From Frigidibacter sp. SD6-1 (lineage in GTDB: Bacteria > Pseudomonadota > Alphaproteobacteria > Rhodobacterales > Rhodobacteraceae): a stretch of DNA of 64,000 bases. Position numbers and translations under genes: made by a program. Below the pieces are notes generated by a model, which did not search any database, was not told the DNA's origin, and was given only the letters and a program-made list of their open reading frames with translations. Position 1 is the first letter of the stretch; each line of letters starts with the position of its first letter. Of this stretch, positions 1-64,000 are shown in pieces. The DNA is taken from contig NZ_JARJNR010000010.1 in the NCBI RefSeq assembly GCF_030143255.1, forward strand, positions 1 to 64,000. Reading direction: 5' to 3'.

Positions 1-1823
1 TCGATGCTGAAACTGTCCTCGGCATTGGCCCCGAAGATCCAGCCGTAGCGACCCTCGGCCGTCCATTCCTGCATCCGCTCGAAGAGATCGCCCTCGTCAT
101 CGGTCGAGACCAGCAGCGAGGCGAAATCCGACCAGTTTCGTAGGCCCGCATGTCCTGCGCTCGCGTTCTGGCGCACGACTTCCTGCAATCGGTTGGTCTG
201 AACCGGGGTTAGCGGTCGATCGCGCCGCTCCAAGAGGCTCGCGAGCCAATCAGCAAGCCATGCCTGGCCCCGCACGTCGATCTCGGTCTGGAGCGGATTG
301 AGGCCCGTGGGGCGCCCCGCTCGTACGGTCGAATAGCTGCCACCGAGCGCACGTACGGCCATTTCCATGCCAGCGCGATAGTCGAAGACGAAGACCCGCG
401 CACCGGCGCGGCGGGCCATGGTCATCAGGAAGGCCGCCAGTACGGATTTGCCGGAGCCGGGACGGCCCAGGATCAGCGTGTGGCCTCCCGTGGGCTCGCG
501 ATCCGGCGCGCCCTGTTCGTGGAAGTTGAAGCGGAACCCGCTGCGCTCGGGCGTTGGGAAAAGCGTGATCGGCACGCCCCAAGGGACTTCCCGCCCTGTC
601 TTTCCGAGCGGGGTGCGGTGGAAAGTGGCGAGGTCGGCGAAGTTGTGGTTCGTGATCGCAGCCTTGCGGCTTCGCGCCCCGGTATTGCCGGGATGCTGCG
701 CCATGAAATGCGCCCGCGCCCCGAAGGCCTCCGAAATCAGGTTGATCCCGGAAGTGGCGGAGATGTTGCGGATTTCGGCCGCGATGTCGTCAAGCGCCGT
801 CTGGGTGCGGGCATAGACCGCCACGGTCATGTGGTGCTCGCCGAAGATCAGGCGTTTGGATTCCAGATCGTCCTGCGCGAGTTCCAGTTCCTGGGCGAGG
901 CTGACGGCCCCGTCATTGGCGGCTTGCATCAGGCGCAGCTGCCGCTTGATCCGGCCAGCCATGATGTTGGTGTTGATCGGCACAAAAGAGTGCGTGACGA
1001 CCATGTCGACGGGCAGATTCAACTCGTCGAGCATCAGGCTATCGGTCTTGGCGGGGTAGTTCTTCACCGCGAAGATCGCGCCGAGCTTGTCGCCGACCGC
1101 ACCGTCGGAGAGCGCGATGGTCGTGCCGCGGAAAGTGACGCGGGTATTGGCCACATCTTCGGCGATCACGCCAAGGCGCGACCTCGGGAAGAGCGGATGC
1201 TCCTCGCCCGTGTTGAGCGAGCCAAGGAAGCCAAGAAGCTCGCCAGTGCTGGCCGCAAGCAGGCGGGGCTTCAGCTCATCGAAGGACGACAGCAGAAACC
1301 CCACAACCTCGTCGAGTTTGCGCAAGCGGCGGGTGGTGTCGGCTGCATGCCGGGCGCGGGAAGCCCCAAGTCCGAATGGCAAGCGACCGCCGGTCTCTGG
1401 TCGCTTCAGCACCGTCAGGGTCAATGTCTTGTCGCGCAAGCCCGCGCGGCCGAGATGCGCGTGCCATCGTTTGTCGACGGCGGCAGCAAACCCTTCGCCC
1501 GGGATGGGCGGCAGGGTCACGTCGACCGCTTTCGAGACCTTGTGCAGGTAGAAGGAGAACTCGGTTCCGACCTGCGCGACGATCCCGGCGAGGAGCCCGC
1601 CGATCCGGTCGAGATGCGCGTCCTCGCTCGTGGTGCTGTTTACCCCTTCCAGCCGGATGCATTGCATCAGCTCGTTGCCGCGTGTCCGGATCGTCCGGTC
1701 GGTGACAAGGCTGACGTAAGGCAGCATGGATGAGAGCCGCTTCTCGCCCTTGACCCATGCGGGCAGCGCCGTCAGCGGATCGAGGGCCTCCTCCACGTCA
1801 TTGGCAAGTCCATCACGGGGCAT
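1..1823 (-). CDS. virB4: VirB4 conjugation/secretion ATPase (3' end outside window)
   Basis: This is the VirB4-family ATPase that powers pilus assembly and substrate transfer in type IV secretion, at the cytoplasmic face of the inner membrane. About 607 N-terminal residues are visible before the gene leaves the window. A Walker A motif GRPGSGKS lies at about residues 453-460, followed by the 'RAGMEMAVRALGG' stretch and, at the edge, 'EGRYGWIFG', which is typical of this family. The ATG at 1823 follows GGAGGTGACAGCT, a strong ribosome binding site, and overlaps the virB3 stop by 11 bp, so the two are translationally coupled. The gene order virB1-B2-B3-B4 supports the call. Only the missing C-terminus, with Walker B, is unknown. 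Confidence 0.93.
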   Translation of the reverse strand, partial: MPRDGLANDVEEALDPLTALPAWVKGEKRLSSMLPYVSLVTDRTIRTRGNELMQCIRLEGVNSTTSEDAHLDRIGGLLAGIVAQVGTEFSFYLHKVSKAVDVTLPPIPGEGFAAAVDKRWHAHLGRAGLRDKTLTLTVLKRPETGGRLPFGLGASRARHAADTTRRLRKLDEVVGFLLSSFDELKPRLLAASTGELLGFLGSLNTGEEHPLFPRSRLGVIAEDVANTRVTFRGTTIALSDGAVGDKLGAIFAVKNYPAKTDSLMLDELNLPVDMVVTHSFVPINTNIMAGRIKRQLRLMQAANDGAVSLAQELELAQDDLESKRLIFGEHHMTVAVYARTQTALDDIAAEIRNISATSGINLISEAFGARAHFMAQHPGNTGARSRKAAITNHNFADLATFHRTPLGKTGREVPWGVPITLFPTPERSGFRFNFHEQGAPDREPTGGHTLILGRPGSGKSVLAAFLMTMARRAGARVFVFDYRAGMEMAVRALGGSYSTVRAGRPTGLNPLQTEIDVRGQAWLADWLASLLERRDRPLTPVQTNRLQEVVRQNASAGHAGLRNWSDFASLLVSTDDEGDLFERMQEWTAEGRYGWIFGANAEDSFSI

Positions 1824-2091
1824 AGCTGTCACCTCCGTGCAGTTTGCGGTTCGCCGTGGGCGGGGTTTCCTGCAAGGTGATCACCAGGACATCGAGGAAG
1901 TTCGGATCCCAGTCCGCGGCTTTCCAAAGCGCCGGCCAGGCCAGCCCCGCGAACACAGCCACCACCCAGCTCTGGACCCAGAGGAACAGCAGCGTCGAGC
2001 TGAAGAGCCAGACCATGGCGTACATGATCGGCAAGCCCATCAGCTTGGGTGGCCTGAGAAGGCCGATGAACACGCGGGACTGGTCGGACAT
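1813..2091 (-). CDS. virB3: VirB3 inner-membrane secretion component
   Basis: A 92-residue protein with the usual VirB3 size and layout. A short basic N-terminus ends in 'RPPKLMGLPIMYA', the conserved family segment, followed by two closely spaced hydrophobic segments at about residues 20-60 and a polar tail. VirB3 sits in the inner membrane and works with VirB4 and VirB6 in pilus biogenesis. It lies between virB2 (9-bp gap) and virB4 (11-bp overlap), an arrangement that alone would identify it. Confidence 0.9.
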   Translation of the reverse strand: MSDQSRVFIGLLRPPKLMGLPIMYAMVWLFSSTLLFLWVQSWVVAVFAGLAWPALWKAADWDPNFLDVLVITLQETPPTANRKLHGGDSYAP

Positions 2092-2100
2092 GGGTGCTTC

Positions 2101-2391
2101 TCAGGTCGTCCAGATGGCGGCGACAATGGTCGGCGCCGCGGCAATGCCCGCGATCGCGACCACGACCCAGAGCGCCTGACGGAAATCGAGGATGCCGAAG
2201 AGCCAGGAAAGGAACACGCCGATCAGCGCGAGTGTGCCGATCACGATGCCCAAGGGGCCGGTGATCGCATCGACAATGCCTTGAAGCAGGGTCTGCACCG
2301 GCGAAAGGTCAATGCTCTGCGCAAGCGCTGGACCCGCCAGCACGATAAGGGCCATCGCGCCGAGCGCAACGGTCGAAGGTCTCGGTGTCAT
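2101..2391 (-). CDS. virB2: VirB2 pilin precursor
   Basis: This 96-residue protein has a cleavable signal sequence (hydrophobic segment ending 'AGPALAQS'), followed by two hydrophobic helices separated by a short loop 'LFGILDFRQ'. That is the standard VirB2 pilin architecture. The mature pilin would be about 70 residues and polymerise into the conjugative pilus. Its ATG overlaps the virB1 stop by 4 bp (ATGA), so virB1 and virB2 are coupled. Confidence 0.9.
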   Translation of the reverse strand: MTPRPSTVALGAMALIVLAGPALAQSIDLSPVQTLLQGIVDAITGPLGIVIGTLALIGVFLSWLFGILDFRQALWVVVAIAGIAAAPTIVAAIWTT

Positions 2392-3071
2392 GAAAGATCT
2401 CCTCTGAGCCGCTCAAACACGGCAGTCACACGGGCCACATGCCCTTGGGTTTCTCGAAAAGGGGGGATGCCGCCGTGGCGTGTGACCGCCTCAGGGCCAG
2501 CGTTGTACGCCGCAAGGGCCAGAGAGCCTTCGCCGAACTGGTCGAGCATCATCAGCAGGTAGCGGGCTGATCCGTCGAGGTTTTGCGCAATGTCATGTGG
2601 GTCCACGCCGAGGTCGTGGGCGGTATCTGGCATAAGCTGGCCAAGGCCTATGGCACCGACAGGGCTGCGTGCAGCCGGATTGTATGCGCTCTCGACTTCG
2701 ATATTGGCCCGGTAAAGGAGCGCCCAATCAGTGACTGAAAGCCCTGCGCGACGCAGCGCACCATGCCCGGCATACCGCAGAGCCGTGGTCTCGATCGCAT
2801 GGAGGATTTCTGGGGTGGCGCGGGCGGCAGATGGAGCCGGGATCGCTGTCTCAACAGTGGCGTCGGGAACGCGAGGTTCTGCGAAGAGAAAAAGACGCCC
2901 GTTTGCCCCTTGAGAAGTGGAAATCAATTGGCCGTCTGGGCGGACCTGGAAGATCAAACCGTCGGCCAGGGCCGGGGGCGCGGAACAAACGCCTGTACCC
3001 AAAGCAACGACGAGCGCAGTTGCGCGATCAGCTGCCTTTGACCGGAGGCGCGGCGTGGCGCTCGCGGCCAC
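2388..3071 (-). CDS. virB1: VirB1-type lytic transglycosylase
   Basis: This is a periplasmic SLT-fold transglycosylase that opens peptidoglycan for the secretion channel. The catalytic segment is 'NIEVESAYNP' (glutamate before SAYNP), followed by 'GAIGLGQLMPDTA' and 'ALAAYNAGPEAV', the three hallmark blocks of the family. A signal peptide ends 'APPALADG'. No ATG is well placed. I chose the GTG at 3071, which gives a 227-residue protein with a basic N-region before the hydrophobic core. A TTG nearer the signal core is also possible. The start overlaps the upstream gene's 3' end. The open frame continues to 3335, but that upstream part is antisense-like composition over the neighbouring gene. 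Confidence 0.85.
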   Translation of the reverse strand: MAASATPRLRSKAADRATALVVALGTGVCSAPPALADGLIFQVRPDGQLISTSQGANGRLFLFAEPRVPDATVETAIPAPSAARATPEILHAIETTALRYAGHGALRRAGLSVTDWALLYRANIEVESAYNPAARSPVGAIGLGQLMPDTAHDLGVDPHDIAQNLDGSARYLLMMLDQFGEGSLALAAYNAGPEAVTRHGGIPPFRETQGHVARVTAVFERLRGDLS

Positions 3072-3354
3072 CTTCTTCAAGTGGGATGCTAGCGGTCGTA
3101 CAGCCCATGTCGGCCAGGAAGCTGACAAGACCAACGATGGTTTTGAAGTCGCGGAGCTTGAGGACGCTTCGGCTGGTGACGAGCATTTTGTCGTCACGCC
3201 CATCAGTGGCGACGGCGCGGATGACCCACGAGCCGTACCAGCTGTTATGGCGCTTCTCCGCTCTCTCCTTGCAGACCACCTCAATGAGGTAGCCCTCGGC
3301 GAGCAAGCCGCGCAGTCCGTCTTCTGTAACCACATTCGGGGCTTCTTCTATCAT
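3028..3354 (-). CDS. small conserved protein, first gene of the virB operon
   Basis: A 108-residue soluble protein starting MIEEAPNVVTEDGL, with no signal peptide or membrane segment. I do not recognise a named domain. The centre, 'SWYGSWVIRAVATDGR', followed by 'MLVTSRSVLKLRDFKTIVG', suggests a small beta-rich fold. The ATG at 3354 was preferred over upstream starts because it leaves about 65 bp between the start and the conserved box at 3421-3450, which probably holds the operon promoter. Its position immediately before virB1 suggests a role in regulating or assembling the transfer system, which is inference only. Confidence 0.7.
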   Translation of the reverse strand: MIEEAPNVVTEDGLRGLLAEGYLIEVVCKERAEKRHNSWYGSWVIRAVATDGRDDKMLVTSRSVLKLRDFKTIVGLVSFLADMGCTTASIPLEEGGRERHAAPPVKGS

Positions 3355-3420
3355 GGCCTTCCCTTGGGTCCTTGTTCTGCCTGGGTGCAGTATCAGGCCC
3401 ACGGGGTCGCAACACCGTGA

Positions 3421-3450
3421 GCGATACAAAACAACATTAATGATAGCAAG
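3421..3450 (-). promoter_or_regulatory. 30-bp conserved box upstream of virB operon
   Basis: Read on the minus strand, this 30-bp segment begins CTTGCTATCATTAATG and ends TGTATCGC. It matches the plus-strand segment at 4827-4856 at 28 of 30 positions. It lies 67 bp from the ATG of the first virB operon gene and points toward it. The other copy lies 28 bp from its own downstream gene. An identical element ahead of two transcription units in opposite orientation is best explained as a shared promoter or operator. Confidence 0.7.
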
Positions 3451-3548
3451 ACAATAATAACGTGTTGACGAAGTTCGCCTTGCTCCGATAACGGTGATAG
3501 CCGACACAATGATAATCTTAAAGGCGGCAAAGGAGTTTTGCCCTGCGC

Positions 3549-3827
3549 TTGTTTATTGCGCACAACGCACCGTTGCTGTTCGCGCTCCTGCTTGGAAGCA
3601 TGCCGGTAGCCGCGGCTGCGGATTGCGTACCTCCCGAGCGACCGTTCTTGCCTCAGTCGCGAGAAGACATTCGTGCCTATGCCGATCTGCTGCGTTCTGA
3701 TTTCGAGGGCTACATTGCCGACATTCAGGAATACTTCCGCTGTCTTGATGCCGAGCGCCAACGCGCGTTTCAGGAGGCGCGCGAGGTCAGTGAAGACTAT
3801 GGAAGACTGGTCGAGCTATTGGACTGA
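3549..3827 (+). CDS. small exported protein near the transfer region
   Basis: A 92-residue protein with a signal peptide (hydrophobic core 'APLLFALLLG', likely cleavage after 'PVAAAA'). The mature part is short, helical and acidic, and contains two cysteines (DCVPPERP and YFRCLDAERQ) that could form a disulfide. The start is unusual. Only TTG at 3549 is conventional, but the AGGAG at 3531-3535 is better spaced from the in-frame CTG at 3543. No named family was recognised. The gene diverges from the virB operon, so it could be a periplasmic accessory of transfer. Confidence 0.6.
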   Translation: MFIAHNAPLLFALLLGSMPVAAAADCVPPERPFLPQSREDIRAYADLLRSDFEGYIADIQEYFRCLDAERQRAFQEAREVSEDYGRLVELLD

Positions 3828-3841
3828 GCAAACGCATGGGC

Positions 3842-4162
3842 TTAACCGCCGTCGAGATCCTCGTAGTAGACGAGCGCGGGCATGTTACGGCGCTGATGCA
3901 CGATGCGCAGGATGACTGCCGCGCCATCCGCCGCATCGAGCCGCTTGTAGAAGATCACGTGACGCTGGCAATTGACGGACCGCATCCCCGGGACAAAGAG
4001 ACTCCTGTCCCGGCCCGCGTCGGGATCCCCAGTGATCCGCTCGAAGGCGGTGACCAACTGGCGGTAATAGACGAGCCATTGGTCCCTGCCCCAGGTCTCG
4101 ACGGTGTAGGTGCGTATCTCTTCGAGGTCGGACTTGGCCTGTCCGGAAAGCCGAATCGTCAT
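3842..4162 (-). CDS. parE: ParE/RelE-family toxin
   Basis: This 106-residue protein has the RelE/ParE toxin fold pattern: an N-terminal 'LSGQAKSDLEEIRTYTVETWG' helical hairpin, a central 'RSVNCQRHVIFYK' strand pair, and a C-terminal 'AVILRIVHQRRNMP' strand. In this family the final 'RIVHQRxD/N' segment is diagnostic of ParE. It is encoded directly after the antitoxin gene with a 5-bp gap. ParE toxins poison DNA gyrase, and the pair serves plasmid maintenance by killing plasmid-free daughters. Confidence 0.9.
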   Translation of the reverse strand: MTIRLSGQAKSDLEEIRTYTVETWGRDQWLVYYRQLVTAFERITGDPDAGRDRSLFVPGMRSVNCQRHVIFYKRLDAADGAAVILRIVHQRRNMPALVYYEDLDGG

Positions 4163-4167
4163 GCGGG

Positions 4168-4410
4168 TCAGCGATCAAACGCATCCGGCTCGAAGGCTTG
4201 GGCATCGAACTCAGCGAAGTCCCCATTCTCGGCCAGGGTGGCTGCCATCTCGAGATCGGCCTTGAGGGTATAGAACTGCCGCGCGCCATCCTTCTCCATC
4301 AGCATCCTTACGCCGGCGCGCACGACTTCGCTCAGATTGGCGTAGGCGCCGGACTCGATCTGCGCCTGCGCATATTTCTGCATCGGTTCGGTCAGGTGGA
4401 CGTTTGGCAT
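4168..4410 (-). CDS. parD: ParD-family antitoxin
   Basis: This 80-residue antitoxin has an N-terminal ribbon-helix-helix (residues 1-45: 'MPNVHLTEPMQKYAQ' strand and first helix, then 'YANLSEVVRAGVRML') and an acidic, probably disordered C-terminus 'FAEFDAQAFEPDAFD' that would wrap the toxin. It is first in the operon, as is usual. A well-placed AGGAGAG precedes the ATG at 4410. It probably represses its own promoter at the palindrome 4436-4446. Confidence 0.9.
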   Translation of the reverse strand: MPNVHLTEPMQKYAQAQIESGAYANLSEVVRAGVRMLMEKDGARQFYTLKADLEMAATLAENGDFAEFDAQAFEPDAFDR

Positions 4411-4435
4411 CAGACTCTCCTATCCATGCTCAATC

Positions 4436-4446
4436 GTATCAGATAC
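4436..4446. promoter_or_regulatory. palindrome in parDE promoter region
   Basis: A perfect GTATC-A-GATAC dyad lies 26 bp upstream of the parD ATG, where an RNA polymerase site is expected. Ribbon-helix-helix antitoxins bind short palindromes like this. It is a candidate ParD operator, assigned from position and symmetry only. Confidence 0.45.
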
Positions 4447-4826
4447 TGCCATAAATCTTCAAGCGCATGTTCGATCCCAACATAGCCCACAACATAGGAT
4501 CGTTGCTCCACCCGCCCTTCCGTTCCCGGATTCCAGCCGTGGAACCAAGCCCTACAGTTTTCCGGCACTGCCCTTCCCGGGACCATGGGCGCTGCGACAC
4601 GCCGTTTGACGGGCTCATGCGGTCTGTTCTTCCGTGACCGCTTTCGTGGCCGCATGGAAACACGACATTTTCCTTTTTTCGCAAATGTTTGTTTGGCATC
4701 TAACGTGAAATGAAGCCGCAATTTTGGCCGCTTTCAAGACGCCACAAGAGCCCAAACCGGCGTCAGATCTTGGAAGCTGTCTCGCGACACAAGCGAATAA
4801 TCGCAGGTCACCATCAATCAAATCTC
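4447..4826. other. non-coding stretch between parD and the 4827 box
   Basis: About 380 bp without a convincing gene. Short open frames on the minus strand (for example 4439-4699) lack ribosome binding sites and recognisable sequence, and their amino-acid composition looks non-coding. The segment around 4660-4740 is more AT-rich than its surroundings. No repeat or RNA structure stood out. Confidence 0.4.
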
Positions 4827-4856
4827 CTTGCCATCATTAATGTTGTTTCGTATCGC
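4827..4856 (+). promoter_or_regulatory. 30-bp conserved box upstream of exported protein gene
   Basis: This segment runs from CTTGCCATCATTAATG to CGTATCGC and is the inverted partner of 3421-3450 (28 of 30 identical). It ends 28 bp before the ATG at 4884. The core AATGTTGTT also occurs at 5724-5732, about 41 bp before the HTH gene at 5774. The box probably combines promoter and operator functions for transfer-region genes. Confidence 0.7.
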
Positions 4857-4883
4857 TGCACCATTATAGATGGAGTCGGCATC

Positions 4884-5537
4884 ATGAAGCACGTGATCCA
4901 CGGCGTGGCCACGGCCACGGCACTAAGCATATCCGGACTATTGGCCTCGTCAGCACCGGCTCAGGCCTATCAGGTGGACTGTGCGATCCTCCTCTGCCTT
5001 GCGGGCGGCTGGCCTGCCTCCGCGCCCTGCGCCCATGCCAGAGCGGTCTTCATTCGGCGGATCACGCCATGGCCGATCGAGCCGCCCCTACAAATCTGGC
5101 GGTGTCCGATGGGTGTGTCGTTCAACGAACCAAGTCCGTTGTCGCCTATGGAACGCCTTTATGACATCACGTTTCGCGATCCGCCCGAACCGCAGGTATC
5201 GACTCCGATACCCCTTGTTCGCGTCCAGGCGGATGAACAAGCCGACATCGACATCTCGGGCGACGCCTTTGATTTCGTGCGCAGCATTCGCGTCTATCAC
5301 ATTCAGTACCGCCAGCACGAAAACCGAGATGGCGACTGCAATCGCAGCGACTCCACGCGGTTGGGGTCCTACGGCGTGCAGGGCGATTACCGATGGACAA
5401 GATCCAACGTAGGCCAGGTGCCGGCCGCATCCGGCCTGAGCATCCCGAATGGATGTGGCAGCTACTTCTACCGCTCCGTCTTCGTCGACTGGCGTGATCA
5501 CGCCGGGAACTATGGTTCTGAAGAAGTTCGCTACTGA
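4884..5537 (+). CDS. exported protein linked to the transfer region
   Basis: A 217-residue secreted protein with a signal peptide ending 'APAQAYQ'. The mature protein opens with a cysteine-rich segment ('VDCAILLCLAGGWPAS', 'APCAHA', 'WRCPMG') and ends with an aromatic region 'NGCGSYFYRSVFVDWRDH'. At least six cysteines suggest a disulfide-stabilised periplasmic or surface protein. The ATG at 4884 was chosen over upstream starts because it gives a clean signal peptide and leaves room for the box at 4827-4856. I cannot assign a named family. Shared regulation with the virB operon suggests a pilus or mating-pair role. Confidence 0.75.
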   Translation: MKHVIHGVATATALSISGLLASSAPAQAYQVDCAILLCLAGGWPASAPCAHARAVFIRRITPWPIEPPLQIWRCPMGVSFNEPSPLSPMERLYDITFRDPPEPQVSTPIPLVRVQADEQADIDISGDAFDFVRSIRVYHIQYRQHENRDGDCNRSDSTRLGSYGVQGDYRWTRSNVGQVPAASGLSIPNGCGSYFYRSVFVDWRDHAGNYGSEEVRY

Positions 5538-5773
5538 CAAAATCTGCTCGCGGTCTTGCCGCGCGCGTCCTCATAACCCCGCACGGGAGGCTGTGCAAAA
5601 CCCCCGAAAAGGAGACGACGCCAGACCGTGAAGCCTGACGCCGTGCAAGAAAACTCCGTGAACAAGAGTTTCCTAGCGCACGGCTAAGACACCTGCAACC
5701 AGCAAAGTTGTTTTGCTGGCAAGAATGTTGTTGTCTCACGACATGGCGTCGGATCTCCAAGGAGACCTCGACC

Positions 5774-6616
5774 ATGGAACCTACGACCGGCCTGATCCTG
5801 CGACGGATCACGCAGACAAATCTTTCTGTTGCAGCGCACAAGCTGGCCACCCTCATCCTTGATGCCATCGCCTGGAAGGATGGCTACAACGGTTTGTCGC
5901 GCGGAACGGCAGCCTTCACCCTCTCTGCCCTGGCGGAGAAGATGGGTGTCTCACGACAATATCTTTCAGTTCTTTTGAGCGAACTTGAGACGTCGGAGTT
6001 GCAGCTCGAGCGGGCGAAGCCGAATGGCAAGTTCGCGCCTTGGATCTTTCGGTTTTCCGCCTTCGACGAGGAGATTGAAACCCATGATCTCGTGTCAGGT
6101 GAAGGTGACACATCACTATCTAGAGATAATAATAACAAAACTATCTTCTCAGGACTGATCGACATCACCGCGAGTTCGAACGTTTTTCAGACCAGTTGGG
6201 CAGAGCTCATCAAAGCAGCGAAGGCCACGCTGCCCTGCTGGAACGTTGACACCCAGGTCATCTGGGATCGCTTCCTCGCCTTCAACCGGTCCCGAGGCAA
6301 CGGGAAGGTGCCGGCCGGCTTCCTGCTTGGCTTCATGCGCCGATGGCGGAATTCGTCGGGAACACCGCCTCGTCCCGCGGTCAAGCCGCCCGCGAGACCA
6401 ATAACGGACCCCAAAGAGCGCGAATTGCTGAGACAGATGCAAGCCGCCCCGACTGCGAACCGCCAGTTCCACGCGTCCGACCTGTGTCGTTTGATCAGTC
6501 ACGCTGCCTACGAAGCGCGGGTACTGGATGTAATCCGCAAGTTTGGGTGTCAGAGGTTTTCAGCAACTCTGGCGGTGCACGGAAGAGCGGTGTTGGCAGG
6601 GGAGATATCCAGGTGA
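5774..6616 (+). CDS. winged-helix DNA-binding protein of the transfer region
   Basis: A 280-residue soluble protein. The N-terminal third has a helix-turn-helix, 'LSALAEKMGVSRQYLSVLLSEL' (about residues 55-76), in a winged-helix context. The C-terminal half ('CWNVDTQVIWDRFLAFNRSRG', 'VPAGFLLGFMRRWR') resembles plasmid replication or regulatory proteins but no named family was recognised. AGGAGA precedes the ATG at 5774. It may be the regulator acting on the 30-bp boxes, since a 9-bp core match lies upstream of this gene too. That link is inference. Confidence 0.7.
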   Translation: MEPTTGLILRRITQTNLSVAAHKLATLILDAIAWKDGYNGLSRGTAAFTLSALAEKMGVSRQYLSVLLSELETSELQLERAKPNGKFAPWIFRFSAFDEEIETHDLVSGEGDTSLSRDNNNKTIFSGLIDITASSNVFQTSWAELIKAAKATLPCWNVDTQVIWDRFLAFNRSRGNGKVPAGFLLGFMRRWRNSSGTPPRPAVKPPARPITDPKERELLRQMQAAPTANRQFHASDLCRLISHAAYEARVLDVIRKFGCQRFSATLAVHGRAVLAGEISR

Positions 6617-6750
6617 ACCCGGCTACAGAGCTGCGCTGGAGGGTCGGCCAGCCACGGTCTGACATCTCAAAATTGTACAGTCCAGCTTGGACTACTCTTT
6701 TGTAACGAGAGCCTATCCACAAGATTTGCTCTTGCGAGGCAGGAAAAATT

Positions 6751-7281
6751 TTAACTTTCGCCGGAAATGACCTTTCCATGTACTTCACTTGTCATCTTTT
6801 CAATGCGCTCGCTGAGATCACGCGTTAGCTCTGTCAGCTCCGTGTTCTGTTTCATCAGCTCGACGAGTTGGGCCGTCTGCTGTGCGGCAATGGTCTGGCG
6901 TTGCTCCGCGGCGGCGGCCAAGGCCTCGCGATGCTGCGCATCGGCGGCGGCGTCCAGCTTGTCGCGATCCGCCTGTCGCGTCTGGGCAAGAAGGATCAGC
7001 GGCGCGGCATAGGCCGCCTGAAGGCTGAACATAAGGTTCAGAAGAATGAAGGGATAAGTATCGAACCTGGTCCACCCGCCAACGTTGATCAGGATCCAGG
7101 CGGCCACGATCGCGGTTTGCGCAATGAGAAAGACGGGCGTCCCAAAAAACCGCGCAAAGGTTTCCGCACGTTTGCCGAACCAGTCATCTCCGAAGACCGA
7201 CGTGGCGTGGTGTGTCGGCCAGTGGAAATGCCGAACTGATTTCGTGGGGAAGGCTTGCCGCCCCTCAGTTTCATAGCTCAT
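6751..7281 (-). CDS. DUF1003 membrane protein
   Basis: A 176-residue protein with two transmembrane segments ('PVFLIAQTAIVAAWILINVG' and 'FILLNLMFSLQAAYAAPLIL') flanked by the conserved DUF1003 context 'FARFFGTP' and 'LLAQTRQADRDK'. A C-terminal region of about 75 residues is rich in Ala, Gln and Glu and should form a coiled coil. The ATG at 7281 follows AGGA and gives the usual family length. The function of DUF1003 proteins is not established. It appears to be a single-gene unit. Confidence 0.82.
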   Translation of the reverse strand: MSYETEGRQAFPTKSVRHFHWPTHHATSVFGDDWFGKRAETFARFFGTPVFLIAQTAIVAAWILINVGGWTRFDTYPFILLNLMFSLQAAYAAPLILLAQTRQADRDKLDAAADAQHREALAAAAEQRQTIAAQQTAQLVELMKQNTELTELTRDLSERIEKMTSEVHGKVISGES

Positions 7282-7429
7282 GCATGGTTCCTTCAATATC
7301 TGCCGACCGGTGCTGCCGAAGTGCGGAGCCGATTAACTCGGCATCCGCTTCTCTATTCGGCGCTCGGCGGTGTACGTGATGGCATCCATTTCTGGTTGAA
7401 CAGCCCAAAATAGTCCAGCGCCCAACCTG

Positions 7430-8047
7430 TCAATCCGCGGTTTCAGCTCCGCCCGGATCCTTTTCCACGTTCCCCTGAACTGCGGTGAAGCCGTCGGCCT
7501 GGACCGAGACCGTGACGTGCTTTCCAGCAAGGCTGGTCACATAGAGCGAGTTGGGGTTTGCCCGCAGATGGCTCGGTGCGGTGCCTTCGTCGACGTGGAT
7601 GCGGACCTCTCCGCCGGCGGGCACGGTAACCTGCGGATGGTAGATGTAGCTTTCCTTCGCTCCGCTGTCGGCGTCGGTGATCGTGTAATAGACGGTCAGC
7701 CCCGAGAGATCAGCGGCGCCATCGTTCAGGACCTGGATCTCGAGGTGATCGGGCGCGTCCTTGTGCGTGGCGGGATCGACGTTGTTCTCGACCAGAACTT
7801 CGCCAATCCAGTATGTCGCCGCAGCACCGCCTGCGACGGTGGGATCGGCGGCGTTCACCGGATCGTTGTCAGCAAGATCGTTCTGACCGTCGCCATCGGT
7901 GTCGGGGTTCATCGGGTCGGTGTGCAGAAGCGGTTCGGAGATGTCGGGCACGCCGTCGCCATCGGTATCGGTCGTCGTGGTCTGGGCATGCGCAAGGCTG
8001 GTGCTCAGAAACAATGCTGTGAGGGTCATTGTCGTGATCGTCTTCAT
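7430..8047 (-). CDS. secreted protein with calcium-binding DxDxDG repeats
   Basis: A 205-residue exported protein with a signal peptide ending 'SLAHAQT'. Residues about 25-70 carry thrombospondin type 3-like repeats ('DTDGDGVPDISEPL', 'DTDGDGQNDLADNDP'), which bind calcium. The C-terminal 130 residues look like a beta-sandwich ('LEIQVLNDGAADLSGLTVYYTI...'). It lies 1 bp after the ABC permease gene and is the last gene of the leftward operon, so it may be a partner or substrate of that exporter. No enzymatic motif is visible. Confidence 0.75.
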   Translation of the reverse strand: MKTITTMTLTALFLSTSLAHAQTTTTDTDGDGVPDISEPLLHTDPMNPDTDGDGQNDLADNDPVNAADPTVAGGAAATYWIGEVLVENNVDPATHKDAPDHLEIQVLNDGAADLSGLTVYYTITDADSGAKESYIYHPQVTVPAGGEVRIHVDEGTAPSHLRANPNSLYVTSLAGKHVTVSVQADGFTAVQGNVEKDPGGAETAD

Positions 8048-8048
8048 G

Positions 8049-9047
8049 TCAGGACTCCTTGGTCAGACGGTCGGGATTGATCGGACGCAGCAGCGCGAGG
8101 CCGCCCAGCCCGAGGGAGAAAAGGAAAAGGAAGAGCAGGTCGCCCTGCTTCTCGGCCATCACCTTGGCCAGCGGCGCACCGGTATAGGTGTCCTTGATGC
8201 CGAGTACGGCGAAGGTGAAGCGCTCGAAGTGCTTGGTGACAGACGCGACTTCGATCCCGTTGCGGAATGTCTCGTATCCGGCGAACCCGGCCTTGATCCG
8301 GTCTTGTTCGGCCTTGGGGATCGAAAGCTGGGCAAATACGCCGCCCGCGACCTGGTTGTCGGGGTCCATCGTGTCGCCGATCTGTGGCGCGACGAGCACG
8401 ACGAGGATCCAGAGCGCGAAGGCGTAGATAAGGCCGCTGGCGGGGCTTTTTGCCCAGAGGCTGAGCCCGAAGCCGAGAGTGAAAAGAGCAGTAAGATACA
8501 AGACGCCAGCCGCCCATGTCAGGACCAGCCGCAGGGCATCGCCCATGGTCAGCCCGATTCCGGAAACGATGGGCAAGAGGATCGCCGTGGCGAGGAAGAC
8601 GACGGCCAACGAGACCGCCGCAAGGCCCATGCCACCGATGATCTTGGCAAGGGTATAGGCCCAATGCGGCATTGGCCGGGTCAAGATCAGGGCCAGCGTC
8701 TGCCGCCCCCTCTCGGCTGCCGCAGCGCGGTAGCCTGCCACAAGGGCGATCACCGCACCCATGATCTCGATCTGCTCGATCATCCCGCGCATGAGTTTCA
8801 GCGGGTAGAATTCGGGCGCAGCGATGGCGGAGGCGCCCTTGCCGAGCGCCAGAAGCTGCGCCCGCGCGGCAGCATAGGTTGCGGCATCGCCATGGAGCGC
8901 GATGGCGCCCGTGACCAGCGATACGGCCGCGGCGGCGATGAGGGCCAGCGTCGCCCAGAGGAGAAATCGGTCGCGCAGTTGCTCGCGGGCATCGCGCAAG
9001 GCGATCGTCGTGACGCTGCCGGACAGGCTAGGAAGGAGATCAGGCAT
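8049..9047 (-). CDS. ABC-2 type transporter permease
   Basis: A 332-residue integral membrane protein with about six hydrophobic segments and an extracytoplasmic loop after the first, as in NosY/ABC-2 permeases. The motif 'RGRQTLALILTRPMPHWAYTLAKI' contains the conserved coupling region of the family (ERGRxTL...P). It overlaps the second permease gene by 8 bp and probably forms a heterodimer with it, powered by the ATPase at 9969-10715. The substrate is unknown. Family and operon context suggest export of a lipid, peptide or copper-type cargo. Confidence 0.88.
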   Translation of the reverse strand: MPDLLPSLSGSVTTIALRDAREQLRDRFLLWATLALIAAAAVSLVTGAIALHGDAATYAAARAQLLALGKGASAIAAPEFYPLKLMRGMIEQIEIMGAVIALVAGYRAAAAERGRQTLALILTRPMPHWAYTLAKIIGGMGLAAVSLAVVFLATAILLPIVSGIGLTMGDALRLVLTWAAGVLYLTALFTLGFGLSLWAKSPASGLIYAFALWILVVLVAPQIGDTMDPDNQVAGGVFAQLSIPKAEQDRIKAGFAGYETFRNGIEVASVTKHFERFTFAVLGIKDTYTGAPLAKVMAEKQGDLLFLFLFSLGLGGLALLRPINPDRLTKES

Positions 9048-9972
9048 CGGGGCCTCCGGCGTTGAGATCGAGTTTCGCGGAAGAGTGCGCGGCGAACAGG
9101 CCGGCGAGTATCAGCGCGACCGGAAGAGCCACCGCCGGTGGGACCGGACCTCGCGGGGCCAGGCCATCAGGCAGGAAGCTCAGGAGATCCCCCGAAGCCC
9201 ATGCGAAGCCCTCGGCCAGCGACAACGGCCCCAGGACCCGTGACATCAGATGGAAGAAGACTGAGTCTGGGGTGGTGGCCAGCGTCGAGACCGGGTTGAT
9301 CGCGGCGGTCGGATGCACGTTCGCGGTCAGTTCGGGCAGGACGAAGGTGACGACCAGCCAGACCACAGTGGCAGCGATCAGACCGCTCGCGGTGGCGGGC
9401 ATGCGGGCAGCCGCCCCAAGCGCCACGAACCCGAATATGGTGATGTAGGCCCAGCCGGCGACCAGGAACAGCGCGAGCCGCAGCAGGTCCCCCGGTCTGA
9501 CGACCAGTGAGGGGATGGTAAACAGCATCGCGACCGAGATGACCGCGGCGACCGCCATCATCGCCCCGGTCGCCGTCACCATTGCCCGCATTTTGCCAAG
9601 GGCGAGGTCGCTGCGCTCGAATGGGCGCGCGCCGATCAGCGGCAAGGTCCCGGCACGGCGATCGGTCTCGATCAGAAGCTGGCCGATCACGATGGACCCG
9701 AAAGCGCCGATCAGGCTGATGTAGACGCCAAGGTTGCGCAGTACCGCCAGCGGTGCGGACTGGCTGACCGGGTTCGGCGGCACAGGCTGGCCCGAGGCGG
9801 CCAGATACGTGGCCGCGTCGACATAAATCGCGTCCACAGTATTCGTCGCAGACCAGCCGAGCCAGGCCGTGACCAGCACCATCGCCGCGAAGAAGGCGAT
9901 CAGGATCAGCACGCTTCTGTCCCGCGTGAGTCCGGACAGGGATTGTCGGGCGATGAGCCGCGCCGGGGTCAT
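9040..9972 (-). CDS. ABC-2 type transporter permease
   Basis: This 310-residue membrane protein resembles its neighbour: a cytoplasmic N-terminus, a first helix 'SVLILIAFFAAMVLVTAWLGW', a long periplasmic loop, the conserved 'TDRRAGTLPLIGARPFERSDLALGKM' coupling segment and five further helices. Its ATG overlaps the ATPase stop by 4 bp and its 3' end overlaps the next permease by 8 bp, so all three transporter subunits are translationally coupled. Confidence 0.88.
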   Translation of the reverse strand: MTPARLIARQSLSGLTRDRSVLILIAFFAAMVLVTAWLGWSATNTVDAIYVDAATYLAASGQPVPPNPVSQSAPLAVLRNLGVYISLIGAFGSIVIGQLLIETDRRAGTLPLIGARPFERSDLALGKMRAMVTATGAMMAVAAVISVAMLFTIPSLVVRPGDLLRLALFLVAGWAYITIFGFVALGAAARMPATASGLIAATVVWLVVTFVLPELTANVHPTAAINPVSTLATTPDSVFFHLMSRVLGPLSLAEGFAWASGDLLSFLPDGLAPRGPVPPAVALPVALILAGLFAAHSSAKLDLNAGGPDA

Positions 9973-10715
9973 GCCGCCACCTCGGGGCCACGCTCGGCCA
10001 CGCCGACATAGAGGTCTTCGAGGCTGCGCTCGTCATATTTGTCCGCGACGGCCTGCATGCTGTCATGGAAGACAAGCTTGCCATGGGCCAACACCCCGAT
10101 CGAGGTGCAGCTCCGCGCGACTTCGGACAGAAGATGCGTGTTCATGAAGATCGTCATGCCCCGCGCATGCAGCTTCTCGATGATTTCGCGAAGCTGGCGC
10201 ACCCCCATCGGATCGAGGCCCGAGGTCGGCTCGTCGAGGAACAGGACCTCTGGCTGGTGCAGGATCGCCTGGGCAAGGCCGACGCGCTGCCGCATCCCCT
10301 TGGAAAAGGTGCCGACACGACGGTCAGCCAGCGGGGCGATGTCGAGGAAGTCGAGCGTTTCGCGCACGGCCTCCACTGGGCCTGCGACACCCGACAGACG
10401 GGCGAAGAAGGTCAGGTTCTCGCGGGTCGTAAATCGGTCATAGAGGCGCACGTTTTCCGGCAGGTACCCGATGGAGGCGCGGACTTTGATCGGATCGGAT
10501 GCGACGTCATGACCGGCGACACGCGCGGTGCCGGAGGTGGGTGCGAGCAGCGTGGTCAGCAGGCGGATCGTCGTGGTCTTGCCGGCACCGTTGTGGCCGA
10601 GAAAGCCGAAGACCTCGCCCTTTGGCACGTCCAGCGACAGGGGATGCAGCACAACTGCGTCGCCGTAGGATTTGCTGAGGCCGGAGGTCGAGACGGCGGG
10701 AATAGCCTTGGTCAT
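9969..10715 (-). CDS. ABC transporter ATP-binding protein
   Basis: A 248-residue ATPase with Walker A 'GHNGAGKTTT', Q-loop region 'IGYLPENVRLY', signature 'FSKGMRQRV', Walker B 'EVLFLDEPTSGLD' and the switch histidine in 'MNTHLLSEV'. The FSKGM signature and the size place it in the ABC-2 exporter class (NosF/CcmA-like), which drives the two permeases encoded downstream. It acts at the cytoplasmic face of the membrane. Confidence 0.93.
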   Translation of the reverse strand: MTKAIPAVSTSGLSKSYGDAVVLHPLSLDVPKGEVFGFLGHNGAGKTTTIRLLTTLLAPTSGTARVAGHDVASDPIKVRASIGYLPENVRLYDRFTTRENLTFFARLSGVAGPVEAVRETLDFLDIAPLADRRVGTFSKGMRQRVGLAQAILHQPEVLFLDEPTSGLDPMGVRQLREIIEKLHARGMTIFMNTHLLSEVARSCTSIGVLAHGKLVFHDSMQAVADKYDERSLEDLYVGVAERGPEVAA

Positions 10716-10786
10716 GGCCGAGGTCCTTTCAGGGAAGGCGCGGTCCCGGCGTAGGCCGGAACCGCACGTGTTTCAGGGGTGGAAGG

Positions 10787-11578
10787 TCATTCCGCGAGGT
10801 CGGGCGCGGCTCTGGTCGTCATCAGCACCACGGTCCCGGCGATCACCGCGAGGAAGGCAAGGCTGGTGACGATGGTTCCAAGCCCGAGGCCGCCAAACTC
10901 GGCCGGCTGTGCCAGGAAGTCACCGAAGGAAGCGCCAAGCGGGCGGGTGAAGATGTAGCAGAGCCAGAACGCCCACATCCCATCGAGGCCAAGCGCGAAG
11001 TATCCCAAGGCCAGCGAGGCGATGATCAGCCCGAAGAGGACGCCGGTTCCGGCGAAGCCGACACCGAAGGCCTCGGAGATCAGGTCGCCCACGGCGGTGC
11101 CAAGCGCGAAGGTGAAGAGGATCGCCAGCCAGTAGAAGGCCTCGCGACGGAAGGTGAAGACCTCGTGGATCGAAAGCGTCCGTTCCACCGCGAACCAGGC
11201 CGCGAAGGTGGCGGCGAGCGCCAGCGTGAAGCCGATGGTCGAGGTGATGAGCGGGATGCCAATCGCGTCGGTCATGTTGTCGGTGATCAGCGTGCCGACG
11301 ACCGAGATCAGGACCACTGCGATCCAGTAAGTGGCGGGAACGTAGGCCTTCTGGCGGAACTGCCAGAGCATTGCCACGACAAGGACCGCGGTCATCAGGA
11401 CCGTCGTCGCGCCAAGGCCAAGGCCGAGGTTGACCGCAAGGAAGTCGGCGGCGGTTTCGCCCATGGTCACGGCCATGAGCTTGATGAGCCAGAAGCCGGG
11501 TGTGACTTCGGGCACCCGATTTACGCCACCGGGTTGCGGCACGGGGCGGTCGAAATCGGCGAAAGTTGCGTCGGTCAT
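10787..11578 (-). CDS. DUF347/COG4705 multi-pass membrane protein
   Basis: A 263-residue protein with about eight hydrophobic segments and internal duplication typical of the DUF347 repeat. 'FWLIKLMAVTMGETAADFLAVNLGLG' near the N-terminus is echoed by 'FYWLAILFTFALGTAVGDLISEAFGVG' and 'FWLCYIFTRPLGASFGDFLAQP'. These repeated 'TxGxxxGDxL' blocks are the signature of this uncharacterised inner-membrane family. It lies 7 bp after the periplasmic-protein gene at 11586-12224 and 71 bp before the ABC ATPase gene, so it is probably co-transcribed with both. Confidence 0.85.
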   Translation of the reverse strand: MTDATFADFDRPVPQPGGVNRVPEVTPGFWLIKLMAVTMGETAADFLAVNLGLGLGATTVLMTAVLVVAMLWQFRQKAYVPATYWIAVVLISVVGTLITDNMTDAIGIPLITSTIGFTLALAATFAAWFAVERTLSIHEVFTFRREAFYWLAILFTFALGTAVGDLISEAFGVGFAGTGVLFGLIIASLALGYFALGLDGMWAFWLCYIFTRPLGASFGDFLAQPAEFGGLGLGTIVTSLAFLAVIAGTVVLMTTRAAPDLAE

Positions 11579-11585
11579 GATGGAA

Positions 11586-12224
11586 TCATCCGTTCAGAAG
11601 GGCCAGCGCCTGCGCCGAGAAGGCGTCGGCGTGAGCGTCATCGTCGGCATTGCAGCGCTCGAGCGCCTTGGACTGCAGGTCGGCGACAGCGGCGGGCGGA
11701 GTGGTGTTGCCGATTGCACTGCGAAGCTGGCCGATCAGGTCCTCGCAAGGGATGGCCCGGCCGCCCTCGTCGGTCACGGCGATGCCGGAGACGTATTGAA
11801 TGGGGCCCGAGGCTGTTGCTGGCACAGGGGCATCAAGCGTGGTGGACAGGGCAGCAAGAGCGGCATCAACGGTCGCTTGGTCGGGAGTTCCCGCGCGCAA
11901 GGCCGCGAAGGCCTCGTCGGCGGCCGCATCGACCGTATTCCAGGCAGCCCGGTCGGCCTGACGCAGCGCCGAGGCGTTCTGGTCCCACAGAGTTTCAAGG
12001 TCGGTGATGCGGTGTTCGGCGGCTGCGAAATCGCCGGTGGCGGCGATTATCTGGGTATCGGCCACGATGGTCTTGTAGTCCGAGAGGTCGCCCAGCCCGG
12101 GCGATTGGGTTGCTGCGGTGGTTTGTGCGATGGGCGAGATCAACATCTCGGCCAGCGCGAACCCGGTCGCCGGGACAGCGATCAGCGTCGCTGACAAGGC
12201 AAGGTTCCTTAGGGTGGCGTTCAT
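11586..12224 (-). CDS. exported protein, first gene of the envelope operon
   Basis: A 212-residue protein with an N-terminal hydrophobic segment ('LALSATLIAVPATGFALAEM') that may be a signal peptide or membrane anchor. The rest is alanine-rich and helical ('DYKTIVADTQIIAATGDFAAAEHRITDLETLWDQ'), resembling a periplasmic helical-bundle sensor. Two cysteines near the C-terminus (IPCEDLIG, LERCNADDD) could pair. The ATG at 12224 follows GGGAGG's complement context CCTCCCATGAA with a good ribosome site. The box at 12315-12334 lies 91 bp upstream. No named family was recognised. Confidence 0.7.
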   Translation of the reverse strand: MNATLRNLALSATLIAVPATGFALAEMLISPIAQTTAATQSPGLGDLSDYKTIVADTQIIAATGDFAAAEHRITDLETLWDQNASALRQADRAAWNTVDAAADEAFAALRAGTPDQATVDAALAALSTTLDAPVPATASGPIQYVSGIAVTDEGGRAIPCEDLIGQLRSAIGNTTPPAAVADLQSKALERCNADDDAHADAFSAQALALLNG

Positions 12225-12314
12225 GGGAGGCGTCCTGTCTGAAAGCACGCGGGCCTCCAACCGAGGTCCGTATGCGCAGTTCTGACAGCGACTTTCCCGA
12301 AGCGTCTGGCGGAC

Positions 12315-12334
12315 TTCTTACACTTCGGTAAGAA
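12315..12334. promoter_or_regulatory. inverted-repeat box (copy 1) upstream of the leftward operon
   Basis: A perfect dyad TTCTTAC-ACTTCG-GTAAGAA lies between the stop of the DedA-PAP2-LssY gene and the start of the gene at 12224. Related boxes are at 17062-17081 and 19664-19683. As a perfect hairpin (extended by one CG pair) it could also help end the 12345 transcript, but it lacks a T-tract on the minus strand. The recurrence favours a binding site for the local response regulator. Confidence 0.6.
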
Positions 12335-12344
12335 GCCGATTTTC

Positions 12345-14378
12345 TCAGGGACGGAGGATGGACACGACGTTGTCCGAGGTGTGCGACGCGGCGAGGACGG
12401 TCGCGCCACGTGCCACAAGGCCCTGAACAAGCGTATCTCGGAGCATCGGGCTGGCCCCAATGGTCTGAGTCGTTTCCGTCTCTCCTGCTTCGTCGACACC
12501 CACGGTTCCGACGAAGGCGCGCAACCCATCGGCGGTGACGAATTCGGTGCGCCAGAAGCGGAGTTTCGGATCGGCCAGCGAAGGCGTCGCCCCAGGCGGA
12601 CGCTGCACGAAGGCGAGATCGTTGGGCTGCCCGCGCCAGAAATGCGAGACGGTCTCGACGGTTGGATCTTCGCTGCCGCCGACCGCTGCGAAAATTGCAT
12701 CGAAGACAAGGCCCGGGGTCGGCAGCTGCGCCGCTGTCCAGTTCGATGCGAGGACAGCATCGGAAAGAGCAAATTCGTCTCGGGCGAAAACGACGAGCGA
12801 GACCGGATGCACCGGCGAGCCCATCAGCGACTCGGATTGCGCAGGGAGGCCCATTTGCGCCAGAGCAGCAGCATCTGACAGAACCTGATCAGCGACCTGG
12901 ACAGGCACATTGCGGGGATGATCATAGCGCCAGACGTTTGACGCGGCCAGGACGGCCAGTCCTGCGGCCACGGCGAGTGCTGCGATCCTCGCTCTGCGGG
13001 CCATCGGCGCAGTCTCGACGGATGTCCGCGATAAACGCCATTCCGAAATCGCGATGCCGACCGTCACCCAGAGCGCACCGACCAGCCAGCCGTTCAGGAC
13101 ATCGCTGAGGTAGTGCTCGATCAGGTAGATGCGGCTGACGCCGATGGCGAAGGCCATGAGGCCAGCCAGCAGAAGCGCCATCTCGGCGCGGAACCTCCCC
13201 GCCCGCCAGACGACATACATCAGCATTCCATAGGCTGCGACCGAAGCCGCAGCATGTCCGGAAGGGAAGCTGCCAGAGGTCTCGGCGAAGACACCGAGAG
13301 GCGAGCGCGGGCGCCCGAAGGTGAGTTTGAGCACCGCAACGGTAATGGTGTTTCCGGCCACCGAAACCGCCAGTCCAACCGCGAGCGCGCGCCGCCCTTC
13401 CGTCATCAGCCAGATCAGCGCTGCCACCATGACCGGCAGAACGACCTGCCAGCCGCCAACTGCGGTGATGAACGACGCCACCTGGATCGGGCCCGGTGAC
13501 TGGAAATGGTGGATCAGTTCGGACAGACGTGTGTCGAGCCCAAGCAATGGATCGCCGACGAGAAACTCGAAGACGGAATCGAGCCAGATGGCACCGATGT
13601 AGATAAAGACCACCGTCAGAAGGCTGAGCGTCAGCCCCGAAAACGCATTTCGGTCGAGGCGCGCCTCGACCCAGCGTGCCGTCTCGGGGTGGTCAGCGAT
13701 CCGGCGCCGCACCGCAGGCAGGTCCGCGAGATTGCGCAGCGCGGCAGACATGACCGCCCATGCGAGCGGCAGAAGCCTCAGCGTCGAATAGAGCGTGGTC
13801 CAGAGTATGAGCAGCGCCAGAAGAACGATGCCGGTCAGTACAGCGACCCGGGTCAGCGATCCGCCGATCCGGCCCATGACATCGCCCAGGAAAAAGCCGA
13901 TGGCGACATGGGCAAGCGCATAGGGAATGCTGCCCAAGATGTTCCAGATCAGGAACTTGCGGCGGTCCATGTCCGCCATGCCCGCGACGAGCGGCACGAG
14001 CCCCGCCACCGGCCCGAGGAACCGGCCGATCACCAGCGCCATTCCGCCCCGCCTCTCGAAAAGTCCTTTGGCGCGGGCAAAAGCGGCGGACTCCCCGATG
14101 CGCCGGCGGCCCGGAAGGCGGTTCATGGCCAGCTTGCCGGTCCAGTAGCTCAGTTCCGATCCGAGGACCGACCCGAGCGCGACGAACCAGGCGAGATCGA
14201 AGAAGTCCAGCAACCCGCGCTGGACGAGGATGCCGCCGGCATCCACGATCAGTGTTCCGGGAACGACGACGCCGGTGATGAAGAACGCTTCGAGCATCGA
14301 GCCCAGGCCGATGAGCCAGTAACTGAGAACGCCAAGCGCCTGGAGCGAAGGGAGGATCTGGTCGAGAGACAGGTTCAT
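12345..14378 (-). CDS. DedA-PAP2-LssY fusion membrane protein
   Basis: A 677-residue protein with three parts. Residues about 1-200 are a DedA/SNARE-associated domain ('GVVVPGTLIVDAGGIL', 'GRFLGPVAGLVPLVAGM'), a family linked to undecaprenyl-phosphate or lipid flipping. Residues about 235-450 are a PAP2 lipid phosphatase with all motifs present ('KLTFGRPRSP', 'SGSFPSGHAA', 'SRIYLIEHYLSDV'). Residues about 480-677 match the LssY C-terminal domain. It probably dephosphorylates and moves lipid pyrophosphates at the inner membrane. The ATG at 14378 lies 4 bp after the mprF stop, so the two are one operon. Confidence 0.88.
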   Translation of the reverse strand: MNLSLDQILPSLQALGVLSYWLIGLGSMLEAFFITGVVVPGTLIVDAGGILVQRGLLDFFDLAWFVALGSVLGSELSYWTGKLAMNRLPGRRRIGESAAFARAKGLFERRGGMALVIGRFLGPVAGLVPLVAGMADMDRRKFLIWNILGSIPYALAHVAIGFFLGDVMGRIGGSLTRVAVLTGIVLLALLILWTTLYSTLRLLPLAWAVMSAALRNLADLPAVRRRIADHPETARWVEARLDRNAFSGLTLSLLTVVFIYIGAIWLDSVFEFLVGDPLLGLDTRLSELIHHFQSPGPIQVASFITAVGGWQVVLPVMVAALIWLMTEGRRALAVGLAVSVAGNTITVAVLKLTFGRPRSPLGVFAETSGSFPSGHAAASVAAYGMLMYVVWRAGRFRAEMALLLAGLMAFAIGVSRIYLIEHYLSDVLNGWLVGALWVTVGIAISEWRLSRTSVETAPMARRARIAALAVAAGLAVLAASNVWRYDHPRNVPVQVADQVLSDAAALAQMGLPAQSESLMGSPVHPVSLVVFARDEFALSDAVLASNWTAAQLPTPGLVFDAIFAAVGGSEDPTVETVSHFWRGQPNDLAFVQRPPGATPSLADPKLRFWRTEFVTADGLRAFVGTVGVDEAGETETTQTIGASPMLRDTLVQGLVARGATVLAASHTSDNVVSILRP

Positions 14379-14382
14379 GAAG

Positions 14383-16968
14383 TCACTTCGCAATCAGGCC
14401 CCGCGCCGAGCCCGCAATCAGGAGGGCCACGTCACCCATTACGCGCATCGGCGAGACGTTGGGCGGCAGCGCCAGATAGCGCGGGCGCCAGTCCGGCTGA
14501 AACTTCTGCTTGAAGGTCCTGAGCCCCTCGAAGTTGTAGAATGCGCCGCCGTGACGATAGATGAGCCGCCCGAAACGGTTCCACGATCGCGCGACCGACC
14601 GCTCGGACAGCCCCGACAGAGGCGCGGTGCCGAGGCTGAATTCCAGCGCTCCTTTCGCCTTGTAGTGCTCGATCAAGCTGAGGAACATGTATTCCATCAG
14701 GCCGGAGGCCTCATCGGGCAAGTATCGCATCAGATCGACGGCCAGGTGCGCGCCGCCTTTTGACGCCAGGATGTTTGCGAAAGCGACGATGCGACCGTCC
14801 TTTCGCACAACCGAGATGTCGAACAGCGCCAGGTAGTCCGGATCGAAGCGCCCGACAGAAAAGCCCTTCTCGCGTCCCGTCTTGCCGCCAAGCCACGCAT
14901 CCGAGATTGCACGAAGTTCTGCAATGAGTTCGGGGGTATGGGGCGATGTCAACATGGTGAACTCGTACCCGTCCCGCTGGCGCTTGTTCATCGCAGCGCG
15001 CATGGTCTTGAACCGACCGCCCGCGAGGCTGAACTCGGGAAGCCGGACGACCGCCTCCTCTCCGACCTTGTGCAGAGTCAGGCCGAGTTCGACCCAGAGC
15101 CCAAGGTTGCGCGCGCTGGCCTCGTAGAAGACGGGGCGCGCGTTGGACCGGGCGGCCTGGTCGGCAAAGGACCAGACAAGGGCCTCGAACTCAGCCCGAT
15201 CGCCAACCGGGTCGCCGAGCGCAATCCACGATCCGCCCCGGACGGCATACATGATGAAGGCATTTCCGGTTTCGGAAAACAGGAACCGCTTGTCTCCGGT
15301 CTGGCTCAGCCAGGCCTGCGGGTCTTCGGACATGTCGCACAGGACGGCGGCCTGGGACATTACTTCTGGCCGCGCCTCCTCGGGCGGCTTCCGCCGGATC
15401 GGACGCGTCAGGAGGTAGATCCCGAAAAAGAACATGAGCGCGGTCGCCGCGAGCCCCGCTCGGAGCGCGCGGGGTGTGTTCGAGTCGTGCGAGAACTCCG
15501 ACCACAGGTCATTCGAATACGGGACGGCCTTGTGCACGAAGAAGAAGAACGCGGCGGCTGCGACCCCGACGCCGATGACCGTGGCGAACCATCGGGTATC
15601 GAAGACGCCGGCCGTCAAGCGGCCGGGTCGGTCGAAGGCTTTCCTGAACGGCAGGAGCAGAAGCGCACCGGCCCCCAGGAAAGCCGCGTTCTCGAACCCG
15701 AAATCGTTCAGGAGCGACGCGACAGCCCCGGCCAACAGCGCACCGATGGCGAACCACCAGGCCGAGGAAACCCGGCGCGCGAGGCCTTGCGAAACGATGA
15801 TCAGGGAGACACCGGCTACAGCGGATGCGAGAGTTCCGCCTTCGAGCAGAAGCACACCGACGAGATCGCCTTCTGCCATCGCTTCCGCGCGTACGGAAGG
15901 TAACATCGTGATGAGCAAGAGCCAGGCACCGAAGCCGAAGGCAACGGTCGCGACAAGACCCGGCGAGAACCCGTGCAGAGTGGCAAAGGCCGGTTGCAGG
16001 GCCGGTGCCCGGGCAAGAAGTCGGCTGCCAAAGCCGCTGGCCAGCCGGATCTCGTTCAGGGCGACCAGCAGGAACGCCAGAGCGAAAGGCACCAGATAGT
16101 AAACCAATCTGAAGAGGAGCAGCGCTGCGGCTGCATCTCCGACCGGCACCGAGGTCGGCAGCGTACCGATGACCACCGTCTCGAAGACACCGATGCCGCC
16201 GGGCACGTGGCTGAGCACTCCGATCATGGTCGCAGCGGCATAGACGGCGACGAAGGTCGCGTAGTCGGGCTTTCCCGCGGGCAGAAGAACCCACAAGGCG
16301 AACGAGGCAGCGGCGATGTCGATCAGGGTGACGACAAGTTGTCCGGCAAGGTCGGCAGGCGGCGGCAGGTGCAGTTCATGACCGCGAATGCTCAGCGAAC
16401 GCTGCGAGACGGACATCCAGGCGATGAGGGCAACCGAAACCGCGGCAATCCCGGCGGCAACGATCTGGATAGTTGATGAGGAATAGGGGAGCCAGGCACC
16501 GACGGCGCCGGGATGGACGGCAAGGGACAAGATGCCAACGAGGGTCAATCCAGTGCCGAGGGCAATGGCAATGTAGCCTGAAACGGCGGCCACCTCGAAC
16601 GCGTTCAGGCCGACGGCAGAATAGATCCGGTATCGCACCGCGCCGCCGGAGATGACGCTGACGCCAATCGTGTTGCCGAAGGCATATCCAAGGAAGCCGC
16701 CTAGCGCCACGATGCCCCGGTCAAGCGTTTTCCCGATGAAGCGAAGGCCGAACCAGTCATAGAAAATGAGCGCGACATATCCGATGGCGGTTGCCCCGAG
16801 TGCCGCGGCGAGCGCGCTTGCCGGCGTCGCCCTGATCTGCGCTGCGACGTCGGCCGGGTTGACGGGCTTCAGGAGGTGATAGAGCGCATAGAGCCCCAAG
16901 GCGAAGAGACCGGCGCCCAAAATGATGGGTGCGGCGCTTCGCAGGAATTGTAAGTTCAGGCGGGCCAT
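14383..16968 (-). CDS. mprF: MprF-type aminoacyl-phosphatidylglycerol synthase/flippase
   Basis: An 861-residue protein with the two-part MprF layout. Residues 1 to about 520 hold roughly 14 membrane segments (flippase domain: 'GGAVRYRIYSAVGLNAFEVAAVSGY', 'SHVPGGIGVFETVV'). The rest is a soluble DUF2156 aminoacyl-transferase domain ('FIMYAVRGGSWIALGDPVGD', 'LMRYLPDEASGLMEYMFLSLI', 'GLSERSVARSWNRFGRLIYRHGG'). MprF transfers lysine or another amino acid from tRNA to phosphatidylglycerol and flips the product outward, lowering surface charge and sensitivity to cationic peptides. I chose the ATG at 16968 (MARLNL). A box for the local regulator lies upstream at 17062. Confidence 0.93.
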   Translation of the reverse strand: MARLNLQFLRSAAPIILGAGLFALGLYALYHLLKPVNPADVAAQIRATPASALAAALGATAIGYVALIFYDWFGLRFIGKTLDRGIVALGGFLGYAFGNTIGVSVISGGAVRYRIYSAVGLNAFEVAAVSGYIAIALGTGLTLVGILSLAVHPGAVGAWLPYSSSTIQIVAAGIAAVSVALIAWMSVSQRSLSIRGHELHLPPPADLAGQLVVTLIDIAAASFALWVLLPAGKPDYATFVAVYAAATMIGVLSHVPGGIGVFETVVIGTLPTSVPVGDAAAALLLFRLVYYLVPFALAFLLVALNEIRLASGFGSRLLARAPALQPAFATLHGFSPGLVATVAFGFGAWLLLITMLPSVRAEAMAEGDLVGVLLLEGGTLASAVAGVSLIIVSQGLARRVSSAWWFAIGALLAGAVASLLNDFGFENAAFLGAGALLLLPFRKAFDRPGRLTAGVFDTRWFATVIGVGVAAAAFFFFVHKAVPYSNDLWSEFSHDSNTPRALRAGLAATALMFFFGIYLLTRPIRRKPPEEARPEVMSQAAVLCDMSEDPQAWLSQTGDKRFLFSETGNAFIMYAVRGGSWIALGDPVGDRAEFEALVWSFADQAARSNARPVFYEASARNLGLWVELGLTLHKVGEEAVVRLPEFSLAGGRFKTMRAAMNKRQRDGYEFTMLTSPHTPELIAELRAISDAWLGGKTGREKGFSVGRFDPDYLALFDISVVRKDGRIVAFANILASKGGAHLAVDLMRYLPDEASGLMEYMFLSLIEHYKAKGALEFSLGTAPLSGLSERSVARSWNRFGRLIYRHGGAFYNFEGLRTFKQKFQPDWRPRYLALPPNVSPMRVMGDVALLIAGSARGLIAK

Positions 16969-17061
16969 CCCACACTCCGGTCCGTTCGGCATTCTTGTGA
17001 TCGGGATGTGATTACCCTCAGGAAACCCTATCTGAAAACAGCAAAATTCCCAAAGCCTTGG

Positions 17062-17081
17062 TTCTTACGAAGTTGTAAAAA
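17062..17081. promoter_or_regulatory. inverted-repeat box (copy 2) between mprF and PepSY gene
   Basis: TTCTTAC-GAAGTT-GTAAAAA matches copy 1 at 13 of 14 arm positions with the same 6-bp spacer. It lies in the 194-bp divergent intergenic region, 94 bp from the mprF start and 82 bp from the PepSY start, so one site could control both directions. Confidence 0.6.
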
Positions 17082-17162
17082 GCCGGAAAAGCGATCCTTG
17101 GACTCGATGCCCAGTTGTAGAATGCAGGCGAAAAGACCTGTGCATTAAAAGGAACCTATCCC

Positions 17163-17537
17163 ATGCTTCGCAAGACCATGATCCTCCTTCCCGCCGCGCT
17201 CCTTGGGGCCCTGCCGTTCGCGGCATCGGCCGAAACCATGGACCAGAGCGAGCTCGACATGTTCCGCTCCGCATCGCTCACGATCAGCCAAGCAAGTGAT
17301 GCCGCCCTTCAGGCCCATGCCGGCACGCTTGCGGCCGTCGCCTTTGGCGACGAGAACGGGCGCGCGGCCTACGAGGCGGTGGTGATCGGCGGCGACGGAC
17401 AGCCCTGGACCGTCCTGATTGACGCCAAGACCGGCGAGGTCTTCGCCTCGGCGCTGTCTTCGTCTATGGATGATCACGAGGATCAGGGCGACGGCCAGGA
17501 CGAAGAAGATCACGACGGCGAAACGAACGACGGCTGA
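17163..17537 (+). CDS. PepSY-domain periplasmic protein
   Basis: A 124-residue exported protein with a signal peptide ending 'PFAASAET'. The mature part has a PepSY-like pattern (helix 'LDMFRSASLTISQASDAALQAHAG', then strands 'AAYEAVVIGGDGQPWTVLIDAKTGEV'), followed by an acidic tail 'MDDHEDQGDGQDEEDHDGE' that may bind cations. Small PepSY proteins are commonly encoded next to OmpR-type two-component genes, as here, and may modulate sensing or be a regulated output. Confidence 0.8.
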   Translation: MLRKTMILLPAALLGALPFAASAETMDQSELDMFRSASLTISQASDAALQAHAGTLAAVAFGDENGRAAYEAVVIGGDGQPWTVLIDAKTGEVFASALSSSMDDHEDQGDGQDEEDHDGETNDG

Positions 17538-17617
17538 TCGAACGTCCCCTCGAAAATTCAGACCATTCCCCGGCCGCGTCATGCGGCCGGGACGCATTCT
17601 TGGAAAGACCGCGGCGC

Positions 17618-18289
17618 ATGAAGATTCTTTTGGCCGAAGACGATAGCGAAACAGCCGCCTACGTGGTGAAGGGTCTCTCCGGGGAAGGCCATGTCGTCGA
17701 CCATCTGACCAACGGGAAAGACACGCTGTCTCAGGCCATGTCGGGTGACTATGAGCTCTTGATCCTCGACCGCATGATGCCCGGGCTCGACGGTCTGTCG
17801 GTGTTGAAGTCACTGCGTGCGGCCAAGATCGACACACCCGCGATCCTGCTGACGGCAATGGGCGCGGTCGACGACCGGGTGGCGGGCCTGCGGGGCGGCG
17901 CCGACGATTACATCGTCAAACCCTTCGCCTTCGTCGAACTGCTGGCTCGGATCGACACGATCTGCCGAAGGCCAGCGACGCGCGATGAGGTACTGGAGCT
18001 CGTCATCGGTGACCTGCGGCTCGACTTGCTGAAACGCGAAGTCACGCGAGATGGCGAAAGTATCGACCTTCAACCCCGCGAATTCCTGCTCCTGAAGCAT
18101 TTCATGGAACGGCCCGGTCGCGTTCAGACCCGCACCGTGCTTCTGGAATCGGTCTGGGGGCTCCATTTCGACCCCAAGACCAGCGTGGTCGAAACCCATA
18201 TCAGCCGACTGCGCAACAAGATCGACAAGCCCTTCGACAAGCACTACCTCGTGACGCTGCACGGGGTCGGTTACGTGCTCCAGCCATGA
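17618..18289 (+). CDS. OmpR-family response regulator
   Basis: A 223-residue regulator. The receiver domain has the acidic pocket E7-D8-D9, phospho-acceptor D51 ('LLILDRMMPGLDG'), the conserved T in 'ILLTAMG' and the K in 'DDYIVKPF'. The C-terminal winged helix has 'QPREFLLLKHFMERPGRVQTRTVLLESVWG' and 'VVETHISRLRNKID'. The start ATGAAGATTCTT at 17618 gives a standard receiver N-terminus. It overlaps the kinase gene by 4 bp. It is the likely binder of the three TTCTTAC-N6-GTAA boxes. Confidence 0.94.
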   Translation: MKILLAEDDSETAAYVVKGLSGEGHVVDHLTNGKDTLSQAMSGDYELLILDRMMPGLDGLSVLKSLRAAKIDTPAILLTAMGAVDDRVAGLRGGADDYIVKPFAFVELLARIDTICRRPATRDEVLELVIGDLRLDLLKREVTRDGESIDLQPREFLLLKHFMERPGRVQTRTVLLESVWGLHFDPKTSVVETHISRLRNKIDKPFDKHYLVTLHGVGYVLQP

Positions 18290-19680
18290 GGCGGCCACTG
18301 TCCTGGTCGATGCGCTTCGCTCTGGCGCTGTCGGCGGTGTTTGCCATCGGCACACTGTCCGCGGGAGGGCTCTCCTACCTGTTCCTGTCGCGGGAAATGA
18401 CTGCCCGTCTGTCGGCCGATGTGCGGTCCAGCGCGGAAAGCCTTGCACAGATCGCGGCGACAGGGGACAGGACTGACCTGCGGGAACAGATCCTCGCGCA
18501 AGTACGATCCAGTCGCGACGGTGCAAGCCTCTACGCATTTGTCGATGCCGGATCTGGTCAGGTGCTCGGATCATTGCATTTTGGCGAACCGTTCGAGGGC
18601 CCGCGACGGCTGCTGGTCGGACAGGACATTCCAGAAAGCGACGTGACCGGTACCGAGAACGCCGAGGCCTATCTTGCCTACGGAATCCGGACCGACCTAG
18701 GCTGGGTTATCGCGGCACGTGACGAGGCATGGGTCGCTGAAAGCGGCGAAATCCTGATCCAGACAATCGCCTGGTCGCTGGTTCTTGCCACGCTCCTGTC
18801 CATAGGACTCGCGGTCGTTATCGCCCGTAAGAACGAAAGGCGCATTGACGGGATGGACAGGGTCCTGGACGAAGTTGGCGAAGGCAGACTCGACCGCCGG
18901 ATCGGCGACACCGGCAACGACGATCTGGCGGCGCTGGCAGTCCGGGTGGACCGGATGCTCGACCGGCTCGAAGCGGGGGTCGCGTCTATTCGGCAGGTCT
19001 CCACCGATGTCGCCCACGACCTGCGCGCCCCGCTCGCGCGTCTCCGGATGCGGCTAGAGCCTCAGGCCCTGTCCTCCGACGTGCCGACCGAGGCCCGGCA
19101 CGAAATCGGCTCCGCCCTCATGGACATCGACGCCATCTCGGCGACATTCGATGCGATCCTGCGTCTTGCCCGCCTGCAGTCAGGCACGGAGGAGCGGCGC
19201 AACGATTCCATCGACCTGACATCTCTGGCCGCCTCAGTTCACGAAATCCTGCAAGCCACTGCCGAGGAAAAGGGCCATACCCTTGATCTCGACCTGCCCA
19301 TGATGCCCATCAAGGTGGAGGGAGACGAGGAAATGCTCTCGCAGGCCCTGACCAACCTCGTGGCCAACGCCATCGGGCATTGCCCGCCCCCGACACACGT
19401 CCGGATCAGGGCCGGACTGCGCGATGCGCGGCCTTTCCTAGAGGTTTCGGACAATGGCCCGGGCATTCCCGAAGCCGACCGCGCCCGGGTACTGGAACGG
19501 TTCGTGCGGCTCGACGCCAGCCGATCGATACCCGGAACCGGGCTAGGTCTCAGCCTTGTCGCGGCCATTGCCGCCCTGCATCGGGCCGAGCTCGTTCTCG
19601 AGGACAACGGACCAGGACTGCGGGCTTCGCTGGTTTTCCAACCGCTCGCTCCAGTGGCAACAGTTCTTACGAAAGAGTAA
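18286..19680 (+). CDS. sensor histidine kinase
   Basis: A 464-residue kinase partner of the regulator. Two membrane segments (about 10-32 and 160-182) flank a periplasmic sensor of about 125 residues, then HAMP and a DHp domain with phospho-acceptor H244 in 'VAHDLRAPLARLRMRLE'. The ATPase domain has N-box 'NLVANAIGH', G1 'DNGPGIPEADR' and G2 'GTGLGLSLV'. The periplasmic domain carries no recognisable ligand motif. Metal, cationic peptide or envelope stress are plausible signals given the mprF and lipid-phosphatase neighbours. Confidence 0.93.
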   Translation: MRRPLSWSMRFALALSAVFAIGTLSAGGLSYLFLSREMTARLSADVRSSAESLAQIAATGDRTDLREQILAQVRSSRDGASLYAFVDAGSGQVLGSLHFGEPFEGPRRLLVGQDIPESDVTGTENAEAYLAYGIRTDLGWVIAARDEAWVAESGEILIQTIAWSLVLATLLSIGLAVVIARKNERRIDGMDRVLDEVGEGRLDRRIGDTGNDDLAALAVRVDRMLDRLEAGVASIRQVSTDVAHDLRAPLARLRMRLEPQALSSDVPTEARHEIGSALMDIDAISATFDAILRLARLQSGTEERRNDSIDLTSLAASVHEILQATAEEKGHTLDLDLPMMPIKVEGDEEMLSQALTNLVANAIGHCPPPTHVRIRAGLRDARPFLEVSDNGPGIPEADRARVLERFVRLDASRSIPGTGLGLSLVAAIAALHRAELVLEDNGPGLRASLVFQPLAPVATVLTKE

Positions 19681-19683
19681 GGT
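19664..19683. promoter_or_regulatory. inverted-repeat box (copy 3) upstream of cytochrome b561 gene
   Basis: TTCTTAC-GAAAGA-GTAAGGT overlaps the kinase stop codon and lies 69 bp before the b561 ATG. The left arm is perfect, and five of seven right-arm positions match copy 1. This is the weakest of the three copies, but its position ahead of a gene in the same module supports it. Confidence 0.5.
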
Positions 19684-19752
19684 GGCGGCAAGGCAATCCG
19701 AGACGGCGGCTGCCATATGAGGCGAACAACCCGCCAAAAAGGCTTCCCTCCA

Positions 19753-20361
19753 ATGTCCCTCGCACTCGAAACTCCCCAGCCGGATCAGCACGCACATTCT
19801 ACTCGCTTGGTCCATGCAGGGCTCGCCCTGTCCATCTGCACCCAACTTGCCACAAGCCTCATCATGCAGGGCCCGACCGAAACTGCGGCAGGCGACGCGA
19901 TCTTCCAGCTTCACCGCTATTCCGGTTTCGCGGCGCTGGCGTTTGCCTTCCTGTTCTGGATGACCCTGGTGTTCCGGCGTCGGGGGACGGCTCCCTCGGC
20001 ACTATTCCCATGGTTCACAGGCGAGCGTCGCCGCGCCTTCGCGGCCGACTTGGGCAACCACTTGCGCACCGTTGTCCGGGGACGCCTACCTGCCTACGAG
20101 GAAACCGGTCCCCTCGCATCGGCCGTCCACGGCCTCGGTCTGCTCTTGATGACGACAATGGCGGTCAGCGGCGGTGTCTACGCAGCGCAGGTCTGGGCGG
20201 GCCTTCAATCGCCCGAGCCCGATGGTTCGGTGGCCATGACCGTTCACTTCGCTCTCGCCAACCTCGTGTGGGTCTACCTGATCGCCCATGCCGGCATGGC
20301 GACAATTCATCACTTTGCGAGATCGGCATCTCTGGCCAAGATGTGGAGGTTCAAAGGCTGA
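19753..20361 (+). CDS. cytochrome b561-family membrane protein
   Basis: A 202-residue protein with four membrane segments and histidines in the positions expected for a di-haem b-type cytochrome ('TRLVHAGLALSICTQLATSL', 'FQLHRYSGFAALAFAFLFWM', 'SAVHGLGLLLMTTMAVSGGVY', 'LIAHAGMATIHHFAR'). Such proteins pass electrons across the inner membrane and often accompany PepSY and two-component genes. The ATG at 19753 was preferred to an upstream in-frame start because it yields the compact b561 N-terminus. Confidence 0.85.
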   Translation: MSLALETPQPDQHAHSTRLVHAGLALSICTQLATSLIMQGPTETAAGDAIFQLHRYSGFAALAFAFLFWMTLVFRRRGTAPSALFPWFTGERRRAFAADLGNHLRTVVRGRLPAYEETGPLASAVHGLGLLLMTTMAVSGGVYAAQVWAGLQSPEPDGSVAMTVHFALANLVWVYLIAHAGMATIHHFARSASLAKMWRFKG

Positions 20362-20449
20362 GGACGTACGAACGATCATGGCGGCGGCAAGAACCAATCG
20401 AGCCCGCAAAAAAAATGAACGTAGGCCAATTTTGACGCACGGCACGGTG

Positions 20450-21529
20450 TCAGATAGCGGCCCGCCACATCCGAAAGCGGCCCTGACCTGTGACTTCCCG
20501 GACCAAGCCTTTGTTTTCTAGCCACGTCAGGTTTCGCTGAACCGCGGCCCGGCTCGTGCCGGTCATTGCCTCGGCCATTGGCGCGGAGACAAGTGGCCAC
20601 TCCGTCAGCACCTGGCGTAACGCTGGCGGCGTTTTCCCCGAAAGCGTGGCAGTGATTGCCTCCGCCCGCGCCGCCCAAGCTTCGATATCGTCCAAGTGAC
20701 GCATCGCCGTTAGAATTGCGCTGTTCATCCCATCCAGCCAACGGGCCATGCGTTCGGGCGGCAAGCCCGAAACACGCAGCCCCCCCGAATGGTTCGCGGC
20801 CCCACCCATGGCGAGCGGTGCGAAGATGGCGCCGCTTCCATCGCTGGCCGCGATCCTGGACGCGGTGACGGCGGCTTCCATCTGGCCGCCGTGCCGTCCG
20901 AGACCGGCCAGGTTCCAGAGATGAAAGCCCATGCAAGCCCGCGTGATCGGGTGGAGCTCGGCTGCTGCAGCCATTACGTCCAACCATCCGCCCGCGCGAT
21001 CTTCGAAACGCTCGGCACTGTCTTCGATATTCTCGGGATCGCGGCGATCCAGAAAGGCGGCCAAGTCGACTTTTGGTCCGGGACCGCCTGTCAGGCGCCG
21101 AACAGCCCATCCAACCCTTGCCAGGGCATGTGGGTCGTCCTGTGCGCCCGAGAGCCGCATCGACACCCAGAGCGCCAGACGATCAGAACTCACCCGGTCC
21201 CCTGCGAACCAGCTAAGGTCCGCTGCCTCGATCAGAGCAAGCCGATGCCGCCAGCCTTTCGGACTGCGAGCCAACCGGTCATCCAGAGCACCCAGGCGTC
21301 CAGCCACGCGTGCCAGCCGCGCAGCGTGAACGCCTTCTGCCTTTGCCCAGTCATGGACGACAGCGGTGTCGGGCGGTTCCGCACGCGGTCCGGGAGGCAA
21401 ATCATCCAGTTCTTCTTCGAGTGGCCCAGGCAGGAACCAGAGATCCTCTTCGTGAGCCTCTTCATCCTCCTCGATGGTGTTGAGGGGGTCATTGAAATCA
21501 TCAGTAAAAGCGGATGCTTGGATCTTCAT
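20450..21529 (-). CDS. plasmid HTH protein (RHE_PE00001/DUF1612-like)
   Basis: A 359-residue soluble protein. The C-terminal segment 'LTEWPLVSAPMAEAMTGTSRAAVQRNLTWLENKGLVREVTGQGRFRMWRA' is a winged helix-turn-helix. The same arrangement ends a protein family common on rhizobial and Rhodobacteraceae plasmids (RHE_PE00001 family, DUF1612). The N-terminus (residues 1-45) is strongly acidic. An inverted repeat at 21531-21556 directly precedes the ATG, suggesting autoregulation. The function of the family is unknown to me. Confidence 0.65.
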   Translation of the reverse strand: MKIQASAFTDDFNDPLNTIEEDEEAHEEDLWFLPGPLEEELDDLPPGPRAEPPDTAVVHDWAKAEGVHAARLARVAGRLGALDDRLARSPKGWRHRLALIEAADLSWFAGDRVSSDRLALWVSMRLSGAQDDPHALARVGWAVRRLTGGPGPKVDLAAFLDRRDPENIEDSAERFEDRAGGWLDVMAAAAELHPITRACMGFHLWNLAGLGRHGGQMEAAVTASRIAASDGSGAIFAPLAMGGAANHSGGLRVSGLPPERMARWLDGMNSAILTAMRHLDDIEAWAARAEAITATLSGKTPPALRQVLTEWPLVSAPMAEAMTGTSRAAVQRNLTWLENKGLVREVTGQGRFRMWRAAI

Positions 21530-21530
21530 A

Positions 21531-21556
21531 TGCGCAAAATACTGTTCTTTTGCACA
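21531..21556. promoter_or_regulatory. inverted repeat at the start of the 20450-21529 gene
   Basis: TGCGCAAAA-N8-TTTTGCACA (eight of nine arm positions pair) lies immediately upstream of the ATG at 21529 and would cover the ribosome binding or promoter region. It is a candidate autoregulatory operator. The rest of the 226-bp gap up to 21755 is AT-rich and may include the recombination site of the resolvase, but no clear subsites were found. Confidence 0.45.
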
Positions 21557-21755
21557 TTACCCAAGTGATTTTGTGGCGGTTGCCTTCGCTCTTAATATAG
21601 TATGCGCGCGCGACTGCCGGTGAAGCCTCTCAGATCGCGCTCAGCGCAAGGAAGCCAAGTGTTTTTGGACGAGCGCGACGAGAGAGCACCTGCTTGCATT
21701 CGTTTACAAATGGTCGTTTATTAGTGGTATGTGAAACTGCAAACGGCCTGTTTTG

Positions 21756-22640
21756 ATGCCCCTGATCGGCTATGCGCGCGTCTCAACCGAGGATCAGACC
21801 CCCCTGCCCCAGTCGCAGGCCCTGAAATCCGCAGGCTGCGTCGAGATCCACGAGGAGCAGGCCTCGGGCGGAAACCGCGCGCGGCCCGTGCTGGCCCGGG
21901 TGCTGGAGCGGATCGGCAAGGGCGACACGCTGGTGGTGGTGCGCATCGACCGTCTGGCGCGGTCGCTCTCCCACCTCCTCGAGGTGATCGAACGGCTGGA
22001 GGCCAAGAACGCCTTCTTCCGATCGCTCACCGATCCGATCGACACATCCTCCCCGCAGGGTAAGTTCACCCTCCAGGTCCTCGGCGCCGCAGCTGAGTTT
22101 GAGCGCGCCCTGATCCGCGAACGCACCAAGGCCGGCCTGGCCAGCGCACGAACCAAAGGCCGGGTTGGCGGCAATCCGGGCCTGCGCGTCCGGGATCCGG
22201 CGGCGCTGCGCAAGGTGCGGCTGGCCCGGCAGGACGGCTATATGGAACGCCTGAACGAGACGGCGCAGGACTGGGTGCCCCATGTCCGCCGCCTGCGGCC
22301 CGACTTGGCTTGGGAAGATGTGGTGCGCATCGTCAACGGCCCCCTGCCCCGCGAGCGGCATTGGACGCAAAGCCGACTCCTGCGCGCGGTCAACGCCTAT
22401 GTCCGGGACGGCTTCCTACCGCCCACGGTACTGGACCGCGCCGGCCGCCGCGAAATCGACGACCGCCTGCCCGCCATTGTCGCCGCCATCAAGGGCGCGG
22501 ACCCCGAGATCACGCTTCAGGCGATCTGCACCAGACTGGAAGCGATGCGCGAGCGCACGCCCCGCGGGCGGACAAGCTGGCAGCCGTCATCCGTGAAGAT
22601 GCTGCTGGAGAGGGCTGAGAGACTGGGGCTGCTTGAGTAG
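21756..22640 (+). CDS. serine recombinase (resolvase family)
   Basis: A 294-residue recombinase. The catalytic serine is in 'IGYARVSTEDQT', and the conserved 'RIDRLARS' and 'GAAAEFERALIRERTKAGLASAR' helix follow. The first about 140 residues match Tn3-type resolvases and invertases. The C-terminal 150 residues are longer than in a minimal resolvase and contain 'SWQPSSVKMLLERAERLGL', a recombinase-like DNA-binding end. It probably resolves plasmid dimers or cointegrates. No transposase or terminal repeats were found beside it. Confidence 0.88.
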   Translation: MPLIGYARVSTEDQTPLPQSQALKSAGCVEIHEEQASGGNRARPVLARVLERIGKGDTLVVVRIDRLARSLSHLLEVIERLEAKNAFFRSLTDPIDTSSPQGKFTLQVLGAAAEFERALIRERTKAGLASARTKGRVGGNPGLRVRDPAALRKVRLARQDGYMERLNETAQDWVPHVRRLRPDLAWEDVVRIVNGPLPRERHWTQSRLLRAVNAYVRDGFLPPTVLDRAGRREIDDRLPAIVAAIKGADPEITLQAICTRLEAMRERTPRGRTSWQPSSVKMLLERAERLGLLE

Positions 22641-22718
22641 TCGCGCTACCTTGCAAATCCTCCACGACATGGAAGGATTACAAGGCTGTGGTCAGGACCA
22701 CGCTCAGTAGCTGTCCGG

Positions 22719-23114
22719 TCATGTAAAGGGGTTGACGATGCGAAGCTGGCCTTCGACCAGCAGGCCATCTTGCATGTCCTCGCTCCACAGCGTGGTGCAG
22801 CCCGCAACCAAAGCGCTGGCCACGATCATGGCGTCGTAGATCGAGAAGCCGTAGCGTTCCGCCAAGGCGCGGCCGACGTCGTGGGTCTGAAGGGTCAGGT
22901 CTTCGACGGGGCACAAGGCGCGAATGCCCTCAAGAAACGTCCCTGCTTCCTCCCACCTCAGGCCAGCCTTGCGGCGACAGTTCACCAGCGTCTCGTTCAG
23001 GACCTGAACGCTGATCCGGGGCCCCTGCCCCAGGATGACCTCGGCGCGATCGGCCTTCGAGCCGGTGTCGAGCAGGTAAAGAACGACATTCGTGTCCGCG
23101 AACTCAGCGCTCAT
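22719..23114 (-). CDS. PIN-domain toxin (VapC-like)
   Basis: A 131-residue PIN nuclease. The acidic active-site residues appear in 'FADTNVVLYLLDTG' (first Asp), 'VLNETLVN' (Glu) and 'YGFSIYDAMIVASAL' (C-terminal Asp), the standard PIN pattern. These proteins cleave RNA as toxins. The ATG at 23114 lies inside the antitoxin's end (11-bp overlap). An in-frame ATG at 23123 is also possible. Confidence 0.87.
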   Translation of the reverse strand: MSAEFADTNVVLYLLDTGSKADRAEVILGQGPRISVQVLNETLVNCRRKAGLRWEEAGTFLEGIRALCPVEDLTLQTHDVGRALAERYGFSIYDAMIVASALVAGCTTLWSEDMQDGLLVEGQLRIVNPFT

Positions 23115-23331
23115 GCGCGTCATCGCGGCTCAGGCGTTCCGCAGCGGGCAGCTTGCCCCGGAAGCGGCGCAGACCCGTCAGCACCTCATCCGCGCGCGCC
23201 AGACGACGGACTCTGACCTGGCCGTCGTCCTTGACCAGGTCGATCTGATCGCCTTCCTTGAGGCCAAGTTCGCGGACAAGCTCAGCGGGCAAACGGACGG
23301 CAAGCGAGTTGCCCCATTTCGCGACCTGCAT
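23104..23331 (-). CDS. AbrB/MazE-family antitoxin
   Basis: This 75-residue protein starts 'MQVAKWGNSLAVRLPAELVRELGLKEGD', the swapped-hairpin AbrB/SpoVT fold, and ends with a basic tail that would neutralise the PIN toxin. It is encoded upstream of, and overlapping, the toxin gene. It probably represses the operon through the inverted repeat at 23348-23371. Confidence 0.87.
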   Translation of the reverse strand: MQVAKWGNSLAVRLPAELVRELGLKEGDQIDLVKDDGQVRVRRLARADEVLTGLRRFRGKLPAAERLSRDDAHER

Positions 23332-23347
23332 CGTGACCTCCTGAGTG

Positions 23348-23371
23348 GATATACGATCAAGAATGTATATC
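23348..23371. promoter_or_regulatory. operator-like inverted repeat of the AbrB/PIN operon
   Basis: GATATAC-N10-GTATATC has perfect 7-bp arms and lies 17 bp upstream of the antitoxin ATG at 23331, overlapping the expected promoter. AbrB-type antitoxins bind such sites. The rest of the region up to repA at 23547 should hold the repA promoter, which I could not define. Confidence 0.55.
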
Positions 23372-23546
23372 ATGCTGGTTGCATGGGCAACCCTGTCCAC
23401 GAGCCCAGGCTACTCTTGTGCGTCACGCAGTGGCTGACACCAGATTTAGAAAGAGCTTGCACGAATCTGAGTCCTCCGGCAATAGTCACGGAAAAGGGCG
23501 ACTAAACGCCAAATTCCGTGAACACGCCACGGGCGCGCGAGGGCAG

Positions 23547-24731
23547 ATGAGCAGAGCCGATACACAGGAAGACCTGAACGCTGTGATCCGTCAGCATTCC
23601 GAGGTGCTGGCGGCGCAACTGCATTCGCAGCGTGAGAGCCTGTTCCCGCCCGACGCATCCAAGTCTATGCGCAAATTCACCTCTGGGGAAGCTGCTGCTC
23701 TGCTGGGTGTCAACGACTCATACCTCCGAAAGCTTCACCTTGATGGCAAGGGACCGTCGCCAGAAGTTTCATCGGGGAACCGGCGGCACTACTCAGCTGA
23801 CGATATCCATAACTTACGAATTTTGTTGGAGAAAACGGCTCGAAAGCCCGGAGATTACCTGCCCGGTCGTCGCGCCGGTGACCACCTGCAGATCATCGGC
23901 GTGATGAACTTCAAGGGTGGGTCCGGAAAGACGACCTCCTCGGCGCATCTCGCCCAACGGTTGGCCCTCAAGGGTTACCGTGTCCTGGCAATCGACCTCG
24001 ATCCGCAGGCTTCGCTTACGGCGTTGCATGGGGTTCAGCCTGAGTTTGACTTGCTGGACGGCGGCACGCTCTACGATGCGATCCGTTATGAAGACCCGGT
24101 TCCGATCGCCGCGGTGATCCGCAAGACATACATTCCGAATCTCGACCTGATTCCTGGGAATCTCGAACTGATGGAGTTCGAGCACGAGACGCCACGGGCG
24201 CTGTCTCGCGGCAACGCGGGTTTGTTCTTCTTCCGTGTGAAGGAGGCGCTGGCGCAGGTCGATGAGCGGTATGACGTCGTCGTCATCGACTGTCCTCCGC
24301 AGTTGGGGTTCTTGACCATGTCCGCGCTGTCGGCCGCGACAGGCGTTCTCGTGACGATCCATCCCGAGATGCTCGACGTGATGTCGATGAGCCAGTTCCT
24401 CAGAATGACGGCCGACCTGATGGACGTCATTGCCGACAGTGGGGCTGACATGTCGCATGACTGGATGCGGTATCTCTTGACCCGGTATGAGCCGACAGAC
24501 GCACCGCAGAACCGTATCGTCGCCTTCTTGCGGACGATGTACGGCGACAAGGTTTTGAACGCGCCGATGCTCAAGTCGACGGCCATCTCGGATGCCGGTT
24601 TGACCAAGCAGACCCTTTACGAGGTCGAACGCAGCGCGTTCACCCGGACGACCTATGACCGGGCCATTGAAAGCCTGAATGCGGTCAACGACGAGATTGC
24701 CCAGCTCATTCAGAAGACTTGGGGGCGCTGA
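23547..24731 (+). CDS. repA: RepA partition ATPase of the repABC cassette
   Basis: A 394-residue ParA-type ATPase. The N-terminal HTH ('FTSGEAAALLGVNDSYLRKLHLDG') is followed by the deviant Walker A 'FKGGSGKTTSSAHLAQ', 'LAIDLDPQASLT' and 'YDVVVIDCPPQLGF'. RepA drives plasmid segregation and represses the repABC promoter with RepB. The ATG at 23547 gives the normal RepA length. An upstream in-frame extension lacks conserved sequence. Its TGA shares an A with the repB ATG at 24731. Confidence 0.95.
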   Translation: MSRADTQEDLNAVIRQHSEVLAAQLHSQRESLFPPDASKSMRKFTSGEAAALLGVNDSYLRKLHLDGKGPSPEVSSGNRRHYSADDIHNLRILLEKTARKPGDYLPGRRAGDHLQIIGVMNFKGGSGKTTSSAHLAQRLALKGYRVLAIDLDPQASLTALHGVQPEFDLLDGGTLYDAIRYEDPVPIAAVIRKTYIPNLDLIPGNLELMEFEHETPRALSRGNAGLFFFRVKEALAQVDERYDVVVIDCPPQLGFLTMSALSAATGVLVTIHPEMLDVMSMSQFLRMTADLMDVIADSGADMSHDWMRYLLTRYEPTDAPQNRIVAFLRTMYGDKVLNAPMLKSTAISDAGLTKQTLYEVERSAFTRTTYDRAIESLNAVNDEIAQLIQKTWGR

Positions 24732-25723
24732 TGACCGACAGCAAGAAGAAGCGCATGTCCATGCTGGATAGTCTTGCAGCGGCGGGGACGCCCCCTGCTC
24801 CCGGTAGCATGATGTCTAGCAATCGGGCCCTGCGGTCGGCGCGTGATGCTGTCGATGCTCACCATGTTTGGGAGCTCGATCCGGCTGAGATCCAAGACGA
24901 GCGATACTCGGATCGCCTCGACCCAAAGGATGTGCACGATCTTCGCGCGTCGATTGAACAAAACGGGCAGACTGTGCCCATCCTTGTTCGGCGCCATGCG
25001 ACCGAGCCCAATCGGTATCTCCTCGTCTATGGACGCCGCCGTCTTGAGGCCATTCGTGCCTCCGACAAAGTGAGCAAGGTTCGCGCCCTCATCGCTAACC
25101 TGGACGATACGGCGGCACTGCGCGCTCAAGTTTCAGAGAATACTGGTAGACGTGACCTGAGTTACATCGAGCGCGCCCTCTTCGCTCAGGAACTGCTCGA
25201 TAGTGGCTTTGGCTCGCAGGCACAGATTGCCGAAGTGCTCAACGTGACCCGTTCGGCGGTATCGATGTCGATCTCGGTTGCCAAGGCGATAGGAACTGCA
25301 CTGGCCCATGCAATCGGACCGGCGCACGGCGTCGGCCGTCCCAGATGGGAAGCTTTGGCCAAGGAGCTTGCCGACAGCCGGATCGAGAACGACGATCTCT
25401 CCCGAGTTGCTCTTGATGTTCGCGCCAAGGCGGCCGCGAACGAAGAGGCGGATGAGGATCCGCAGGTTGATCCTTCGGTGGCGGCTTTTGAGGCCGTTGC
25501 GCGGCACGTAAAAAAGAGTGTGAGCTCGACGCTCGGCAAGAAGCCGAGATCGAAGACCACTGCCCTTGTGATCGATGGCACCCCCGTGGGCGCTATCAAG
25601 AGATCTGGCCGGGCGCTTCGCCTGGACCTGACGGATGTGGATGATGCCTTTGCGGAGTGGCTTGATGCCCGCGCGCAGGACGTCCTCGAAGAGCTTCACG
25701 ATCGCTGGAAAGGCGAGACATGA
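24731..25723 (+). CDS. repB: RepB centromere-binding protein
   Basis: A 330-residue ParB-type protein. The N-terminal box 'LRASIEQNGQTVPILVRRH', 'YLLVYGRRRLEAIRA' and 'QVSENTGRRDLSYIERALFAQELLD' is the ParB/RepB core, followed by the helix-turn-helix 'FGSQAQIAEVLNVTRSAVSMSISVAKAI'. It binds parS (27119-27180) and works with RepA in segregation. The ATG overlaps the repA stop by one base, which gives translational coupling. Confidence 0.95.
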   Translation: MTDSKKKRMSMLDSLAAAGTPPAPGSMMSSNRALRSARDAVDAHHVWELDPAEIQDERYSDRLDPKDVHDLRASIEQNGQTVPILVRRHATEPNRYLLVYGRRRLEAIRASDKVSKVRALIANLDDTAALRAQVSENTGRRDLSYIERALFAQELLDSGFGSQAQIAEVLNVTRSAVSMSISVAKAIGTALAHAIGPAHGVGRPRWEALAKELADSRIENDDLSRVALDVRAKAAANEEADEDPQVDPSVAAFEAVARHVKKSVSSTLGKKPRSKTTALVIDGTPVGAIKRSGRALRLDLTDVDDAFAEWLDARAQDVLEELHDRWKGET

Positions 25724-25765
25724 AGAGAGGCAGAGCAGCAACAAAAAGGAGGCACGGTACAGGCT

Positions 25766-25803
25766 AAAGAAAAGGTCCCGCAAAGCTTGCGCTCCACGAG
25801 ACC
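25766..25803 (-). terminator. Rho-independent terminator of the antisense RNA
   Basis: On the minus strand an outer stem GGTCTCG/CGGGACC (one wobble) encloses an inner stem CGCAA/TTGCG, followed by TTTTCTTT. Read on the plus strand, the same hairpin sits in the repC leader. That is how antisense pairing is thought to control repC in this plasmid family. Confidence 0.7.
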
Positions 25804-25820
25804 CCAACTTTGATCTTAGC
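25766..25820 (-). ncRNA. predicted antisense countertranscript RNA (repB-repC intergenic)
   Basis: In repABC plasmids a short antisense RNA from the repB-repC gap limits RepC synthesis and sets copy number. Here the minus strand has a -35 TTGCGG (25850-25855) and a -10 TACCTT (25827-25832) 17 bp apart. These would start an RNA near 25820 that ends at a strong hairpin (25774-25803) followed by TTTTCTTT. The predicted length is about 55 nt, as expected for this RNA class. Prediction rests on promoter-like and terminator-like sequence plus family knowledge. Confidence 0.7.
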
Positions 25821-25905
25821 ACTTTCAAGGTAGTGGGCCGGCGCGCAAACCGCAAGTCATATGTGATTCGCGGACCAGCTTTTCTATGCCTTCGTGAATG
25901 ACATC

Positions 25906-27117
25906 ATGGAGTACACACCGATTTCGCCGTTTATGCGGCCGATCTCGCATGCCCATCTGCGCGTGGTCGAGCGGCCTGAGGCGTCTGTTCCGGGCAAGCC
26001 CGTCAACAAGTGGGAGCTCCTTCGCGAGCTGTCCAAGGCGCAGGCGGCCTTTGGGGTTTCCGAACGCGATCTGACCGTTCTGCAGGGGCTTCTCAGCTTC
26101 TTTCCGGATGACGCGCTTGGCGGGAATACCGAGATGGTCGTCTTCCCGTCGAACAAGGCAATCTGCGAGCGGCTGAACGGCATGCCCTGCTCCACGATGC
26201 GCAGGCACATTGCCCGCTTGGTGGATGCTGGCTTGCTCATGCGCCGCGATAGTCCCAACGGCAAGAGGTATGTCCGCAAGCATGGCGAAGAGCGCGTGGC
26301 CTTCGGCTTCGATCTCTCGCCGCTCTACTGCCGCTCCGAAGAGGTGGCTCGAGCCGCAGAGGCCGTGCGCGAGGGCGAAGACCGAGTGCGGCGACTGCGG
26401 GAGGTTGTGAGCCTCATGCGGCGCGATCTCGCCGCCCTGGCGGAATTTGGAGAGGAGATCCAGCCGGGCCTTGGCCTCTGGGATCAGCTGCGTGACAAGG
26501 CTGTCCTGACAGCGCGCGCCCTGCGCCGCAAGCTGACGCTCGATGAGCTCTTGGCGTATCGGGCAGATCTCGAAGCTCTTCTCGATCATGCACGCAACGT
26601 CATTGATGGCCCTGAAACAGAAGAAATGAACACCAATGATGCCAGTTTTGAGCGTCACCATCATAATTCAAATGAAGAATCTATAGATCTTGAACCTGCC
26701 TTAGAAAAAGGCGGGGCGGCGGCCGGCGCGCCAGATGTTGAAACGGATGCGCCTGGTGCTGACGTGGAAGAAGCCGACGCAAGACGCGTACCGAAGATCC
26801 CGCTCCATCTGGTAATCGCGGGCTGCCCGTCGCTCAAAACCTTTTACCAGGGCGACATCCGCCACTGGCATCAGCTTTTCGACGCGGCTTGCCATGTACG
26901 GCCGGCCATGGGGATCAGTGTGTCCGCTTGGGAAGAAGCGCAACGGTTCATGGGGCCCGAGCAGGCATCGATCGTTGTTGTCGCCATGCTGGAACGCTTT
27001 ACCGACATCCGATCGCCCGGCGGATACCTCCGTGCGCTGACTTCGAAGGCGGCGGCGGGCGAGTTCTCTTGCGGGCCGATGGTCATGGCGCTGATGTCCC
27101 GGCGAAACGCGGCGTGA
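25906..27117 (+). CDS. repC: RepC replication initiator
   Basis: A 403-residue initiator of the repABC family. Conserved features include the N-terminal 'HLRVVERPEASVPGKPVNKWELLRELSKAQ', the helix-turn-helix 'SNKAICERLNGMPCSTMRRHIARLVDAGLL' and the C-terminal 'SPGGYLRALTSKAAAGEFSCGPMVMAL'. In this family the origin lies inside repC. The AT-rich tract at about 26620-26710, unlike its GC-rich surroundings, is the likely melting region. The ATG at 25906 was chosen. A GTG at 25894 is an alternative. Confidence 0.95.
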   Translation: MEYTPISPFMRPISHAHLRVVERPEASVPGKPVNKWELLRELSKAQAAFGVSERDLTVLQGLLSFFPDDALGGNTEMVVFPSNKAICERLNGMPCSTMRRHIARLVDAGLLMRRDSPNGKRYVRKHGEERVAFGFDLSPLYCRSEEVARAAEAVREGEDRVRRLREVVSLMRRDLAALAEFGEEIQPGLGLWDQLRDKAVLTARALRRKLTLDELLAYRADLEALLDHARNVIDGPETEEMNTNDASFERHHHNSNEESIDLEPALEKGGAAAGAPDVETDAPGADVEEADARRVPKIPLHLVIAGCPSLKTFYQGDIRHWHQLFDAACHVRPAMGISVSAWEEAQRFMGPEQASIVVVAMLERFTDIRSPGGYLRALTSKAAAGEFSCGPMVMALMSRRNAA

Positions 27118-27118
27118 T

Positions 27119-27134
27119 GTTCACAGCTGTGAAC
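27119..27134. other. parS centromere site 1
   Basis: The perfect 16-bp palindrome GTTCACAGCTGTGAAC fits the repABC parS consensus GTTNNNNGCNNNNAAC. It starts right after the repC stop. RepB should bind here to attach the plasmid to the RepA segregation machinery. Confidence 0.85.
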
Positions 27135-27164
27135 ATTCTCCCCGTCGACGCCCCAATCGACGAA

Positions 27165-27180
27165 GTTCACAGCTGTGAAC
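27165..27180. other. parS centromere site 2
   Basis: A second identical copy of the GTTCACAGCTGTGAAC palindrome, 46 bp downstream of site 1. Paired sites allow RepB dimers to cooperate. No third copy was noticed in the window. Confidence 0.85.
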
Positions 27181-27240
27181 TCTCTGCGCCGTCTGATGAG
27201 CAACCAGCAGACAGAGGGAAAGGTTGGGGGTTTGAGGGGT

Positions 27241-27281
27241 GACGGGAAGTGAGATCGGGAGAGTGGCTTCCGGCGCCCGTC
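27241..27281 (+). promoter_or_regulatory. structured leader, AGYGG hairpin class (copy A)
   Basis: An outer stem GACGGG/CCCGTC (27241-27246 with 27276-27281) encloses a 9-nt left bulge, an inner stem CGGGAG/CTTCCG with pentaloop AGTGG, and a 3-nt right bulge GCG. It lies 14 nt before the ATG of the large ParB-like gene. The same fold occurs at 46861-46905 and 48744-48780, with base changes that keep pairing. The gene association recalls the 'radC' RNA motif described in alphaproteobacteria. I cannot confirm the match without a covariance search. Confidence 0.7.
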
Positions 27282-27295
27282 GTGGAGAAGATCTG

Positions 27296-29467
27296 ATGGC
27301 GAAAGCAGCCCAGAAAATCACGCTGTCCCCCTCGCGGGACATCCCCTTCGACAAGCTCGTCCTGAGCCAGTCCAACGTACGGCGCATCAAGGCTGGCGTC
27401 TCAGTCGAGGAACTGGCCGAGGACATCGCGCGACGCGGGCTCTTGCAGGGATTGAACGTCCGGCCCATGCTCGATGCCGATGGGGTCGAGACCGGCATGT
27501 TCGAGATCCCGGCCGGTGGCCGCCGCTTCCAGGCGCTGTCGCTGCTGGTGAAGCAGAAGCGGCTGGCCAAGACCGCGCCGATCCCCTGCATCGTTCGGGA
27601 TGCCGCGTCGGATATCCTGCCCGAGGACGACTCGCTGGCGGAGAACATGCAGCGCGTCGCCCTGCACCCGCTGGATCAATTCCGCGCCTTCGTGGCTTTG
27701 CGCGAGAAGGGTCAGGGCGACGAAGCGATCGCGGCGGCCTTCTTCGTCACGCCCCAGATCGTGAAGCAGCGCCTGAAACTCGCGTCCGTGGCCCCTGCCC
27801 TTTTGGAAGTCTATGCCGAGGATGCCATGACGCTCGAGCAGCTGATGGCCTTCACGGTGAACCCGGATCATGCGCGTCAGGTGCAGGTCTGGGAAGCGGT
27901 GAAGAACTCCTGGAACAAGGAGCCCTATGCCATCCGGCGCATGCTGACCGAGGCCTCGGTTCGGGCTTCGGATCGTCGCGCGGTCTTCGTTGGTGTCGAT
28001 GCCTATGAGGCGGCGGGCGGTGTTGTCCTCCGTGATCTCTTCCAGGGCGACGACGGTGGCTGGCTGGAGGACCCTGCCCTGCTCGACCGCTTGGTCGCCG
28101 AGAAGCTCCAAGCTGAAGCCGAGGCTCTGGCCGCCGAGGGCTGGAAGTGGATCGAGGTCGCGACCGACCTGCCCTATGGCTACAGCCACGGTCTGCGGCG
28201 TCTGGCCGGTGATCCCGCCCCGATGACCGACGAGGAACGCGCGGCCCATGCGACGCTCCTCGCCAAGTATCGTGCGCTGGAGGAGGAGTACTCCGGCCAG
28301 GACGAATATCCCGAGGAGATCGATGCCCGGCTCGGTCAGCTCGAGATGGCGATGGAAGCGCTCGAGCAGCGGCCGCTGATCTACGATCCGGCCGAGGTCG
28401 GGCGCGCGGGCGTCTTCGTCACGCTTGATCGGGACGGCAGTCTCGCGGTGTATCGCGGCTATGTCCGGCCCGAGGACGAGCCGCGCGAGGAGACCGCGGT
28501 TCAGGATGCCGATGGTGCGGATGTCATGGGGCAGGGGGGTGATGTCGGTGTTTCCAGTTGGAAACCGTCGGCGACCTCCGCCGGGGGCACGGTCATCACC
28601 TCGGGTGGTCAGCCGATCGGTGCCGATCCGACCGAGGAGGACGATGACGGCGCGATGAAGCCGTTGCCCGAACGGCTGGTCATAGAATTGACCGCCCACC
28701 GGACCTTGGCGTTGCGTGAGGCCATCGGACGTTCGCCGGACGTCGCGCTGACGCTCCTGCTCCTGAAGCTGGTGACGGATACCTTCCGCACCTCCTCTGC
28801 CTCGGACAGTTGTCTCGAGGCCTCGGTGCGTCACGTCTACATGTCGGCGCAGGCGCCCGATCTGAAGGACAGCATCGTGGCGAAGCTGGTCGATGAGCGG
28901 CACGCCGCTTGGGAGGCCGATCTGCCTCTTGGTGACGATGCCGCGCTCTGGGACTATCTGACGGTCCTCGACCAGGGCAGCCGTCTGGCTCTGCTGGCGC
29001 ATTGCCTCAGCTTTGGGATCAACGCGCTCCATGAGAAGGTGAACCCCTATGGTGCGGGCATCTCCGCCAACGGTCTGACGCGCCGCATGGCCCATGCCGA
29101 TCTGGTGGCCCGCGCAGTCGATCTCGACATGGTCGAGGCTGGTTGGGAGCCGACGGTCGATGGCTACCTCAACCGCGTGCCCAAGGCTCGGATCCTCGAG
29201 GCCGTGCGCGAGGCGAAGGGGGAGGGGACCGCGCAACTTCTCGATCACCTGAAGAAGGGCGAAATGGCGACCGAGGCCGAGCGGCTTCTCAAGGGCAGCG
29301 GCTGGTTGCCCGAGGTCCTGCGCCGGGTCGATCTCGCAGCGCGCGACGGCGAGGCGATCGCAGAAGGGCAGGGGGAGGATGCGGCAGAACCCGAGGATGT
29401 CGATCTCCCGGCTTTCCTGACGGCTGATTTGCCCGACGGCAATGCGTCGATGATGGCGGCAGAGTGA
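27296..29467 (+). CDS. large ParB-like nuclease-domain protein
   Basis: A 723-residue protein with an N-terminal ParB/sulfiredoxin domain: 'LVLSQSNVRRIKAGVSVEELAEDIARRGLLQGLNVRP', the GxRR box 'IPAGGRRFQALSLL' and 'LAENMQRVALHPLDQFRAF', then an HTH 'GDEAIAAAFFVTPQIVKQRLKLA'. The long acidic C-terminus (about residues 300-723) has no named domain. Proteins of this kind are common accessory ParB homologues on alphaproteobacterial plasmids and islands, distinct from RepB. The ATG at 27296 follows GGAGAAG and the structured leader. Confidence 0.88.
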   Translation: MAKAAQKITLSPSRDIPFDKLVLSQSNVRRIKAGVSVEELAEDIARRGLLQGLNVRPMLDADGVETGMFEIPAGGRRFQALSLLVKQKRLAKTAPIPCIVRDAASDILPEDDSLAENMQRVALHPLDQFRAFVALREKGQGDEAIAAAFFVTPQIVKQRLKLASVAPALLEVYAEDAMTLEQLMAFTVNPDHARQVQVWEAVKNSWNKEPYAIRRMLTEASVRASDRRAVFVGVDAYEAAGGVVLRDLFQGDDGGWLEDPALLDRLVAEKLQAEAEALAAEGWKWIEVATDLPYGYSHGLRRLAGDPAPMTDEERAAHATLLAKYRALEEEYSGQDEYPEEIDARLGQLEMAMEALEQRPLIYDPAEVGRAGVFVTLDRDGSLAVYRGYVRPEDEPREETAVQDADGADVMGQGGDVGVSSWKPSATSAGGTVITSGGQPIGADPTEEDDDGAMKPLPERLVIELTAHRTLALREAIGRSPDVALTLLLLKLVTDTFRTSSASDSCLEASVRHVYMSAQAPDLKDSIVAKLVDERHAAWEADLPLGDDAALWDYLTVLDQGSRLALLAHCLSFGINALHEKVNPYGAGISANGLTRRMAHADLVARAVDLDMVEAGWEPTVDGYLNRVPKARILEAVREAKGEGTAQLLDHLKKGEMATEAERLLKGSGWLPEVLRRVDLAARDGEAIAEGQGEDAAEPEDVDLPAFLTADLPDGNASMMAAE

Positions 29468-29535
29468 TCTGAGCCATCCGGGGGGGCGGGGGTGCCCGCC
29501 CCCTATCTCACAAAATACAGCAATATCAATACGAT

Positions 29536-29555
29536 GAATGCGAATATTCGCATTC
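29536..29555. promoter_or_regulatory. perfect 20-bp palindrome
   Basis: GAATGCGAATATTCGCATTC is a perfect inverted repeat centred 24 bp upstream of the ATG at 29569, in a short AT-rich island. It is a strong operator candidate, though as transcript it could also form a 9-bp stem just ahead of the GAGGA ribosome site. Confidence 0.65.
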
Positions 29556-29568
29556 GGGATGAGGAATC

Positions 29569-30042
29569 ATGTCTGCAACAACCATCATCGACACAGCCCC
29601 TCTCGGGGCGCTCATTCGCTACACCGACGGCAGTCCCAAGCCGCCGGCACGGTTCACGAAGAAGCTCGCGGCCTGGGAGCGTTCGAACGGCGTCGGTCGA
29701 CTCGTGAAGAAAGAGCCGCCCCGGGTCTATCTGACCTGGACCGCTCCGGCCTCCTTCACGCTGCATGAGGGGAATTTCTCCTCGGACGGGGTCATCCTCG
29801 TCACCATCATGCGCAGCCACTCGGCGGACAGCCGGCTGGTATTCGAGGTCGACGAGGAGCCGAAGCCCGGGCAGGTCCGCGTACTCCTGGACTTCGGAGG
29901 CAACACCGAGCTGCTGCATCTTGCGGAGTCGATCACCGCGGCCGAGCTCTGGATCGCGCGGGAGGGCTACCGAAACGCGCGGCTCGAGATCGTCGGTGCC
30001 GAGGACGGCGATAGGGCAGGGGGCGCGGACCTGGCCGCCTGA
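29569..30042 (+). CDS. plasmid accessory protein of unknown function
   Basis: A 157-residue soluble protein starting MSATTIIDTAPLGAL, preceded by GAGGAATC. The middle ('RVYLTWTAPASFTLHEGNFSSDGVILVTIMRSH') looks like beta strands and the end is 'ESITAAELWIAREGYRNARLEIVG'. No named family was recognised. It lies between the large ParB-like gene and a GC-rich terminator at 30056-30087, so it is probably transcribed alone from the palindrome promoter or with the parB-like gene. Confidence 0.7.
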   Translation: MSATTIIDTAPLGALIRYTDGSPKPPARFTKKLAAWERSNGVGRLVKKEPPRVYLTWTAPASFTLHEGNFSSDGVILVTIMRSHSADSRLVFEVDEEPKPGQVRVLLDFGGNTELLHLAESITAAELWIAREGYRNARLEIVGAEDGDRAGGADLAA

Positions 30043-30055
30043 GCCCTGACAAGGC

Positions 30056-30087
30056 GTGAGGGGCCCACCCATGTGCGGGCCCCTCAC
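30056..30087. terminator. terminator-like hairpin after 29569-30042
   Basis: GTGAGGGGCCC pairs perfectly with GGGCCCCTCAC (11 bp) around a 10-nt loop, 13 bp after the stop codon. No T-tract follows, so its ability to end transcription is uncertain. Confidence 0.6.
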
Positions 30088-30383
30088 CGACCACAAGAAC
30101 CTCGTCCCGCGATGCCGCGGGGCGCAGAGTTATCCATCCCCCAATTCGGAGGTTTTCAACCAAGAGTCTGCCCGGGAGGTTGGCGGCGTTAGCAACATCA
30201 GCGGGACAATTGGCTCCAGTCGTCAGGGCACCTCCCCCGCTCGCCATTCCCTTCCTTGCCCCGAACCCTGTCTTCGAGATCAACCCGCGAGGGGTCGGAC
30301 TACGGGCGAGCCCGTGCCGCCGGGTGGATTCGGGCAAGCCGAACGCACCCGGTGATGTCAGCCAGTCTTCGGGCCTGCGGGGT
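30088..30383. other. non-coding stretch before the small-protein leader
   Basis: About 300 bp with no convincing gene. Open frames on either strand lack ribosome sites and known sequence. It probably holds the promoter of the 54-residue protein at 30433. Confidence 0.4.
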
Positions 30384-30422
30384 CCTGTCGCGCGGGGGAT
30401 GGTCCCCCGCCTCCAAGACAGG
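30384..30422 (+). promoter_or_regulatory. structured leader with GGTCCC hairpin overlapping the ribosome site
   Basis: An outer stem CCTGTC/GACAGG (30384-30389 with 30417-30422) encloses a strong 8-bp stem GCGGGGGA/TCCCCCGC with a 3-nt loop TGG. The 3' arm of the outer stem contains the first bases of the AGGAG ribosome site (30420-30424) of the gene at 30433, so folding would restrict translation. A related element precedes ssb at 36300-36328. Confidence 0.6.
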
Positions 30423-30432
30423 AGCCAAACAG

Positions 30433-30597
30433 ATGTCCCGTAAAGATGCTCACGCTTTCGCCGCCTCCCTCGCCGCCACGCTGATGGTCTCGATCGTCGT
30501 CTTCCAGGCAGGGGATGGAACCTTCGGCGCCGTCCCCGCCGATGAAATCGACGGCGACGAGGTCGTGATCGTCTCGGAATACGATCCCTTCGGGTGA
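30433..30597 (+). CDS. 54-residue small protein
   Basis: A short protein with an N-terminal hydrophobic segment 'AFAASLAATLMVSIVVFQAG' that could be a signal anchor, followed by an acidic tail 'ADEIDGDEVVIVSEYDPFG'. The ATG is preceded by AGGAG and by a structured leader, which supports expression. No family was recognised. The acidic C-terminus ending in PFG resembles, only superficially, protein-interaction tips such as that of SSB. Confidence 0.6.
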   Translation: MSRKDAHAFAASLAATLMVSIVVFQAGDGTFGAVPADEIDGDEVVIVSEYDPFG

Positions 30598-30700
30598 GGC
30601 TTCGGCCTCACTTCCCAAGGGCCCGGGCACGGCGCTGGTGCGCCTCCGGGCCTATCGCCGACCGAGTGGCCTTGCGCCGATCAAATGGACGGTCATCGAA

Positions 30701-31366
30701 CTATTGCGCGCCTGCCATCAATGGCAGGCCATCCTCGCGCCATTCCGGCAAACCGCCGTCAAGGCGGCGCGCATTGAGGCCGTGTTTGCGAAGTGCGGCG
30801 ACAGCCTGGTGGGCATAGATGCAATAGGGGCCCCTGCAATAGGCCACGATTTCGGTGGCCGGATCGAGCGTCGGGACGATCCGCTCGATCTCCGTCAGCG
30901 CCATGTTGAGCGCACCCGGAATGTGGCCCGCGGCGTATTCGTCGGCCGGCCTCACGTCGAGCACGGTGACGGAGCCTTCCGCGAGCCGTGCGGCGAGGTC
31001 CGCGCGGCTGACGGCTTCGGGGGCGTCCTTGCCGCCTGAAAGCCCTCGCAGGATACGCTCGACTTGCGCGAGGTTCCGTTCTGCCACGATGCGCAGCAGA
31101 TCCATCAGCGCGAGTGTCTTGGCATCGGTCAGCCGATAGATCACTGCCTTGCCGTCGCGGCGGCTGGTGACGAGAGCGGCGCGGCGCAGCTGTTGCAGAT
31201 GCTGCGAGCAGTTGGCGATCGTGAGGCCTGTCTTGTCCGCAAGTGCCTCCACCCCGCGTTCGCCTTGCGCGAGTTGTTCCAGCAGCATCAGACGCGCCGG
31301 TGCTGATAAGGCGCGTGCGACGAGGGCATATTCCTCCAGCAGGGCCAACTTCGGGCTGATTGACAA
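30701..31366 (-). CDS. ArsR-type regulator fused to a rhodanese domain
   Basis: A 221-residue two-domain protein. Residues about 10-95 form an ArsR winged helix ('VARALSAPARLMLLEQLAQGERGVEALADKTGLTIANCSQHLQQLRRAALV'). Residues about 115-215 form a rhodanese domain with active-site loop 'CRGPYC'. The fusion suggests direct sensing of sulfane sulfur or persulfide. It is divergent from the sulfur-transfer genes at 31455-34714 and is probably their repressor. A second cysteine lies in the DNA-binding domain (ANCSQH). Confidence 0.9.
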   Translation of the reverse strand: MSISPKLALLEEYALVARALSAPARLMLLEQLAQGERGVEALADKTGLTIANCSQHLQQLRRAALVTSRRDGKAVIYRLTDAKTLALMDLLRIVAERNLAQVERILRGLSGGKDAPEAVSRADLAARLAEGSVTVLDVRPADEYAAGHIPGALNMALTEIERIVPTLDPATEIVAYCRGPYCIYAHQAVAALRKHGLNARRLDGGLPEWREDGLPLMAGAQ

Positions 31367-31454
31367 GGCCTGTCTCCTGACGCTAGATCATTCAAGCGAT
31401 AACTTGAATAATAGCGATTCCATCGCGCCCCACAAGCCCCAAGGCCAGCGATCC

Positions 31455-32318
31455 ATGTCCGAGACCATCCTTGCCACCGAGGCGACCATCCGTCTTGCCA
31501 TCTTTCTGGGTGTTCTGGCGGGCATGGCGCTGTGGGAAGTGGCGGCCCCGCGGCGCAGGCGAGAAATCCCGCGCGTCATCCGTTGGACGAACAACCTTGC
31601 TCTGGTGGTGGTGGATACGGTCATCCTGCGGCTGAGTTTTCCGATCCTCGCGGTCGGTCTGGCCGTCATGGCCGAGGATCGTGGCTGGGGCCTGTTCAAC
31701 AATCTCGATGTGCCAGTTTGGGTCGCAATCATCGTCTCGATGCTGCTGCTCGATCTGGCGATCTACCTTCAGCACGTGATGTTCCACGCCGTGCCCGGGC
31801 TCTGGCGGCTGCACCGGATGCACCACGCCGATCTCGATTTCGACGCGACCACGGGACTGCGTTTCCATCCCGTGGAGATCCTCATTTCCATGGGGATCAA
31901 GCTGGCGGTGGTCGCGGCGCTCGGCCCCCCCGCCGTCGCGGTGCTACTGTTCGAGGTGATCCTGAACGCCACCGCGCTTTTCAACCACGCCAACATCGAC
32001 CTGCCGCGCCCGGTGGACCGCGTGCTGCGCCTCATCGTCGTGACGCCGGACATGCACCGCGTCCACCATTCCACCGACCCGCGCGAGACCAACTCGAACT
32101 ACGGCTTCAACCTGCCGTGGTGGGACAGGCTCCTCGGCACCTACATCGCCCAGCCCGCCAAGGGACACGAGGGGATGGAGATCGGCATCGAGCAGTTCCG
32201 GACACGCCGCGATCTCTGGCTCGACCGGATGCTGGTCCAGCCGCTGCGCGGACCGGCATCGGGCCATGCGCTCGATCCCCGGAACACGACAAGGAGCCCG
32301 CAGAATGACCGCAAGTGA
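31455..32318 (+). CDS. sterol desaturase/fatty acid hydroxylase family protein
   Basis: A 287-residue membrane protein with the di-iron histidine boxes of the family: 'HVMFH', 'LHRMHH', 'FNHANI' and 'MHRVHHS'. Four membrane segments are visible. These enzymes insert oxygen into lipid chains. In Rhodobacteraceae a copy often accompanies MFS, DsrE and rhodanese genes, but its link with sulfur metabolism is unclear. The ATG at 31455 gives the compact N-terminus. The end overlaps the MFS gene by 14 bp. Confidence 0.85.
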   Translation: MSETILATEATIRLAIFLGVLAGMALWEVAAPRRRREIPRVIRWTNNLALVVVDTVILRLSFPILAVGLAVMAEDRGWGLFNNLDVPVWVAIIVSMLLLDLAIYLQHVMFHAVPGLWRLHRMHHADLDFDATTGLRFHPVEILISMGIKLAVVAALGPPAVAVLLFEVILNATALFNHANIDLPRPVDRVLRLIVVTPDMHRVHHSTDPRETNSNYGFNLPWWDRLLGTYIAQPAKGHEGMEIGIEQFRTRRDLWLDRMLVQPLRGPASGHALDPRNTTRSPQNDRK

Positions 32319-33609
32319 ATTCACGCGCGGCATCCGCGAGAATAGGGTCCAGGTCGCGCATCAGCTGATCCAGGTGATGCTGGTGGGTTTCGCCATCGGC
32401 ATGACTCGCACGGTGGTCCCGGCGCTGGCCGAGAGCGAGTTCGGGCTCGAGCGCGGCTCGTTCCTGCTGCTGGCGTCCTTCGTCGTGGCCTTCGGTGCGG
32501 TCAAGGCGGTGATGAACTTCGTCGCCGGGCGCTGGTCCGAGCGGATCGGTCGCAAGCGGGTGCTGGCCTTCGGTTGGGTCATGGCGCTGCCGATCCCGGT
32601 GATGATCTGGTACGCGCCCGACTGGAACTGGATCGTCGCGGCGACCGTGCTGCTGGGCGTCAACCAGGGCCTCTGCTGGTCGATGACGCAGACCGCGAAA
32701 CTCGACATCACGCGCGCCGAGGAACGCGGCCTCACCATGGGGCTCAACGAGTTCTCCGGCTATGTCGGCGTGGCAATCGCAGGCATCCTCACCGCATATG
32801 CCGCGGAAGGGCTGGGCGCGCGGACGGGCCTGCTGGTCTTTGGCATGGCCGTGGTCCTGCTGGCGCTGATCCTGACCGTGGTCTGGGTGAAGGACACGCT
32901 GCCTTGGGCCAAGGCCGAGACGGCCGCGCACAAGGCAGCACCCCCGAAATCCCTGCCGCGTTATCCGCAGGGCAGCTCCGAACACCCGACGACGCGCGAG
33001 GTCTTCGCGCTGATGAGCTGGCGCGACCGGCGGCTCTTCGCGATCTCCCAGGCGGGGCTGGTCGAGAAGTTCGTCGATGCGCTGGTCTGGGCGCTGTTCC
33101 CGGTCTTCCTTGTGACCCAAGGCGCGACCCTGACCGAGGTCGGCTGGATCGTCGGCACCTATGGTTTCGTCTGGGGCGGCTCGCAGCTCTTCACCGGGCG
33201 GCTGTCGGACCATGTGGGCCGCTTCTGGCCCAACGTGCTCGGCATGTGGATCTGCGGCGCGGGCGTGGCGATGGTGGTCATGGGCACGGGCGCGCTCTGG
33301 TGGTCGGTCTCGGCCGGGGTGGCGGGCTTCGGCATGGCGCTTCTCTATCCGAACCTCTCGGCGGCGGTTGCGGACATCACCCCGCCGGCCTGGCGCGGCT
33401 CGGCCATCGGCATCTACCGCTTCTGGCGCGACCTCGGCTACGCCATCGGCGCGCTCGGCCTCGGGCTAGCGGCCAGCCTGACCGGCGCTGCGGAAGCGGC
33501 CTTCTGGTTCGTCGCGATCTCCATGTTCGTCTCCGGCGGCCTGCTCTTCTGGCTCGGCGAGGAGACGCACCCGCGTCTCAACCCCGCCACCCAAGAGGCC
33601 CCTGCATGA
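32305..33609 (+). CDS. MFS transporter
   Basis: A 434-residue major facilitator with 12 predicted membrane segments and the loop motif 'GRWSERIGRKRVLAFG' between helices 2 and 3, plus the repeat 'GRLSDHVGRFWPNVLG' in the second half. The central cytoplasmic loop (about 205-245) is charged. The substrate is unknown. The neighbourhood of DsrE and rhodanese genes suggests a sulfur compound. AAGGAGCC precedes the ATG at 32305, inside the previous gene's end. Confidence 0.88.
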   Translation: MTASEFTRGIRENRVQVAHQLIQVMLVGFAIGMTRTVVPALAESEFGLERGSFLLLASFVVAFGAVKAVMNFVAGRWSERIGRKRVLAFGWVMALPIPVMIWYAPDWNWIVAATVLLGVNQGLCWSMTQTAKLDITRAEERGLTMGLNEFSGYVGVAIAGILTAYAAEGLGARTGLLVFGMAVVLLALILTVVWVKDTLPWAKAETAAHKAAPPKSLPRYPQGSSEHPTTREVFALMSWRDRRLFAISQAGLVEKFVDALVWALFPVFLVTQGATLTEVGWIVGTYGFVWGGSQLFTGRLSDHVGRFWPNVLGMWICGAGVAMVVMGTGALWWSVSAGVAGFGMALLYPNLSAAVADITPPAWRGSAIGIYRFWRDLGYAIGALGLGLAASLTGAAEAAFWFVAISMFVSGGLLFWLGEETHPRLNPATQEAPA

Positions 33610-33959
33610 AACACCTGATCCTGCTGAACGACCCACCCTACGGAACCGAGCGCAGCTTCAACGGCCTGCGCATGGCCTACGCACTGGCGAAGAACGATCC
33701 CGAGGCGGATATCACCGTCTTCCTGATGGCCGACGCGGTGCTCTGCGCCAAGGCGGGGCAGAAGACGCCCGATGGCTACTACAATCTCGAGCGCATGCTC
33801 CGCCGGGTCCTGTCCGCCAAGGGGCGCGTCCTGATGTGCGGCACCTGCCTGGACGCGCGCGGCCTTGCAGAGGGCGACATGATGGAGGGGACGAGCCGCT
33901 CCACAATGGACGAACTCGCCCAAGCGACGCTGGCCGCCGACAAGGTCCTGGTGTTCTGA
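33606..33959 (+). CDS. DsrE-family sulfur-transfer protein
   Basis: A 117-residue protein with the DsrE/TusD fold ('HLILLNDPPYGTERSFNGLRMAYALAKN', 'ITVFLMADAVLCAKAGQ', 'RVLMCGTCLDARGL'). The cysteine in 'MCGTCLDARG' is at the position used for persulfide transfer. It is overlapped by 4 bp with the MFS gene and by one base with the rhodanese gene that follows, so sulfur would be passed between DsrE and rhodanese. Confidence 0.9.
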   Translation: MKHLILLNDPPYGTERSFNGLRMAYALAKNDPEADITVFLMADAVLCAKAGQKTPDGYYNLERMLRRVLSAKGRVLMCGTCLDARGLAEGDMMEGTSRSTMDELAQATLAADKVLVF

Positions 33960-34255
33960 TGGCCGGGATGCTTACGCTCGCCGCCCTCGCGGCCGACCCG
34001 GATCGCTTCCACCTGATCGACGTCCGCGACGCGGAAGACTTCGTCGCCGCCCATTTGACGGGCGCCGTCCATATCCCGCTGGCCGAACTCGAAGACCGGG
34101 CGGGAGAACTTCCTGCTGGCAGAACACCCGTGACCATCTGCGGCAAGGGCGGCGGTCGGTCGGCAGAGGGCGCGGATGTCCTGAACAGGCTCGGCCACCC
34201 GGACGCCCTATGGCTCGAAGGCGGCACGATCGGCTGGCTTGCGCAGAACACCTGA
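33959..34255 (+). CDS. single-domain rhodanese
   Basis: A 98-residue cytoplasmic rhodanese with 'FHLIDVRDAEDFVAAHLTGAVHIPL' and the active-site loop 'ICGKGGGRSAEGA' carrying the catalytic cysteine. Its start shares a base with the stop of the DsrE gene (TGATG). It is the probable sulfur donor or acceptor partner of DsrE. Confidence 0.9.
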   Translation: MAGMLTLAALAADPDRFHLIDVRDAEDFVAAHLTGAVHIPLAELEDRAGELPAGRTPVTICGKGGGRSAEGADVLNRLGHPDALWLEGGTIGWLAQNT

Positions 34256-34288
34256 ACACCAAGAAACCGAAACGGAGGAGACCCCCGG

Positions 34289-34714
34289 ATGACCCTGAAG
34301 CACCTACTTTTGGCGACAACCGTCGCGCTCGGGATGCACACATTGCCCGCCTTTGCGCAGGACGCGGCTATCGACGCCATGCAGGAATACATGATGTTCT
34401 CGGAATACGAGGCCGGCATCATCCTGCCCCAGCAACTCGACCAGACCGTCTTCGAGACCGCGCTTTTCGTCGACACCCGGGACGCTGGCCAGTTCGAGGC
34501 AGGCACGATCCCCGGCGCAGTCAACATCGAGTGGCGCGAAGTGCTGGACCGCATCGACGAGATCCCCGAGGATCGGATGACCATCCTGTTCTGCAACACC
34601 GGCAGCCTGTCGGCGCAGGCGGCCTTCGCGCTGCGTGTTGCGGGCAGGTCGAACGTGGTCGTCATGCAGACCGGCTTCACAGGCTGGCAGCAGGACGCGG
34701 CCTACAGACCCTGA
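34289..34714 (+). CDS. periplasmic rhodanese-like protein
   Basis: A 141-residue exported rhodanese with a signal peptide ending 'LPAFAQDA' and the active loop 'FCNTGSLSAQAA' with the catalytic cysteine. 'LFVDTRDAGQFEAGTIPGAVNIEW' is the CH2 N-terminal motif. It would handle sulfane sulfur in the periplasm, complementing the cytoplasmic rhodanese and DsrE. GGAGGAG precedes the ATG at 34289. Confidence 0.88.
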   Translation: MTLKHLLLATTVALGMHTLPAFAQDAAIDAMQEYMMFSEYEAGIILPQQLDQTVFETALFVDTRDAGQFEAGTIPGAVNIEWREVLDRIDEIPEDRMTILFCNTGSLSAQAAFALRVAGRSNVVVMQTGFTGWQQDAAYRP

Positions 34715-34770
34715 TCCGTTAACCCCTCGGTCGGGTGATGGCCCGCTGGGCCCGCCTCGCAGGAAACACC

Positions 34771-35565
34771 ATGTCCGACGCCAAAAAGCCGCTCCCGCCG
34801 ATCCTGTCGGACAAGCATCATGATGCCCCGTCGGCCTTCACGCCCGAAAGCCTGCTGCGCGAGGCACGCCGCCAGAAAGGGGCGGCGGCCGTCACGGTGC
34901 CAAGGATTTGCCTGCTTGACCCTGACGGCGATATTGTCCGCCAGCTCCGTATCGGAGGCCGCGCGCGGCGGAATGAGGGGTGGGTCTGCTACCACACCGA
35001 GATGTGGGTGTTCGACCTGGATGGCCATGACATCGGTGTGGTTGGTTGTGCCGTCGGCGCGTCATTCGCTGTACTGGTCGCCGAGGAGATGTTCGCGTCA
35101 GGTTGCGAACTTCTGATCAGTGTCACCTCATCGGGGCAGATCACGCCACAAGGCCCGCCGCCGTACTTCATTGTGATCGAGCGGGCGCTGCGCGACGAGG
35201 GCACGAGCTATCATTACATTCCTCCGTCTGACTGGAGTGAGGCGCCCTCGCACTTGCTCTCGCAGCTGACGGGCGCGTTCACCGAAGGCCCGCGTGTGCT
35301 GACCGGTGCGACTTGGACCACTGATGCGCCGTTTCGTGAGACCGAAGTTGCAATCGCCGCAGCGCGCGATCGTGGAATTCTCGCGGTCGAGATGGAGGCG
35401 GCAGCGCTCTACGCCTTTGCCCAAGCGCGAGGGCGGGCAGTCATCTGCCTGGCACATGTCACAAACCAGATGGGCACGATCGAAGGTGATTTTGAGAAAG
35501 GCAAAGCGAACGGTACGTCTGACGCCTTCATCGTACTTTCGCACATCGCCAAGCGCTGCGGATGA
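34771..35565 (+). CDS. nucleoside phosphorylase superfamily protein
   Basis: A 264-residue protein of the PNP/UDP phosphorylase fold, recognised by 'VVGCAVGASFAVLVAEEMFASGCELLISVTSSGQI' and the signature 'GILAVEMEAAALYAFAQARG', where the Glu-Met-Glu triad binds ribose. It may cleave a purine or pyrimidine nucleoside. Some relatives act in phage defence, but nothing here shows that role. The ATG at 34771 was chosen over an upstream start with no conserved sequence. Confidence 0.85.
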   Translation: MSDAKKPLPPILSDKHHDAPSAFTPESLLREARRQKGAAAVTVPRICLLDPDGDIVRQLRIGGRARRNEGWVCYHTEMWVFDLDGHDIGVVGCAVGASFAVLVAEEMFASGCELLISVTSSGQITPQGPPPYFIVIERALRDEGTSYHYIPPSDWSEAPSHLLSQLTGAFTEGPRVLTGATWTTDAPFRETEVAIAAARDRGILAVEMEAAALYAFAQARGRAVICLAHVTNQMGTIEGDFEKGKANGTSDAFIVLSHIAKRCG

Positions 35566-35600
35566 TGACGTCGCCTTGATCTTGCATCATCTCGCAATGC

Positions 35601-35921
35601 TCAACCAATAGCCAAATCAGCTGCAGTTTTTCCGCCCGCCAACGCCTCAACGAACCACTGCGGTTTGCGTCCCCGGCCGGACCAGGTGAGCGCCGGGTTC
35701 TCAGGGTGCCGGTATTTCGCCGCGGCCGGTGCACGGGAGGACTTCGCCTCGGTTCCGACAAGTTCGGCCAGGGAGTAGCCGAGGTCTCGGGCGAAAGCTT
35801 CCACCTTGGCGCGGGCTTCCGCCTTCTGCCGATCCTCGAATGTGGAAATCGCCTTGGCGACGTCCTTCTGCATTTTCTTCAGCTCGCTGAGCGACAGTGC
35901 CTCGAGATCGTAATCAGCCAT
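35601..35921 (-). CDS. H-NS/HvrA-family nucleoid protein
   Basis: A 106-residue protein with an N-terminal coiled-coil oligomerisation domain (residues 1-50, 'LSLSELKKMQKDVAKAISTFEDRQKAEA') and a C-terminal DNA-binding domain with the AT-hook-like loop 'TWSGRGRKPQW', the alphaproteobacterial H-NS (HvrA/Spb) type. Plasmid-borne H-NS proteins silence newly acquired AT-rich genes and lower the fitness cost of plasmids. It is a single gene read leftward. Confidence 0.92.
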   Translation of the reverse strand: MADYDLEALSLSELKKMQKDVAKAISTFEDRQKAEARAKVEAFARDLGYSLAELVGTEAKSSRAPAAAKYRHPENPALTWSGRGRKPQWFVEALAGGKTAADLAIG

Positions 35922-36299
35922 TGGTGCGGTCCGTGTCCTGAATGATCCGGTATCGATAGCCCGTCGCGGCAGGGCGCCGCAACTCCCGGAAGGCTGGGGC
36001 AGGGTTGGCGGAGGCTGTTGATCGCCGTTTCGTCGCCAGTAAGGGGCTGGACTGGGGGTCAGGCTGTTCCGATGGGCAAGGTGACGGGTTCAGGCATGGG
36101 CTCCCCGCGCATCTCTTTCTTCTGGGCCATCCCTTCGACTGACAATCCCCTAATCCCGTTCGTTTGCCTGCGTGCAACCCCGCGTCGGTCCGGGCCGTGT
36201 TGCCCCTTCGGGGCTGCCCGCTCCACCCCGGTCCTCTGGGGGTTTCCGGCGTCCGTTCCGTCCACCGTGCACGCGTCACCCGACGGGCTTTTTCCGGGT
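35922..36299. other. non-coding stretch between H-NS and ssb
   Basis: About 380 bp with no supported gene. It must contain the leftward promoter of the H-NS gene and the rightward promoter and long leader of ssb. GC-rich inverted segments (for example CCCCTTCGGGG near 36204) suggest a structured transcript, but no complete fold was defined. Confidence 0.4.
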
Positions 36300-36328
36300 C
36301 TTGTCGAAGGGACGGTCCCGAAGACAGG
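36300..36328 (+). promoter_or_regulatory. structured leader of ssb (GGTCCC hairpin class)
   Basis: An outer stem CTTGTC/GACAGG (one wobble) encloses GGGA-CGG-TCCC. It matches the leader at 30384-30422 in the order YTGTCG, GGGAYGGTCCC, AAGACAGGA. The ssb ribosome site (AGGAG, 36334-36338) lies just downstream rather than inside the stem. Confidence 0.55.
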
Positions 36329-36345
36329 AAACACAGGAGCTTAAC

Positions 36346-36750
36346 ATGCAGAACATCGTCATCCTCGCCGGCAACATCGGTCAGACCCCCGAAGTCCGCA
36401 CCACCCAGGGCGGCACCAAGATCACCAACTTCAGCCTCGCCACCTCTCGCCCCCGCCTCTCGGAAGGTCGCGTCCTGCGCGACGAGAACGGCTACCGGGT
36501 CATGGACACCGAATGGCACCGCATCACCTGCTTCAACGGTCTCGGCAAGACGGTCGCGGAGCATTGCGAAAAGGGCATGAAGGTCCTCGTCCACGGCCGC
36601 ATCCACTACACCAAGTGGATCGACAGCATGGGCAACGACCGCTACGGCTGCGAGATCATCGCCGAGAAGGTCGACTTCCTGAGCCGCCAGAAGTCGGCCG
36701 AGAACGAAAACCCCGAGCTGGTCGACCGCGACGACGAGATCCCGTTCTGA
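36346..36750 (+). CDS. ssb: single-stranded DNA-binding protein
   Basis: A 134-residue SSB with an OB fold ('NIVILAGNIGQTPEVRTTQGGTKITNFSLATS', 'EWHRITCFNGLGKTVAEHCEKGMKVLVHGRIHYTKW') and the conserved acidic tip 'DDEIPF', which recruits replication and repair proteins. The linker is short compared with chromosomal SSB. Plasmid SSBs protect the transferred strand after conjugation. It ends in a hairpin overlapping its stop codon. Confidence 0.94.
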   Translation: MQNIVILAGNIGQTPEVRTTQGGTKITNFSLATSRPRLSEGRVLRDENGYRVMDTEWHRITCFNGLGKTVAEHCEKGMKVLVHGRIHYTKWIDSMGNDRYGCEIIAEKVDFLSRQKSAENENPELVDRDDEIPF

Positions 36751-36760
36751 AGAGAACGGG
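36741..36760 (+). terminator. hairpin overlapping the ssb stop
   Basis: CCCGTTCT-GAAG-AGAACGGG is a perfect 8-bp stem that includes the last codons and stop of ssb. A second perfect stem, CCCGGCGGG-GAAA-CCCGCCGGG, follows at 36775-36796. Together they probably end the ssb transcript, although no long T-tract follows. Confidence 0.6.
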
Positions 36761-37022
36761 GTCTCCCCCTCGGGCCCGGCGGGGAAACCCGCCGGGTTCG
36801 GGCGATCTCGGCTATAAGCCGACCATCATCATGCTCGGTCTCGCGCGCCCGAGACCGGGCATTCGTTCATGCCGCAGTATGCCGCGGCTCACTGTGTGAT
36901 GGGAGCCTCTGGCTGAGAGCCTCGCCTCCGCTTCTCCATCCGGAGCCTCGGATTGTCGCAGGACAAGTCGGTCCGAGGAGGGGTGACGTTCGACCCTTGG
37001 CCAGTCTGGACAACGGAACCCC

Positions 37023-37355
37023 CTACGCCCTCGGCGCGAACAGGATGACGGCGGCACCGGCGAGGCAGATTGCGACGCCGGTCATGTCCCAAGTGTCCGG
37101 GCGTTGCTTCTCCACTGCCCAAAGCCAGACGAACGACGCGGCAATGTACACGCCACCGTAGGCCGCATAAGCGCGCCCTGCGAAATCGGAGGGGGCCAGG
37201 GTCAGGAGCCAAGCGAAAACGGCGAGGCTGAGGAGGCCCGGGACCAGCCAAAGCGGGCTCGCCCCTTGCCGCATCCAGGCCCAGACGGCAAAGCAGCCCG
37301 CAATCTCGGCCAAAGCGGCACCGATGTAGATGGCGAGTGTGCCCGGCGCTGTCAT
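37023..37355 (-). CDS. YnfA/UPF0060-family membrane protein
   Basis: A 110-residue protein with four membrane segments and the UPF0060 signature ('[25 protein letters not shown]', '[32 protein letters not shown]'). It is related to small multidrug resistance proteins. YnfA homologues have been linked to drug efflux. The start overlaps the MerR gene end by 4 bp, so it is in the MerR operon and could be part of the metal module. Confidence 0.88.
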
Positions 37356-37792
37356 GACTGCACCTCGCTTTCCGGATGGCGGTGATCAGTTGCGCAAAGG
37401 GAATGGTCGCTCAAAACCTCGATCACCCGGCAATCGGCAATGCTCCCGCCCGCACATTGCACGACCATGCGTTCCAGTTCGGTCTTGAGGGCGGTCAGGC
37501 GCGCGAGCCGGCTTTCGACCTCGGCCAGTTGCGCCTTGGCGATGGCATCGGCGGCGGCGCAGGATTGGTCAGGTCTGTCGGACAGGCTGAGCAGGTCGCG
37601 GATCGCCTCCAGCGTGAAACCCAGATCGCGGGCGTGGCGGATGAATGCCAGCCGTTCCTGCGCCTTGCGGCCGTAGAGCCGCTGGTTGCCCGCGCTGCGT
37701 TCCGCCTCGGGCAAGAGGCCGATCTGCTCGTAGTAGCGGATCGTCGGAACCTTCACCCCCGCGGCCTCGCCCAGTTTTCCGATGGTCAGCAT
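37352..37792 (-). CDS. MerR-family metal regulator (ZntR/CadR-like)
   Basis: A 146-residue regulator with the MerR HTH ('[27 protein letters not shown]'), a dimerisation helix and metal-type cysteines C78, C113 and C121, the pattern of the zinc sensor ZntR. It should bind the 19-bp-spaced promoter at 37803-37833 and activate the divergent zntA-like gene when Zn, Cd or Pb is present. The ATG at 37792 gives the canonical MerR N-terminus. Confidence 0.9.
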
Positions 37793-37802
37793 CAGATTCC
37801 CC

Positions 37803-37833
37803 TTGAAGCTATAGTTGCTAGAGACATTAGGTT
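37803..37833 (+). promoter_or_regulatory. MerR-type promoter/operator of the metal ATPase operon
   Basis: A -35 TTGAAG (37803-37808) and a -10 TAGGTT (37828-37833) are separated by 19 bp, the long spacer typical of MerR-controlled promoters. The spacer holds the imperfect dyad CTATAG-TTG-CTAGAG, closely resembling ZntR/CadR/PbrR operators. Confidence 0.8.
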
Positions 37834-37881
37834 CCTGATTCGATGAAAGCAACTGCCCGCACTGCGGCAGGAGGAATGACG

Positions 37882-40167
37882 ATGTCGGAAGCTGCACGCG
37901 AAACGTCCTGCGACTGGACTGTGACGGGCATGGACTGCGGATCCTGCGCGACCAAAATCAAGGATGCGGTGGCTCGCCTGCCGGGGGTGAGCGGCGTCGA
38001 GGTCGGGATCATGACGGAACGCCTGCGGCTGACGCTGGATGAGGCGCAGACCGGGCGGGACAAGATCGAAAAGACCGTCCGGGCACTTGGCTACCAGATT
38101 GCGCCGCGCGCTGCCGGTGCGAAGAAGGATTTTGTGCTGCCTGATGCCCACGATGGGCATGACGATGACCATGCGACACATGAGGGCCACGATCACGCCG
38201 GGCACGACCACGGCCCCAAGGTCACCAGCGCAAAGCGCGATGACAGTGGCCACGGCAGCCCCGGCCATGTCCATGATGACCCCGCTGACCGGGGCAAGCG
38301 CTGGTATCAGACGGCCAAGGGCAAGCTGGTCATCTTCACCGCGTTGTTGCTCGGTGCCGCCTGGGTTATCGAGTATCTTGCACCCGAGATCGGCAAATGG
38401 GCCTTCGTCGCTGCTTGTCTGATCGGGGTAGCCCCAGTAGCGCAACGCGCCTTTGCAGCGTTGCGGATGGGTCAGCCCTTCACCATCGAAAGCCTGATGA
38501 CGATTGCAGCCGTCGGGGCCTTGTTTATCGACGCAGCCGAAGAGGCGGCGTTGGTCGTCTTCCTGTTCGCCGTGGGCGAGGTTTTGGAAGGCGTGGCCGC
38601 AGGCAAGGCGCGCGACGGCATCAGGGCCTTGGCGAACCTTGTCCCGAAGACCGCGCAACTGGTCACCGGCGACATCACGCGCGAGGTGCCGGCCGCAAGC
38701 CTGACCATCGGCCAGACCGTGCTTGTTCGCCCCGGCGACCGGATTCCGGCCGATGGCGAGATCGTGGATGGCACCTCGGGCGTGGACGAAAGCCCGGTCA
38801 CCGGCGAAAGCGTCCCCAAAACGCGCGGGCCGGGGGATGCGGTCTTTGCAGGCGCAATCAACACTGAGGCGGCGCTGCGGGTGAAGGTCACCAAAGGCGC
38901 GGAAGACAACACCATCGCGCGCATCATCCGGCTGGTCGAAGAGGCCGAAGAGGCCCGCGCGCCGACCGAACGCTTCATCGACCGCTTCAGCCGCTGGTAT
39001 ATGCCCGCCATCGTCGCGGTTGCCGCGCTGGTGATCGTGGTGCCGCCGCTGGCATTTGGTCAGCCTTGGGACACGTGGATTTACCGGGGGCTTGCGCTTC
39101 TCTTGATCGGGTGCCCCTGCGCGCTGGTCATCTCAGTCCCCGCCTCCATCGCCTCTGCCATGTCCACCGGCGCGCGGCGCGGGCTCTTGATGAAGGGTGG
39201 TGCGGTGATCGAAGCCGCAGCGAAGGTCGATGTCGTGACCTTCGACAAGACCGGAACGCTGACGCATGGCCGCCCGCAGGTGACGGATGTGGTGCCGTTC
39301 GGGTCAACGACCGAGGCCGAGCTTCTTGCCGTTGCTGCGGGCGTAGAAACAGGGTCGAGCCACCCGCTGGCGATTGCGATCCTGAACAAGGCCAAGGATG
39401 CGGGCGTTTCCGCGCTGCTCTCGCAAGACGCCAAGGCGCTGATGGGCAAGGGCGTTGTTGCAACCGTGGGCGGCGCTGCGGCCTATGTGTCCTCGCCCCG
39501 TTATGCGATGGAGCATGGCGGGCTCGATGGCTTCGGTCTTCGGCAGGCCACGATTTTTGAGGAGGACGGCAAGACCGCCGTCGCCGTGTTCCGCGAAAAG
39601 ACCCCGCTTGGCCTGATCGCCATGCGGGACGAGCCGCGCGCGGATGCCAAGGACGCGGTGCGCCAGTTGACGGCGATGGGGGTGACTTCGGTGATCCTGA
39701 CCGGGGACAACCCGCGCACGGCCGCCGCCATCGCCGGAAGCCTCGGGCTGAAGTTCGAAGCCGACATGATGCCCGAGGACAAGCTTGCCTACATCCGCGA
39801 GATCGGCACCCAAGGCGGCGTAATGATGATCGGCGACGGTATCAACGACGCCCCCGCGCTGAAACAGGCGAGTGTCGGCGTGGCGATGGGATCGGGCACC
39901 GACGTGGCGCTGGAAACCGCCGATGCGGCGATCCTGCGCGACCGGGTGACGGACATTCCGGCCACGATCCGCCTGTCGCGCGCTGCGATGGCCAATATCC
40001 GCCAGAACGTCACTATCGCTTTGGGGCTGAAGGCGGTTTTCCTGGTGACCTCGGTCTTCGGCTTGACCGGCCTCTGGATCGCAATTCTGGCCGATACCGG
40101 CGCGACTGTGCTGGTGACGCTGAACGCCCTGCGCCTGCTGCGGTTCAATCCGGAACGGGAGGCGTAA
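37882..40167 (+). CDS. zntA: Zn/Cd/Pb-exporting P1B-type ATPase
   Basis: A 761-residue heavy-metal pump. It has an N-terminal metal-binding domain ('GMDCGSCATKI'), a histidine- and aspartate-rich linker (about 85-140), eight membrane segments, 'TGES' in the actuator domain, 'CPC' in helix 6, phosphorylation motif 'DKTGT', the HP locus 'SSHPLA', 'GDGINDAP' and a conserved 'ADTG' in the last helix, the mark of zinc-group (P1B-2) pumps. The ATG at 37882 fits the ribosome site GGAGG. A start at 37843 would leave almost no leader downstream of the promoter. Confidence 0.92.
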   Translation: MSEAARETSCDWTVTGMDCGSCATKIKDAVARLPGVSGVEVGIMTERLRLTLDEAQTGRDKIEKTVRALGYQIAPRAAGAKKDFVLPDAHDGHDDDHATHEGHDHAGHDHGPKVTSAKRDDSGHGSPGHVHDDPADRGKRWYQTAKGKLVIFTALLLGAAWVIEYLAPEIGKWAFVAACLIGVAPVAQRAFAALRMGQPFTIESLMTIAAVGALFIDAAEEAALVVFLFAVGEVLEGVAAGKARDGIRALANLVPKTAQLVTGDITREVPAASLTIGQTVLVRPGDRIPADGEIVDGTSGVDESPVTGESVPKTRGPGDAVFAGAINTEAALRVKVTKGAEDNTIARIIRLVEEAEEARAPTERFIDRFSRWYMPAIVAVAALVIVVPPLAFGQPWDTWIYRGLALLLIGCPCALVISVPASIASAMSTGARRGLLMKGGAVIEAAAKVDVVTFDKTGTLTHGRPQVTDVVPFGSTTEAELLAVAAGVETGSSHPLAIAILNKAKDAGVSALLSQDAKALMGKGVVATVGGAAAYVSSPRYAMEHGGLDGFGLRQATIFEEDGKTAVAVFREKTPLGLIAMRDEPRADAKDAVRQLTAMGVTSVILTGDNPRTAAAIAGSLGLKFEADMMPEDKLAYIREIGTQGGVMMIGDGINDAPALKQASVGVAMGSGTDVALETADAAILRDRVTDIPATIRLSRAAMANIRQNVTIALGLKAVFLVTSVFGLTGLWIAILADTGATVLVTLNALRLLRFNPEREA

Positions 40168-40171
40168 GGCC

Positions 40172-40795
40172 ATGATCTCCGGTTTCGGCTGGGCAGCATT
40201 GGCCCTTCTCTTCGGCTATCTGGCTCTGTTCTTCTGGGGCAGCGCGCTGGCCGCGAAAGCGGTGGGTCGGCCGGTCTGGCTGTTCGCCCGTGCGACCGGA
40301 CGCGACCGGCTGGCGGCAATCGGGTTCCGCGTGGCCTTTGCGCTCGCCTTCTTCGGGCCGCTTCTCTGGCTCGCCGTGCCTATCCTGCACAAGATCGATC
40401 CGCTTTGGACCGAGGGGCGCGCCGTACTTCTTGGCTTGGTCGGGGTCTTTGTCGCAGGGCTCGGCGCGATGGTGGCCTTTGCCGCGCAGATGTCGATGGG
40501 ATCCTCCTGGCGCGTCGGCGTCGTCGGCGGCGAAACCGGCGATCTGGTCTCCGGCGGGCTTTACCGCTTCAGCCGCAACCCGACCTTTGTGGGGCAAGCG
40601 GCGCTGCTGGCGGGTGTTACCCTGGCAGTGCCCTCTGTCCCGACGGTCCTAGCCCCACTCCTGTTTCTCTGGTCCGCCACCACGCAAGTCCGGTCAGAGG
40701 AGGCTGCCCTGCGCATGGCAATCGGGCCGGACTATGACCGCTACACCGCATCGGTTCCTCGCTGGATCGGCATGAAGAGCAAGGCTGCGGAATGA
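40172..40795 (+). CDS. isoprenylcysteine carboxyl methyltransferase-family membrane protein
   Basis: A 207-residue membrane protein with about five hydrophobic segments and the C-terminal ICMT/PEMT box '[20 protein letters not shown]' and '[23 protein letters not shown]'. The substrate in bacteria is unknown. It lies 4 bp after zntA and overlaps lspA by 4 bp, so it belongs to the metal operon. Confidence 0.85.
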
Positions 40796-41277
40796 CCAAG
40801 ATGACGCTGATTTCGCTGATTGCTGCCGCAGTGGTGGCAGACCAGTTGACCAAGGCAGCGGCACTATCGCTGCTGTCGCAAGGGACGGCTGTCCCTGTCT
40901 TTCCGAGTTTCAACCTCTCCCTCGGGTTCAACACAGGCGCGAGCTTCGGCATGATGGGCGGGATAATGGCGGGTAAGCCCCTTCTGATGGCCGCGCTGAC
41001 GGGCGCACTGACCATCGCCTTCGCCGTCATGGCATTCCGGGCGCAGCACGCGCTGGAACGTGCCGGCTTTGCACTGGTCGTGGGCGGGGCGCTTGGCAAC
41101 ATCATCGACCGGCTGCGACAGGGTGCCGTGACTGATTTTCTCGATTTCTATTGGCGTGACTGGCACTGGCCCACGTTCAACGTCGCCGATATTGCGATCA
41201 CCCTGGGCGCGGTCCTGATCCTCGCCGCATCTCTTCCCGTTCGCCGCCGCAAGGAGCCGGTTCTTGACCAAAGCTGA
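40792..41277 (+). CDS. lspA: lipoprotein signal peptidase (second copy, plasmid-borne)
   Basis: A 161-residue four-helix aspartic protease with the two catalytic blocks '[20 protein letters not shown]' and '[11 protein letters not shown]' (one aspartate each). LspA cleaves prolipoprotein signal peptides in the inner membrane. The chromosome should have its own copy, so this is probably a cargo copy. Extra lspA genes are often found beside metal-efflux ATPases on mobile elements. Confidence 0.9.
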
Positions 41278-41701
41278 CTCGGAAACCCTGTCGCGCGACG
41301 ACCTTGCCTTGACTGCGGCCTTCCTGATTGCGCTGGCGGCCACACTTGGCGCGCTTTTCATCGGTGAGGTGCTGGGCCAGATGCCCTGCACGCTCTGCTG
41401 GTATCAGCGCATCGCCATGTTCCCGCTGGTGCCGATCCTTGGCTTGTCACTCTGGCGGGGCGACGGCGTGGCGCGCGCCTACGGCTTGCCCCTGGCCCTC
41501 GCCGGGCTGGCGCTGGCGGCGTGGCATTCGGGCCTTTACGCTGGGTTTTTGCCCGCGCCAATCGTGCCCTGCACCGAAAATGGCCCCTCCTGCACCGGTG
41601 AGGCGCAGATGATCCTTGGCCTGCCGATCCCCTATCTTTCCGCGGTCGCCTTTGCAGCGATCCTTGCCTGTCTCATCCTTCCGAAAGGACACCGCCCATG
41701 A
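41264..41701 (+). CDS. dsbB: DsbB-type disulfide oxidoreductase
   Basis: A 145-residue membrane protein with the redox pair 'PCTLCWYQR' after helix 1 and the second pair '[12 protein letters not shown]' in the other periplasmic loop, then a last helix. It would reoxidise the DsbA-like protein encoded next. It overlaps lspA by 14 bp and the DsbA-like gene by 4 bp. Confidence 0.9.
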
Positions 41702-42357
41702 ACCGCCGCACCCTTCTGATCGGAGCCTCTGCGCTTGGCCTTGCCGCCTTCGCGGGTGGCGCCTACGTGCTGAACCAGCGCCGCGCCGCCGAGGCAGAAG
41801 TGGCGGCCGCTGCCGCGCCAACAGCCGATCAGGCACTACTGATCCGGGACTACTCCCCCAGCTTCGGTCCTGCCGATGCGCCCGTCACACTGGTTGAATT
41901 CTTCGATCCGTCCTGCGAGGCCTGCCGCGCCTATCACCCGGTGGTGCAAGAGATCCGGCGGCAGTTTCCGACTCAGGTCCGGGTCGTGCTGCGCTATACC
42001 GTCTTCCACGAAGGCTCGGACGAAGCCGTGCGCATCCTTGAGGCTGCACGGATGCAGGACAAGTTCGAGCCGGTACTGGATGCGCTGCTGGAACAGCAAC
42101 CGGGCTGGGCCGTGCATGGTTCGCCGCAGCTGGACGTGGCCTGGGAAATCGCCGGGGCCGCGGGGCTCGATCTCGAAAGGGCGGAAAGCGACAAGCTCTT
42201 TCCGGGGATTACTGGCATCCTCAACCAGGACGCAGCCGACGTCGAAGCCTTGGCCATTCGACAGACGCCGACCTTCTTTCTGAACGGCAGGCGGCTGGAG
42301 AACTTCAGCGCAGACAGCCTGATCGCAGATGTGCGGTTTGCAATCGAGAACAGCTGA
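41698..42357 (+). CDS. DsbA-family thiol-disulfide oxidoreductase
   Basis: A 219-residue exported protein with a Tat-like or Sec signal ('[21 protein letters not shown]') and a thioredoxin fold with active site 'DPSCEACRAYHP' and the cis-proline region 'IRQTPTFFLNG'. This is the BdbD/DsbA type. It partners the DsbB homologue upstream, forming an oxidising pair probably serving cysteine-rich envelope proteins. Confidence 0.9.
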   Translation: MNRRTLLIGASALGLAAFAGGAYVLNQRRAAEAEVAAAAAPTADQALLIRDYSPSFGPADAPVTLVEFFDPSCEACRAYHPVVQEIRRQFPTQVRVVLRYTVFHEGSDEAVRILEAARMQDKFEPVLDALLEQQPGWAVHGSPQLDVAWEIAGAAGLDLERAESDKLFPGITGILNQDAADVEALAIRQTPTFFLNGRRLENFSADSLIADVRFAIENS

Positions 42358-42363
42358 TGCCGA

Positions 42364-42816
42364 TCAGGACCGATTGGCGAAGGCCGCGAAGAGCGCCAGC
42401 GTTCGTTCGCTGACGTGATGCTCGATGCCTTCGGCGTCGCGCTCTGCCGTCTCGGGGTCAAGGCCAAGGCTGATCAGGAACCGCAGCACGATCTCGTGCC
42501 GCCGCCGACATTCCTTGGCCAGCGCGCGGCCCGTGTCGGTCAGAAAGACCGACCGATACTTTGCGCGGGTGATCAGCCCTTCGCGCGCCAGCCGGTCGAG
42601 GGTCTTGCTGACCGTCGGCACCTTCACGCCAAGGCGGGTGGCGATGTCCACCGGGCGCGCCTCGCCCTGTTCGTGGATCAGCTCAGCGATCAGTTCGACA
42701 TAATCCTCGGCCAGTTCATTCCGCCGTGCCTCGCGCACGCCCTGAAACGCTTCGGTGCGCGGGTCTGCGGGGCCGTCGAGCGGCGCGGTGCGGGTGTCAG
42801 GGTGGAACTCGGTCAT
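42364..42816 (-). CDS. mntR: manganese-responsive regulator MntR
   Basis: A 150-residue DtxR/MntR-family repressor with a winged helix ('DYVELIAELIHEQGEARPVDIATRLGVKVPTVSKTLDRLAREGLI') and a metal/dimer domain ending 'GIEHHVSERTLALFAAFA'. It is divergent from mntH and should repress it when manganese is sufficient, through the dyad at 42868-42883. The first 25 residues are a variable extension. Confidence 0.9.
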   Translation of the reverse strand: MTEFHPDTRTAPLDGPADPRTEAFQGVREARRNELAEDYVELIAELIHEQGEARPVDIATRLGVKVPTVSKTLDRLAREGLITRAKYRSVFLTDTGRALAKECRRRHEIVLRFLISLGLDPETAERDAEGIEHHVSERTLALFAAFANRS

Positions 42817-42867
42817 CTGCAGAGTGTCGCATGGGATGGATTGACAAGTAAAGTCGCGGGACAGATT

Positions 42868-42883
42868 GTTAGCACTGTCTAAC
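42868..42883. promoter_or_regulatory. candidate MntR operator
   Basis: GTTAG-CACTGT-CTAAC, a perfect 5-bp inverted repeat with a 6-bp spacer, lies 55 bp upstream of the mntH ATG in the mntR-mntH divergent region. Position and symmetry suit an MntR site. Confidence 0.6.
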
Positions 42884-42937
42884 TTTATGCGCCACGTCTT
42901 GTCGGGATCGTGACGAAACCCGGGAGCGCCCTAAACC

Positions 42938-44263
42938 ATGTCCATCCCAGCCTGGCGACAAGAGCGCGAGACGCCCTCACTTTCCGAGGTCTTCCGCACC
43001 ATTGCGGTCGGCAACGGCGGCACCAGCCGGTTCCGCCGGTTCCTCGCCTTCATCGGCCCCGGCTATCTGGTGGCCGTGGGCTACATGGACCCCGGCAACT
43101 GGGCGACCTCGCTCGCCGGCGGGGCGGCCTTCGGCTACACGCTGCTGTTCGTAGCCCTTCTGTCGAACATCATGGCGATCCTCCTGCAATCGCTCTGCGC
43201 GCGGTTGGCGGTCGCCTCGGGTCGCGATCTGGCGCAGGCCTGTCGAGATGCCTTTCCGAAATGGATGTCGGTGCCCCTTTGGGTTTTCGCCGAGCTAGCC
43301 ATCATCGCCACCGATCTGGCCGAGGTGATCGGCACCGCCATCGGCCTGAACCTGCTGTTCGGCATCCCGCTGGAGATCGGCATCTTCATCACCGCCGCCG
43401 ACGTGTTCCTGATCTTGTGGCTGCAGAACAAGGGGTTCCGCTGGATCGAGGCGCTGATCATCTCGCTGATGGCACTGATCGCGGCCTGTTTTGTCGTGCT
43501 GATCGCGCAGTCCGATCCGGTCTGGGGCGACGTCATCGCCGGGTTCGCCCCGAGCCGTGAGATCGTCAGCAACCCGACCATGCTCTACCTTGCCCTTGGC
43601 ATCATCGGAGCCACGGTCATGCCGCATAACCTCTATCTGCATTCGGGCATCGTGCAGACCCGCGCCTTTGGCATGGACCTGCCCGCCAAGCGCGAGGCGT
43701 TGCGGTTGGCGACTTGGGACAGCACCATTGCGCTGATGTTCGCGTTGACGATCAATGCCTCGATCCTGATCCTTGCCGCTGCCGCCTTCTACACCGTCGG
43801 CGAAAATGACGTGGCCGAGATCGACAAGGCGCACCTGTTGCTGGAGCCGCTGCTGGGGTCGTCACTGGCGCCGGTCCTGTTCGGGGTGGCGCTTTTGTGC
43901 GCAGGCCTGAACTCCACTGTCACAGCCACGATGGCCGGGCAGATCGTGATGGAAGGCTTCATTCGGCTGCGCATCGCCCCCTGGGCGCGGCGGCTGATCA
44001 CCCGCGGCCTTGCCATCATCCCGGCGGTCTTCGTGATCCTGCTCTACGGCAGTGAGGGCGTGGGTGAGCTGCTGATCCTGAGCCAGGTGGTGCTGTCCTT
44101 CCAACTGCCCTTCGCCATCGTGCCTTTGGTCATGTTCACCGCCAGCCGCGCCAAGATGGGCGAACTGGTCGCCCCACGCTGGCTGACGGGCCTCTGCTGG
44201 TTGATCGCCGCCGTCATCATCGTGCTGAACGTGAACCTGTTGTCGACCGTGCTTTTGGGCTGA
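42938..44263 (+). CDS. mntH: Mn2+/H+ symporter (Nramp family)
   Basis: A 441-residue Nramp transporter with 11 membrane segments, the helix-1 metal-binding motif 'DPGNW' and the helix-6 motif '[10 protein letters not shown]', both essential for divalent-metal selection. '[19 protein letters not shown]' is the conserved later loop. It imports manganese, protecting against oxidative stress. The ATG at 42938 is the first with a good N-terminus. Confidence 0.94.
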
Positions 44264-44354
44264 CCCTTCACCCTTCGGTGAGAGCACGAATTCGGGCTTG
44301 AACCTCAAGCGGCTGGAGGTTTTAGACAGAGAGCAATAAACAGGCAGGTTACGG

Positions 44355-44948
44355 ATGCGGTTGACAAGGTTACAGAAAATCCTCTGGGCGGCGGCGGGAC
44401 TGGCCACGCTGGCCTATGGGCTGCTCGTGCTGTTGCCAAACCGCGCGTCGGAGGCTGTCCCGCAAGCCGCCTTCCGACCGACCTTCACGCTGCCGGATGC
44501 CGAGGGTCGGGTGCGCACCCCTGCCGAGTTTGCGGGCCAGCATCTTCTGGTCTTCTTCGGCTTCACCAACTGCCCGGACGTCTGCCCGACAACACTTTCC
44601 GAAGTGGCGCAGGTGATGGACGATCTGGGCGACGACGCTGCCCTTGTGCAGCCTCTGTTCATCTCGATCGATCCCGAGCGGGATCGCAGACTGGGGCTGG
44701 CCGAGTTCACTGCGGCGTTCCACCCGTCGATCATCGGGCTTGCCGGGGACGAGGCACAGACCCGCGCCGCGGCGGACAGCTTCCGCATCTTCTACGCGCG
44801 CGAGGGTGATGCCGCCGCCCCCGACGGCTACACCATGTCGCACAGCCCGGCGCTCTACCTCATCGGGCCCGAGGGTGACTGGCTGCGTCAGTTCACCTAC
44901 GGCACGCCCGCCACCGATATCCTTGCCGACCTTCAACCCAGATTGTGA
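44355..44948 (+). CDS. SCO1/SenC copper chaperone
   Basis: A 197-residue membrane-anchored thioredoxin-like protein with the copper motif 'CPDVCPTTL' and the later histidine in 'YTMSHSPALYLIG'. SCO proteins deliver copper to cytochrome oxidase or act as thiol reductases. It is the first of four copper-type genes in a row. It is preceded by a 91-bp gap that may hold a promoter. Confidence 0.9.
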   Translation: MRLTRLQKILWAAAGLATLAYGLLVLLPNRASEAVPQAAFRPTFTLPDAEGRVRTPAEFAGQHLLVFFGFTNCPDVCPTTLSEVAQVMDDLGDDAALVQPLFISIDPERDRRLGLAEFTAAFHPSIIGLAGDEAQTRAAADSFRIFYAREGDAAAPDGYTMSHSPALYLIGPEGDWLRQFTYGTPATDILADLQPRL

Positions 44949-44953
44949 CCGCC

Positions 44954-45424
44954 ATGAAATCCCTGATCCTCTCGGCCCTCCTCACCCTATCCGCCGCCCC
45001 CGTGCTGGCCTGCGAAACCTTCACCCTGGGCGATCTGAATATCGAACACGCCTGGTCCCGCGCCACCATCGGCGCGGACCGGCCGGGGGTATTCTATGTC
45101 GAGATCACCAACAACGGCAGCACAGATGATGCGCTGATCGGCATCGCGACCCCGGCTGCTGGCATGCCGATGCTGCACGAAACCGTGGTGACCGACGGCA
45201 TCGCCTCCATGCCACACGCCATGTCGATCCCGGTTCCGGCTGGCCAAACCGTCGAGCTGGCGCCCGGCGGCTATCATGGGATGCTGATGGGCCTGACCAC
45301 GACACTGGCCGAAGGCGACAGCTTCCCGGTGACACTCTCCTTCCAGAATGCCGGGGAAGTCGTCGTCAATGTCGAGGTTCTGTCGCTACGGGCGGAGGGT
45401 CCGGATTGCGACGACGCCAACTGA
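44954..45424 (+). CDS. PCuAC-type periplasmic copper chaperone
   Basis: A 156-residue exported protein with a signal peptide ending 'APVLACE'. The copper motif of the family is visible: 'MPMLHETVV', a methionine/histidine pair 'SMPHAMSI' and 'YHGMLMGL'. PCuAC binds Cu(I) and passes it to SCO and the oxidase CuA site. It ends overlapping the second SCO gene. The ATG at 44954 was chosen over an upstream GTG. Confidence 0.9.
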   Translation: MKSLILSALLTLSAAPVLACETFTLGDLNIEHAWSRATIGADRPGVFYVEITNNGSTDDALIGIATPAAGMPMLHETVVTDGIASMPHAMSIPVPAGQTVELAPGGYHGMLMGLTTTLAEGDSFPVTLSFQNAGEVVVNVEVLSLRAEGPDCDDAN

Positions 45425-46005
45425 TCCTTGGTCTGGGAGGCGCGAGCGGTGCATTGGCCTTCACGCTCGGCCTCGGCTGGTTGCAAAGCCGCGGCCGCGC
45501 GCAGCCGCCCGCCGCGCTTCTGCCACTGCCCATCGGCGAGATGGGCTTTGCCCTGACCAACCATCGCGGTGAACCGGTGCGCCCGGCAGACTGGATCGGC
45601 CGCCCGACCATGGCCTTCTTCGGCTTCACTTGGTGCCCCGATGTCTGCCCAACCACCCTCAGCGACATCTCGGGCTGGCTGGATGAGCTCGGGCCCGACG
45701 CCGACCGGCTGAACACCGTCTTCATCACCGTCGATCCCGAACGGGATACACAGCAAGTTCTGGCCGACTACCTGGCAAACTTCGATCCACGGATCACCGG
45801 CCTGACCGGCCCGCTGGCCGAGGTCGAACGCGCCGTCGCAGGCTTCCGCGCCCGGTTCGAAAAGGTGCCCCGCGACGGGGATTACACCATGGACCACACT
45901 GCCGGTGTGTTCCTGTTCCGCGCCGATGGGCGCTTTGCCAGCATCATCGACTACCACGAGGACCGCCGCTTCGCCCTGCCGAAGATACGCAGGGTTCTGA
46001 CCTGA
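45406..46005 (+). CDS. second SCO1/SenC copper chaperone
   Basis: A 199-residue protein with an N-terminal anchor ('LILGLGGASGALAFTLGLGW'), 'CPDVCPTTL' and the histidine in 'YTMDHTAGVFLF'. It starts with TTG at 45406, which has GGAGGG 7 bp upstream and overlaps the PCuAC gene by 19 bp. Two SCO copies flanking a PCuAC gene suggest paired delivery of two coppers or separate redox and metal roles. Confidence 0.88.
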   Translation: MRRRQLILGLGGASGALAFTLGLGWLQSRGRAQPPAALLPLPIGEMGFALTNHRGEPVRPADWIGRPTMAFFGFTWCPDVCPTTLSDISGWLDELGPDADRLNTVFITVDPERDTQQVLADYLANFDPRITGLTGPLAEVERAVAGFRARFEKVPRDGDYTMDHTAGVFLFRADGRFASIIDYHEDRRFALPKIRRVLT

Positions 46006-46031
46006 CAGCCACACCTGTTCCGGAGAGCCAC

Positions 46032-46508
46032 ATGACCAACACGCCCCTTCTGACCCGCCGCACAATGCTGCTGTCCGGCCTCGCCGTCGCGACTTTCGCG
46101 GCCAGTCCGGTGCGCAGCGCGGGCCCGTCGATCCATGTCGTAAAGGGAACCGGCTGCGAATGCTGCAACGCCTGGGTCGCCTATCTTCGGGACGAGGGTT
46201 TCACCGTGACGGACGAGGAGCGCTACGGCACGCTCCTGATGACCTACAAGGCCGAAGTGGGTGTGCCTCAAAGAATGATCTCCTGCCACACAGGGATGAT
46301 CGAGGGCTATGTGCTCGAAGGCCATGTCCCTGCGGCCGATATCCGGCGCCTGCTCGAGGAGCGGCCGGACGCGATCGGGCTTGCCGTGCCTGGGATGCCC
46401 TATGGATCGCCCGGCATGGGACCGGAGGACAGCCGCGAGGCCTACGACGTCCTGCTGATCGGCCGCGATGGCTCAACCGAGGTCTTCACCCGCTATCTGG
46501 CCGCCTGA
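46032..46508 (+). CDS. DUF411 copper-associated protein
   Basis: A 158-residue protein with a twin-arginine signal ('TRRTMLLSGLAVATFAAS') and the DUF411 core: 'IHVVKGTGCECCNAWVAYLRDEGF', 'VPQRMISCHTGMIEGYVLEGHVPA' and 'GLAVPGMPYGSPGM'. The cysteines and methionines fit metal binding. It completes the copper set. Confidence 0.88.
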   Translation: MTNTPLLTRRTMLLSGLAVATFAASPVRSAGPSIHVVKGTGCECCNAWVAYLRDEGFTVTDEERYGTLLMTYKAEVGVPQRMISCHTGMIEGYVLEGHVPAADIRRLLEERPDAIGLAVPGMPYGSPGMGPEDSREAYDVLLIGRDGSTEVFTRYLAA

Positions 46509-46527
46509 CAATTGTGTCGCCCGTGCT

Positions 46528-46806
46528 TCATGCCGCCTTCGGCCAACGGCGATGCAGGGTGTCGATGAAGACGGCATGGGTGTGGTGGGGCCCGTGTTCC
46601 GACAGGTGGAGATAATCGGCGGACAGGTCAGGAAGGTCGTGCCGCAAGAACGTCTGATCGTTCGCGGGCCAGAGGCGCAGCACCGCAACGAGGCCAGCCG
46701 CGCCGATGAGCGCCGTGACGCACAGACCGGGCACCGGCGCCGATCCCGCCGGCCAGCGGGTAGGTGACCAGCCAGCAGGCGCGCGAGAGGGCGAAGCTGC
46801 CATTCA
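46528..46806 (-). pseudogene. broken C-terminal remnant of an MFS transporter
   Basis: The minus strand encodes, in one frame, 'SFALSRACWLVTYPLAGG', and a few codons later in another frame 'GLCVTALIGAAGLVAVLRLWPAND' and a histidine-rich tail 'HHTHAVFIDTLHRRWP'. The pieces read as the last helices and cytoplasmic tail of an MFS transporter joined by a frameshift near 46725-46745. The 5' part of the gene is absent. It marks a junction between the metal cargo and the accessory core. Confidence 0.6.
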
Positions 46807-46860
46807 TGATGACCTTAGCGACTGACCGCCTTCTAGAGTGAGAGGAGTGCCGGTTTCCCG

Positions 46861-46905
46861 GTGACGGGTTAAAGGCTCGGGAGAGTGGCTCCCGGCGCCT
46901 GTCAC
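46861..46905 (+). promoter_or_regulatory. structured leader, AGYGG hairpin class (copy B)
   Basis: An outer stem GTGACGGG/CCTGTCAC (one wobble) encloses a 9-nt left bulge, an inner stem CGGGAG/CTCCCG with pentaloop AGTGG, and a right bulge GCG. The fold matches copy A, with a G-U pair replaced by G-C in the inner stem. It ends 12 nt before the ATG of the DUF932 gene, over the GGGAG ribosome site region. Confidence 0.7.
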
Positions 46906-46917
46906 GGGAGATAGCCG

Positions 46918-48117
46918 ATGGGCGTTGTGGAAGTTCTGGATCCGGTCGCGCCGGCGCGAGCCGGTGGCTGGAAGGTGGATGTGAGCCGGGGTGAGCGGAA
47001 CGGGCGAGTGTCGTCCGAATGGTTCAACCGCCCCGACGACGAGCGGTATCTGTCGCTCGACGATCTCTGGGCCAATGTGAAGGGTCGGTCCGAGCGCAGC
47101 CGCAGCCGGGTGGTGCAGACGGCGGACATCCGAGTCGAGGCCGCGCGCGACAGCGCCGAGCGGCTACATCTGGTCCTGCCGAAAGCACATGAACCGGTGG
47201 CACCTACGCACTGGGCCTTCGGCCAGCTTGCCAGCATCGTCGGCGCACCGGCCTCCTACCTGCGGCAACTGCCCGCGCCACTGGCGGGGATCAACCTGCA
47301 ATACGGCCTAACCAACCACCGCGCAGAGCAGGTGAAGACCTTCGAGACCGAGGATGGCCGCACTGAATTGCGCGCGGTGACTGGCCCCGACTACGGCCGC
47401 ATCCATGACCACGAACTGGTCGAGGCGGTGCAGCGCATCGCGGGCAATGGCACCGGCGACACGCGCTGGAAGGTGCCGGGCGTGCTCGACTGGTCGACCG
47501 GGGTCTACAACCCAGATGTCGAGATCAGCCGCGACACGACCACGCTTTATGCCTCTGACCGCGATGTCTTCCTGTTCCTGGTCGACGATCACAATCCGAT
47601 CGAGGCGGGCCGCCTGCCTGATGGCTCCCCTGATCTCTACTTCCGGGGCTTCTATTGCTGGAACTCCGAGGTCGGGGCCAAGACACTCGGCATGGCGAGC
47701 TTCTACCTGCGGGCCGTCTGCCAGAACCGCAACCTCTGGGGCGTCGAAGATTTTCAGGAGATCAAGATCCGCCACTCGAAATACGCCGCCTCGCGCTTCG
47801 CCCATGAAGCGGCCCCGGCGCTGACCCGTTTCGCTAATTCCTCGCCGCAGGGTTTCGTGAACGGCATCAAGGCCGCGCGGCAGCAGATCGTCGCGCGGAC
47901 GGATGAGGACCGGGATGACTTCCTTCGCAGGCGCGGCTTCTCGAAGGCCGAGTCGGGCAAGATCATCGAGAAGGTGTTGATGGAAGCGGGCCGCCCGCCG
48001 GAGAGCATCTTCGACTTCGTGCAGGGCATCACGCGGTTGGCGCGCGACAAGACCCAGCAGGATGCTCGCCTCGACATGGAAGGGCGCGCGAAGAAGCTCC
48101 TCGACCGGGTCGGCTGA
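46918..48117 (+). CDS. DUF932 plasmid accessory protein
   Basis: A 399-residue protein of the DUF932 (phage/plasmid-like, LGT_TM32-type) family, recognised by 'LVLPKAHEPVAPTHWAFGQLASIVGAPASYLRQLPAPL', 'VTGPDYGRIHDHELVEAVQRI', 'YASDRDVFLFLVDDHNPIEAG' and 'FYLRAVCQNRNLWGV'. Such proteins are near universal on large alphaproteobacterial conjugative elements. Their function is unknown, though they occur with anti-restriction and repair genes. It is the first gene of the accessory core and carries the structured leader. Confidence 0.85.
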   Translation: MGVVEVLDPVAPARAGGWKVDVSRGERNGRVSSEWFNRPDDERYLSLDDLWANVKGRSERSRSRVVQTADIRVEAARDSAERLHLVLPKAHEPVAPTHWAFGQLASIVGAPASYLRQLPAPLAGINLQYGLTNHRAEQVKTFETEDGRTELRAVTGPDYGRIHDHELVEAVQRIAGNGTGDTRWKVPGVLDWSTGVYNPDVEISRDTTTLYASDRDVFLFLVDDHNPIEAGRLPDGSPDLYFRGFYCWNSEVGAKTLGMASFYLRAVCQNRNLWGVEDFQEIKIRHSKYAASRFAHEAAPALTRFANSSPQGFVNGIKAARQQIVARTDEDRDDFLRRRGFSKAESGKIIEKVLMEAGRPPESIFDFVQGITRLARDKTQQDARLDMEGRAKKLLDRVG

Positions 48118-48134
48118 CGCCGGGGCCCGCCACA

Positions 48135-48161
48135 GCGACCGCCCGCATGCGCGGCGGTCGC
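48135..48161 (+). terminator. terminator-like hairpin after the DUF932 gene
   Basis: GCGACCGCC and GGCGGTCGC pair perfectly (9 bp) around a 9-nt loop, 18 bp after the stop codon, followed by GCTTTCCCC. It separates the DUF932 transcript from radC. Confidence 0.65.
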
Positions 48162-48243
48162 GCTTTCCCCTTCCACAGGCACGCCAGTTGCCCCGTCCCG
48201 ATAGGGCAGGGGGCTTCGGCCTGCGCAATTCAGCGAAACCCCC

Positions 48244-48684
48244 ATGACCCCCCAGGAAGAAACCGTCATCCTCGAGGCCCGTGATATCCTCGGCCGCTAT
48301 CTCAGCCAGAACCCCGTCATTGGCAGCTGGCAGGCGCTGATGGACTATTGTGCTCTGACCGTCCGAGGTCCCAACGAGCGGTTCCATGTCCTCTATCTTG
48401 ACCGCAAGAACCGCGTCATCTCCGATGAGCGTCTCTCGACCGGCACGGTTGATCATGTCCCGGTCTATCCGCGCGAGGTGATCAAGCGGGCGCTGATGCT
48501 GAATGCCAGCGCCCTGATCCTGATCCACAACCACCCGTCAGGCGATCCGACGCCCTCGGAGGCCGATCTCGGCATGACCAAGGAGATCCAGAAGGGGTGC
48601 AAGTATCTTGGTCTGATGCTGCACGATCATATCATAGTCGGGGCCGGGACCGAGCTGAGCCTGCGGGCCCTCGGCAAGCTCTGA
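48244..48684 (+). CDS. radC: RadC-family JAB-domain protein
   Basis: A 146-residue protein containing the complete JAMM/MPN+ metalloprotease-like domain: 'HVLYLDRKNRVISDERLSTGTVDHVPVYPREVIKRAL' and the zinc motif 'HNHPSGDPTPSEAD'. It lacks the N-terminal HhH region of chromosomal RadC, as in plasmid and phage versions. The biochemical role of RadC is not settled. Confidence 0.93.
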   Translation: MTPQEETVILEARDILGRYLSQNPVIGSWQALMDYCALTVRGPNERFHVLYLDRKNRVISDERLSTGTVDHVPVYPREVIKRALMLNASALILIHNHPSGDPTPSEADLGMTKEIQKGCKYLGLMLHDHIIVGAGTELSLRALGKL

Positions 48685-48743
48685 GGGCCCATCGGACCCA
48701 TCACCGCTGCCCCTTCGAGGAAGAGGGCGGCGGTTTGGTCTTT

Positions 48744-48780
48744 GACGGATGAGGCGGGGAGAGCGGCTTCCCGCGCCGTC
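48744..48780 (+). promoter_or_regulatory. structured leader, AGYGG hairpin class (copy C)
   Basis: An outer stem GACGG/CCGTC encloses a 6-nt left bulge, an inner stem CGGGGAG/CTTCCCG with pentaloop AGCGG, and a 2-nt right bulge. It lies 12 nt before the ATG at 48793 and immediately before the GGAG ribosome site. Pairing is kept although the inner stem is one pair longer than in copies A and B. Confidence 0.7.
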
Positions 48781-48792
48781 GGAGATCTTCCC

Positions 48793-49311
48793 ATGTTCGA
48801 CCTGCCATTGCCCATCCACCCGACCACTTACGCGCGGGTCGTCCCACCGCACTTTTCAACTGGTGATGTCGACCCCAATCACCCCTTCGCCCTGACCCTG
48901 TCTCGCCGCGCGCCGGCCGATCTGATGTCGGGCCGGGCCGCCCCGCTCGTCCTGGCACGCTTCGAGAAGTTGGCTGAGGCCATGCAGGGCGCGATCGACT
49001 ATGCCGAGGGGATTGCCCCGGATGCTGCGCCCCAGCTCCTAGCGATCCTTGACCGTGACGAGCGCCTTGTGCTGGCCGGGGCCGCCAGTGAGCAAGCTGT
49101 CGCCTGGTGCCACCCGGTGACGAGCGCGGCCGAGGCGCGGGGCGTCGTGACCGAGGCGAGCCAGCTGCGCGCGCAAGCGGGCCGCGCGGCCGCCTGGGGT
49201 GAGGCCGATCTGGCGGTTCGGCTACGCCTCCGCGCCGATCTTCTGGACGGGCGTCTCGTCGACCCACTCTGGCGCGCTTTCGCCGCCCGCGCGCTGCAGG
49301 TCGCGGCGTGA
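48793..49311 (+). CDS. accessory-core protein of unknown function
   Basis: A 172-residue soluble alanine-rich protein starting MFDLPLPIHPTTYARV. The C-terminal two thirds look all-helical ('LARFEKLAEAMQGAIDYAEGIAP', 'AEARGVVTEASQLRAQAGRAAAWGEADLAVRLRLRADLL'). The ATG at 48793 was chosen for its GGAG site after the leader. No family was recognised. It lies between radC and a run of small acidic proteins that recur together on alphaproteobacterial plasmids. Confidence 0.7.
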   Translation: MFDLPLPIHPTTYARVVPPHFSTGDVDPNHPFALTLSRRAPADLMSGRAAPLVLARFEKLAEAMQGAIDYAEGIAPDAAPQLLAILDRDERLVLAGAASEQAVAWCHPVTSAAEARGVVTEASQLRAQAGRAAAWGEADLAVRLRLRADLLDGRLVDPLWRAFAARALQVAA

Positions 49312-49338
49312 CGCCCGAGAGGCAGAGAAGGGCAGGGG

Positions 49339-49389
49339 GGATTTGGAGCTTGTCCGGGGGAGAGAGATCGCCCGGCCCGACTCCGATCC
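49339..49389 (+). promoter_or_regulatory. second-class structured leader (copy D)
   Basis: GGAT and GGAG (49339-49342, 49345-49348) pair with CTCC and ATCC (49381-49384, 49386-49389) around an inner stem CCGGG/CCCGG whose loop contains GAGAGAG. It is 23 nt ahead of the ATG at 49413. It resembles the leader at 53800-53843 in the upstream GAGAGG-N-AGAG run and the GAGAGAG loop. Confidence 0.45.
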
Positions 49390-49412
49390 CTTTCCTTTTC
49401 CGGAGATACCCG

Positions 49413-49904
49413 ATGAACATGACTGAACCCACCCTCACGCCGCCGATGGCACCCTCGACCGTCGACATGGCACAGATCTTCGCCGCGCATGCCGCGCGCG
49501 CGGCCCGGATCGAAGCGCTGCGCCCGGGCAACAAGGACCGCCTTTTCGACGGCCTCACGGCCGCTGGCATCACCCATGTCACTGTCACCTTTGACGGTGC
49601 CGGGGACAGTGGCCAGATCGAAAGCATCGGCGCCTGGTCCGGCGAGACCGCCGTCGATTTTCCCGCCACCGTGATCGCATACGCCGCGCTCACCTGGGAC
49701 GATCCCGAGGTCGAGATGCGGCAGCTCTCGCTGGAGGATGTCGTCGAGCAACTGGCCTATGACTTTCTCTCCGACACCCATGGCGGCTGGGAGAACAACG
49801 ACGGCGCCTGGGGCGAATTCTGCTTCGACGCCGCGGTCCGCTGCATCCACCTCGAGTTCAACGAACGGTTCACGTCGTCCGAACTCCATACCCACGATTT
49901 CTAA
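49413..49904 (+). CDS. acidic accessory protein (DUF6878-like)
   Basis: A 163-residue acidic protein whose C-terminal part 'VEQLAYDFLSDTHGGWENNDGAWGEFCFDAAVRCIHLEFNERF' is distinctive, with a run of conserved tryptophan, glycine and acidic residues. I associate it with DUF6878 but cannot verify the number. It is preceded by GGAGATACCCG and a structured leader. Its neighbours suggest a role in the plasmid accessory core, not replication itself. Confidence 0.7.
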   Translation: MNMTEPTLTPPMAPSTVDMAQIFAAHAARAARIEALRPGNKDRLFDGLTAAGITHVTVTFDGAGDSGQIESIGAWSGETAVDFPATVIAYAALTWDDPEVEMRQLSLEDVVEQLAYDFLSDTHGGWENNDGAWGEFCFDAAVRCIHLEFNERFTSSELHTHDF

Positions 49905-49914
49905 GGGGGCGGCG

Positions 49915-50292
49915 ATGGCACATCCTTATCACCACGCCCTGTCCTCAGTGAAAACATGGGGCGGCACGGTCGACGACTTCATCGCGGTGCATGCCTGGTT
50001 CGACCAGAGCAAGGAGATTACTGCGGACTTTCGGCACCGGGCGCTGCGCCACCATGCCGAGGGCATTTTCATGGCCGAGACGATCTTTGGGGTGACCCTC
50101 ACGCTCTCGACCGGGCGCATCATTCCGACCCGCTGGGTCGGCGAACAGCATGTGAAGGAAGATCTGGGCTTCATCCCGAGCTTCGCTGATTGGGTGAAGG
50201 CCATCCGACCCGAGCCATGGATGGGCCGGGCCGCGCAGATTGAGGCGCTGGTCGATCCACATCTTGCCTCACCCGTGGTCGAGGTCACCTGA
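49915..50292 (+). CDS. accessory-core protein (DUF6915-like)
   Basis: A 125-residue protein, MAHPYHHALSSVKTWGG at the start, with 'AVHAWFDQSKEITADFRHRALRHHAEGIFMAE' and 'IIPTRWVGEQHVKEDLGFIPSFADWVKAI'. Similar small proteins with His-rich 'RHHAEG' segments occur on phages and plasmids. Clustered histidines (RHRALRHHAEG) could bind metal. It follows the previous gene by 10 bp and precedes the next by 1 bp. Confidence 0.75.
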   Translation: MAHPYHHALSSVKTWGGTVDDFIAVHAWFDQSKEITADFRHRALRHHAEGIFMAETIFGVTLTLSTGRIIPTRWVGEQHVKEDLGFIPSFADWVKAIRPEPWMGRAAQIEALVDPHLASPVVEVT

Positions 50293-50293
50293 G

Positions 50294-50491
50294 ATGACCG
50301 ACCCCGCATATCAGCGCCTCGGCCTGCCCGTGACGGCCTCGCCCTTCACCGTCCTGCGCGCGGCGATCCGGGCGCTCCACCCCGACACGCGCGCCGTTCG
50401 CGGCTTTCGGACGGCGCGTAAGCGCTTCTACCGGCAGATGCTCTGCGCGCATGTCGCGCGACAGGCGGCGGGCGACAAGCCCACCGGCTGA
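50294..50491 (+). CDS. 65-residue protein resembling a shortened J-domain
   Basis: A basic small protein with 'AYQRLGLPVTASPFTVLRAAIRALHPDTRAVRGFRTARKRFYRQM'. The spacing of Y-x-x-LG, a helix and the tripeptide HPD follows a DnaJ J-domain, but the second helix is about three residues shorter than normal. The start at 50294 lies 1 bp after the preceding stop. Whether it binds DnaK is unknown. Chance resemblance is possible. Confidence 0.6.
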   Translation: MTDPAYQRLGLPVTASPFTVLRAAIRALHPDTRAVRGFRTARKRFYRQMLCAHVARQAAGDKPTG

Positions 50492-50526
50492 TCGCGCCCA
50501 ACCACCCCCATCATCCCGACACACCG

Positions 50527-50544
50527 CCCGGCCTCTTGGCCGGG
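50527..50544 (+). terminator. hairpin between small accessory genes
   Basis: CCCGGCC-TCTT-GGCCGGG (7-bp stem) followed by TCTTCCCC lies 36 bp after a stop and 24 bp before the ATG at 50568. It may be a partial terminator or part of the leader of the next gene. Confidence 0.5.
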
Positions 50545-50567
50545 TCTTCCCCATTCAGGAGGTTCCC

Positions 50568-50987
50568 ATGGCGGATTACTTCACCCATTTCTCGTGCCTG
50601 CTCGACGTCGGCACTCCCGACAAGGCCGCTCGCGCGCTTGCCCTGTTCCAGAGCTTGCGCGAAACCGATCAGGATGCCGACGACCCGGAGGTCACGGGCT
50701 TTGATCTCGTGCGCCAAGATGCACCCGAGGGCAGCACCCTCTGGATCCATGACGATGACCACGGCGATGTCGATGCGGTCATCCGTTTCGTGCTGCGCCT
50801 TGCCGAAGAGCTCGACCTCACCGGTCTCTGGGGGTTCCAGTACGCCCTGACCTGTTCCCGGCCTCGCCTCGACGCCTTCGGCGGCGGCGCGCATGTCATC
50901 GACCTCGGCGCGCGCAAATCCGTCGGCTGGACGAGCGGCCAGGAATGGCTGGCCGCCGCGCTGAACGGGGAGGACGCACATGCCTGA
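50568..50987 (+). CDS. accessory-core acidic protein of unknown function
   Basis: A 139-residue protein, MADYFTHFSCLLDVGTPDKAARAL, with 'GSTLWIHDDDHGDVDAVIRFVLRLAEELDLTGLWGFQYALTCSRPRLDAFGGGAHVIDL'. A run of acidic residues 'DDDHGD' and the 'WGFQYA' box stand out. AGGAGG precedes the ATG. Homologues occur on plasmids and phages, without known function to me. It overlaps the next gene by 8 bp. Confidence 0.72.
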   Translation: MADYFTHFSCLLDVGTPDKAARALALFQSLRETDQDADDPEVTGFDLVRQDAPEGSTLWIHDDDHGDVDAVIRFVLRLAEELDLTGLWGFQYALTCSRPRLDAFGGGAHVIDLGARKSVGWTSGQEWLAAALNGEDAHA

Positions 50988-51624
50988 GGTCATCTGCACC
51001 ACAGTCTACCAGTTCCCTGAACTCTCCGATGCCGCCAAGGAAAAAGCGCGCAGCTGGTATCGCGAGCTTGGCCCCCACGACGATTGGTGGGACGCGGTCT
51101 ACGAGGATTTCGAGCGGGTCTGCGAAATCCTCGGCATCCGCCTGAAGACCACGCCCGTCCGCCTGATGGGCGGCGGCACGCGGGCAAAGCCCTGCATTTG
51201 GTTCTCCGGGTTCTGGAGCCAGGGCGACGGGGCCTGCTTCGAGGGCTACCTTAGCCACGCCAAGGGCGCGGCCGCGCGCATCCGGGACTACGCCCCGACC
51301 GACGCGACGCTGCGCGGCATCGCCGACCGGCTGCAGGCCATCCAGCGGCGGAACTTCTATCAGCTCGCCGCCGAGGTCAGCCATCGCGGGCGCTACTACC
51401 ATGAATACACCATGGCAGTTGACGTCACGCGCGACGGTCCGACCTGGCAGCCGCCCACCGAGGACGCCGAGGAGATCGTGACCGAGGCGCTGCGTGATCT
51501 GGCCCGCTGGCTCTACCGCCAGCTTCAGGCTGAATACGACCACCTGACCTCTGACGAGGCCATCGAGGAGGGGATCATCGTGAACGAGTACACTTTCACC
51601 GAAGCCGGGCGCAGGTTTGGGTGA
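50980..51624 (+). CDS. accessory-core protein of unknown function
   Basis: A 214-residue protein rich in aromatic residues: 'EKARSWYRELGPHDDWWDAVYEDFERVCEILGIRL', 'GGGTRAKPCIWFSGFWSQGDGACFEGYLSHAKGA' and a C-terminal 'WLYRQLQAEYDHLTSDEAIEEGIIVNEYTFTEAGRRF'. I recall similar sequences beside conjugative elements (sometimes called antitoxin of toxin-antitoxin stability system) but have no firm assignment. It overlaps the previous gene by 8 bp. Confidence 0.72.
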   Translation: MPEVICTTVYQFPELSDAAKEKARSWYRELGPHDDWWDAVYEDFERVCEILGIRLKTTPVRLMGGGTRAKPCIWFSGFWSQGDGACFEGYLSHAKGAAARIRDYAPTDATLRGIADRLQAIQRRNFYQLAAEVSHRGRYYHEYTMAVDVTRDGPTWQPPTEDAEEIVTEALRDLARWLYRQLQAEYDHLTSDEAIEEGIIVNEYTFTEAGRRFG

Positions 51625-51694
51625 GAGCGCGGACAGTTCATTTGAGCTTTACAATGAGGCCATATGATCTATATTCAGGCCAATGGAGGGCGCC

Positions 51695-52084
51695 ATGTAC
51701 ATTGCTGAGAAAATCCGGGAACCCGCACAGATCAACGCCGTTGCGTTGAAGGCCTATGCGCGCGTGGCCGATGCCTGGGGTCTCAGCCTCAAGGAAGCGG
51801 CTGGCCTTGCCGACATGTCGGAAAGCACGTGGAAGCGCGCCAAGAAGCCGGATTTCGCGGGGGAACTGACCAAGGATCAGCTTCTGCGGCTCAGTGCGGT
51901 GATCGGCATCTACAAGTCGCTCGAACTCTACTTCTCCGAGCCGCTCGCGCGAAGCTGGTTCACCCGACCGAACACGGGGCCGCTCTTTGGGGGAAGCCGT
52001 CCGGTTGACACCGCCATCGACGGGGGCTTGCCGCAAATTCTCGCGGTTCGGACCTATCTCGATGCGTTGCGTGTTGGGGCATGA
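51695..52084 (+). CDS. Xre/MbcA/ParS-type antitoxin
   Basis: A 129-residue antitoxin with the helix-turn-helix 'WGLSLKEAAGLADMSESTWKRAKK' and the C-terminal toxin-binding domain typical of Xre-MbcA-ParS proteins ('RLSAVIGIYKSLELYFSEPLARSWFTRPNTGPLFGG'). The ATG at 51695 follows GGAGGG. It overlaps the RES toxin gene by 4 bp. Confidence 0.9.
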   Translation: MYIAEKIREPAQINAVALKAYARVADAWGLSLKEAAGLADMSESTWKRAKKPDFAGELTKDQLLRLSAVIGIYKSLELYFSEPLARSWFTRPNTGPLFGGSRPVDTAIDGGLPQILAVRTYLDALRVGA

Positions 52085-52782
52085 AGCAGACCGAGATTTC
52101 TGATCGCGGTCTCGTTCGTCTCCTGCCCGCCACTTACCACAAGCCGCCATCCCTGCGTGGTCTCGTCGATACCGATGACGAGATGGAGATCCTCGCAGAG
52201 ATCGAAGGTCTGACCAGCGGCCGTCTTCTGGCGGAACGTGGCCGCAACCCGCATCTGGACCCGCGCGAGCTTGCCTGGCAGCGGCGCAGCCGTGATCAGC
52301 GTATTTATGGCGACAGTCATGTCAACGCCGCCTTCACCTATACCCGCGCCGGCGGAAATCGCTTCAACACAGAGGAGCGCGGCGCATGGTATTGCGCATG
52401 GGATGTGATGGTGTCCGTCAGCGAAGTGGCCTGGCACCGCACGCGCGAACTCGGCTTTACCGGCAGCTTCCATGACAGCGCTCGCTATGTGGAATTGCTG
52501 GCTGACTTCATCGGCGTCTTTGACGACCTGACCGACGAGCCGGGCCATCCGGCTCTGCATCCGGATCCGGCTGTCGGATATCCCGAGGGCCAAAGCCTGG
52601 CCCAGCATCTGCGCCGGGCTGGATCGCGTGGCCTGATCTACCCCTCGGTCCGAGCTGCCGCGCCGGGCGGGAATTGCCTCGTCTGCTTCGAGCCCCACGC
52701 CATCCAGAATGTCCGGCCTGGCGCGTCTTGGGATCTTGTTTGGGATGGGACACCGCACTACTCGGTTACGGCTGTCGGCTGA
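52081..52782 (+). CDS. RES-domain toxin
   Basis: A 233-residue RES toxin with the fold-defining 'RAGGNRFNTEERGAWYCAWD' block, 'SEVAWHRTRELGF' and the late 'GNCLVCFEPHAIQNV'. RES toxins degrade NAD+ and are held in check by the Xre antitoxin encoded directly upstream. The RES/Xre pair probably stabilises the plasmid. Its length is at the upper end of the family because of a long N-terminal region. Confidence 0.9.
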   Translation: MKQTEISDRGLVRLLPATYHKPPSLRGLVDTDDEMEILAEIEGLTSGRLLAERGRNPHLDPRELAWQRRSRDQRIYGDSHVNAAFTYTRAGGNRFNTEERGAWYCAWDVMVSVSEVAWHRTRELGFTGSFHDSARYVELLADFIGVFDDLTDEPGHPALHPDPAVGYPEGQSLAQHLRRAGSRGLIYPSVRAAAPGGNCLVCFEPHAIQNVRPGASWDLVWDGTPHYSVTAVG

Positions 52783-53394
52783 CGAGTATCGGCGCATGCG
52801 TTTTGGAGGGGCCGAAGAAATGGAATCGGCAAATGGCAACAGCGCTGACGTGACGATCTTGCAGCCATGTGACCATCCGGCGTTATTCGAGGCTTTGGAC
52901 TGTCCGCCGTCACCTACGGACGCACTACGAGCAGCACATCGCCGGACGAAAGAGAGGTCATTCCGGCGAAACACATGGCTTCCAACGATGGACTGAGTCT
53001 GCCGGTCTTATGGGCTTCCCATGGACGCGCTGAAGACGACGACGTCTCTGCCCCAAGAGACCTCTATAAATTGCTTTGATGAATGCGATGTTCCAGCGTT
53101 ATGGACGCTCCAATGCCAACATTTCCAAAGAACTGAGGGACTAGCCCAAGTGGAGGAAAGTCTGAAGACGCTGGGTTAAGCGACGGCCACGACTTGCGGT
53201 GGTTGCCGAAGATCGCAGCGGTGTATCTCCCGGCGTGCCGCCGGGAGCAGACCTTGGTCCTTCGGACAGGAGCTTGACCGAAGCTGATGTCCCAAAGGGA
53301 TAATCTGCCAATCTATAGGTTGGCAACTACGCTCGGTTTGCCAAGCCACGGCATAGCAGAAGCTCCGGAAGGCCGGAGCTAGCCGGTGCCGTGC
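52783..53394. other. about 610 bp without a supported gene
   Basis: Frames on both strands are short, lack ribosome sites and show no recognised product. Base composition is lower in GC near 53000-53130, suggesting a remnant of foreign DNA. A perfect hairpin CTCCCGGCG-TGC-CGCCGGGAG lies at 53227-53247. A second element at 53347-53393 is described separately. Confidence 0.45.
53347..53393 (-). terminator. terminator-like hairpin downstream of 53395-53691
   Basis: An inner stem AGCTCCGG-AAGG-CCGGAGCT (53361-53380) sits inside CACGGCA/TGCCGTG, just after the stop of the leftward gene. The double stem is well placed to end that transcript, though no T-tract follows. Confidence 0.55.
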
Positions 53395-53691
53395 TCACTT
53401 GTTCCCGTCGATCCACTTCGACATCAACCCCTTGTCGCGGAAGCATTCGTCCGGAACGGCGCGGCGCTTGATGCGGGCGAGCTTCTCCGCGAAGGCCACC
53501 TGCTTCGAGGTCGGCAGCCGGTCCATGTCGGATACCGGCTTCAGCTGGGCCTGCGCCTCGATCCAGGCGCTGAGCGACCGGCGGTCCTGCTGAACTTCCC
53601 AGAGCAGGAGGGTCTGGTTGCGCAGGGCGAGCGAGCGCGCATAGGCGATCTGCTTGGGCGTCGCGGGCAAGGCGTATGTGGTGCTGTCCAT
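53395..53691 (-). CDS. 98-residue protein with two copies of a KQxAxAxxLA motif
   Basis: A basic small protein with an internal repeat: 'TPKQIAYARSLALRNQTLL' (about residues 11-29) and 'TSKQVAFAEKLARIKRR' (about 61-77), separated by 'RRSLSAWIEAQAQLKPVSD'. Each copy resembles short three-helix repeats found with helicases and DNA-repair proteins on plasmids. It is divergent from the methylase-helicase gene at 53869, which suggests a linked role. Confidence 0.72.
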   Translation of the reverse strand: MDSTTYALPATPKQIAYARSLALRNQTLLLWEVQQDRRSLSAWIEAQAQLKPVSDMDRLPTSKQVAFAEKLARIKRRAVPDECFRDKGLMSKWIDGNK

Positions 53692-53799
53692 CGGGAAACT
53701 CCCTTGCTGGCTTGGCCCTGAATATAGAACATAACAGGAACAAAATCAAGCCGAAGCTCTGGGGCGCGTCGGTTCGAGAGGGAGAGATGGGCGGGGGAA

Positions 53800-53843
53800 G
53801 ATCAGGCCTGAGGGTGCCCGAGAGAGGGTGTCCGGGCCTGATC
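53800..53843 (+). promoter_or_regulatory. second-class structured leader (copy E)
   Basis: GATCAGGCC (53800-53808) pairs perfectly with GGCCTGATC (53835-53843). The enclosed segment holds CCCGAGAGAGG. With the upstream GAGAGGGAGAGA run it parallels the leader at 49339-49389. It ends 25 nt before the ATG at 53869, in a region that also carries the leftward promoter of the 98-residue gene. Confidence 0.5.
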
Positions 53844-53868
53844 CTGTCCCTCATTCTGGAGCTTCCCG

Positions 53869-56800
53869 ATGACCTATCTCGCACCCGTTGCGCCTCCCGT
53901 TCCCGTTCCATCGCGCGATCTCGCGCCAGCGATCCTCGCCGTCGCCGAAGTGTTGCAGCCCGATCTGACCCAAGGTTTCCAGATCGACGCGCTGCGTCTG
54001 CGGCTCGAGATGGAGCGCGCCTTTGGCGGCTCAGATGCCGATGGTTGCTGGGACTGGAAGCTTGCCTATGAGGCGGGCGAGGTGGCGCTGGTCCTCTTCC
54101 TGCGGAAGTTCGGCCGCGCGCTGCTGGCCCGGGCCGGCTCGCCTGCGGCGCTGCTGCCGATCCTCTCCAAGGTGGCCGGCCTCTTGCCGACGCACACCCG
54201 CCGCTCGGAGGAGATGGAGCGCTTCCAGCAATTCTCGACGCCCTTGCCCATGGGGCTCGCGGCGCTCACTGCTGCGCAGATCACCCGGCGTGACCTGGTC
54301 CTCGAGCCTTCGGCCGGGACCGGCCTTCTGGCGATCCTCGCGGAAATCGCCAGCGGCAGCCTCGCGCTGAACGAGTTGGCAGACACCCGCGCCGACCTTC
54401 TGCGCCTTCTCTTTCCGGGTCATCCCGTCACCACATTCGACGCAGCACAGATCGACGATCATCTCGACGCGGGCGTCCGCCCAAGCGTCATCTTGATGAA
54501 CCCGCCGTTTTCGGTTGTGGCGAATGTCGATGGCCGGACGACAGAGGCGACAGCGCGCCACCTCCGCTCGGCGCTTGCCCGGCTCGCCCCCGGCGGGCGT
54601 CTGGTCGCAATCACCGGAGCCGGTTTCGCACCCGATGCGCCTGCGTGGGCAGAGACATTCGGCCGCCTGACCGAGAGTGCCCATCTGGTCTTCACCGGCG
54701 CTGTGTCGGGCGCTGCTTTCGCCAAGCACGGCACTAGCTTCGAGACGCGGATCTCGGTCTTCGACAAATGCCGGGGCGGCGAGCAGGGTGGCATCACCGC
54801 CGATCTGGCACGGTCCATCTCGCCCGATGTGGCCCACCTCCTTGCCCGGATCACCGCCGAGGTCCCGCCACGCGTCGAGTTGGATGCGGGTGTGGGCGCA
54901 TGTTCCCGGCCCATTTCCTCTTTCCGGGGAATTCCTTCCCGTGCCTCCGGCCCTGCCGCTCGACCCCAGCGGTCAACGGCGTCGGCCAAGACGGATGCGC
55001 ATGTCACCACGCCCGATGCCGAGGACCTCGCCTACACGCTGCGCGAGACGGAGGACGGCCTCGGCTCCGCGCGCCTTTCTGACGAGATCTACGAGATCTT
55101 TCGGCTGCAGGCGATCGACATTCCCGGTGCCGCTCCACACCCGACCAAGCTTGTGCAATCCGCGGCCATGGCGTCCGTTGCGCCCCCGAAACCCTCCTAC
55201 CGCCCGAAACTCCCCGCCGCCGTCCTGCGCGACGGCCTGCTGTCCGACGCGCAGCTTGAGACCGTGATCTATGCCGGTGAGGCGCATGACGCCTATCTCG
55301 CGGGGTCTTGGACCGTCGATGAGACCGGCGACACGGTGTCTGCCGCGCCCGACGATGCCGCAGACGCTGTCCGCTTCCGCCGCGGCTTCTTCCTTGGCGA
55401 CGGCACCGGTGCGGGCAAGGGCCGCCAGTCAGCAGGCATCCTGCTCGACAACTGGTACCAAGGCCGCCGCAAGGCGCTCTGGATCTCGAAGAGCGACAAG
55501 CTTCTCGAGGACGCGCAGCGCGACTGGTCTGCCCTTGGCCAAGAGCGGCTGCTGGTGACACCCTTGTCGCGCTTCGCGCAAGGCCGCGACATCCCGCTCG
55601 CTGAGGGTATCCTGTTCACCACCTATGCGACGCTGCGATCCGAGGAGCGGGGCGCCAAGAAATCCCGCGTCGACCAGATCGTCGACTGGCTGGGGGCGGA
55701 TTTCGACGGCGTGATCCTCTTTGACGAAAGCCATGCCATGGCCAACGCTGCAGGGTCCAAGGGCGAGCGCGGTGACACGGAAGCTTCGCAGCAGGGCAGG
55801 GCGGGCCTGCGCCTGCAGCACAAGCTGCCCAATGCCCGCGTGGTCTATGTCTCGGCCACGGGAGCCACGACGGTCCACAACCTCGCCTATGCGCAGCGCC
55901 TCGGGCTCTGGGGCGGGGAGGACTTTCCCTTCGCGACCCGCGCCGAATTTGTCGAGGCCATCGAGGCTGGCGGCGTCGCCGCGATGGAAGTCCTCGCCTG
56001 CGACCTGCGGTCCTTGGGCCTCTACACGGCCCGGTCGCTGTCCTACGATGGCGTCGAATACGAGATGCTGGAACATGCGCTGACCCCTGAGCAGCGCGGC
56101 ATCTATGATGCCTATGCCGGGGCCTTCGCCATCATCCACAACAATCTCGCGGCCGCGATGGATGCGGCCAATATCACGGGCGACAGCGGCACACTGAACC
56201 GCCAGGCCAAGTCCGCCGCGCGCTCGGCCTTCGAGTCTGCCAAGCAGCGCTTCTTCGGGCATCTGCTCACCAGCATGAAGACCCCCACGCTGATCGCGAG
56301 CATCGATGCCGATCTCTCGGCAGGCCACGCAGCCGTCATCCAAATCGTCTCGACCGGCGAGGCGCTGATGGAGCGCCGCCTGTCGGACATCCCCACCGAC
56401 GAATGGAACGACATCCGCGTCGACATCACCCCGCGCGAGTACGTCCTGGACTACCTCGCCCATTCCTTCCCGGTGCAGCTCTACGAGCCCTTCACTGACA
56501 GCGAGGGAAATTTGTCGTCCCGGCCCGTTGTTCGCGACGGCCAGCCAGTCGAATGCCGCGAGGCTGCGCGCCGGCGCGACGCGCTGATCGAAAGGCTGGC
56601 GTCGCTGCCGCCGGTGCCGGGGGCGCTTGACCAGATCGTGCAGCGCTTCGGCACCGACCTCGTGGCCGAGGTCACGGGCCGCTCGCGCCGCATCGTGCGC
56701 AAAGGCGAGGGTCCTGCTGCTCGGCTCGTCGTGGACAGCCGGGCGGGCTCGGCCAACCTCTCGGAAACTGCCGCCTTCATGGAAGACCAGAAACGCATCC

Positions 56801-58230
56801 TGATCTTCTCAGATGCTGGCGGCACGGGTCGGAGCTACCACGCCGATCTCGGGGCCAAGAACCAGCGCCTGCGGGTGCATTATCTTCTGGAACCCGGCTG
56901 GAAGGCAGATGCAGCCATCCAAGGCCTCGGGCGCACCAACCGCACCAATCAGGCGCAGCCGCCGCTCTTCCGGCCGGTGGCCACGGATGTTAAGGCGGAG
57001 AAGCGGTTCCTGTCGACCATCGCCCGCCGCCTCGACACGCTCGGGGCCATTACGCGCGGCCAGCGCCAGACGGGCGGGCAGGGGCTGTTTCGGCCGGAGG
57101 ACAACCTCGAGTCGCCCTATGCCCGAGACGCGCTGCGCCAGCTTTACCGCCGGATCTATCGCGGCGATGTGGCGGGCTGTTCGCTCGGTGCCTTCGAGGA
57201 CGCCACCGGCCTGAGCCTGACGGATGACAACGGTCTGAAAGAAGACCTGCCCCCGATCACCACCTTTCTCAATCGCCTGCTGGCGCTGACGATCGACATG
57301 CAGGCCGTGCTCTTCTCGGCCTTCGAGGAATTGCTCGATCAACGGATCGAGGGCGCTATCGCCGCAGGGGTCTATGACCTTGGTCTCGAGACGCTACGTG
57401 CCGAAAGCTTCCGTGTCACGGATGCGCGCGTGATCTACACCCATCCCGGCTCCGGAGCGGAAACCCAGCTCCTCACCATCGCAGAAAAGCGCCGCAACAC
57501 GCCGACCTCGCTTGCCGATGCTCTCGACTGGCTCGATGACCCGAAGGCCCGCCTTCTGGTCAACAGCCGCTCCGGCCGGGCTGCGGTGCAGGTGCCCGCG
57601 ACCAGTCTGATGCTGGACGACGGTACCATCGAGCCGCGGCTGCGTCTGATCCGGCCGACCGAGGCGAGCACGGTTCCGGCCAAGATCATGGACGACACCC
57701 ACTGGCTGGAAGCCGACCGCGCGGCCTTCGTCGCTGCCTGGACCGCGGAACTGGCCGAGGTGCCGGAGTTCAGCGAGTCCACCCTCCACATCGTTGCAGG
57801 CCTCCTGTTGCCGATCTGGAAGCAGCTCCCGCAGGACGAAACCCGCGTCTACCGGCTGCAGACGGATGACGGTCAGCGCATCATCGGTCGCCGCGTCTCG
57901 CCCGCCTGGGTCGCGACCACGCTGGCCAATGACGCGCCGCAACTCACGGCGGCCCAAGTCCATGCCCTCGTTCTCGAGGGCAAGACCGTGGTCCGCCTTA
58001 CCGAGGGGATGGAGTTGCATCGCTCCCGCGTCATGGGCGTGAACCGGATCGAGCTTTCCGGCTTCACGGAAGCGGCCAAGGACCGGCTGAAGGCGGATGG
58101 CTTCTTTTCGGAGATCATCAGCTGGAAGCTGCGCCTCTTCTGCCCGACGGACTCGGGCGGCATCGTCGTGCTGGATCGTCTGCTTGCACGTTGTCCTGTG
58201 ACGGGACTACATGCACGCGGAGGGTGTTGA
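53869..58230 (+). CDS. methyltransferase and strawberry-notch helicase fusion
   Basis: A 1453-residue protein. Residues about 95-300 form a class I SAM methyltransferase with 'LEPSAGTGLLAIL' (SAM site) and 'ILMNPPFSV' (catalytic NPPF, adenine-N6 type). From about residue 450 a superfamily 2 helicase follows: 'GTGAGKGRQSAGILLDNWYQGRRKALWISKS' (motif I), 'GVILFDESHAMAN' (motif II, DESH), 'VVYVSATGA' (III) and 'AAIQGLGRTNRTNQAQ' (VI), the strawberry-notch type. It probably remodels and methylates plasmid DNA. It is widely conserved on large plasmids and islands. Confidence 0.9.
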   Translation: MTYLAPVAPPVPVPSRDLAPAILAVAEVLQPDLTQGFQIDALRLRLEMERAFGGSDADGCWDWKLAYEAGEVALVLFLRKFGRALLARAGSPAALLPILSKVAGLLPTHTRRSEEMERFQQFSTPLPMGLAALTAAQITRRDLVLEPSAGTGLLAILAEIASGSLALNELADTRADLLRLLFPGHPVTTFDAAQIDDHLDAGVRPSVILMNPPFSVVANVDGRTTEATARHLRSALARLAPGGRLVAITGAGFAPDAPAWAETFGRLTESAHLVFTGAVSGAAFAKHGTSFETRISVFDKCRGGEQGGITADLARSISPDVAHLLARITAEVPPRVELDAGVGACSRPISSFRGIPSRASGPAARPQRSTASAKTDAHVTTPDAEDLAYTLRETEDGLGSARLSDEIYEIFRLQAIDIPGAAPHPTKLVQSAAMASVAPPKPSYRPKLPAAVLRDGLLSDAQLETVIYAGEAHDAYLAGSWTVDETGDTVSAAPDDAADAVRFRRGFFLGDGTGAGKGRQSAGILLDNWYQGRRKALWISKSDKLLEDAQRDWSALGQERLLVTPLSRFAQGRDIPLAEGILFTTYATLRSEERGAKKSRVDQIVDWLGADFDGVILFDESHAMANAAGSKGERGDTEASQQGRAGLRLQHKLPNARVVYVSATGATTVHNLAYAQRLGLWGGEDFPFATRAEFVEAIEAGGVAAMEVLACDLRSLGLYTARSLSYDGVEYEMLEHALTPEQRGIYDAYAGAFAIIHNNLAAAMDAANITGDSGTLNRQAKSAARSAFESAKQRFFGHLLTSMKTPTLIASIDADLSAGHAAVIQIVSTGEALMERRLSDIPTDEWNDIRVDITPREYVLDYLAHSFPVQLYEPFTDSEGNLSSRPVVRDGQPVECREAARRRDALIERLASLPPVPGALDQIVQRFGTDLVAEVTGRSRRIVRKGEGPAARLVVDSRAGSANLSETAAFMEDQKRILIFSDAGGTGRSYHADLGAKNQRLRVHYLLEPGWKADAAIQGLGRTNRTNQAQPPLFRPVATDVKAEKRFLSTIARRLDTLGAITRGQRQTGGQGLFRPEDNLESPYARDALRQLYRRIYRGDVAGCSLGAFEDATGLSLTDDNGLKEDLPPITTFLNRLLALTIDMQAVLFSAFEELLDQRIEGAIAAGVYDLGLETLRAESFRVTDARVIYTHPGSGAETQLLTIAEKRRNTPTSLADALDWLDDPKARLLVNSRSGRAAVQVPATSLMLDDGTIEPRLRLIRPTEASTVPAKIMDDTHWLEADRAAFVAAWTAELAEVPEFSESTLHIVAGLLLPIWKQLPQDETRVYRLQTDDGQRIIGRRVSPAWVATTLANDAPQLTAAQVHALVLEGKTVVRLTEGMELHRSRVMGVNRIELSGFTEAAKDRLKADGFFSEIISWKLRLFCPTDSGGIVVLDRLLARCPVTGLHARGGC

Positions 58231-58233
58231 CCC

Positions 58234-59265
58234 ATGTATTCCGAGACTGAAGATGTGATCCGCGCTCTGGCGGAGAATGCTGAGAGCGTCTGTCGCGCTT
58301 ACCTTCCCGCCGGACGGCGGGAAGGATCCTACTGGATCGTGGGCGACCTGCAGAACAACCCCGGCCGGTCGCTTTTCGTGCGGCTGACCGGACCCGCGTC
58401 AGGGCCGGGCGCGCGCGGAAAATGGCAGGATGCGGCGGTCGGACTGCATGGTGATCTTCTCGACATCATCCGCGAGCGGACCGGGATCTCCCGCTTTCCC
58501 GATCTTCTGGCCGAGGCCCGAGCACATCTTGGCCGTCCGCAGCCGGTTCTCCCGGATGCGCCCATGCCGAAGAAGGCGAAGGCTCCCGCTGGCACGACAG
58601 TGGCGGCGGCGCGTCTGTTCGCAGCCTCGATGCCGGTCGCAGGGACGCTTGCTGACTCCTACTTCCGCTCCCGCGGCCTGACCCAAGGCGGCAGGATGAA
58701 CGCCCTGCGCTTCCACCCGAAGTGCTGGCATCGGGAGGAGGGCCAAACCAAGAGCACCCCCAGACCAGCACTGATCGCCGCGGTCACCGATGGGGCAGGG
58801 GCCTTGCAGGGCGTGCATCGCACCTGGCTTGCGCCTGACGGACAGGGGAAGGCGCGGGTCGAGACGCAGCGGCGTGCCATGGGTCACCTCCTCGGCAATG
58901 CCGTCAGACTGACCCCGCATGACGACATCCTCGTGGTCGGCGAGGGCATCGAGACCATGCTGTCCCTGATCGAGGCAGTGCCCGGCCTTCCCGTCTGGGC
59001 CGCGCTCTCGTCGGGTCACCTCGGGGCGGTCCTGCTGCCGGAGGAGCTGCAGCGCCTCTACATCGCCATCGACCGCGATCCGGCGGGGCGCGGCGCGGCA
59101 GAGAGGTTGAGCGCCAGAGCAACCGGGGTCGGCATTTCCGTGCGGGTGCTGGAACCGCGGCTCGGGGATTTCAACGATGATCTCCGGGCGACCGGCAAAG
59201 AGGCGCTGCGCCAGCATCTGGCAGGTCAGATCGGGCCCGAGGATCGGCAGCGCCTGTTCGGCTGA
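58234..59265 (+). CDS. Toprim-domain protein (primase-like)
   Basis: A 343-residue protein with a C-terminal Toprim domain ('LVVGEGIETMLSLIEAVPGLPVWAALSSGHLGAVLLP', 'LYIAIDRDPAGRGAAERL', the conserved Glu and DxD). The N-terminus ('VCRAYLPAGRREGSYWIVGDLQNNPGRSLFVRL') matches the DUF7146-type plasmid family. No CHC2 zinc finger is present, so it may be a primase relative or a nuclease. It follows the helicase by 4 bp and probably acts with it in plasmid DNA processing. Confidence 0.88.
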   Translation: MYSETEDVIRALAENAESVCRAYLPAGRREGSYWIVGDLQNNPGRSLFVRLTGPASGPGARGKWQDAAVGLHGDLLDIIRERTGISRFPDLLAEARAHLGRPQPVLPDAPMPKKAKAPAGTTVAAARLFAASMPVAGTLADSYFRSRGLTQGGRMNALRFHPKCWHREEGQTKSTPRPALIAAVTDGAGALQGVHRTWLAPDGQGKARVETQRRAMGHLLGNAVRLTPHDDILVVGEGIETMLSLIEAVPGLPVWAALSSGHLGAVLLPEELQRLYIAIDRDPAGRGAAERLSARATGVGISVRVLEPRLGDFNDDLRATGKEALRQHLAGQIGPEDRQRLFG

Positions 59266-59413
59266 GCAGCGTCGCGCAGGGGCGGGCAAGGAACAGCAGG
59301 GCAGGGTCTGCATTCCTGTTGTGGCTTTTGACCGTCACCTTTGCCTCTTCCCGGGCAATCTCATCCACCCGTCCCCCGAGCGGCCTTCAAGAGATGGGCA
59401 GGCGGCCGTCAAA
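59266..59413. other. intergenic stretch before the nested inverted repeat
   Basis: About 150 bp without a gene. Together with 59414-59631 it makes a 366-bp gap between the Toprim and DUF2493 genes. It is GC-rich and contains no recognised promoter. Confidence 0.4.
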
Positions 59414-59556
59414 GGGGACGCCCCTTCAAGGACGGGGGGCGACTGATTTCCGCCGGCGGGGACAAGCCCCGCCTTTGCATCGCGAAGCAAATCAGCCGCC
59501 CCCCGTCCTCCTCCACATGCGTTCCGGCCCTGAAAAGGGGGTGAAGGGGCGGCCCC
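59414..59556. repeat. nested inverted repeat (about 143 bp)
   Basis: The outer arms GGGGACGCCCCTTCA (59414-59428) and TGAAGGGGCGGCCCC (59542-59556) match at 14 of 15 positions. Inside, GGACGGGGGGCG pairs perfectly with CGCCCCCCGTCC (59430-59441 with 59497-59508), continuing after one mismatch as CTGATTT/AAATCAG. Innermost is GGCGGGG-ACAAG-CCCCGCC (59455-59473). Such symmetry could make a branched RNA or a cruciform. It lies 76 bp before the DUF2493 start. Confidence 0.65.
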
Positions 59557-59631
59557 CGTGACGGCGCTCTACGCCCATGAAGGCCGCGCGGGATGACGCG
59601 CGGACGAGACAGGCCCGGAGGCAAGAAACCG

Positions 59632-60564
59632 ATGACGATCCACACCCACGACGACGCGTACGAACCCGCCCACACCGCATCCCAGACCGCCCATGCGCTC
59701 GACGAGCTGCAGCTCTATGGCTACCGCCCCTTCGACGAGCCCGATCCGCGCCCGATGCCCGATGGGCAGCGCCTCGCGGTCGCCGTCGCGGACATCTTCG
59801 ACGCCCTTGTCGCGACCCTGGAAGACACCCGCATGGAACCCGACCTCGAAGAGGTGCTCTGGGGCCAGGTCAACCTCTTCCACCGCGCCACGGCCCGGAT
59901 CGAGCGGTCGCTCGACGAGAACGAGCAGGCGCAGCGCCGCCTCCAGCGCGAGCAGGACGGCTCCGAGGTGAAATCCACCGAACTCGAGCGCCTGACAGCA
60001 GAAGGCCTGACCCTGATCGAACGGCGCAACTGCATGGACATGATGCGCGATCACGCCGCCACCGAGTTCGTCCATCACACGGGTTCCACCTGGCGCCCCC
60101 GCACCGGTTCGATGGTGAATCGCCAGCACATGACAGCCGCACTGATTGACAGCCGCGACTTCCTCGCCGCCAAGCGCCGCGTAGAGACCGAGGTGATGCT
60201 GCCGGCAGGCCCCAAGGTTGCCCTCACCGGCGGGACCGACTTCAACGATCATCGCCTGATCTGGGGCAAGCTCGACCAGGTCCGGACCAAGTATCCCGAC
60301 ATGGTCCTCCTGCACGGTGGCAGCCCGAAGGGCGCAGAGCTCATCGCCGCCAAATGGGCCGAAGCCCGGGGCGTGACGCAGGTGACCTTCAAGCCCGACT
60401 GGACCAAGCACGCCAAGGCCGCGCCCTTCAAGCGCAACGACGCGATGCTGGATGTGCTCCCGGTCGGGGTCCTTGTCTTCCCCGGAACCGGTATCCAGGA
60501 AAACCTCGCCGACAAGGCCAAGAAGCTTGGCATCCCGGTCATGAAGTTCGAGAAGGGGGCGTGA
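59632..60564 (+). CDS. DUF2493 (SLOG-type) protein
   Basis: A 310-residue protein. The C-terminal part 'KVALTGGTDFNDHRLIWGKLDQVRTKYPDMVLLHGGSPKGAELIAAKWAEARGVTQVTFKPDW' is a DUF2493 Rossmann-like domain of the SLOG superfamily, thought to bind nucleotides. The N-terminal 190 residues are helical and include a coiled-coil region ('RSLDENEQAQRRLQREQDG'). The ATG at 59632 follows GGAGGCAAG. Function is unknown, though SLOG proteins occur in nucleotide sensing and defence. Confidence 0.85.
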   Translation: MTIHTHDDAYEPAHTASQTAHALDELQLYGYRPFDEPDPRPMPDGQRLAVAVADIFDALVATLEDTRMEPDLEEVLWGQVNLFHRATARIERSLDENEQAQRRLQREQDGSEVKSTELERLTAEGLTLIERRNCMDMMRDHAATEFVHHTGSTWRPRTGSMVNRQHMTAALIDSRDFLAAKRRVETEVMLPAGPKVALTGGTDFNDHRLIWGKLDQVRTKYPDMVLLHGGSPKGAELIAAKWAEARGVTQVTFKPDWTKHAKAAPFKRNDAMLDVLPVGVLVFPGTGIQENLADKAKKLGIPVMKFEKGA

Positions 60565-60648
60565 GCCCCCTCTTTCTTTTCGGGATAGAACATTGTGGAA
60601 ACGTCGAAGAGCGCTTGATATTGTGGTTTGGAGAGAGGCGCAAACAAC

Positions 60649-60930
60649 ATGTTCGACATATCGCAGCAAATGGAAGTGTTCCCGACGACGGTCGATCTCA
60701 AGCGGATCGACCCGTCTCTCAACATGCGGCGCTTCTATCGAATGAGCGTTCAGCCGGACCTGTTTGGCGGCGCATGCCTTGTGCGGGAATGGGGCCGGAT
60801 CGGGATGCGAGGGCAGATGCTGATCGAACAGCACCCAGACGAGGGCAGAGCAGTCACTGCACTCATGAAGCTTGCAGCGAACAAGACGCGGCGAGGGTAT
60901 CGAGCGGCCGCCGGGCAGAAGATCGATTGA
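60649..60930 (+). CDS. WGR-domain protein
   Basis: A 93-residue protein made of a single WGR domain: 'MRRFYRMSVQPDLFGGACLVREWGRIGMRGQMLIEQHPDEGRAVTALMKLAANKTRRGY'. WGR domains bind nucleic acid in PARP-type and other DNA-repair proteins. Stand-alone versions are frequent on plasmids. The ATG at 60649 is preceded by GAGAGAGG. Confidence 0.9.
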   Translation: MFDISQQMEVFPTTVDLKRIDPSLNMRRFYRMSVQPDLFGGACLVREWGRIGMRGQMLIEQHPDEGRAVTALMKLAANKTRRGYRAAAGQKID

Positions 60931-61036
60931 AATCCGGTCAAAGAGATTTCGCCAGGCGTGTATTTCGCGTTTATTTTCGGTAGTTTCCGGCAGCTTCTTT
61001 GACTACGAATAGTGTAACGAATTCCGAGGCCTGTTG

Positions 61037-63724
61037 ATGAACCCGACTGAAATTTATGATGCCCTTGCCGAGATTGCGGCCAAGCCATTTGATCCGAATG
61101 AGTTTCCCTTTGCTTTTGCCGAGGCGACGGACGCGGCCAAGGCGGCGATCTCGAAGTTGCGCAATGGCTCGACCAACAAGTCAGATCTTCCTGGCGGCGT
61201 TCTGTTCAACAAGAAGTTTCACTACGCACCTGCACTAAAGGGCCTGACTGATGTCACCCTCGATCAACTGCGCGCTTCAAAGAAGACCAAGGCGTCCAAG
61301 CCCGCGATCCTGATTGCGACCGATGGCGAAACCATTGCAGCGGAACACCCGGCTTCAGGCGATACGCTGCATTGCACCTTCAGCGAGCTTGGTGATCATT
61401 TCGGCTTCTTCTTGCCTGCAGCGGGCAAAGAACGCTACCGCGCGGTCGAAGAGAACCCTGTCGACGTCAAGGCAACTGGTAAACTCGCCCGCCTCTATGA
61501 CGCGCTGACAAAAGCCAACCCAGACTGGGGCAGCGACGAGCGTCGGCACGAAATGAACCAGCTGATGATGCGGCTCATCTTCTGCATGTTCGCCGAGGAC
61601 GTGGGCATCTTCCCGGACAACCAGTTCTCGCGCCTTCTGTTTACCCATGCGGGCGACAAGGGTGAGGAGGCGCGCGAGACCATCATCGCGGCCTTCAACG
61701 CCATGAACCTGCCCAAGGACAAGCGCGGCGGTCTGCCCGCTTGGACCGGAGAACTGGAATACGTCAACGGCGGGCTGTTCGCGGGTACCATCGACGCGCC
61801 GCGCTTTGACACCATCGCCTTCCGCTATCTGCGTGATGCCTGCGATCTGAACTGGCGTGAGATCAACCCCGACATCTTCGGATCGATGATCCAGTCTGTG
61901 GCCGACCCTAAGCAACGCTCGGAACTGGGGATGCACTATACCTCGGTCCCGAACATCATGAAGGTGATCGGGCCGTTGTTCCTTGATGATCTGGATTCCG
62001 AGATCCACAAGGCCTGGGACCGCGCGAAAGCGTTGCAACAGGTGCTGGATCGCATGTCGCGCATCCGAGTCTTTGACCCCGCGTGTGGATCGGGCAACTT
62101 TCTGGTCGTGTCTTACCGCGAACTCAGGGCGCGCGAGACGCGCATCCTGCAGCGGCTGGAGGAACTCAACGGCCGAGGCTCGATGCAGATGTTCTCGGCC
62201 ATCCCGATCAGCAATTTTTACGGGATCGAGATCGCGGATTTTGCGGCAGAGACCGCCAAGCTCGCGCTGTTCATTGCCGAGTATCAGGCCAATGCCAGCT
62301 TTGCCGAGGTGTTTGGGCGGCGTCCGGCCGCGCTGCCTTTGAACGATGCGGCGCATATTCGGCGTGGGGATTCCCTTTATACCCAGTGGGAGGAGGTCTG
62401 CCCCCACCCTGGCGAGGAAGAGGAAGTATTCATCGCAGGCAACCCGCCATTCCTTGGAAAGGCTCAGCAGGACGCGGATCACAAGGCCGGAATGGACCAT
62501 GTCTTCAAGGGCAAGGTAAAGTCTTACCGAGCGTTTGACTTCGTGGCGGCGTGGTTCTTCAAGGCATCGGTCTATCTGCGTGGCCGCAATGTTCGTGCTG
62601 CTCTGGTGTCTACCAATTCAATCTGCCAAGGGGCATCCGCAGCCAACCTGTGGCCCGAAATCTTGACTGACGGCGTAGAAATCGGATTCGCGCACCGATC
62701 CTTCAAGTGGCGCAACAATGCATCGGCAAATGCCGCAGTCATTTGCGTAGTCGTCGGAATGCGAAACAAATCCAATGCTACAAAGCGCATTTTCGACGAA
62801 GGTGTTTTCGAGGAAGCCGCAAACATCAATTCGTATCTGCTAAATGATCAAAACGTATTCGTATCTGGATCGAGCAAAGGACTTTTCGGGCTACCCGAGA
62901 TGAATTTTGGCTGCATGCCATATGATGCTGGAAATCTGTTACTGCTCCCAGATGAGAAAGAGAAAATGCTGGCCGAAGCACCTGAGGCGTCGAAGTTCAT
63001 TCGGCGTTTCATGGGGTCGCAGGAGGTTGTGAAGGGCATAGAACGCCATTGCCTTTGGATTTCAGATCCCGACTTGCCGGATGCCATGGCCATTCCACCT
63101 GTCGCCCTTCGTATCGAGGCGACTAGAGAGGCCCGTCTAAAAATGACGGATAAGGGCGGCATTGAACTTGCAGAGCGGCCACATCAATTCCGTGAGCATG
63201 TTGCGCCTGAACGCCATGCCATCCTTGTTCCCAGCGTGACTTCCGAACGCCGCCCTTATTTGCCCGTTGAGCGGGTTGGGGCCGATGTGATTGCCTCTAA
63301 CCTCAACCAGGTGCTCTACGACGCCCCTGAATGGTGCATCGCCCTAATCGCCTCGCGCCTGCATCTCGTCTGGATCGCCACGGTCTGCGGCAAGCTGAAG
63401 TCCGATTTCCGCTACTCCAACACCCTCGGGTGGAATACCTTCCCCGTTCCAAAGTTCAGCGAGGATCAACTGGCCGAGCTATCCGCCTCTGCGCGGCGCA
63501 TCCTCAAGTGCCGCTACTCGCATTTCCCCAAGACCATCGCCGAGCTTTACGACCCCGACAAAATGCCCGACGACCTGCGCGCCGTGCACCGCGAAAACGA
63601 TGATCTCTTGGAGACGATGTATATCGGCCGCCCCTTCCGCAACGACACCGAGCGGCTTGAAAAGCTCTTCAAGCTCTATGCCGCCAAGGTGAAATCGCAG
63701 GATAAGAAGGGCGCGAAGGCATGA
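61037..63724 (+). CDS. MmeI-like class I SAM DNA methyltransferase
   Basis: An 895-residue protein with the SAM-binding motif 'RVFDPACGSGNFLVVSYRELRARE' (about residues 345-368) and the catalytic 'GNPPFLG' (about 475). Flanking sequence resembles MmeI-type (type IIL) enzymes that pair methylation and target recognition, and the C-terminal half would include the recognition domain. The usual N-terminal nuclease signature (E-x-K) is not evident, so it may be methyltransferase-only or part of a multi-gene defence system. It overlaps the next gene by 4 bp. Confidence 0.85.
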   Translation: MNPTEIYDALAEIAAKPFDPNEFPFAFAEATDAAKAAISKLRNGSTNKSDLPGGVLFNKKFHYAPALKGLTDVTLDQLRASKKTKASKPAILIATDGETIAAEHPASGDTLHCTFSELGDHFGFFLPAAGKERYRAVEENPVDVKATGKLARLYDALTKANPDWGSDERRHEMNQLMMRLIFCMFAEDVGIFPDNQFSRLLFTHAGDKGEEARETIIAAFNAMNLPKDKRGGLPAWTGELEYVNGGLFAGTIDAPRFDTIAFRYLRDACDLNWREINPDIFGSMIQSVADPKQRSELGMHYTSVPNIMKVIGPLFLDDLDSEIHKAWDRAKALQQVLDRMSRIRVFDPACGSGNFLVVSYRELRARETRILQRLEELNGRGSMQMFSAIPISNFYGIEIADFAAETAKLALFIAEYQANASFAEVFGRRPAALPLNDAAHIRRGDSLYTQWEEVCPHPGEEEEVFIAGNPPFLGKAQQDADHKAGMDHVFKGKVKSYRAFDFVAAWFFKASVYLRGRNVRAALVSTNSICQGASAANLWPEILTDGVEIGFAHRSFKWRNNASANAAVICVVVGMRNKSNATKRIFDEGVFEEAANINSYLLNDQNVFVSGSSKGLFGLPEMNFGCMPYDAGNLLLLPDEKEKMLAEAPEASKFIRRFMGSQEVVKGIERHCLWISDPDLPDAMAIPPVALRIEATREARLKMTDKGGIELAERPHQFREHVAPERHAILVPSVTSERRPYLPVERVGADVIASNLNQVLYDAPEWCIALIASRLHLVWIATVCGKLKSDFRYSNTLGWNTFPVPKFSEDQLAELSASARRILKCRYSHFPKTIAELYDPDKMPDDLRAVHRENDDLLETMYIGRPFRNDTERLEKLFKLYAAKVKSQDKKGAKA

Positions 63725-64000
63725 GCGGGCAAACGACACCCCAAAAAACAAGCGAGGCGGCGCCCGAAGGCCCGCCTCATGATCTTGTCCACGGGAGGGG
63801 CCAGAAGCCTGCCGAAGCACCTAAAGGCAACCTCACCGCGTCTCACGAAGCAATAGATAGCGCCGATGTGGCCACGGATCAAGTTCAAACTCTGACCGAT
63901 CTTAGGGTTCAGAAGCTGTTAACCGACTGCCTGAGCGACCGAAGACTTCAGCGATACGCCCCTGCGGCCGGTGATGCCGGGGTAGCGCGCGAGGACATCT
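63721..64000 (+). CDS. start of a gene after the methyltransferase, possibly Abi-like (3' end outside window)
   Basis: The frame opens with ATG at 63721, overlapping the methyltransferase stop (ATGA), and remains open to the window edge, 93 codons. The first 55 residues are low-complexity and polar. Then 'LTDLRVQKLLTDCLSDRRLQRYAPAAGDAGVAREDI' resembles the N-terminal part of Abi-family abortive-infection proteins (LS-x-x-RL-x-x-Y). The resemblance is short, so the call is tentative. Coupling to the methyltransferase suggests a shared defence role. Confidence 0.6.
   Translation, partial: MSGQTTPQKTSEAAPEGPPHDLVHGRGQKPAEAPKGNLTASHEAIDSADVATDQVQTLTDLRVQKLLTDCLSDRRLQRYAPAAGDAGVAREDI

Follow-up and report, generated by a model that had tools for sequence, protein, structure and literature searches.

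A family of predicted 5' leader RNAs upstream of plasmid genes in alphaproteobacteria

Three leaders and a probable fourth

The window analyzed here, a 64,000-nt stretch of Frigidibacter sp. SD6-1 (contig NZ_JARJNR010000010.1), carries a large ParB-like gene, a DUF932-like gene, a radC gene, a 172-aa gene of unknown family (P172), and a strawberry-notch (Sno) helicase gene (Table 1). Three hairpins had been predicted 5' of the ParB-like gene, the DUF932 gene, and the gene at 48793, and we found all three in place before these genes, with the stems and AGYGG loops as described. The covariance model R1, trained on 12 sequences of which three were window copies A, B, and C, detects them at E 2e-11 to 7e-10, the next match in the window having E 0.44. 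The neighboring radC gene had been described as lacking a copy, and indeed the sequence 5' of it (48118-48243) is free of matches to R1 at E 10 and to R2 at E 1. Short sequence identity alone is not significant: GGGAGAGYGGCTYCC, allowing up to three mismatches, matches the window 12 times against 15.4 expected.

Table 1. Leaders, their parts, and associated genes in the window
Feature	Position	Strand	Remarks
Leader A (box, spacer, hairpin, ribosome site)	27212..27298	+	5' of large ParB-like gene; R2 61.7 bits; R1 58 bits, E 2.3e-11
Leader A, core hairpin	27241-27281	+	
Leader A, Shine-Dalgarno	27284-27287	+	
Leader B	46834..46920	+	5' of DUF932 gene; R2 79.3 bits; R1 E 6.9e-10
Leader B, core hairpin	46863-46903	+	
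Leader B, Shine-Dalgarno	46906-46910	+	Predicted upstream pairing
Leader C	48715..48795	+	5' of P172; R2 58.3 bits; R1 51.6 bits, E 7.0e-10
Leader C, core hairpin	48744-48780	+	
Leader C, Shine-Dalgarno	48781-48784	+	
Outer GACGG/CYGTC stem, A	27241-27245/27277-27281		
Outer GACGG/CYGTC stem, B	46863-46867/46899-46903		
Outer GACGG/CYGTC stem, C	48744-48748/48776-48780		
AGYGG loop, A	27262-27266		
AGYGG loop, B	46884-46888		
AGYGG loop, C	48762-48766		
Divergent fourth leader (probable)	53776..53855	+	R2 24.9 bits, E 5.4e-5; ends 13 nt 5' of ATG
Large ParB-like gene	27296..29467	+	723 aa; after repC; Pfam ParB_N at its threshold
DUF932-like gene	46918..48117	+	399 aa; Pfam DUF932 21.3 bits, below 23-bit threshold
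radC gene	48244..48684	+	Between copies B and C; Pfam RadC
P172	48793..49311	+	172 aa; unknown family; model pLDDT 81
Sno helicase gene	53869..58230	+	1453 aa; Pfam AAA_34 + Helicase_C_4

Across the host genome, the exact core occurs five times on contigs C1, C5, and C8, with a one-mismatch copy on C5, and R1 recovers the same six elements, three of them outside the window on two other contigs. Under free folding, the minimum-energy fold of copy B includes the described core, and the core of copy C lies 2.5 kcal/mol above the minimum. For copy A, an alternative fold at -29.3 kcal/mol is favored over the core (-21.6 kcal/mol) by 7.7 kcal/mol, and the structure of this copy therefore rests on homology.

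All three predicted copies are real, but the list omitted a probable fourth member before the Sno helicase gene. This divergent leader has a different outer stem (GATCAGGCC/GGCCTGATC) and a purine box of the same kind as the others, and DNA resembling it occurs on further plasmids, where it precedes Sno genes in the ones retrieved. Another R2 match in the window, at 49317-49393 (E 0.0037), falls within a gene and was discounted.

A conserved fold on the mRNA strand

The copies belong to a single family of predicted 5' leader RNAs, about 85 nt long and absent from Rfam 15, and no description of this element was found among the titles and abstract openings listed from the open-licence PMC literature. 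The original prediction described the hairpin correctly, but the conserved unit is longer, including a purine box and, usually, ribosome-site pairing, both of which it had omitted. In transcript order, the purine box (AGAG-NN-AGAG) comes first, then a spacer of nearly constant length, and then a long hairpin whose internal loop is conserved and whose apical loop reads AGNGG; the core hairpin measures 42 nt. Of 198 contexts, 181 have the box 16-18 nt 5' of the hairpin (17 nt in 146, 16 nt in 16, and 18 nt in 19), two have it elsewhere, and 15 are boxless. The loop reads AGAGG, AGTGG, or AGCGG in 135/150 distinct elements, two of the 150 being too short to score.

With R1, built to include the three copies as had been suggested, homologues were found on plasmids. 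Applied to 100 of 118 pattern loci, R1 matched 97 and gave no match in L091, L110, and L121; all five outer pairs, which the pattern does not demand, are present in 90 of the 97 pattern-bearing elements. A partial R1 match in L058 is probably due to chance. R2 matches in L350-L355 (6 of 38) lack a suitable gene start and seem fortuitous, and a pattern search of viral contigs returned 15 stretches, judged coincidental by eye, as in none was a full outer stem seen together with an appropriate gene. A GATC-GATC pseudoknot noticed by eye in ParB-A copies was dropped, its downstream side varying without compensation in several copies. We also rejected a coding origin: an in-frame stop separates the element start from the first ATG in 90/212 contexts, and lengths are spread over all three frames (95, 75, and 42).

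The expectation that the stems keep pairing through different bases is borne out by covariation in homologues. In an alignment of 41 leaders made blind to structure, paired cells make up 88.3%, compared with 39-47% in slid controls, and 47 cells are changed on both sides versus 19.9 in shuffles; the covariation score was reached by none of 500 shuffles. Changes on both sides affect 11 of 21 pairs in this alignment, a count reached by 2/500 shuffles and by the +1 slide. Among 95 distinct CM-aligned cores, pairing is 96.2% and 9/13 pairs changed on both sides (0/500 shuffles). Because part of the inner stem is dictated by the pattern, we took strand counts from a set not chosen by pattern, finding 26 G-U pairs versus 6 A-C mismatches at inner-stem levels 1-5 of 44 distinct stems; with the pattern set included, the counts are 30 versus 6 over 49 stems. 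The core of the structure-blind alignment gives 51 versus 18 over cells that are not independent. As G-U pairs outnumber A-C mismatches, we assign the fold to the mRNA strand.

The earlier sequence-only reading had suggested that the elements may belong to the Rfam radC RNA motif (RF01754) or be related to it, and the radC gene between copies B and C speaks for it. We now consider this identity almost certainly wrong. An Rfam scan of the whole window, taken as far as E 10, gave no hit overlapping the elements, and eight plasmid loci (L172-L179) contain no Rfam family at E 1, R1 matching in L172-L178 and not in L179. The best RF01754 match in the host genome scores 23.6 bits against a gathering threshold of 40 and lies on contigs other than C1, C5, and C8, which have no match among the 16 listed. 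At E 0.001, RF01754 matched none of 190 alphaproteobacterial genomes; control genomes were equally silent, so this does not show that the family is absent. Both are structured-RNA candidates from Proteobacteria, the radC motif being listed by Weinberg et al. 2010 (PMC2864571), but RF01754 is a 149-position model, whereas the leaders have a 42-nt core, an AGNGG loop, a purine box, and other genes downstream (ParB, DUF932, ArdC, and P172).

Downstream genes and their ribosome sites

The elements mark a plasmid gene set, as anticipated: 212 of 231 distinct contexts sit 5' of four families, namely large ParB, DUF932, P172 (the gene at 48793), and antirestriction ArdC. Among 218 downstream ORFs, 92 encode large ParB, 62 DUF932, and 40 P172; an SD-like sequence is found in 209, and the distance from element to start is 11-14 nt in 184. 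Where regulated genes are adjacent, each has its own copy (DUF932-P172, 22 cases; ArdC-ParB, 7; DUF932-ParB, 6; two other pairs, 1 each). A DUF932 protein is present in 22 of 149 family genomes, and the element occurs in 19 of those 22 (Fisher p 6e-15). P172 has no Pfam or NCBIfam match, and a fold search of the PDB with its predicted structure found nothing at E 0.001.

Outside the ParB-A subgroup, 138 of 149 leaders are predicted to pair the Shine-Dalgarno through an extra helix, in a CM-based collection biased towards paired sequences. The pairing probability of the Shine-Dalgarno exceeds 0.5 in 16/17 ArdC, 50/57 DUF932, 38/38 P172, and 34/37 non-A ParB leaders, the P172 figure becoming 19/25 when a shorter stretch is folded. 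Shuffling the upstream flank lowered mean pairing from 0.82-0.85 to 0.35-0.50 (samples of at most 25 per group). By contrast, ParB-A leaders, including window copy A, have a predicted paired Shine-Dalgarno in only 14/49, and a ParB-A sample gave 3/25 versus 10/100 after upstream shuffling. Covariation in the extra helix arises mostly between gene families and less within them: of 200 within-family flank swaps, those reaching the observed duplex energy numbered 68 for ArdC, 65 for P172, 28 for ParB, 8 for DUF932, and 139 for ParB-A, and with shorter flanks 28 for ArdC, 17 for P172, 3 for all ParB taken together, and 23 for DUF932. The leaders share with sequestering leader RNAs a covarying mRNA-strand structure just 5' of the start codon; a Shine-Dalgarno paired in the predicted fold is a feature of the members outside ParB-A and not of those inside it, the group of copy A.

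Possible translational gating and its alternatives

Translational operators and sequestering leaders contain a hairpin that pairs with the Shine-Dalgarno and should control access of the ribosome. The leaders described here resemble them in this pairing, as predicted, and differ in being present in several copies, common to unrelated plasmid genes across alphaproteobacteria. We judge the chances slightly better than even that the leader RNA gates translation of plasmid-establishment genes under a shared trans factor. If transcription runs through the element, as we infer, the hairpin base would capture the Shine-Dalgarno in most members outside ParB-A, and the folded state should therefore block ribosome entry. 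A shared trans-acting factor, presumably an RNA-binding protein and less likely a small ligand, would read the loop, internal loop, or box and shift the balance between closed and open leader. The ParB-like, DUF932, ArdC, and P172 genes, and probably the Sno helicase genes, would then be switched together at translation during plasmid establishment. Such genes may help the plasmid settle into a new cell, and, because several of them share a leader that would usually hide the ribosome site, they look like one co-controlled set. Against gating, we count the ParB-A leaders, mostly without Shine-Dalgarno pairing (14/49, including copy A), and the core of copy A, which is not its minimum-energy fold.

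Fold-back inhibition acts at some transposase genes, and the leader could likewise be an insulator, off by default, that blocks translation of long read-through transcripts without a trans factor, the translated form being a shorter transcript or an alternative fold. Predicted sequestration in 138/149 leaders outside ParB-A and the separate copy before each of neighboring genes would suit an insulator, but the loop (AGAGG, AGTGG, or AGCGG in 135/150) and the purine box are conserved more than pairing needs, and we think it unlikely. We give similarly low credence to an element of mRNA stability or processing, whose hairpin would shield the 5' end or admit a nuclease, with ribosome-site pairing secondary; ParB-A copies, which retain the core mostly without Shine-Dalgarno pairing, are consistent with it, but the near-constant start-codon distance and the extra helix point to translation initiation.

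A single-stranded-DNA promoter of the Frpo type, active on the entering plasmid strand, would form its structure on the template (transferred) strand. The leaders instead have more G-U than A-C on the sense strand (26 versus 6 in 44 stems; 51 versus 18 over non-independent cells) and abut the ribosome site, which makes such a promoter very improbable, even though the gene set resembles the early anti-defense genes of plasmids (PMC11541004). Frpo/ssi promoters of conjugative plasmids, according to the same source, are likewise repeated structured elements before putatively early plasmid genes; the leaders are set apart from them by strand and position, with a sense-strand fold next to the ribosome site. 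STAXI (PMC2864571) is likewise structured and lies close to genes encoding DNA-handling and antirestriction proteins, but consists of repeated pseudoknots, whereas the element here is a single hairpin leader whose spacing to the start codon is nearly constant.

Translational gating by a shared factor may extend further, and we tentatively raise the possibility, which we hold to be rather doubtful, of a class-wide plasmid RNA regulon, in which one RNA-binding protein or ligand would read the AGNGG/purine-box leader and coordinate translation of ParB-like, DUF932, ArdC, P172, and Sno genes upon entry of a plasmid or integrated element into a new alphaproteobacterial cell. This would amount to zygotic control at translation and not at transcription; promoters are the usual focus where early plasmid genes are discussed. 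If true, the shared leader RNA would be a further layer timing antirestriction and partition-like genes on many alphaproteobacterial plasmids, and co-regulation would tie DUF932 and P172, whose roles are unknown, to known genes.

Leader elements in the window

The three hairpins that the original prediction placed before the large ParB-like, DUF932 and P172 (172-aa family) genes are present, within leaders A, B and C, respectively, and the window is a portion of a repABC plasmid-like contig (C1). With mismatches allowed, the bare core sequence is unremarkable, giving 12 window matches against 15.4 expected; the whole architecture stands out. We ran the proposed covariance-model check with R1, a model of the hairpin element trained on 12 sequences, three of them the window copies, which recovered all three (51.6–58 bits, E 2.3e-11 to 7e-10), the next-ranking window place having E 0.44. 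Genome-wide, R1 recovered six copies at the E 0.01 limit, of which C1 carries three, contig C5 two and contig C8 one. Membership in the Rfam radC RNA motif (RF01754) was not borne out, as no Rfam family reached threshold in the window, none matched over the elements at E 10 and none matched in eight plasmid loci at E 1; at E 0.001, RF01754 was found in 0 of 190 alphaproteobacterial genomes, but control genomes were equally silent.

Features of the window and of related loci
Feature	Location	Remark
ParA-, RepB-, RepC-like genes	23379-27117	
Two TTCACAGCTGTGAA palindromes	27121-27180	between repC and leader A
Leader A	27212..27298 (+)	hairpin 27241-27281
Leader B	46834..46920 (+)	hairpin 46861-46905
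Inverted repeat CCGCTGCCC/GGGCGGCGG	48704-48733	after radC, imperfect, GC-rich
Leader C	48715..48795 (+)	hairpin 48744-48780
P172 gene	48793-49311	
R2 match	53776-53855	E 5.4e-5; ends 13 nt before ATG of 1453-aa strawberry-notch helicase gene
MmeI-like restriction-modification enzyme gene	61034-63724	same contig as the window copies
ArdC-like ORF	L229:481-1488 (-)	
Weak R2 match	L338:4130-4211	E 2e-4; before nuclease-looking gene
Weak R2 match	L342:4463-4544	E 0.004; before nuclease-looking gene

R1 gave 125 matches in 100 loci from genome and plasmid searches and 132 in 100 of 118 pattern loci, reducing together to 150 distinct elements in 231 distinct contexts. The loop was AGAGG, AGTGG or AGCGG in 135 of the 150 (two being too short for scoring). 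On the upstream side, conservation starts with a purine box some 27 nt ahead of the hairpin. In 181 of 198 contexts the box ends 16–18 nt from the element (17 nt in 146), and in 15 it is missing; beyond it conservation is low, P172 and ArdC copies excepted. Just upstream of the box, an extra block containing a GCGGGGAGACCCCGC-like hairpin is conserved in several ArdC leaders (L211, L229, L172, L185) and also in DUF932 leaders L202 and L216. The inverted repeat overlapped by leader C has the purine box in its loop and T-rich sequence after it, and could be a terminator or attenuator. The palindromes before leader A resemble repABC centromere sites; a perfect TT-N10-AA palindrome lies within 100 nt upstream in 37 of 54 contexts of ParB-A, the ParB leader subgroup that includes copy A.

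Covariation and strand

Covariation was tested on 41 diverse leaders, aligned by sequence alone, against 500 shuffles. Paired cells made up 88.3%, falling to 39–47% when the 3' side was slid; both-side-changed cells numbered 47 versus 19.9 in shuffles, and none of the 500 shuffles matched the observed covariation score. Both sides changed in 11 of 21 pairs, a count equalled by 2 of 500 shuffles and by a +1 slide, and in 9 of 13 pairs on 95 distinct cores aligned by covariance model, an alignment that leans towards the model. Variants are seen directly in the outer stem (GACAGG/CCTGTC, GACGAG/CTCGTC) and inner stem (CGAGAG/CTCTCG, CGCGAG/CTCGCG).

An RNA of the coding strand and a DNA structure of the template strand predict opposite biases. 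G-U exceeded its mirror image A-C by 26 to 6 in 44 distinct inner stems from a set not chosen by pattern, and, counted by cell in the core of the structure-blind alignment of 41 leaders, by 51 to 18 (nine pairs favouring G-U, four A-C), counts in which cells are not independent; the covariance-model collection itself favours G-U. This excess is in the direction predicted for coding-strand RNA.

Downstream genes and spread

At permissive Blast limits (E 1, 10 and 10), the three leaders matched 153, 83 and 229 plasmid records, weak matches included. Among eight matches examined beyond the nearest relatives, R1 matched in seven (Ketogulonicigenium, Mesorhizobium, two Methylobacterium, Bradyrhizobium, Sinorhizobium and Sphingobium) and not in the Roseomonas locus (L179). 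In five of the seven, the gene annotated after the element encodes a ParB-like protein or a zincin-like metallopeptidase (ArdC); the Bradyrhizobium record has none immediately following the element, and the one from Sinorhizobium is unannotated. In overlapping genome draws that each include the genome itself, R1 matched at E 0.01 or better in 27/149 family, 19/289 class and 20/249 phylum genomes, the last 20 all labeled same class or same family. R2, an extended model of the longer leader, was positive in 33/385 class-draw genomes, several of the weakest matches sitting inside unrelated genes.

An ORF of at least 50 aa follows in 218 of the 231 contexts, the other 13 partly reflecting contig or locus ends. 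These encode large ParB (92), DUF932 (62), the 172-aa family (40), ArdC (18) and six others: four broken DUF932 genes, one different gene (L224) and one chance locus (L058). An intact-looking leader still precedes the broken genes (L192, L194, L196, L104). The element ends 11–14 nt before the chosen start in 184/218, and 209/218 have a Shine-Dalgarno-like sequence. Neighboring classified copies all share one strand, pairing as DUF932-P172 (22), ArdC-ParB (7), DUF932-ParB (6) and two further combinations seen a single time; over the raw R1 match set as a whole, 1 of 61 neighboring pairs is on opposite strands (L274). No further copy lies within the 22 DUF932-P172 pairs, the place of radC in the window. 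The element is present in 19 of the 22 family genomes (of 149) having DUF932 protein, and in the other three (G286, G304, G319) the protein matches are partial only. The 172-aa family is conserved in its C-terminal part and matched nothing in Pfam or NCBIfam, nor did its AlphaFold model (pLDDT 81) match the PDB at E 0.001. The L229 ORF opens as ArdC and runs on into sequence resembling a conjugation ATPase, a possible fusion or deletion.

The further R2 match in the window has box GAGAGGGAGAG and a different outer stem. When 14 strawberry-notch leaders from other plasmids were scored with R2, L335, L337 and L336 were best (E 5e-6 to 4e-4), seven more scored weakly (E 0.003–0.16) with a box-like sequence retained by eye, and L328, L332, L333 and L334 gave no convincing match; one further genome (L341) matched before this gene at E 1.8e-7. 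Three genomes also have R2 copies (E 7e-9 to 9e-8) preceding a 120–128-aa gene. The weak matches in L338 and L342 have box-like sequences, and the proteins encoded after them look like staphylococcal-nuclease relatives. All three groups are probable relatives, with membership unproven.

Ribosome-site pairing and a proposed mechanism

Beyond the outer stem, pairing carries on as a helix that takes in the Shine-Dalgarno sequence. Single-sequence ensembles gave the Shine-Dalgarno core a pairing probability >0.5 in 16/17 ArdC, 50/57 DUF932, 38/38 P172 and 34/37 non-A ParB leaders, and in only 14/49 ParB-A leaders; samples of up to 25 leaders per group over a slightly shorter stretch gave 15/16, 22/25, 19/25, 22/24 and 3/25, respectively. 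Shuffling the upstream flank alone lowered mean pairing from 0.82–0.85 to 0.35–0.50, with ParB-A staying at 0.26–0.27. Cross-family flank swaps weakened the extra helix (energy −10.0 observed versus −9.1 swapped; 0/200 reaching observed). Within-family swaps cost little, the observed energy being reached in 68 (ArdC), 8 (DUF932), 65 (P172), 28 (ParB) and 139 (ParB-A) of 200.

Position, strand, covariation and predicted ribosome-site pairing argue for a leader RNA that would gate translation, and conservation of its loop and box points to putative recognition by something else. Copy A keeps the recognition core although its ribosome site is predicted to be open; therefore, either ParB-A would be gated differently, for example by an alternative fold, or sequestration may be only part of the function. 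The gene set recalls the early plasmid genes and polyvalent-protein genes described in the main texts of PMC11541004 and PMC5512222, where DUF932 does not appear by name. This likeness prompts the proposal that the leader may set the timing of these genes at plasmid entry.
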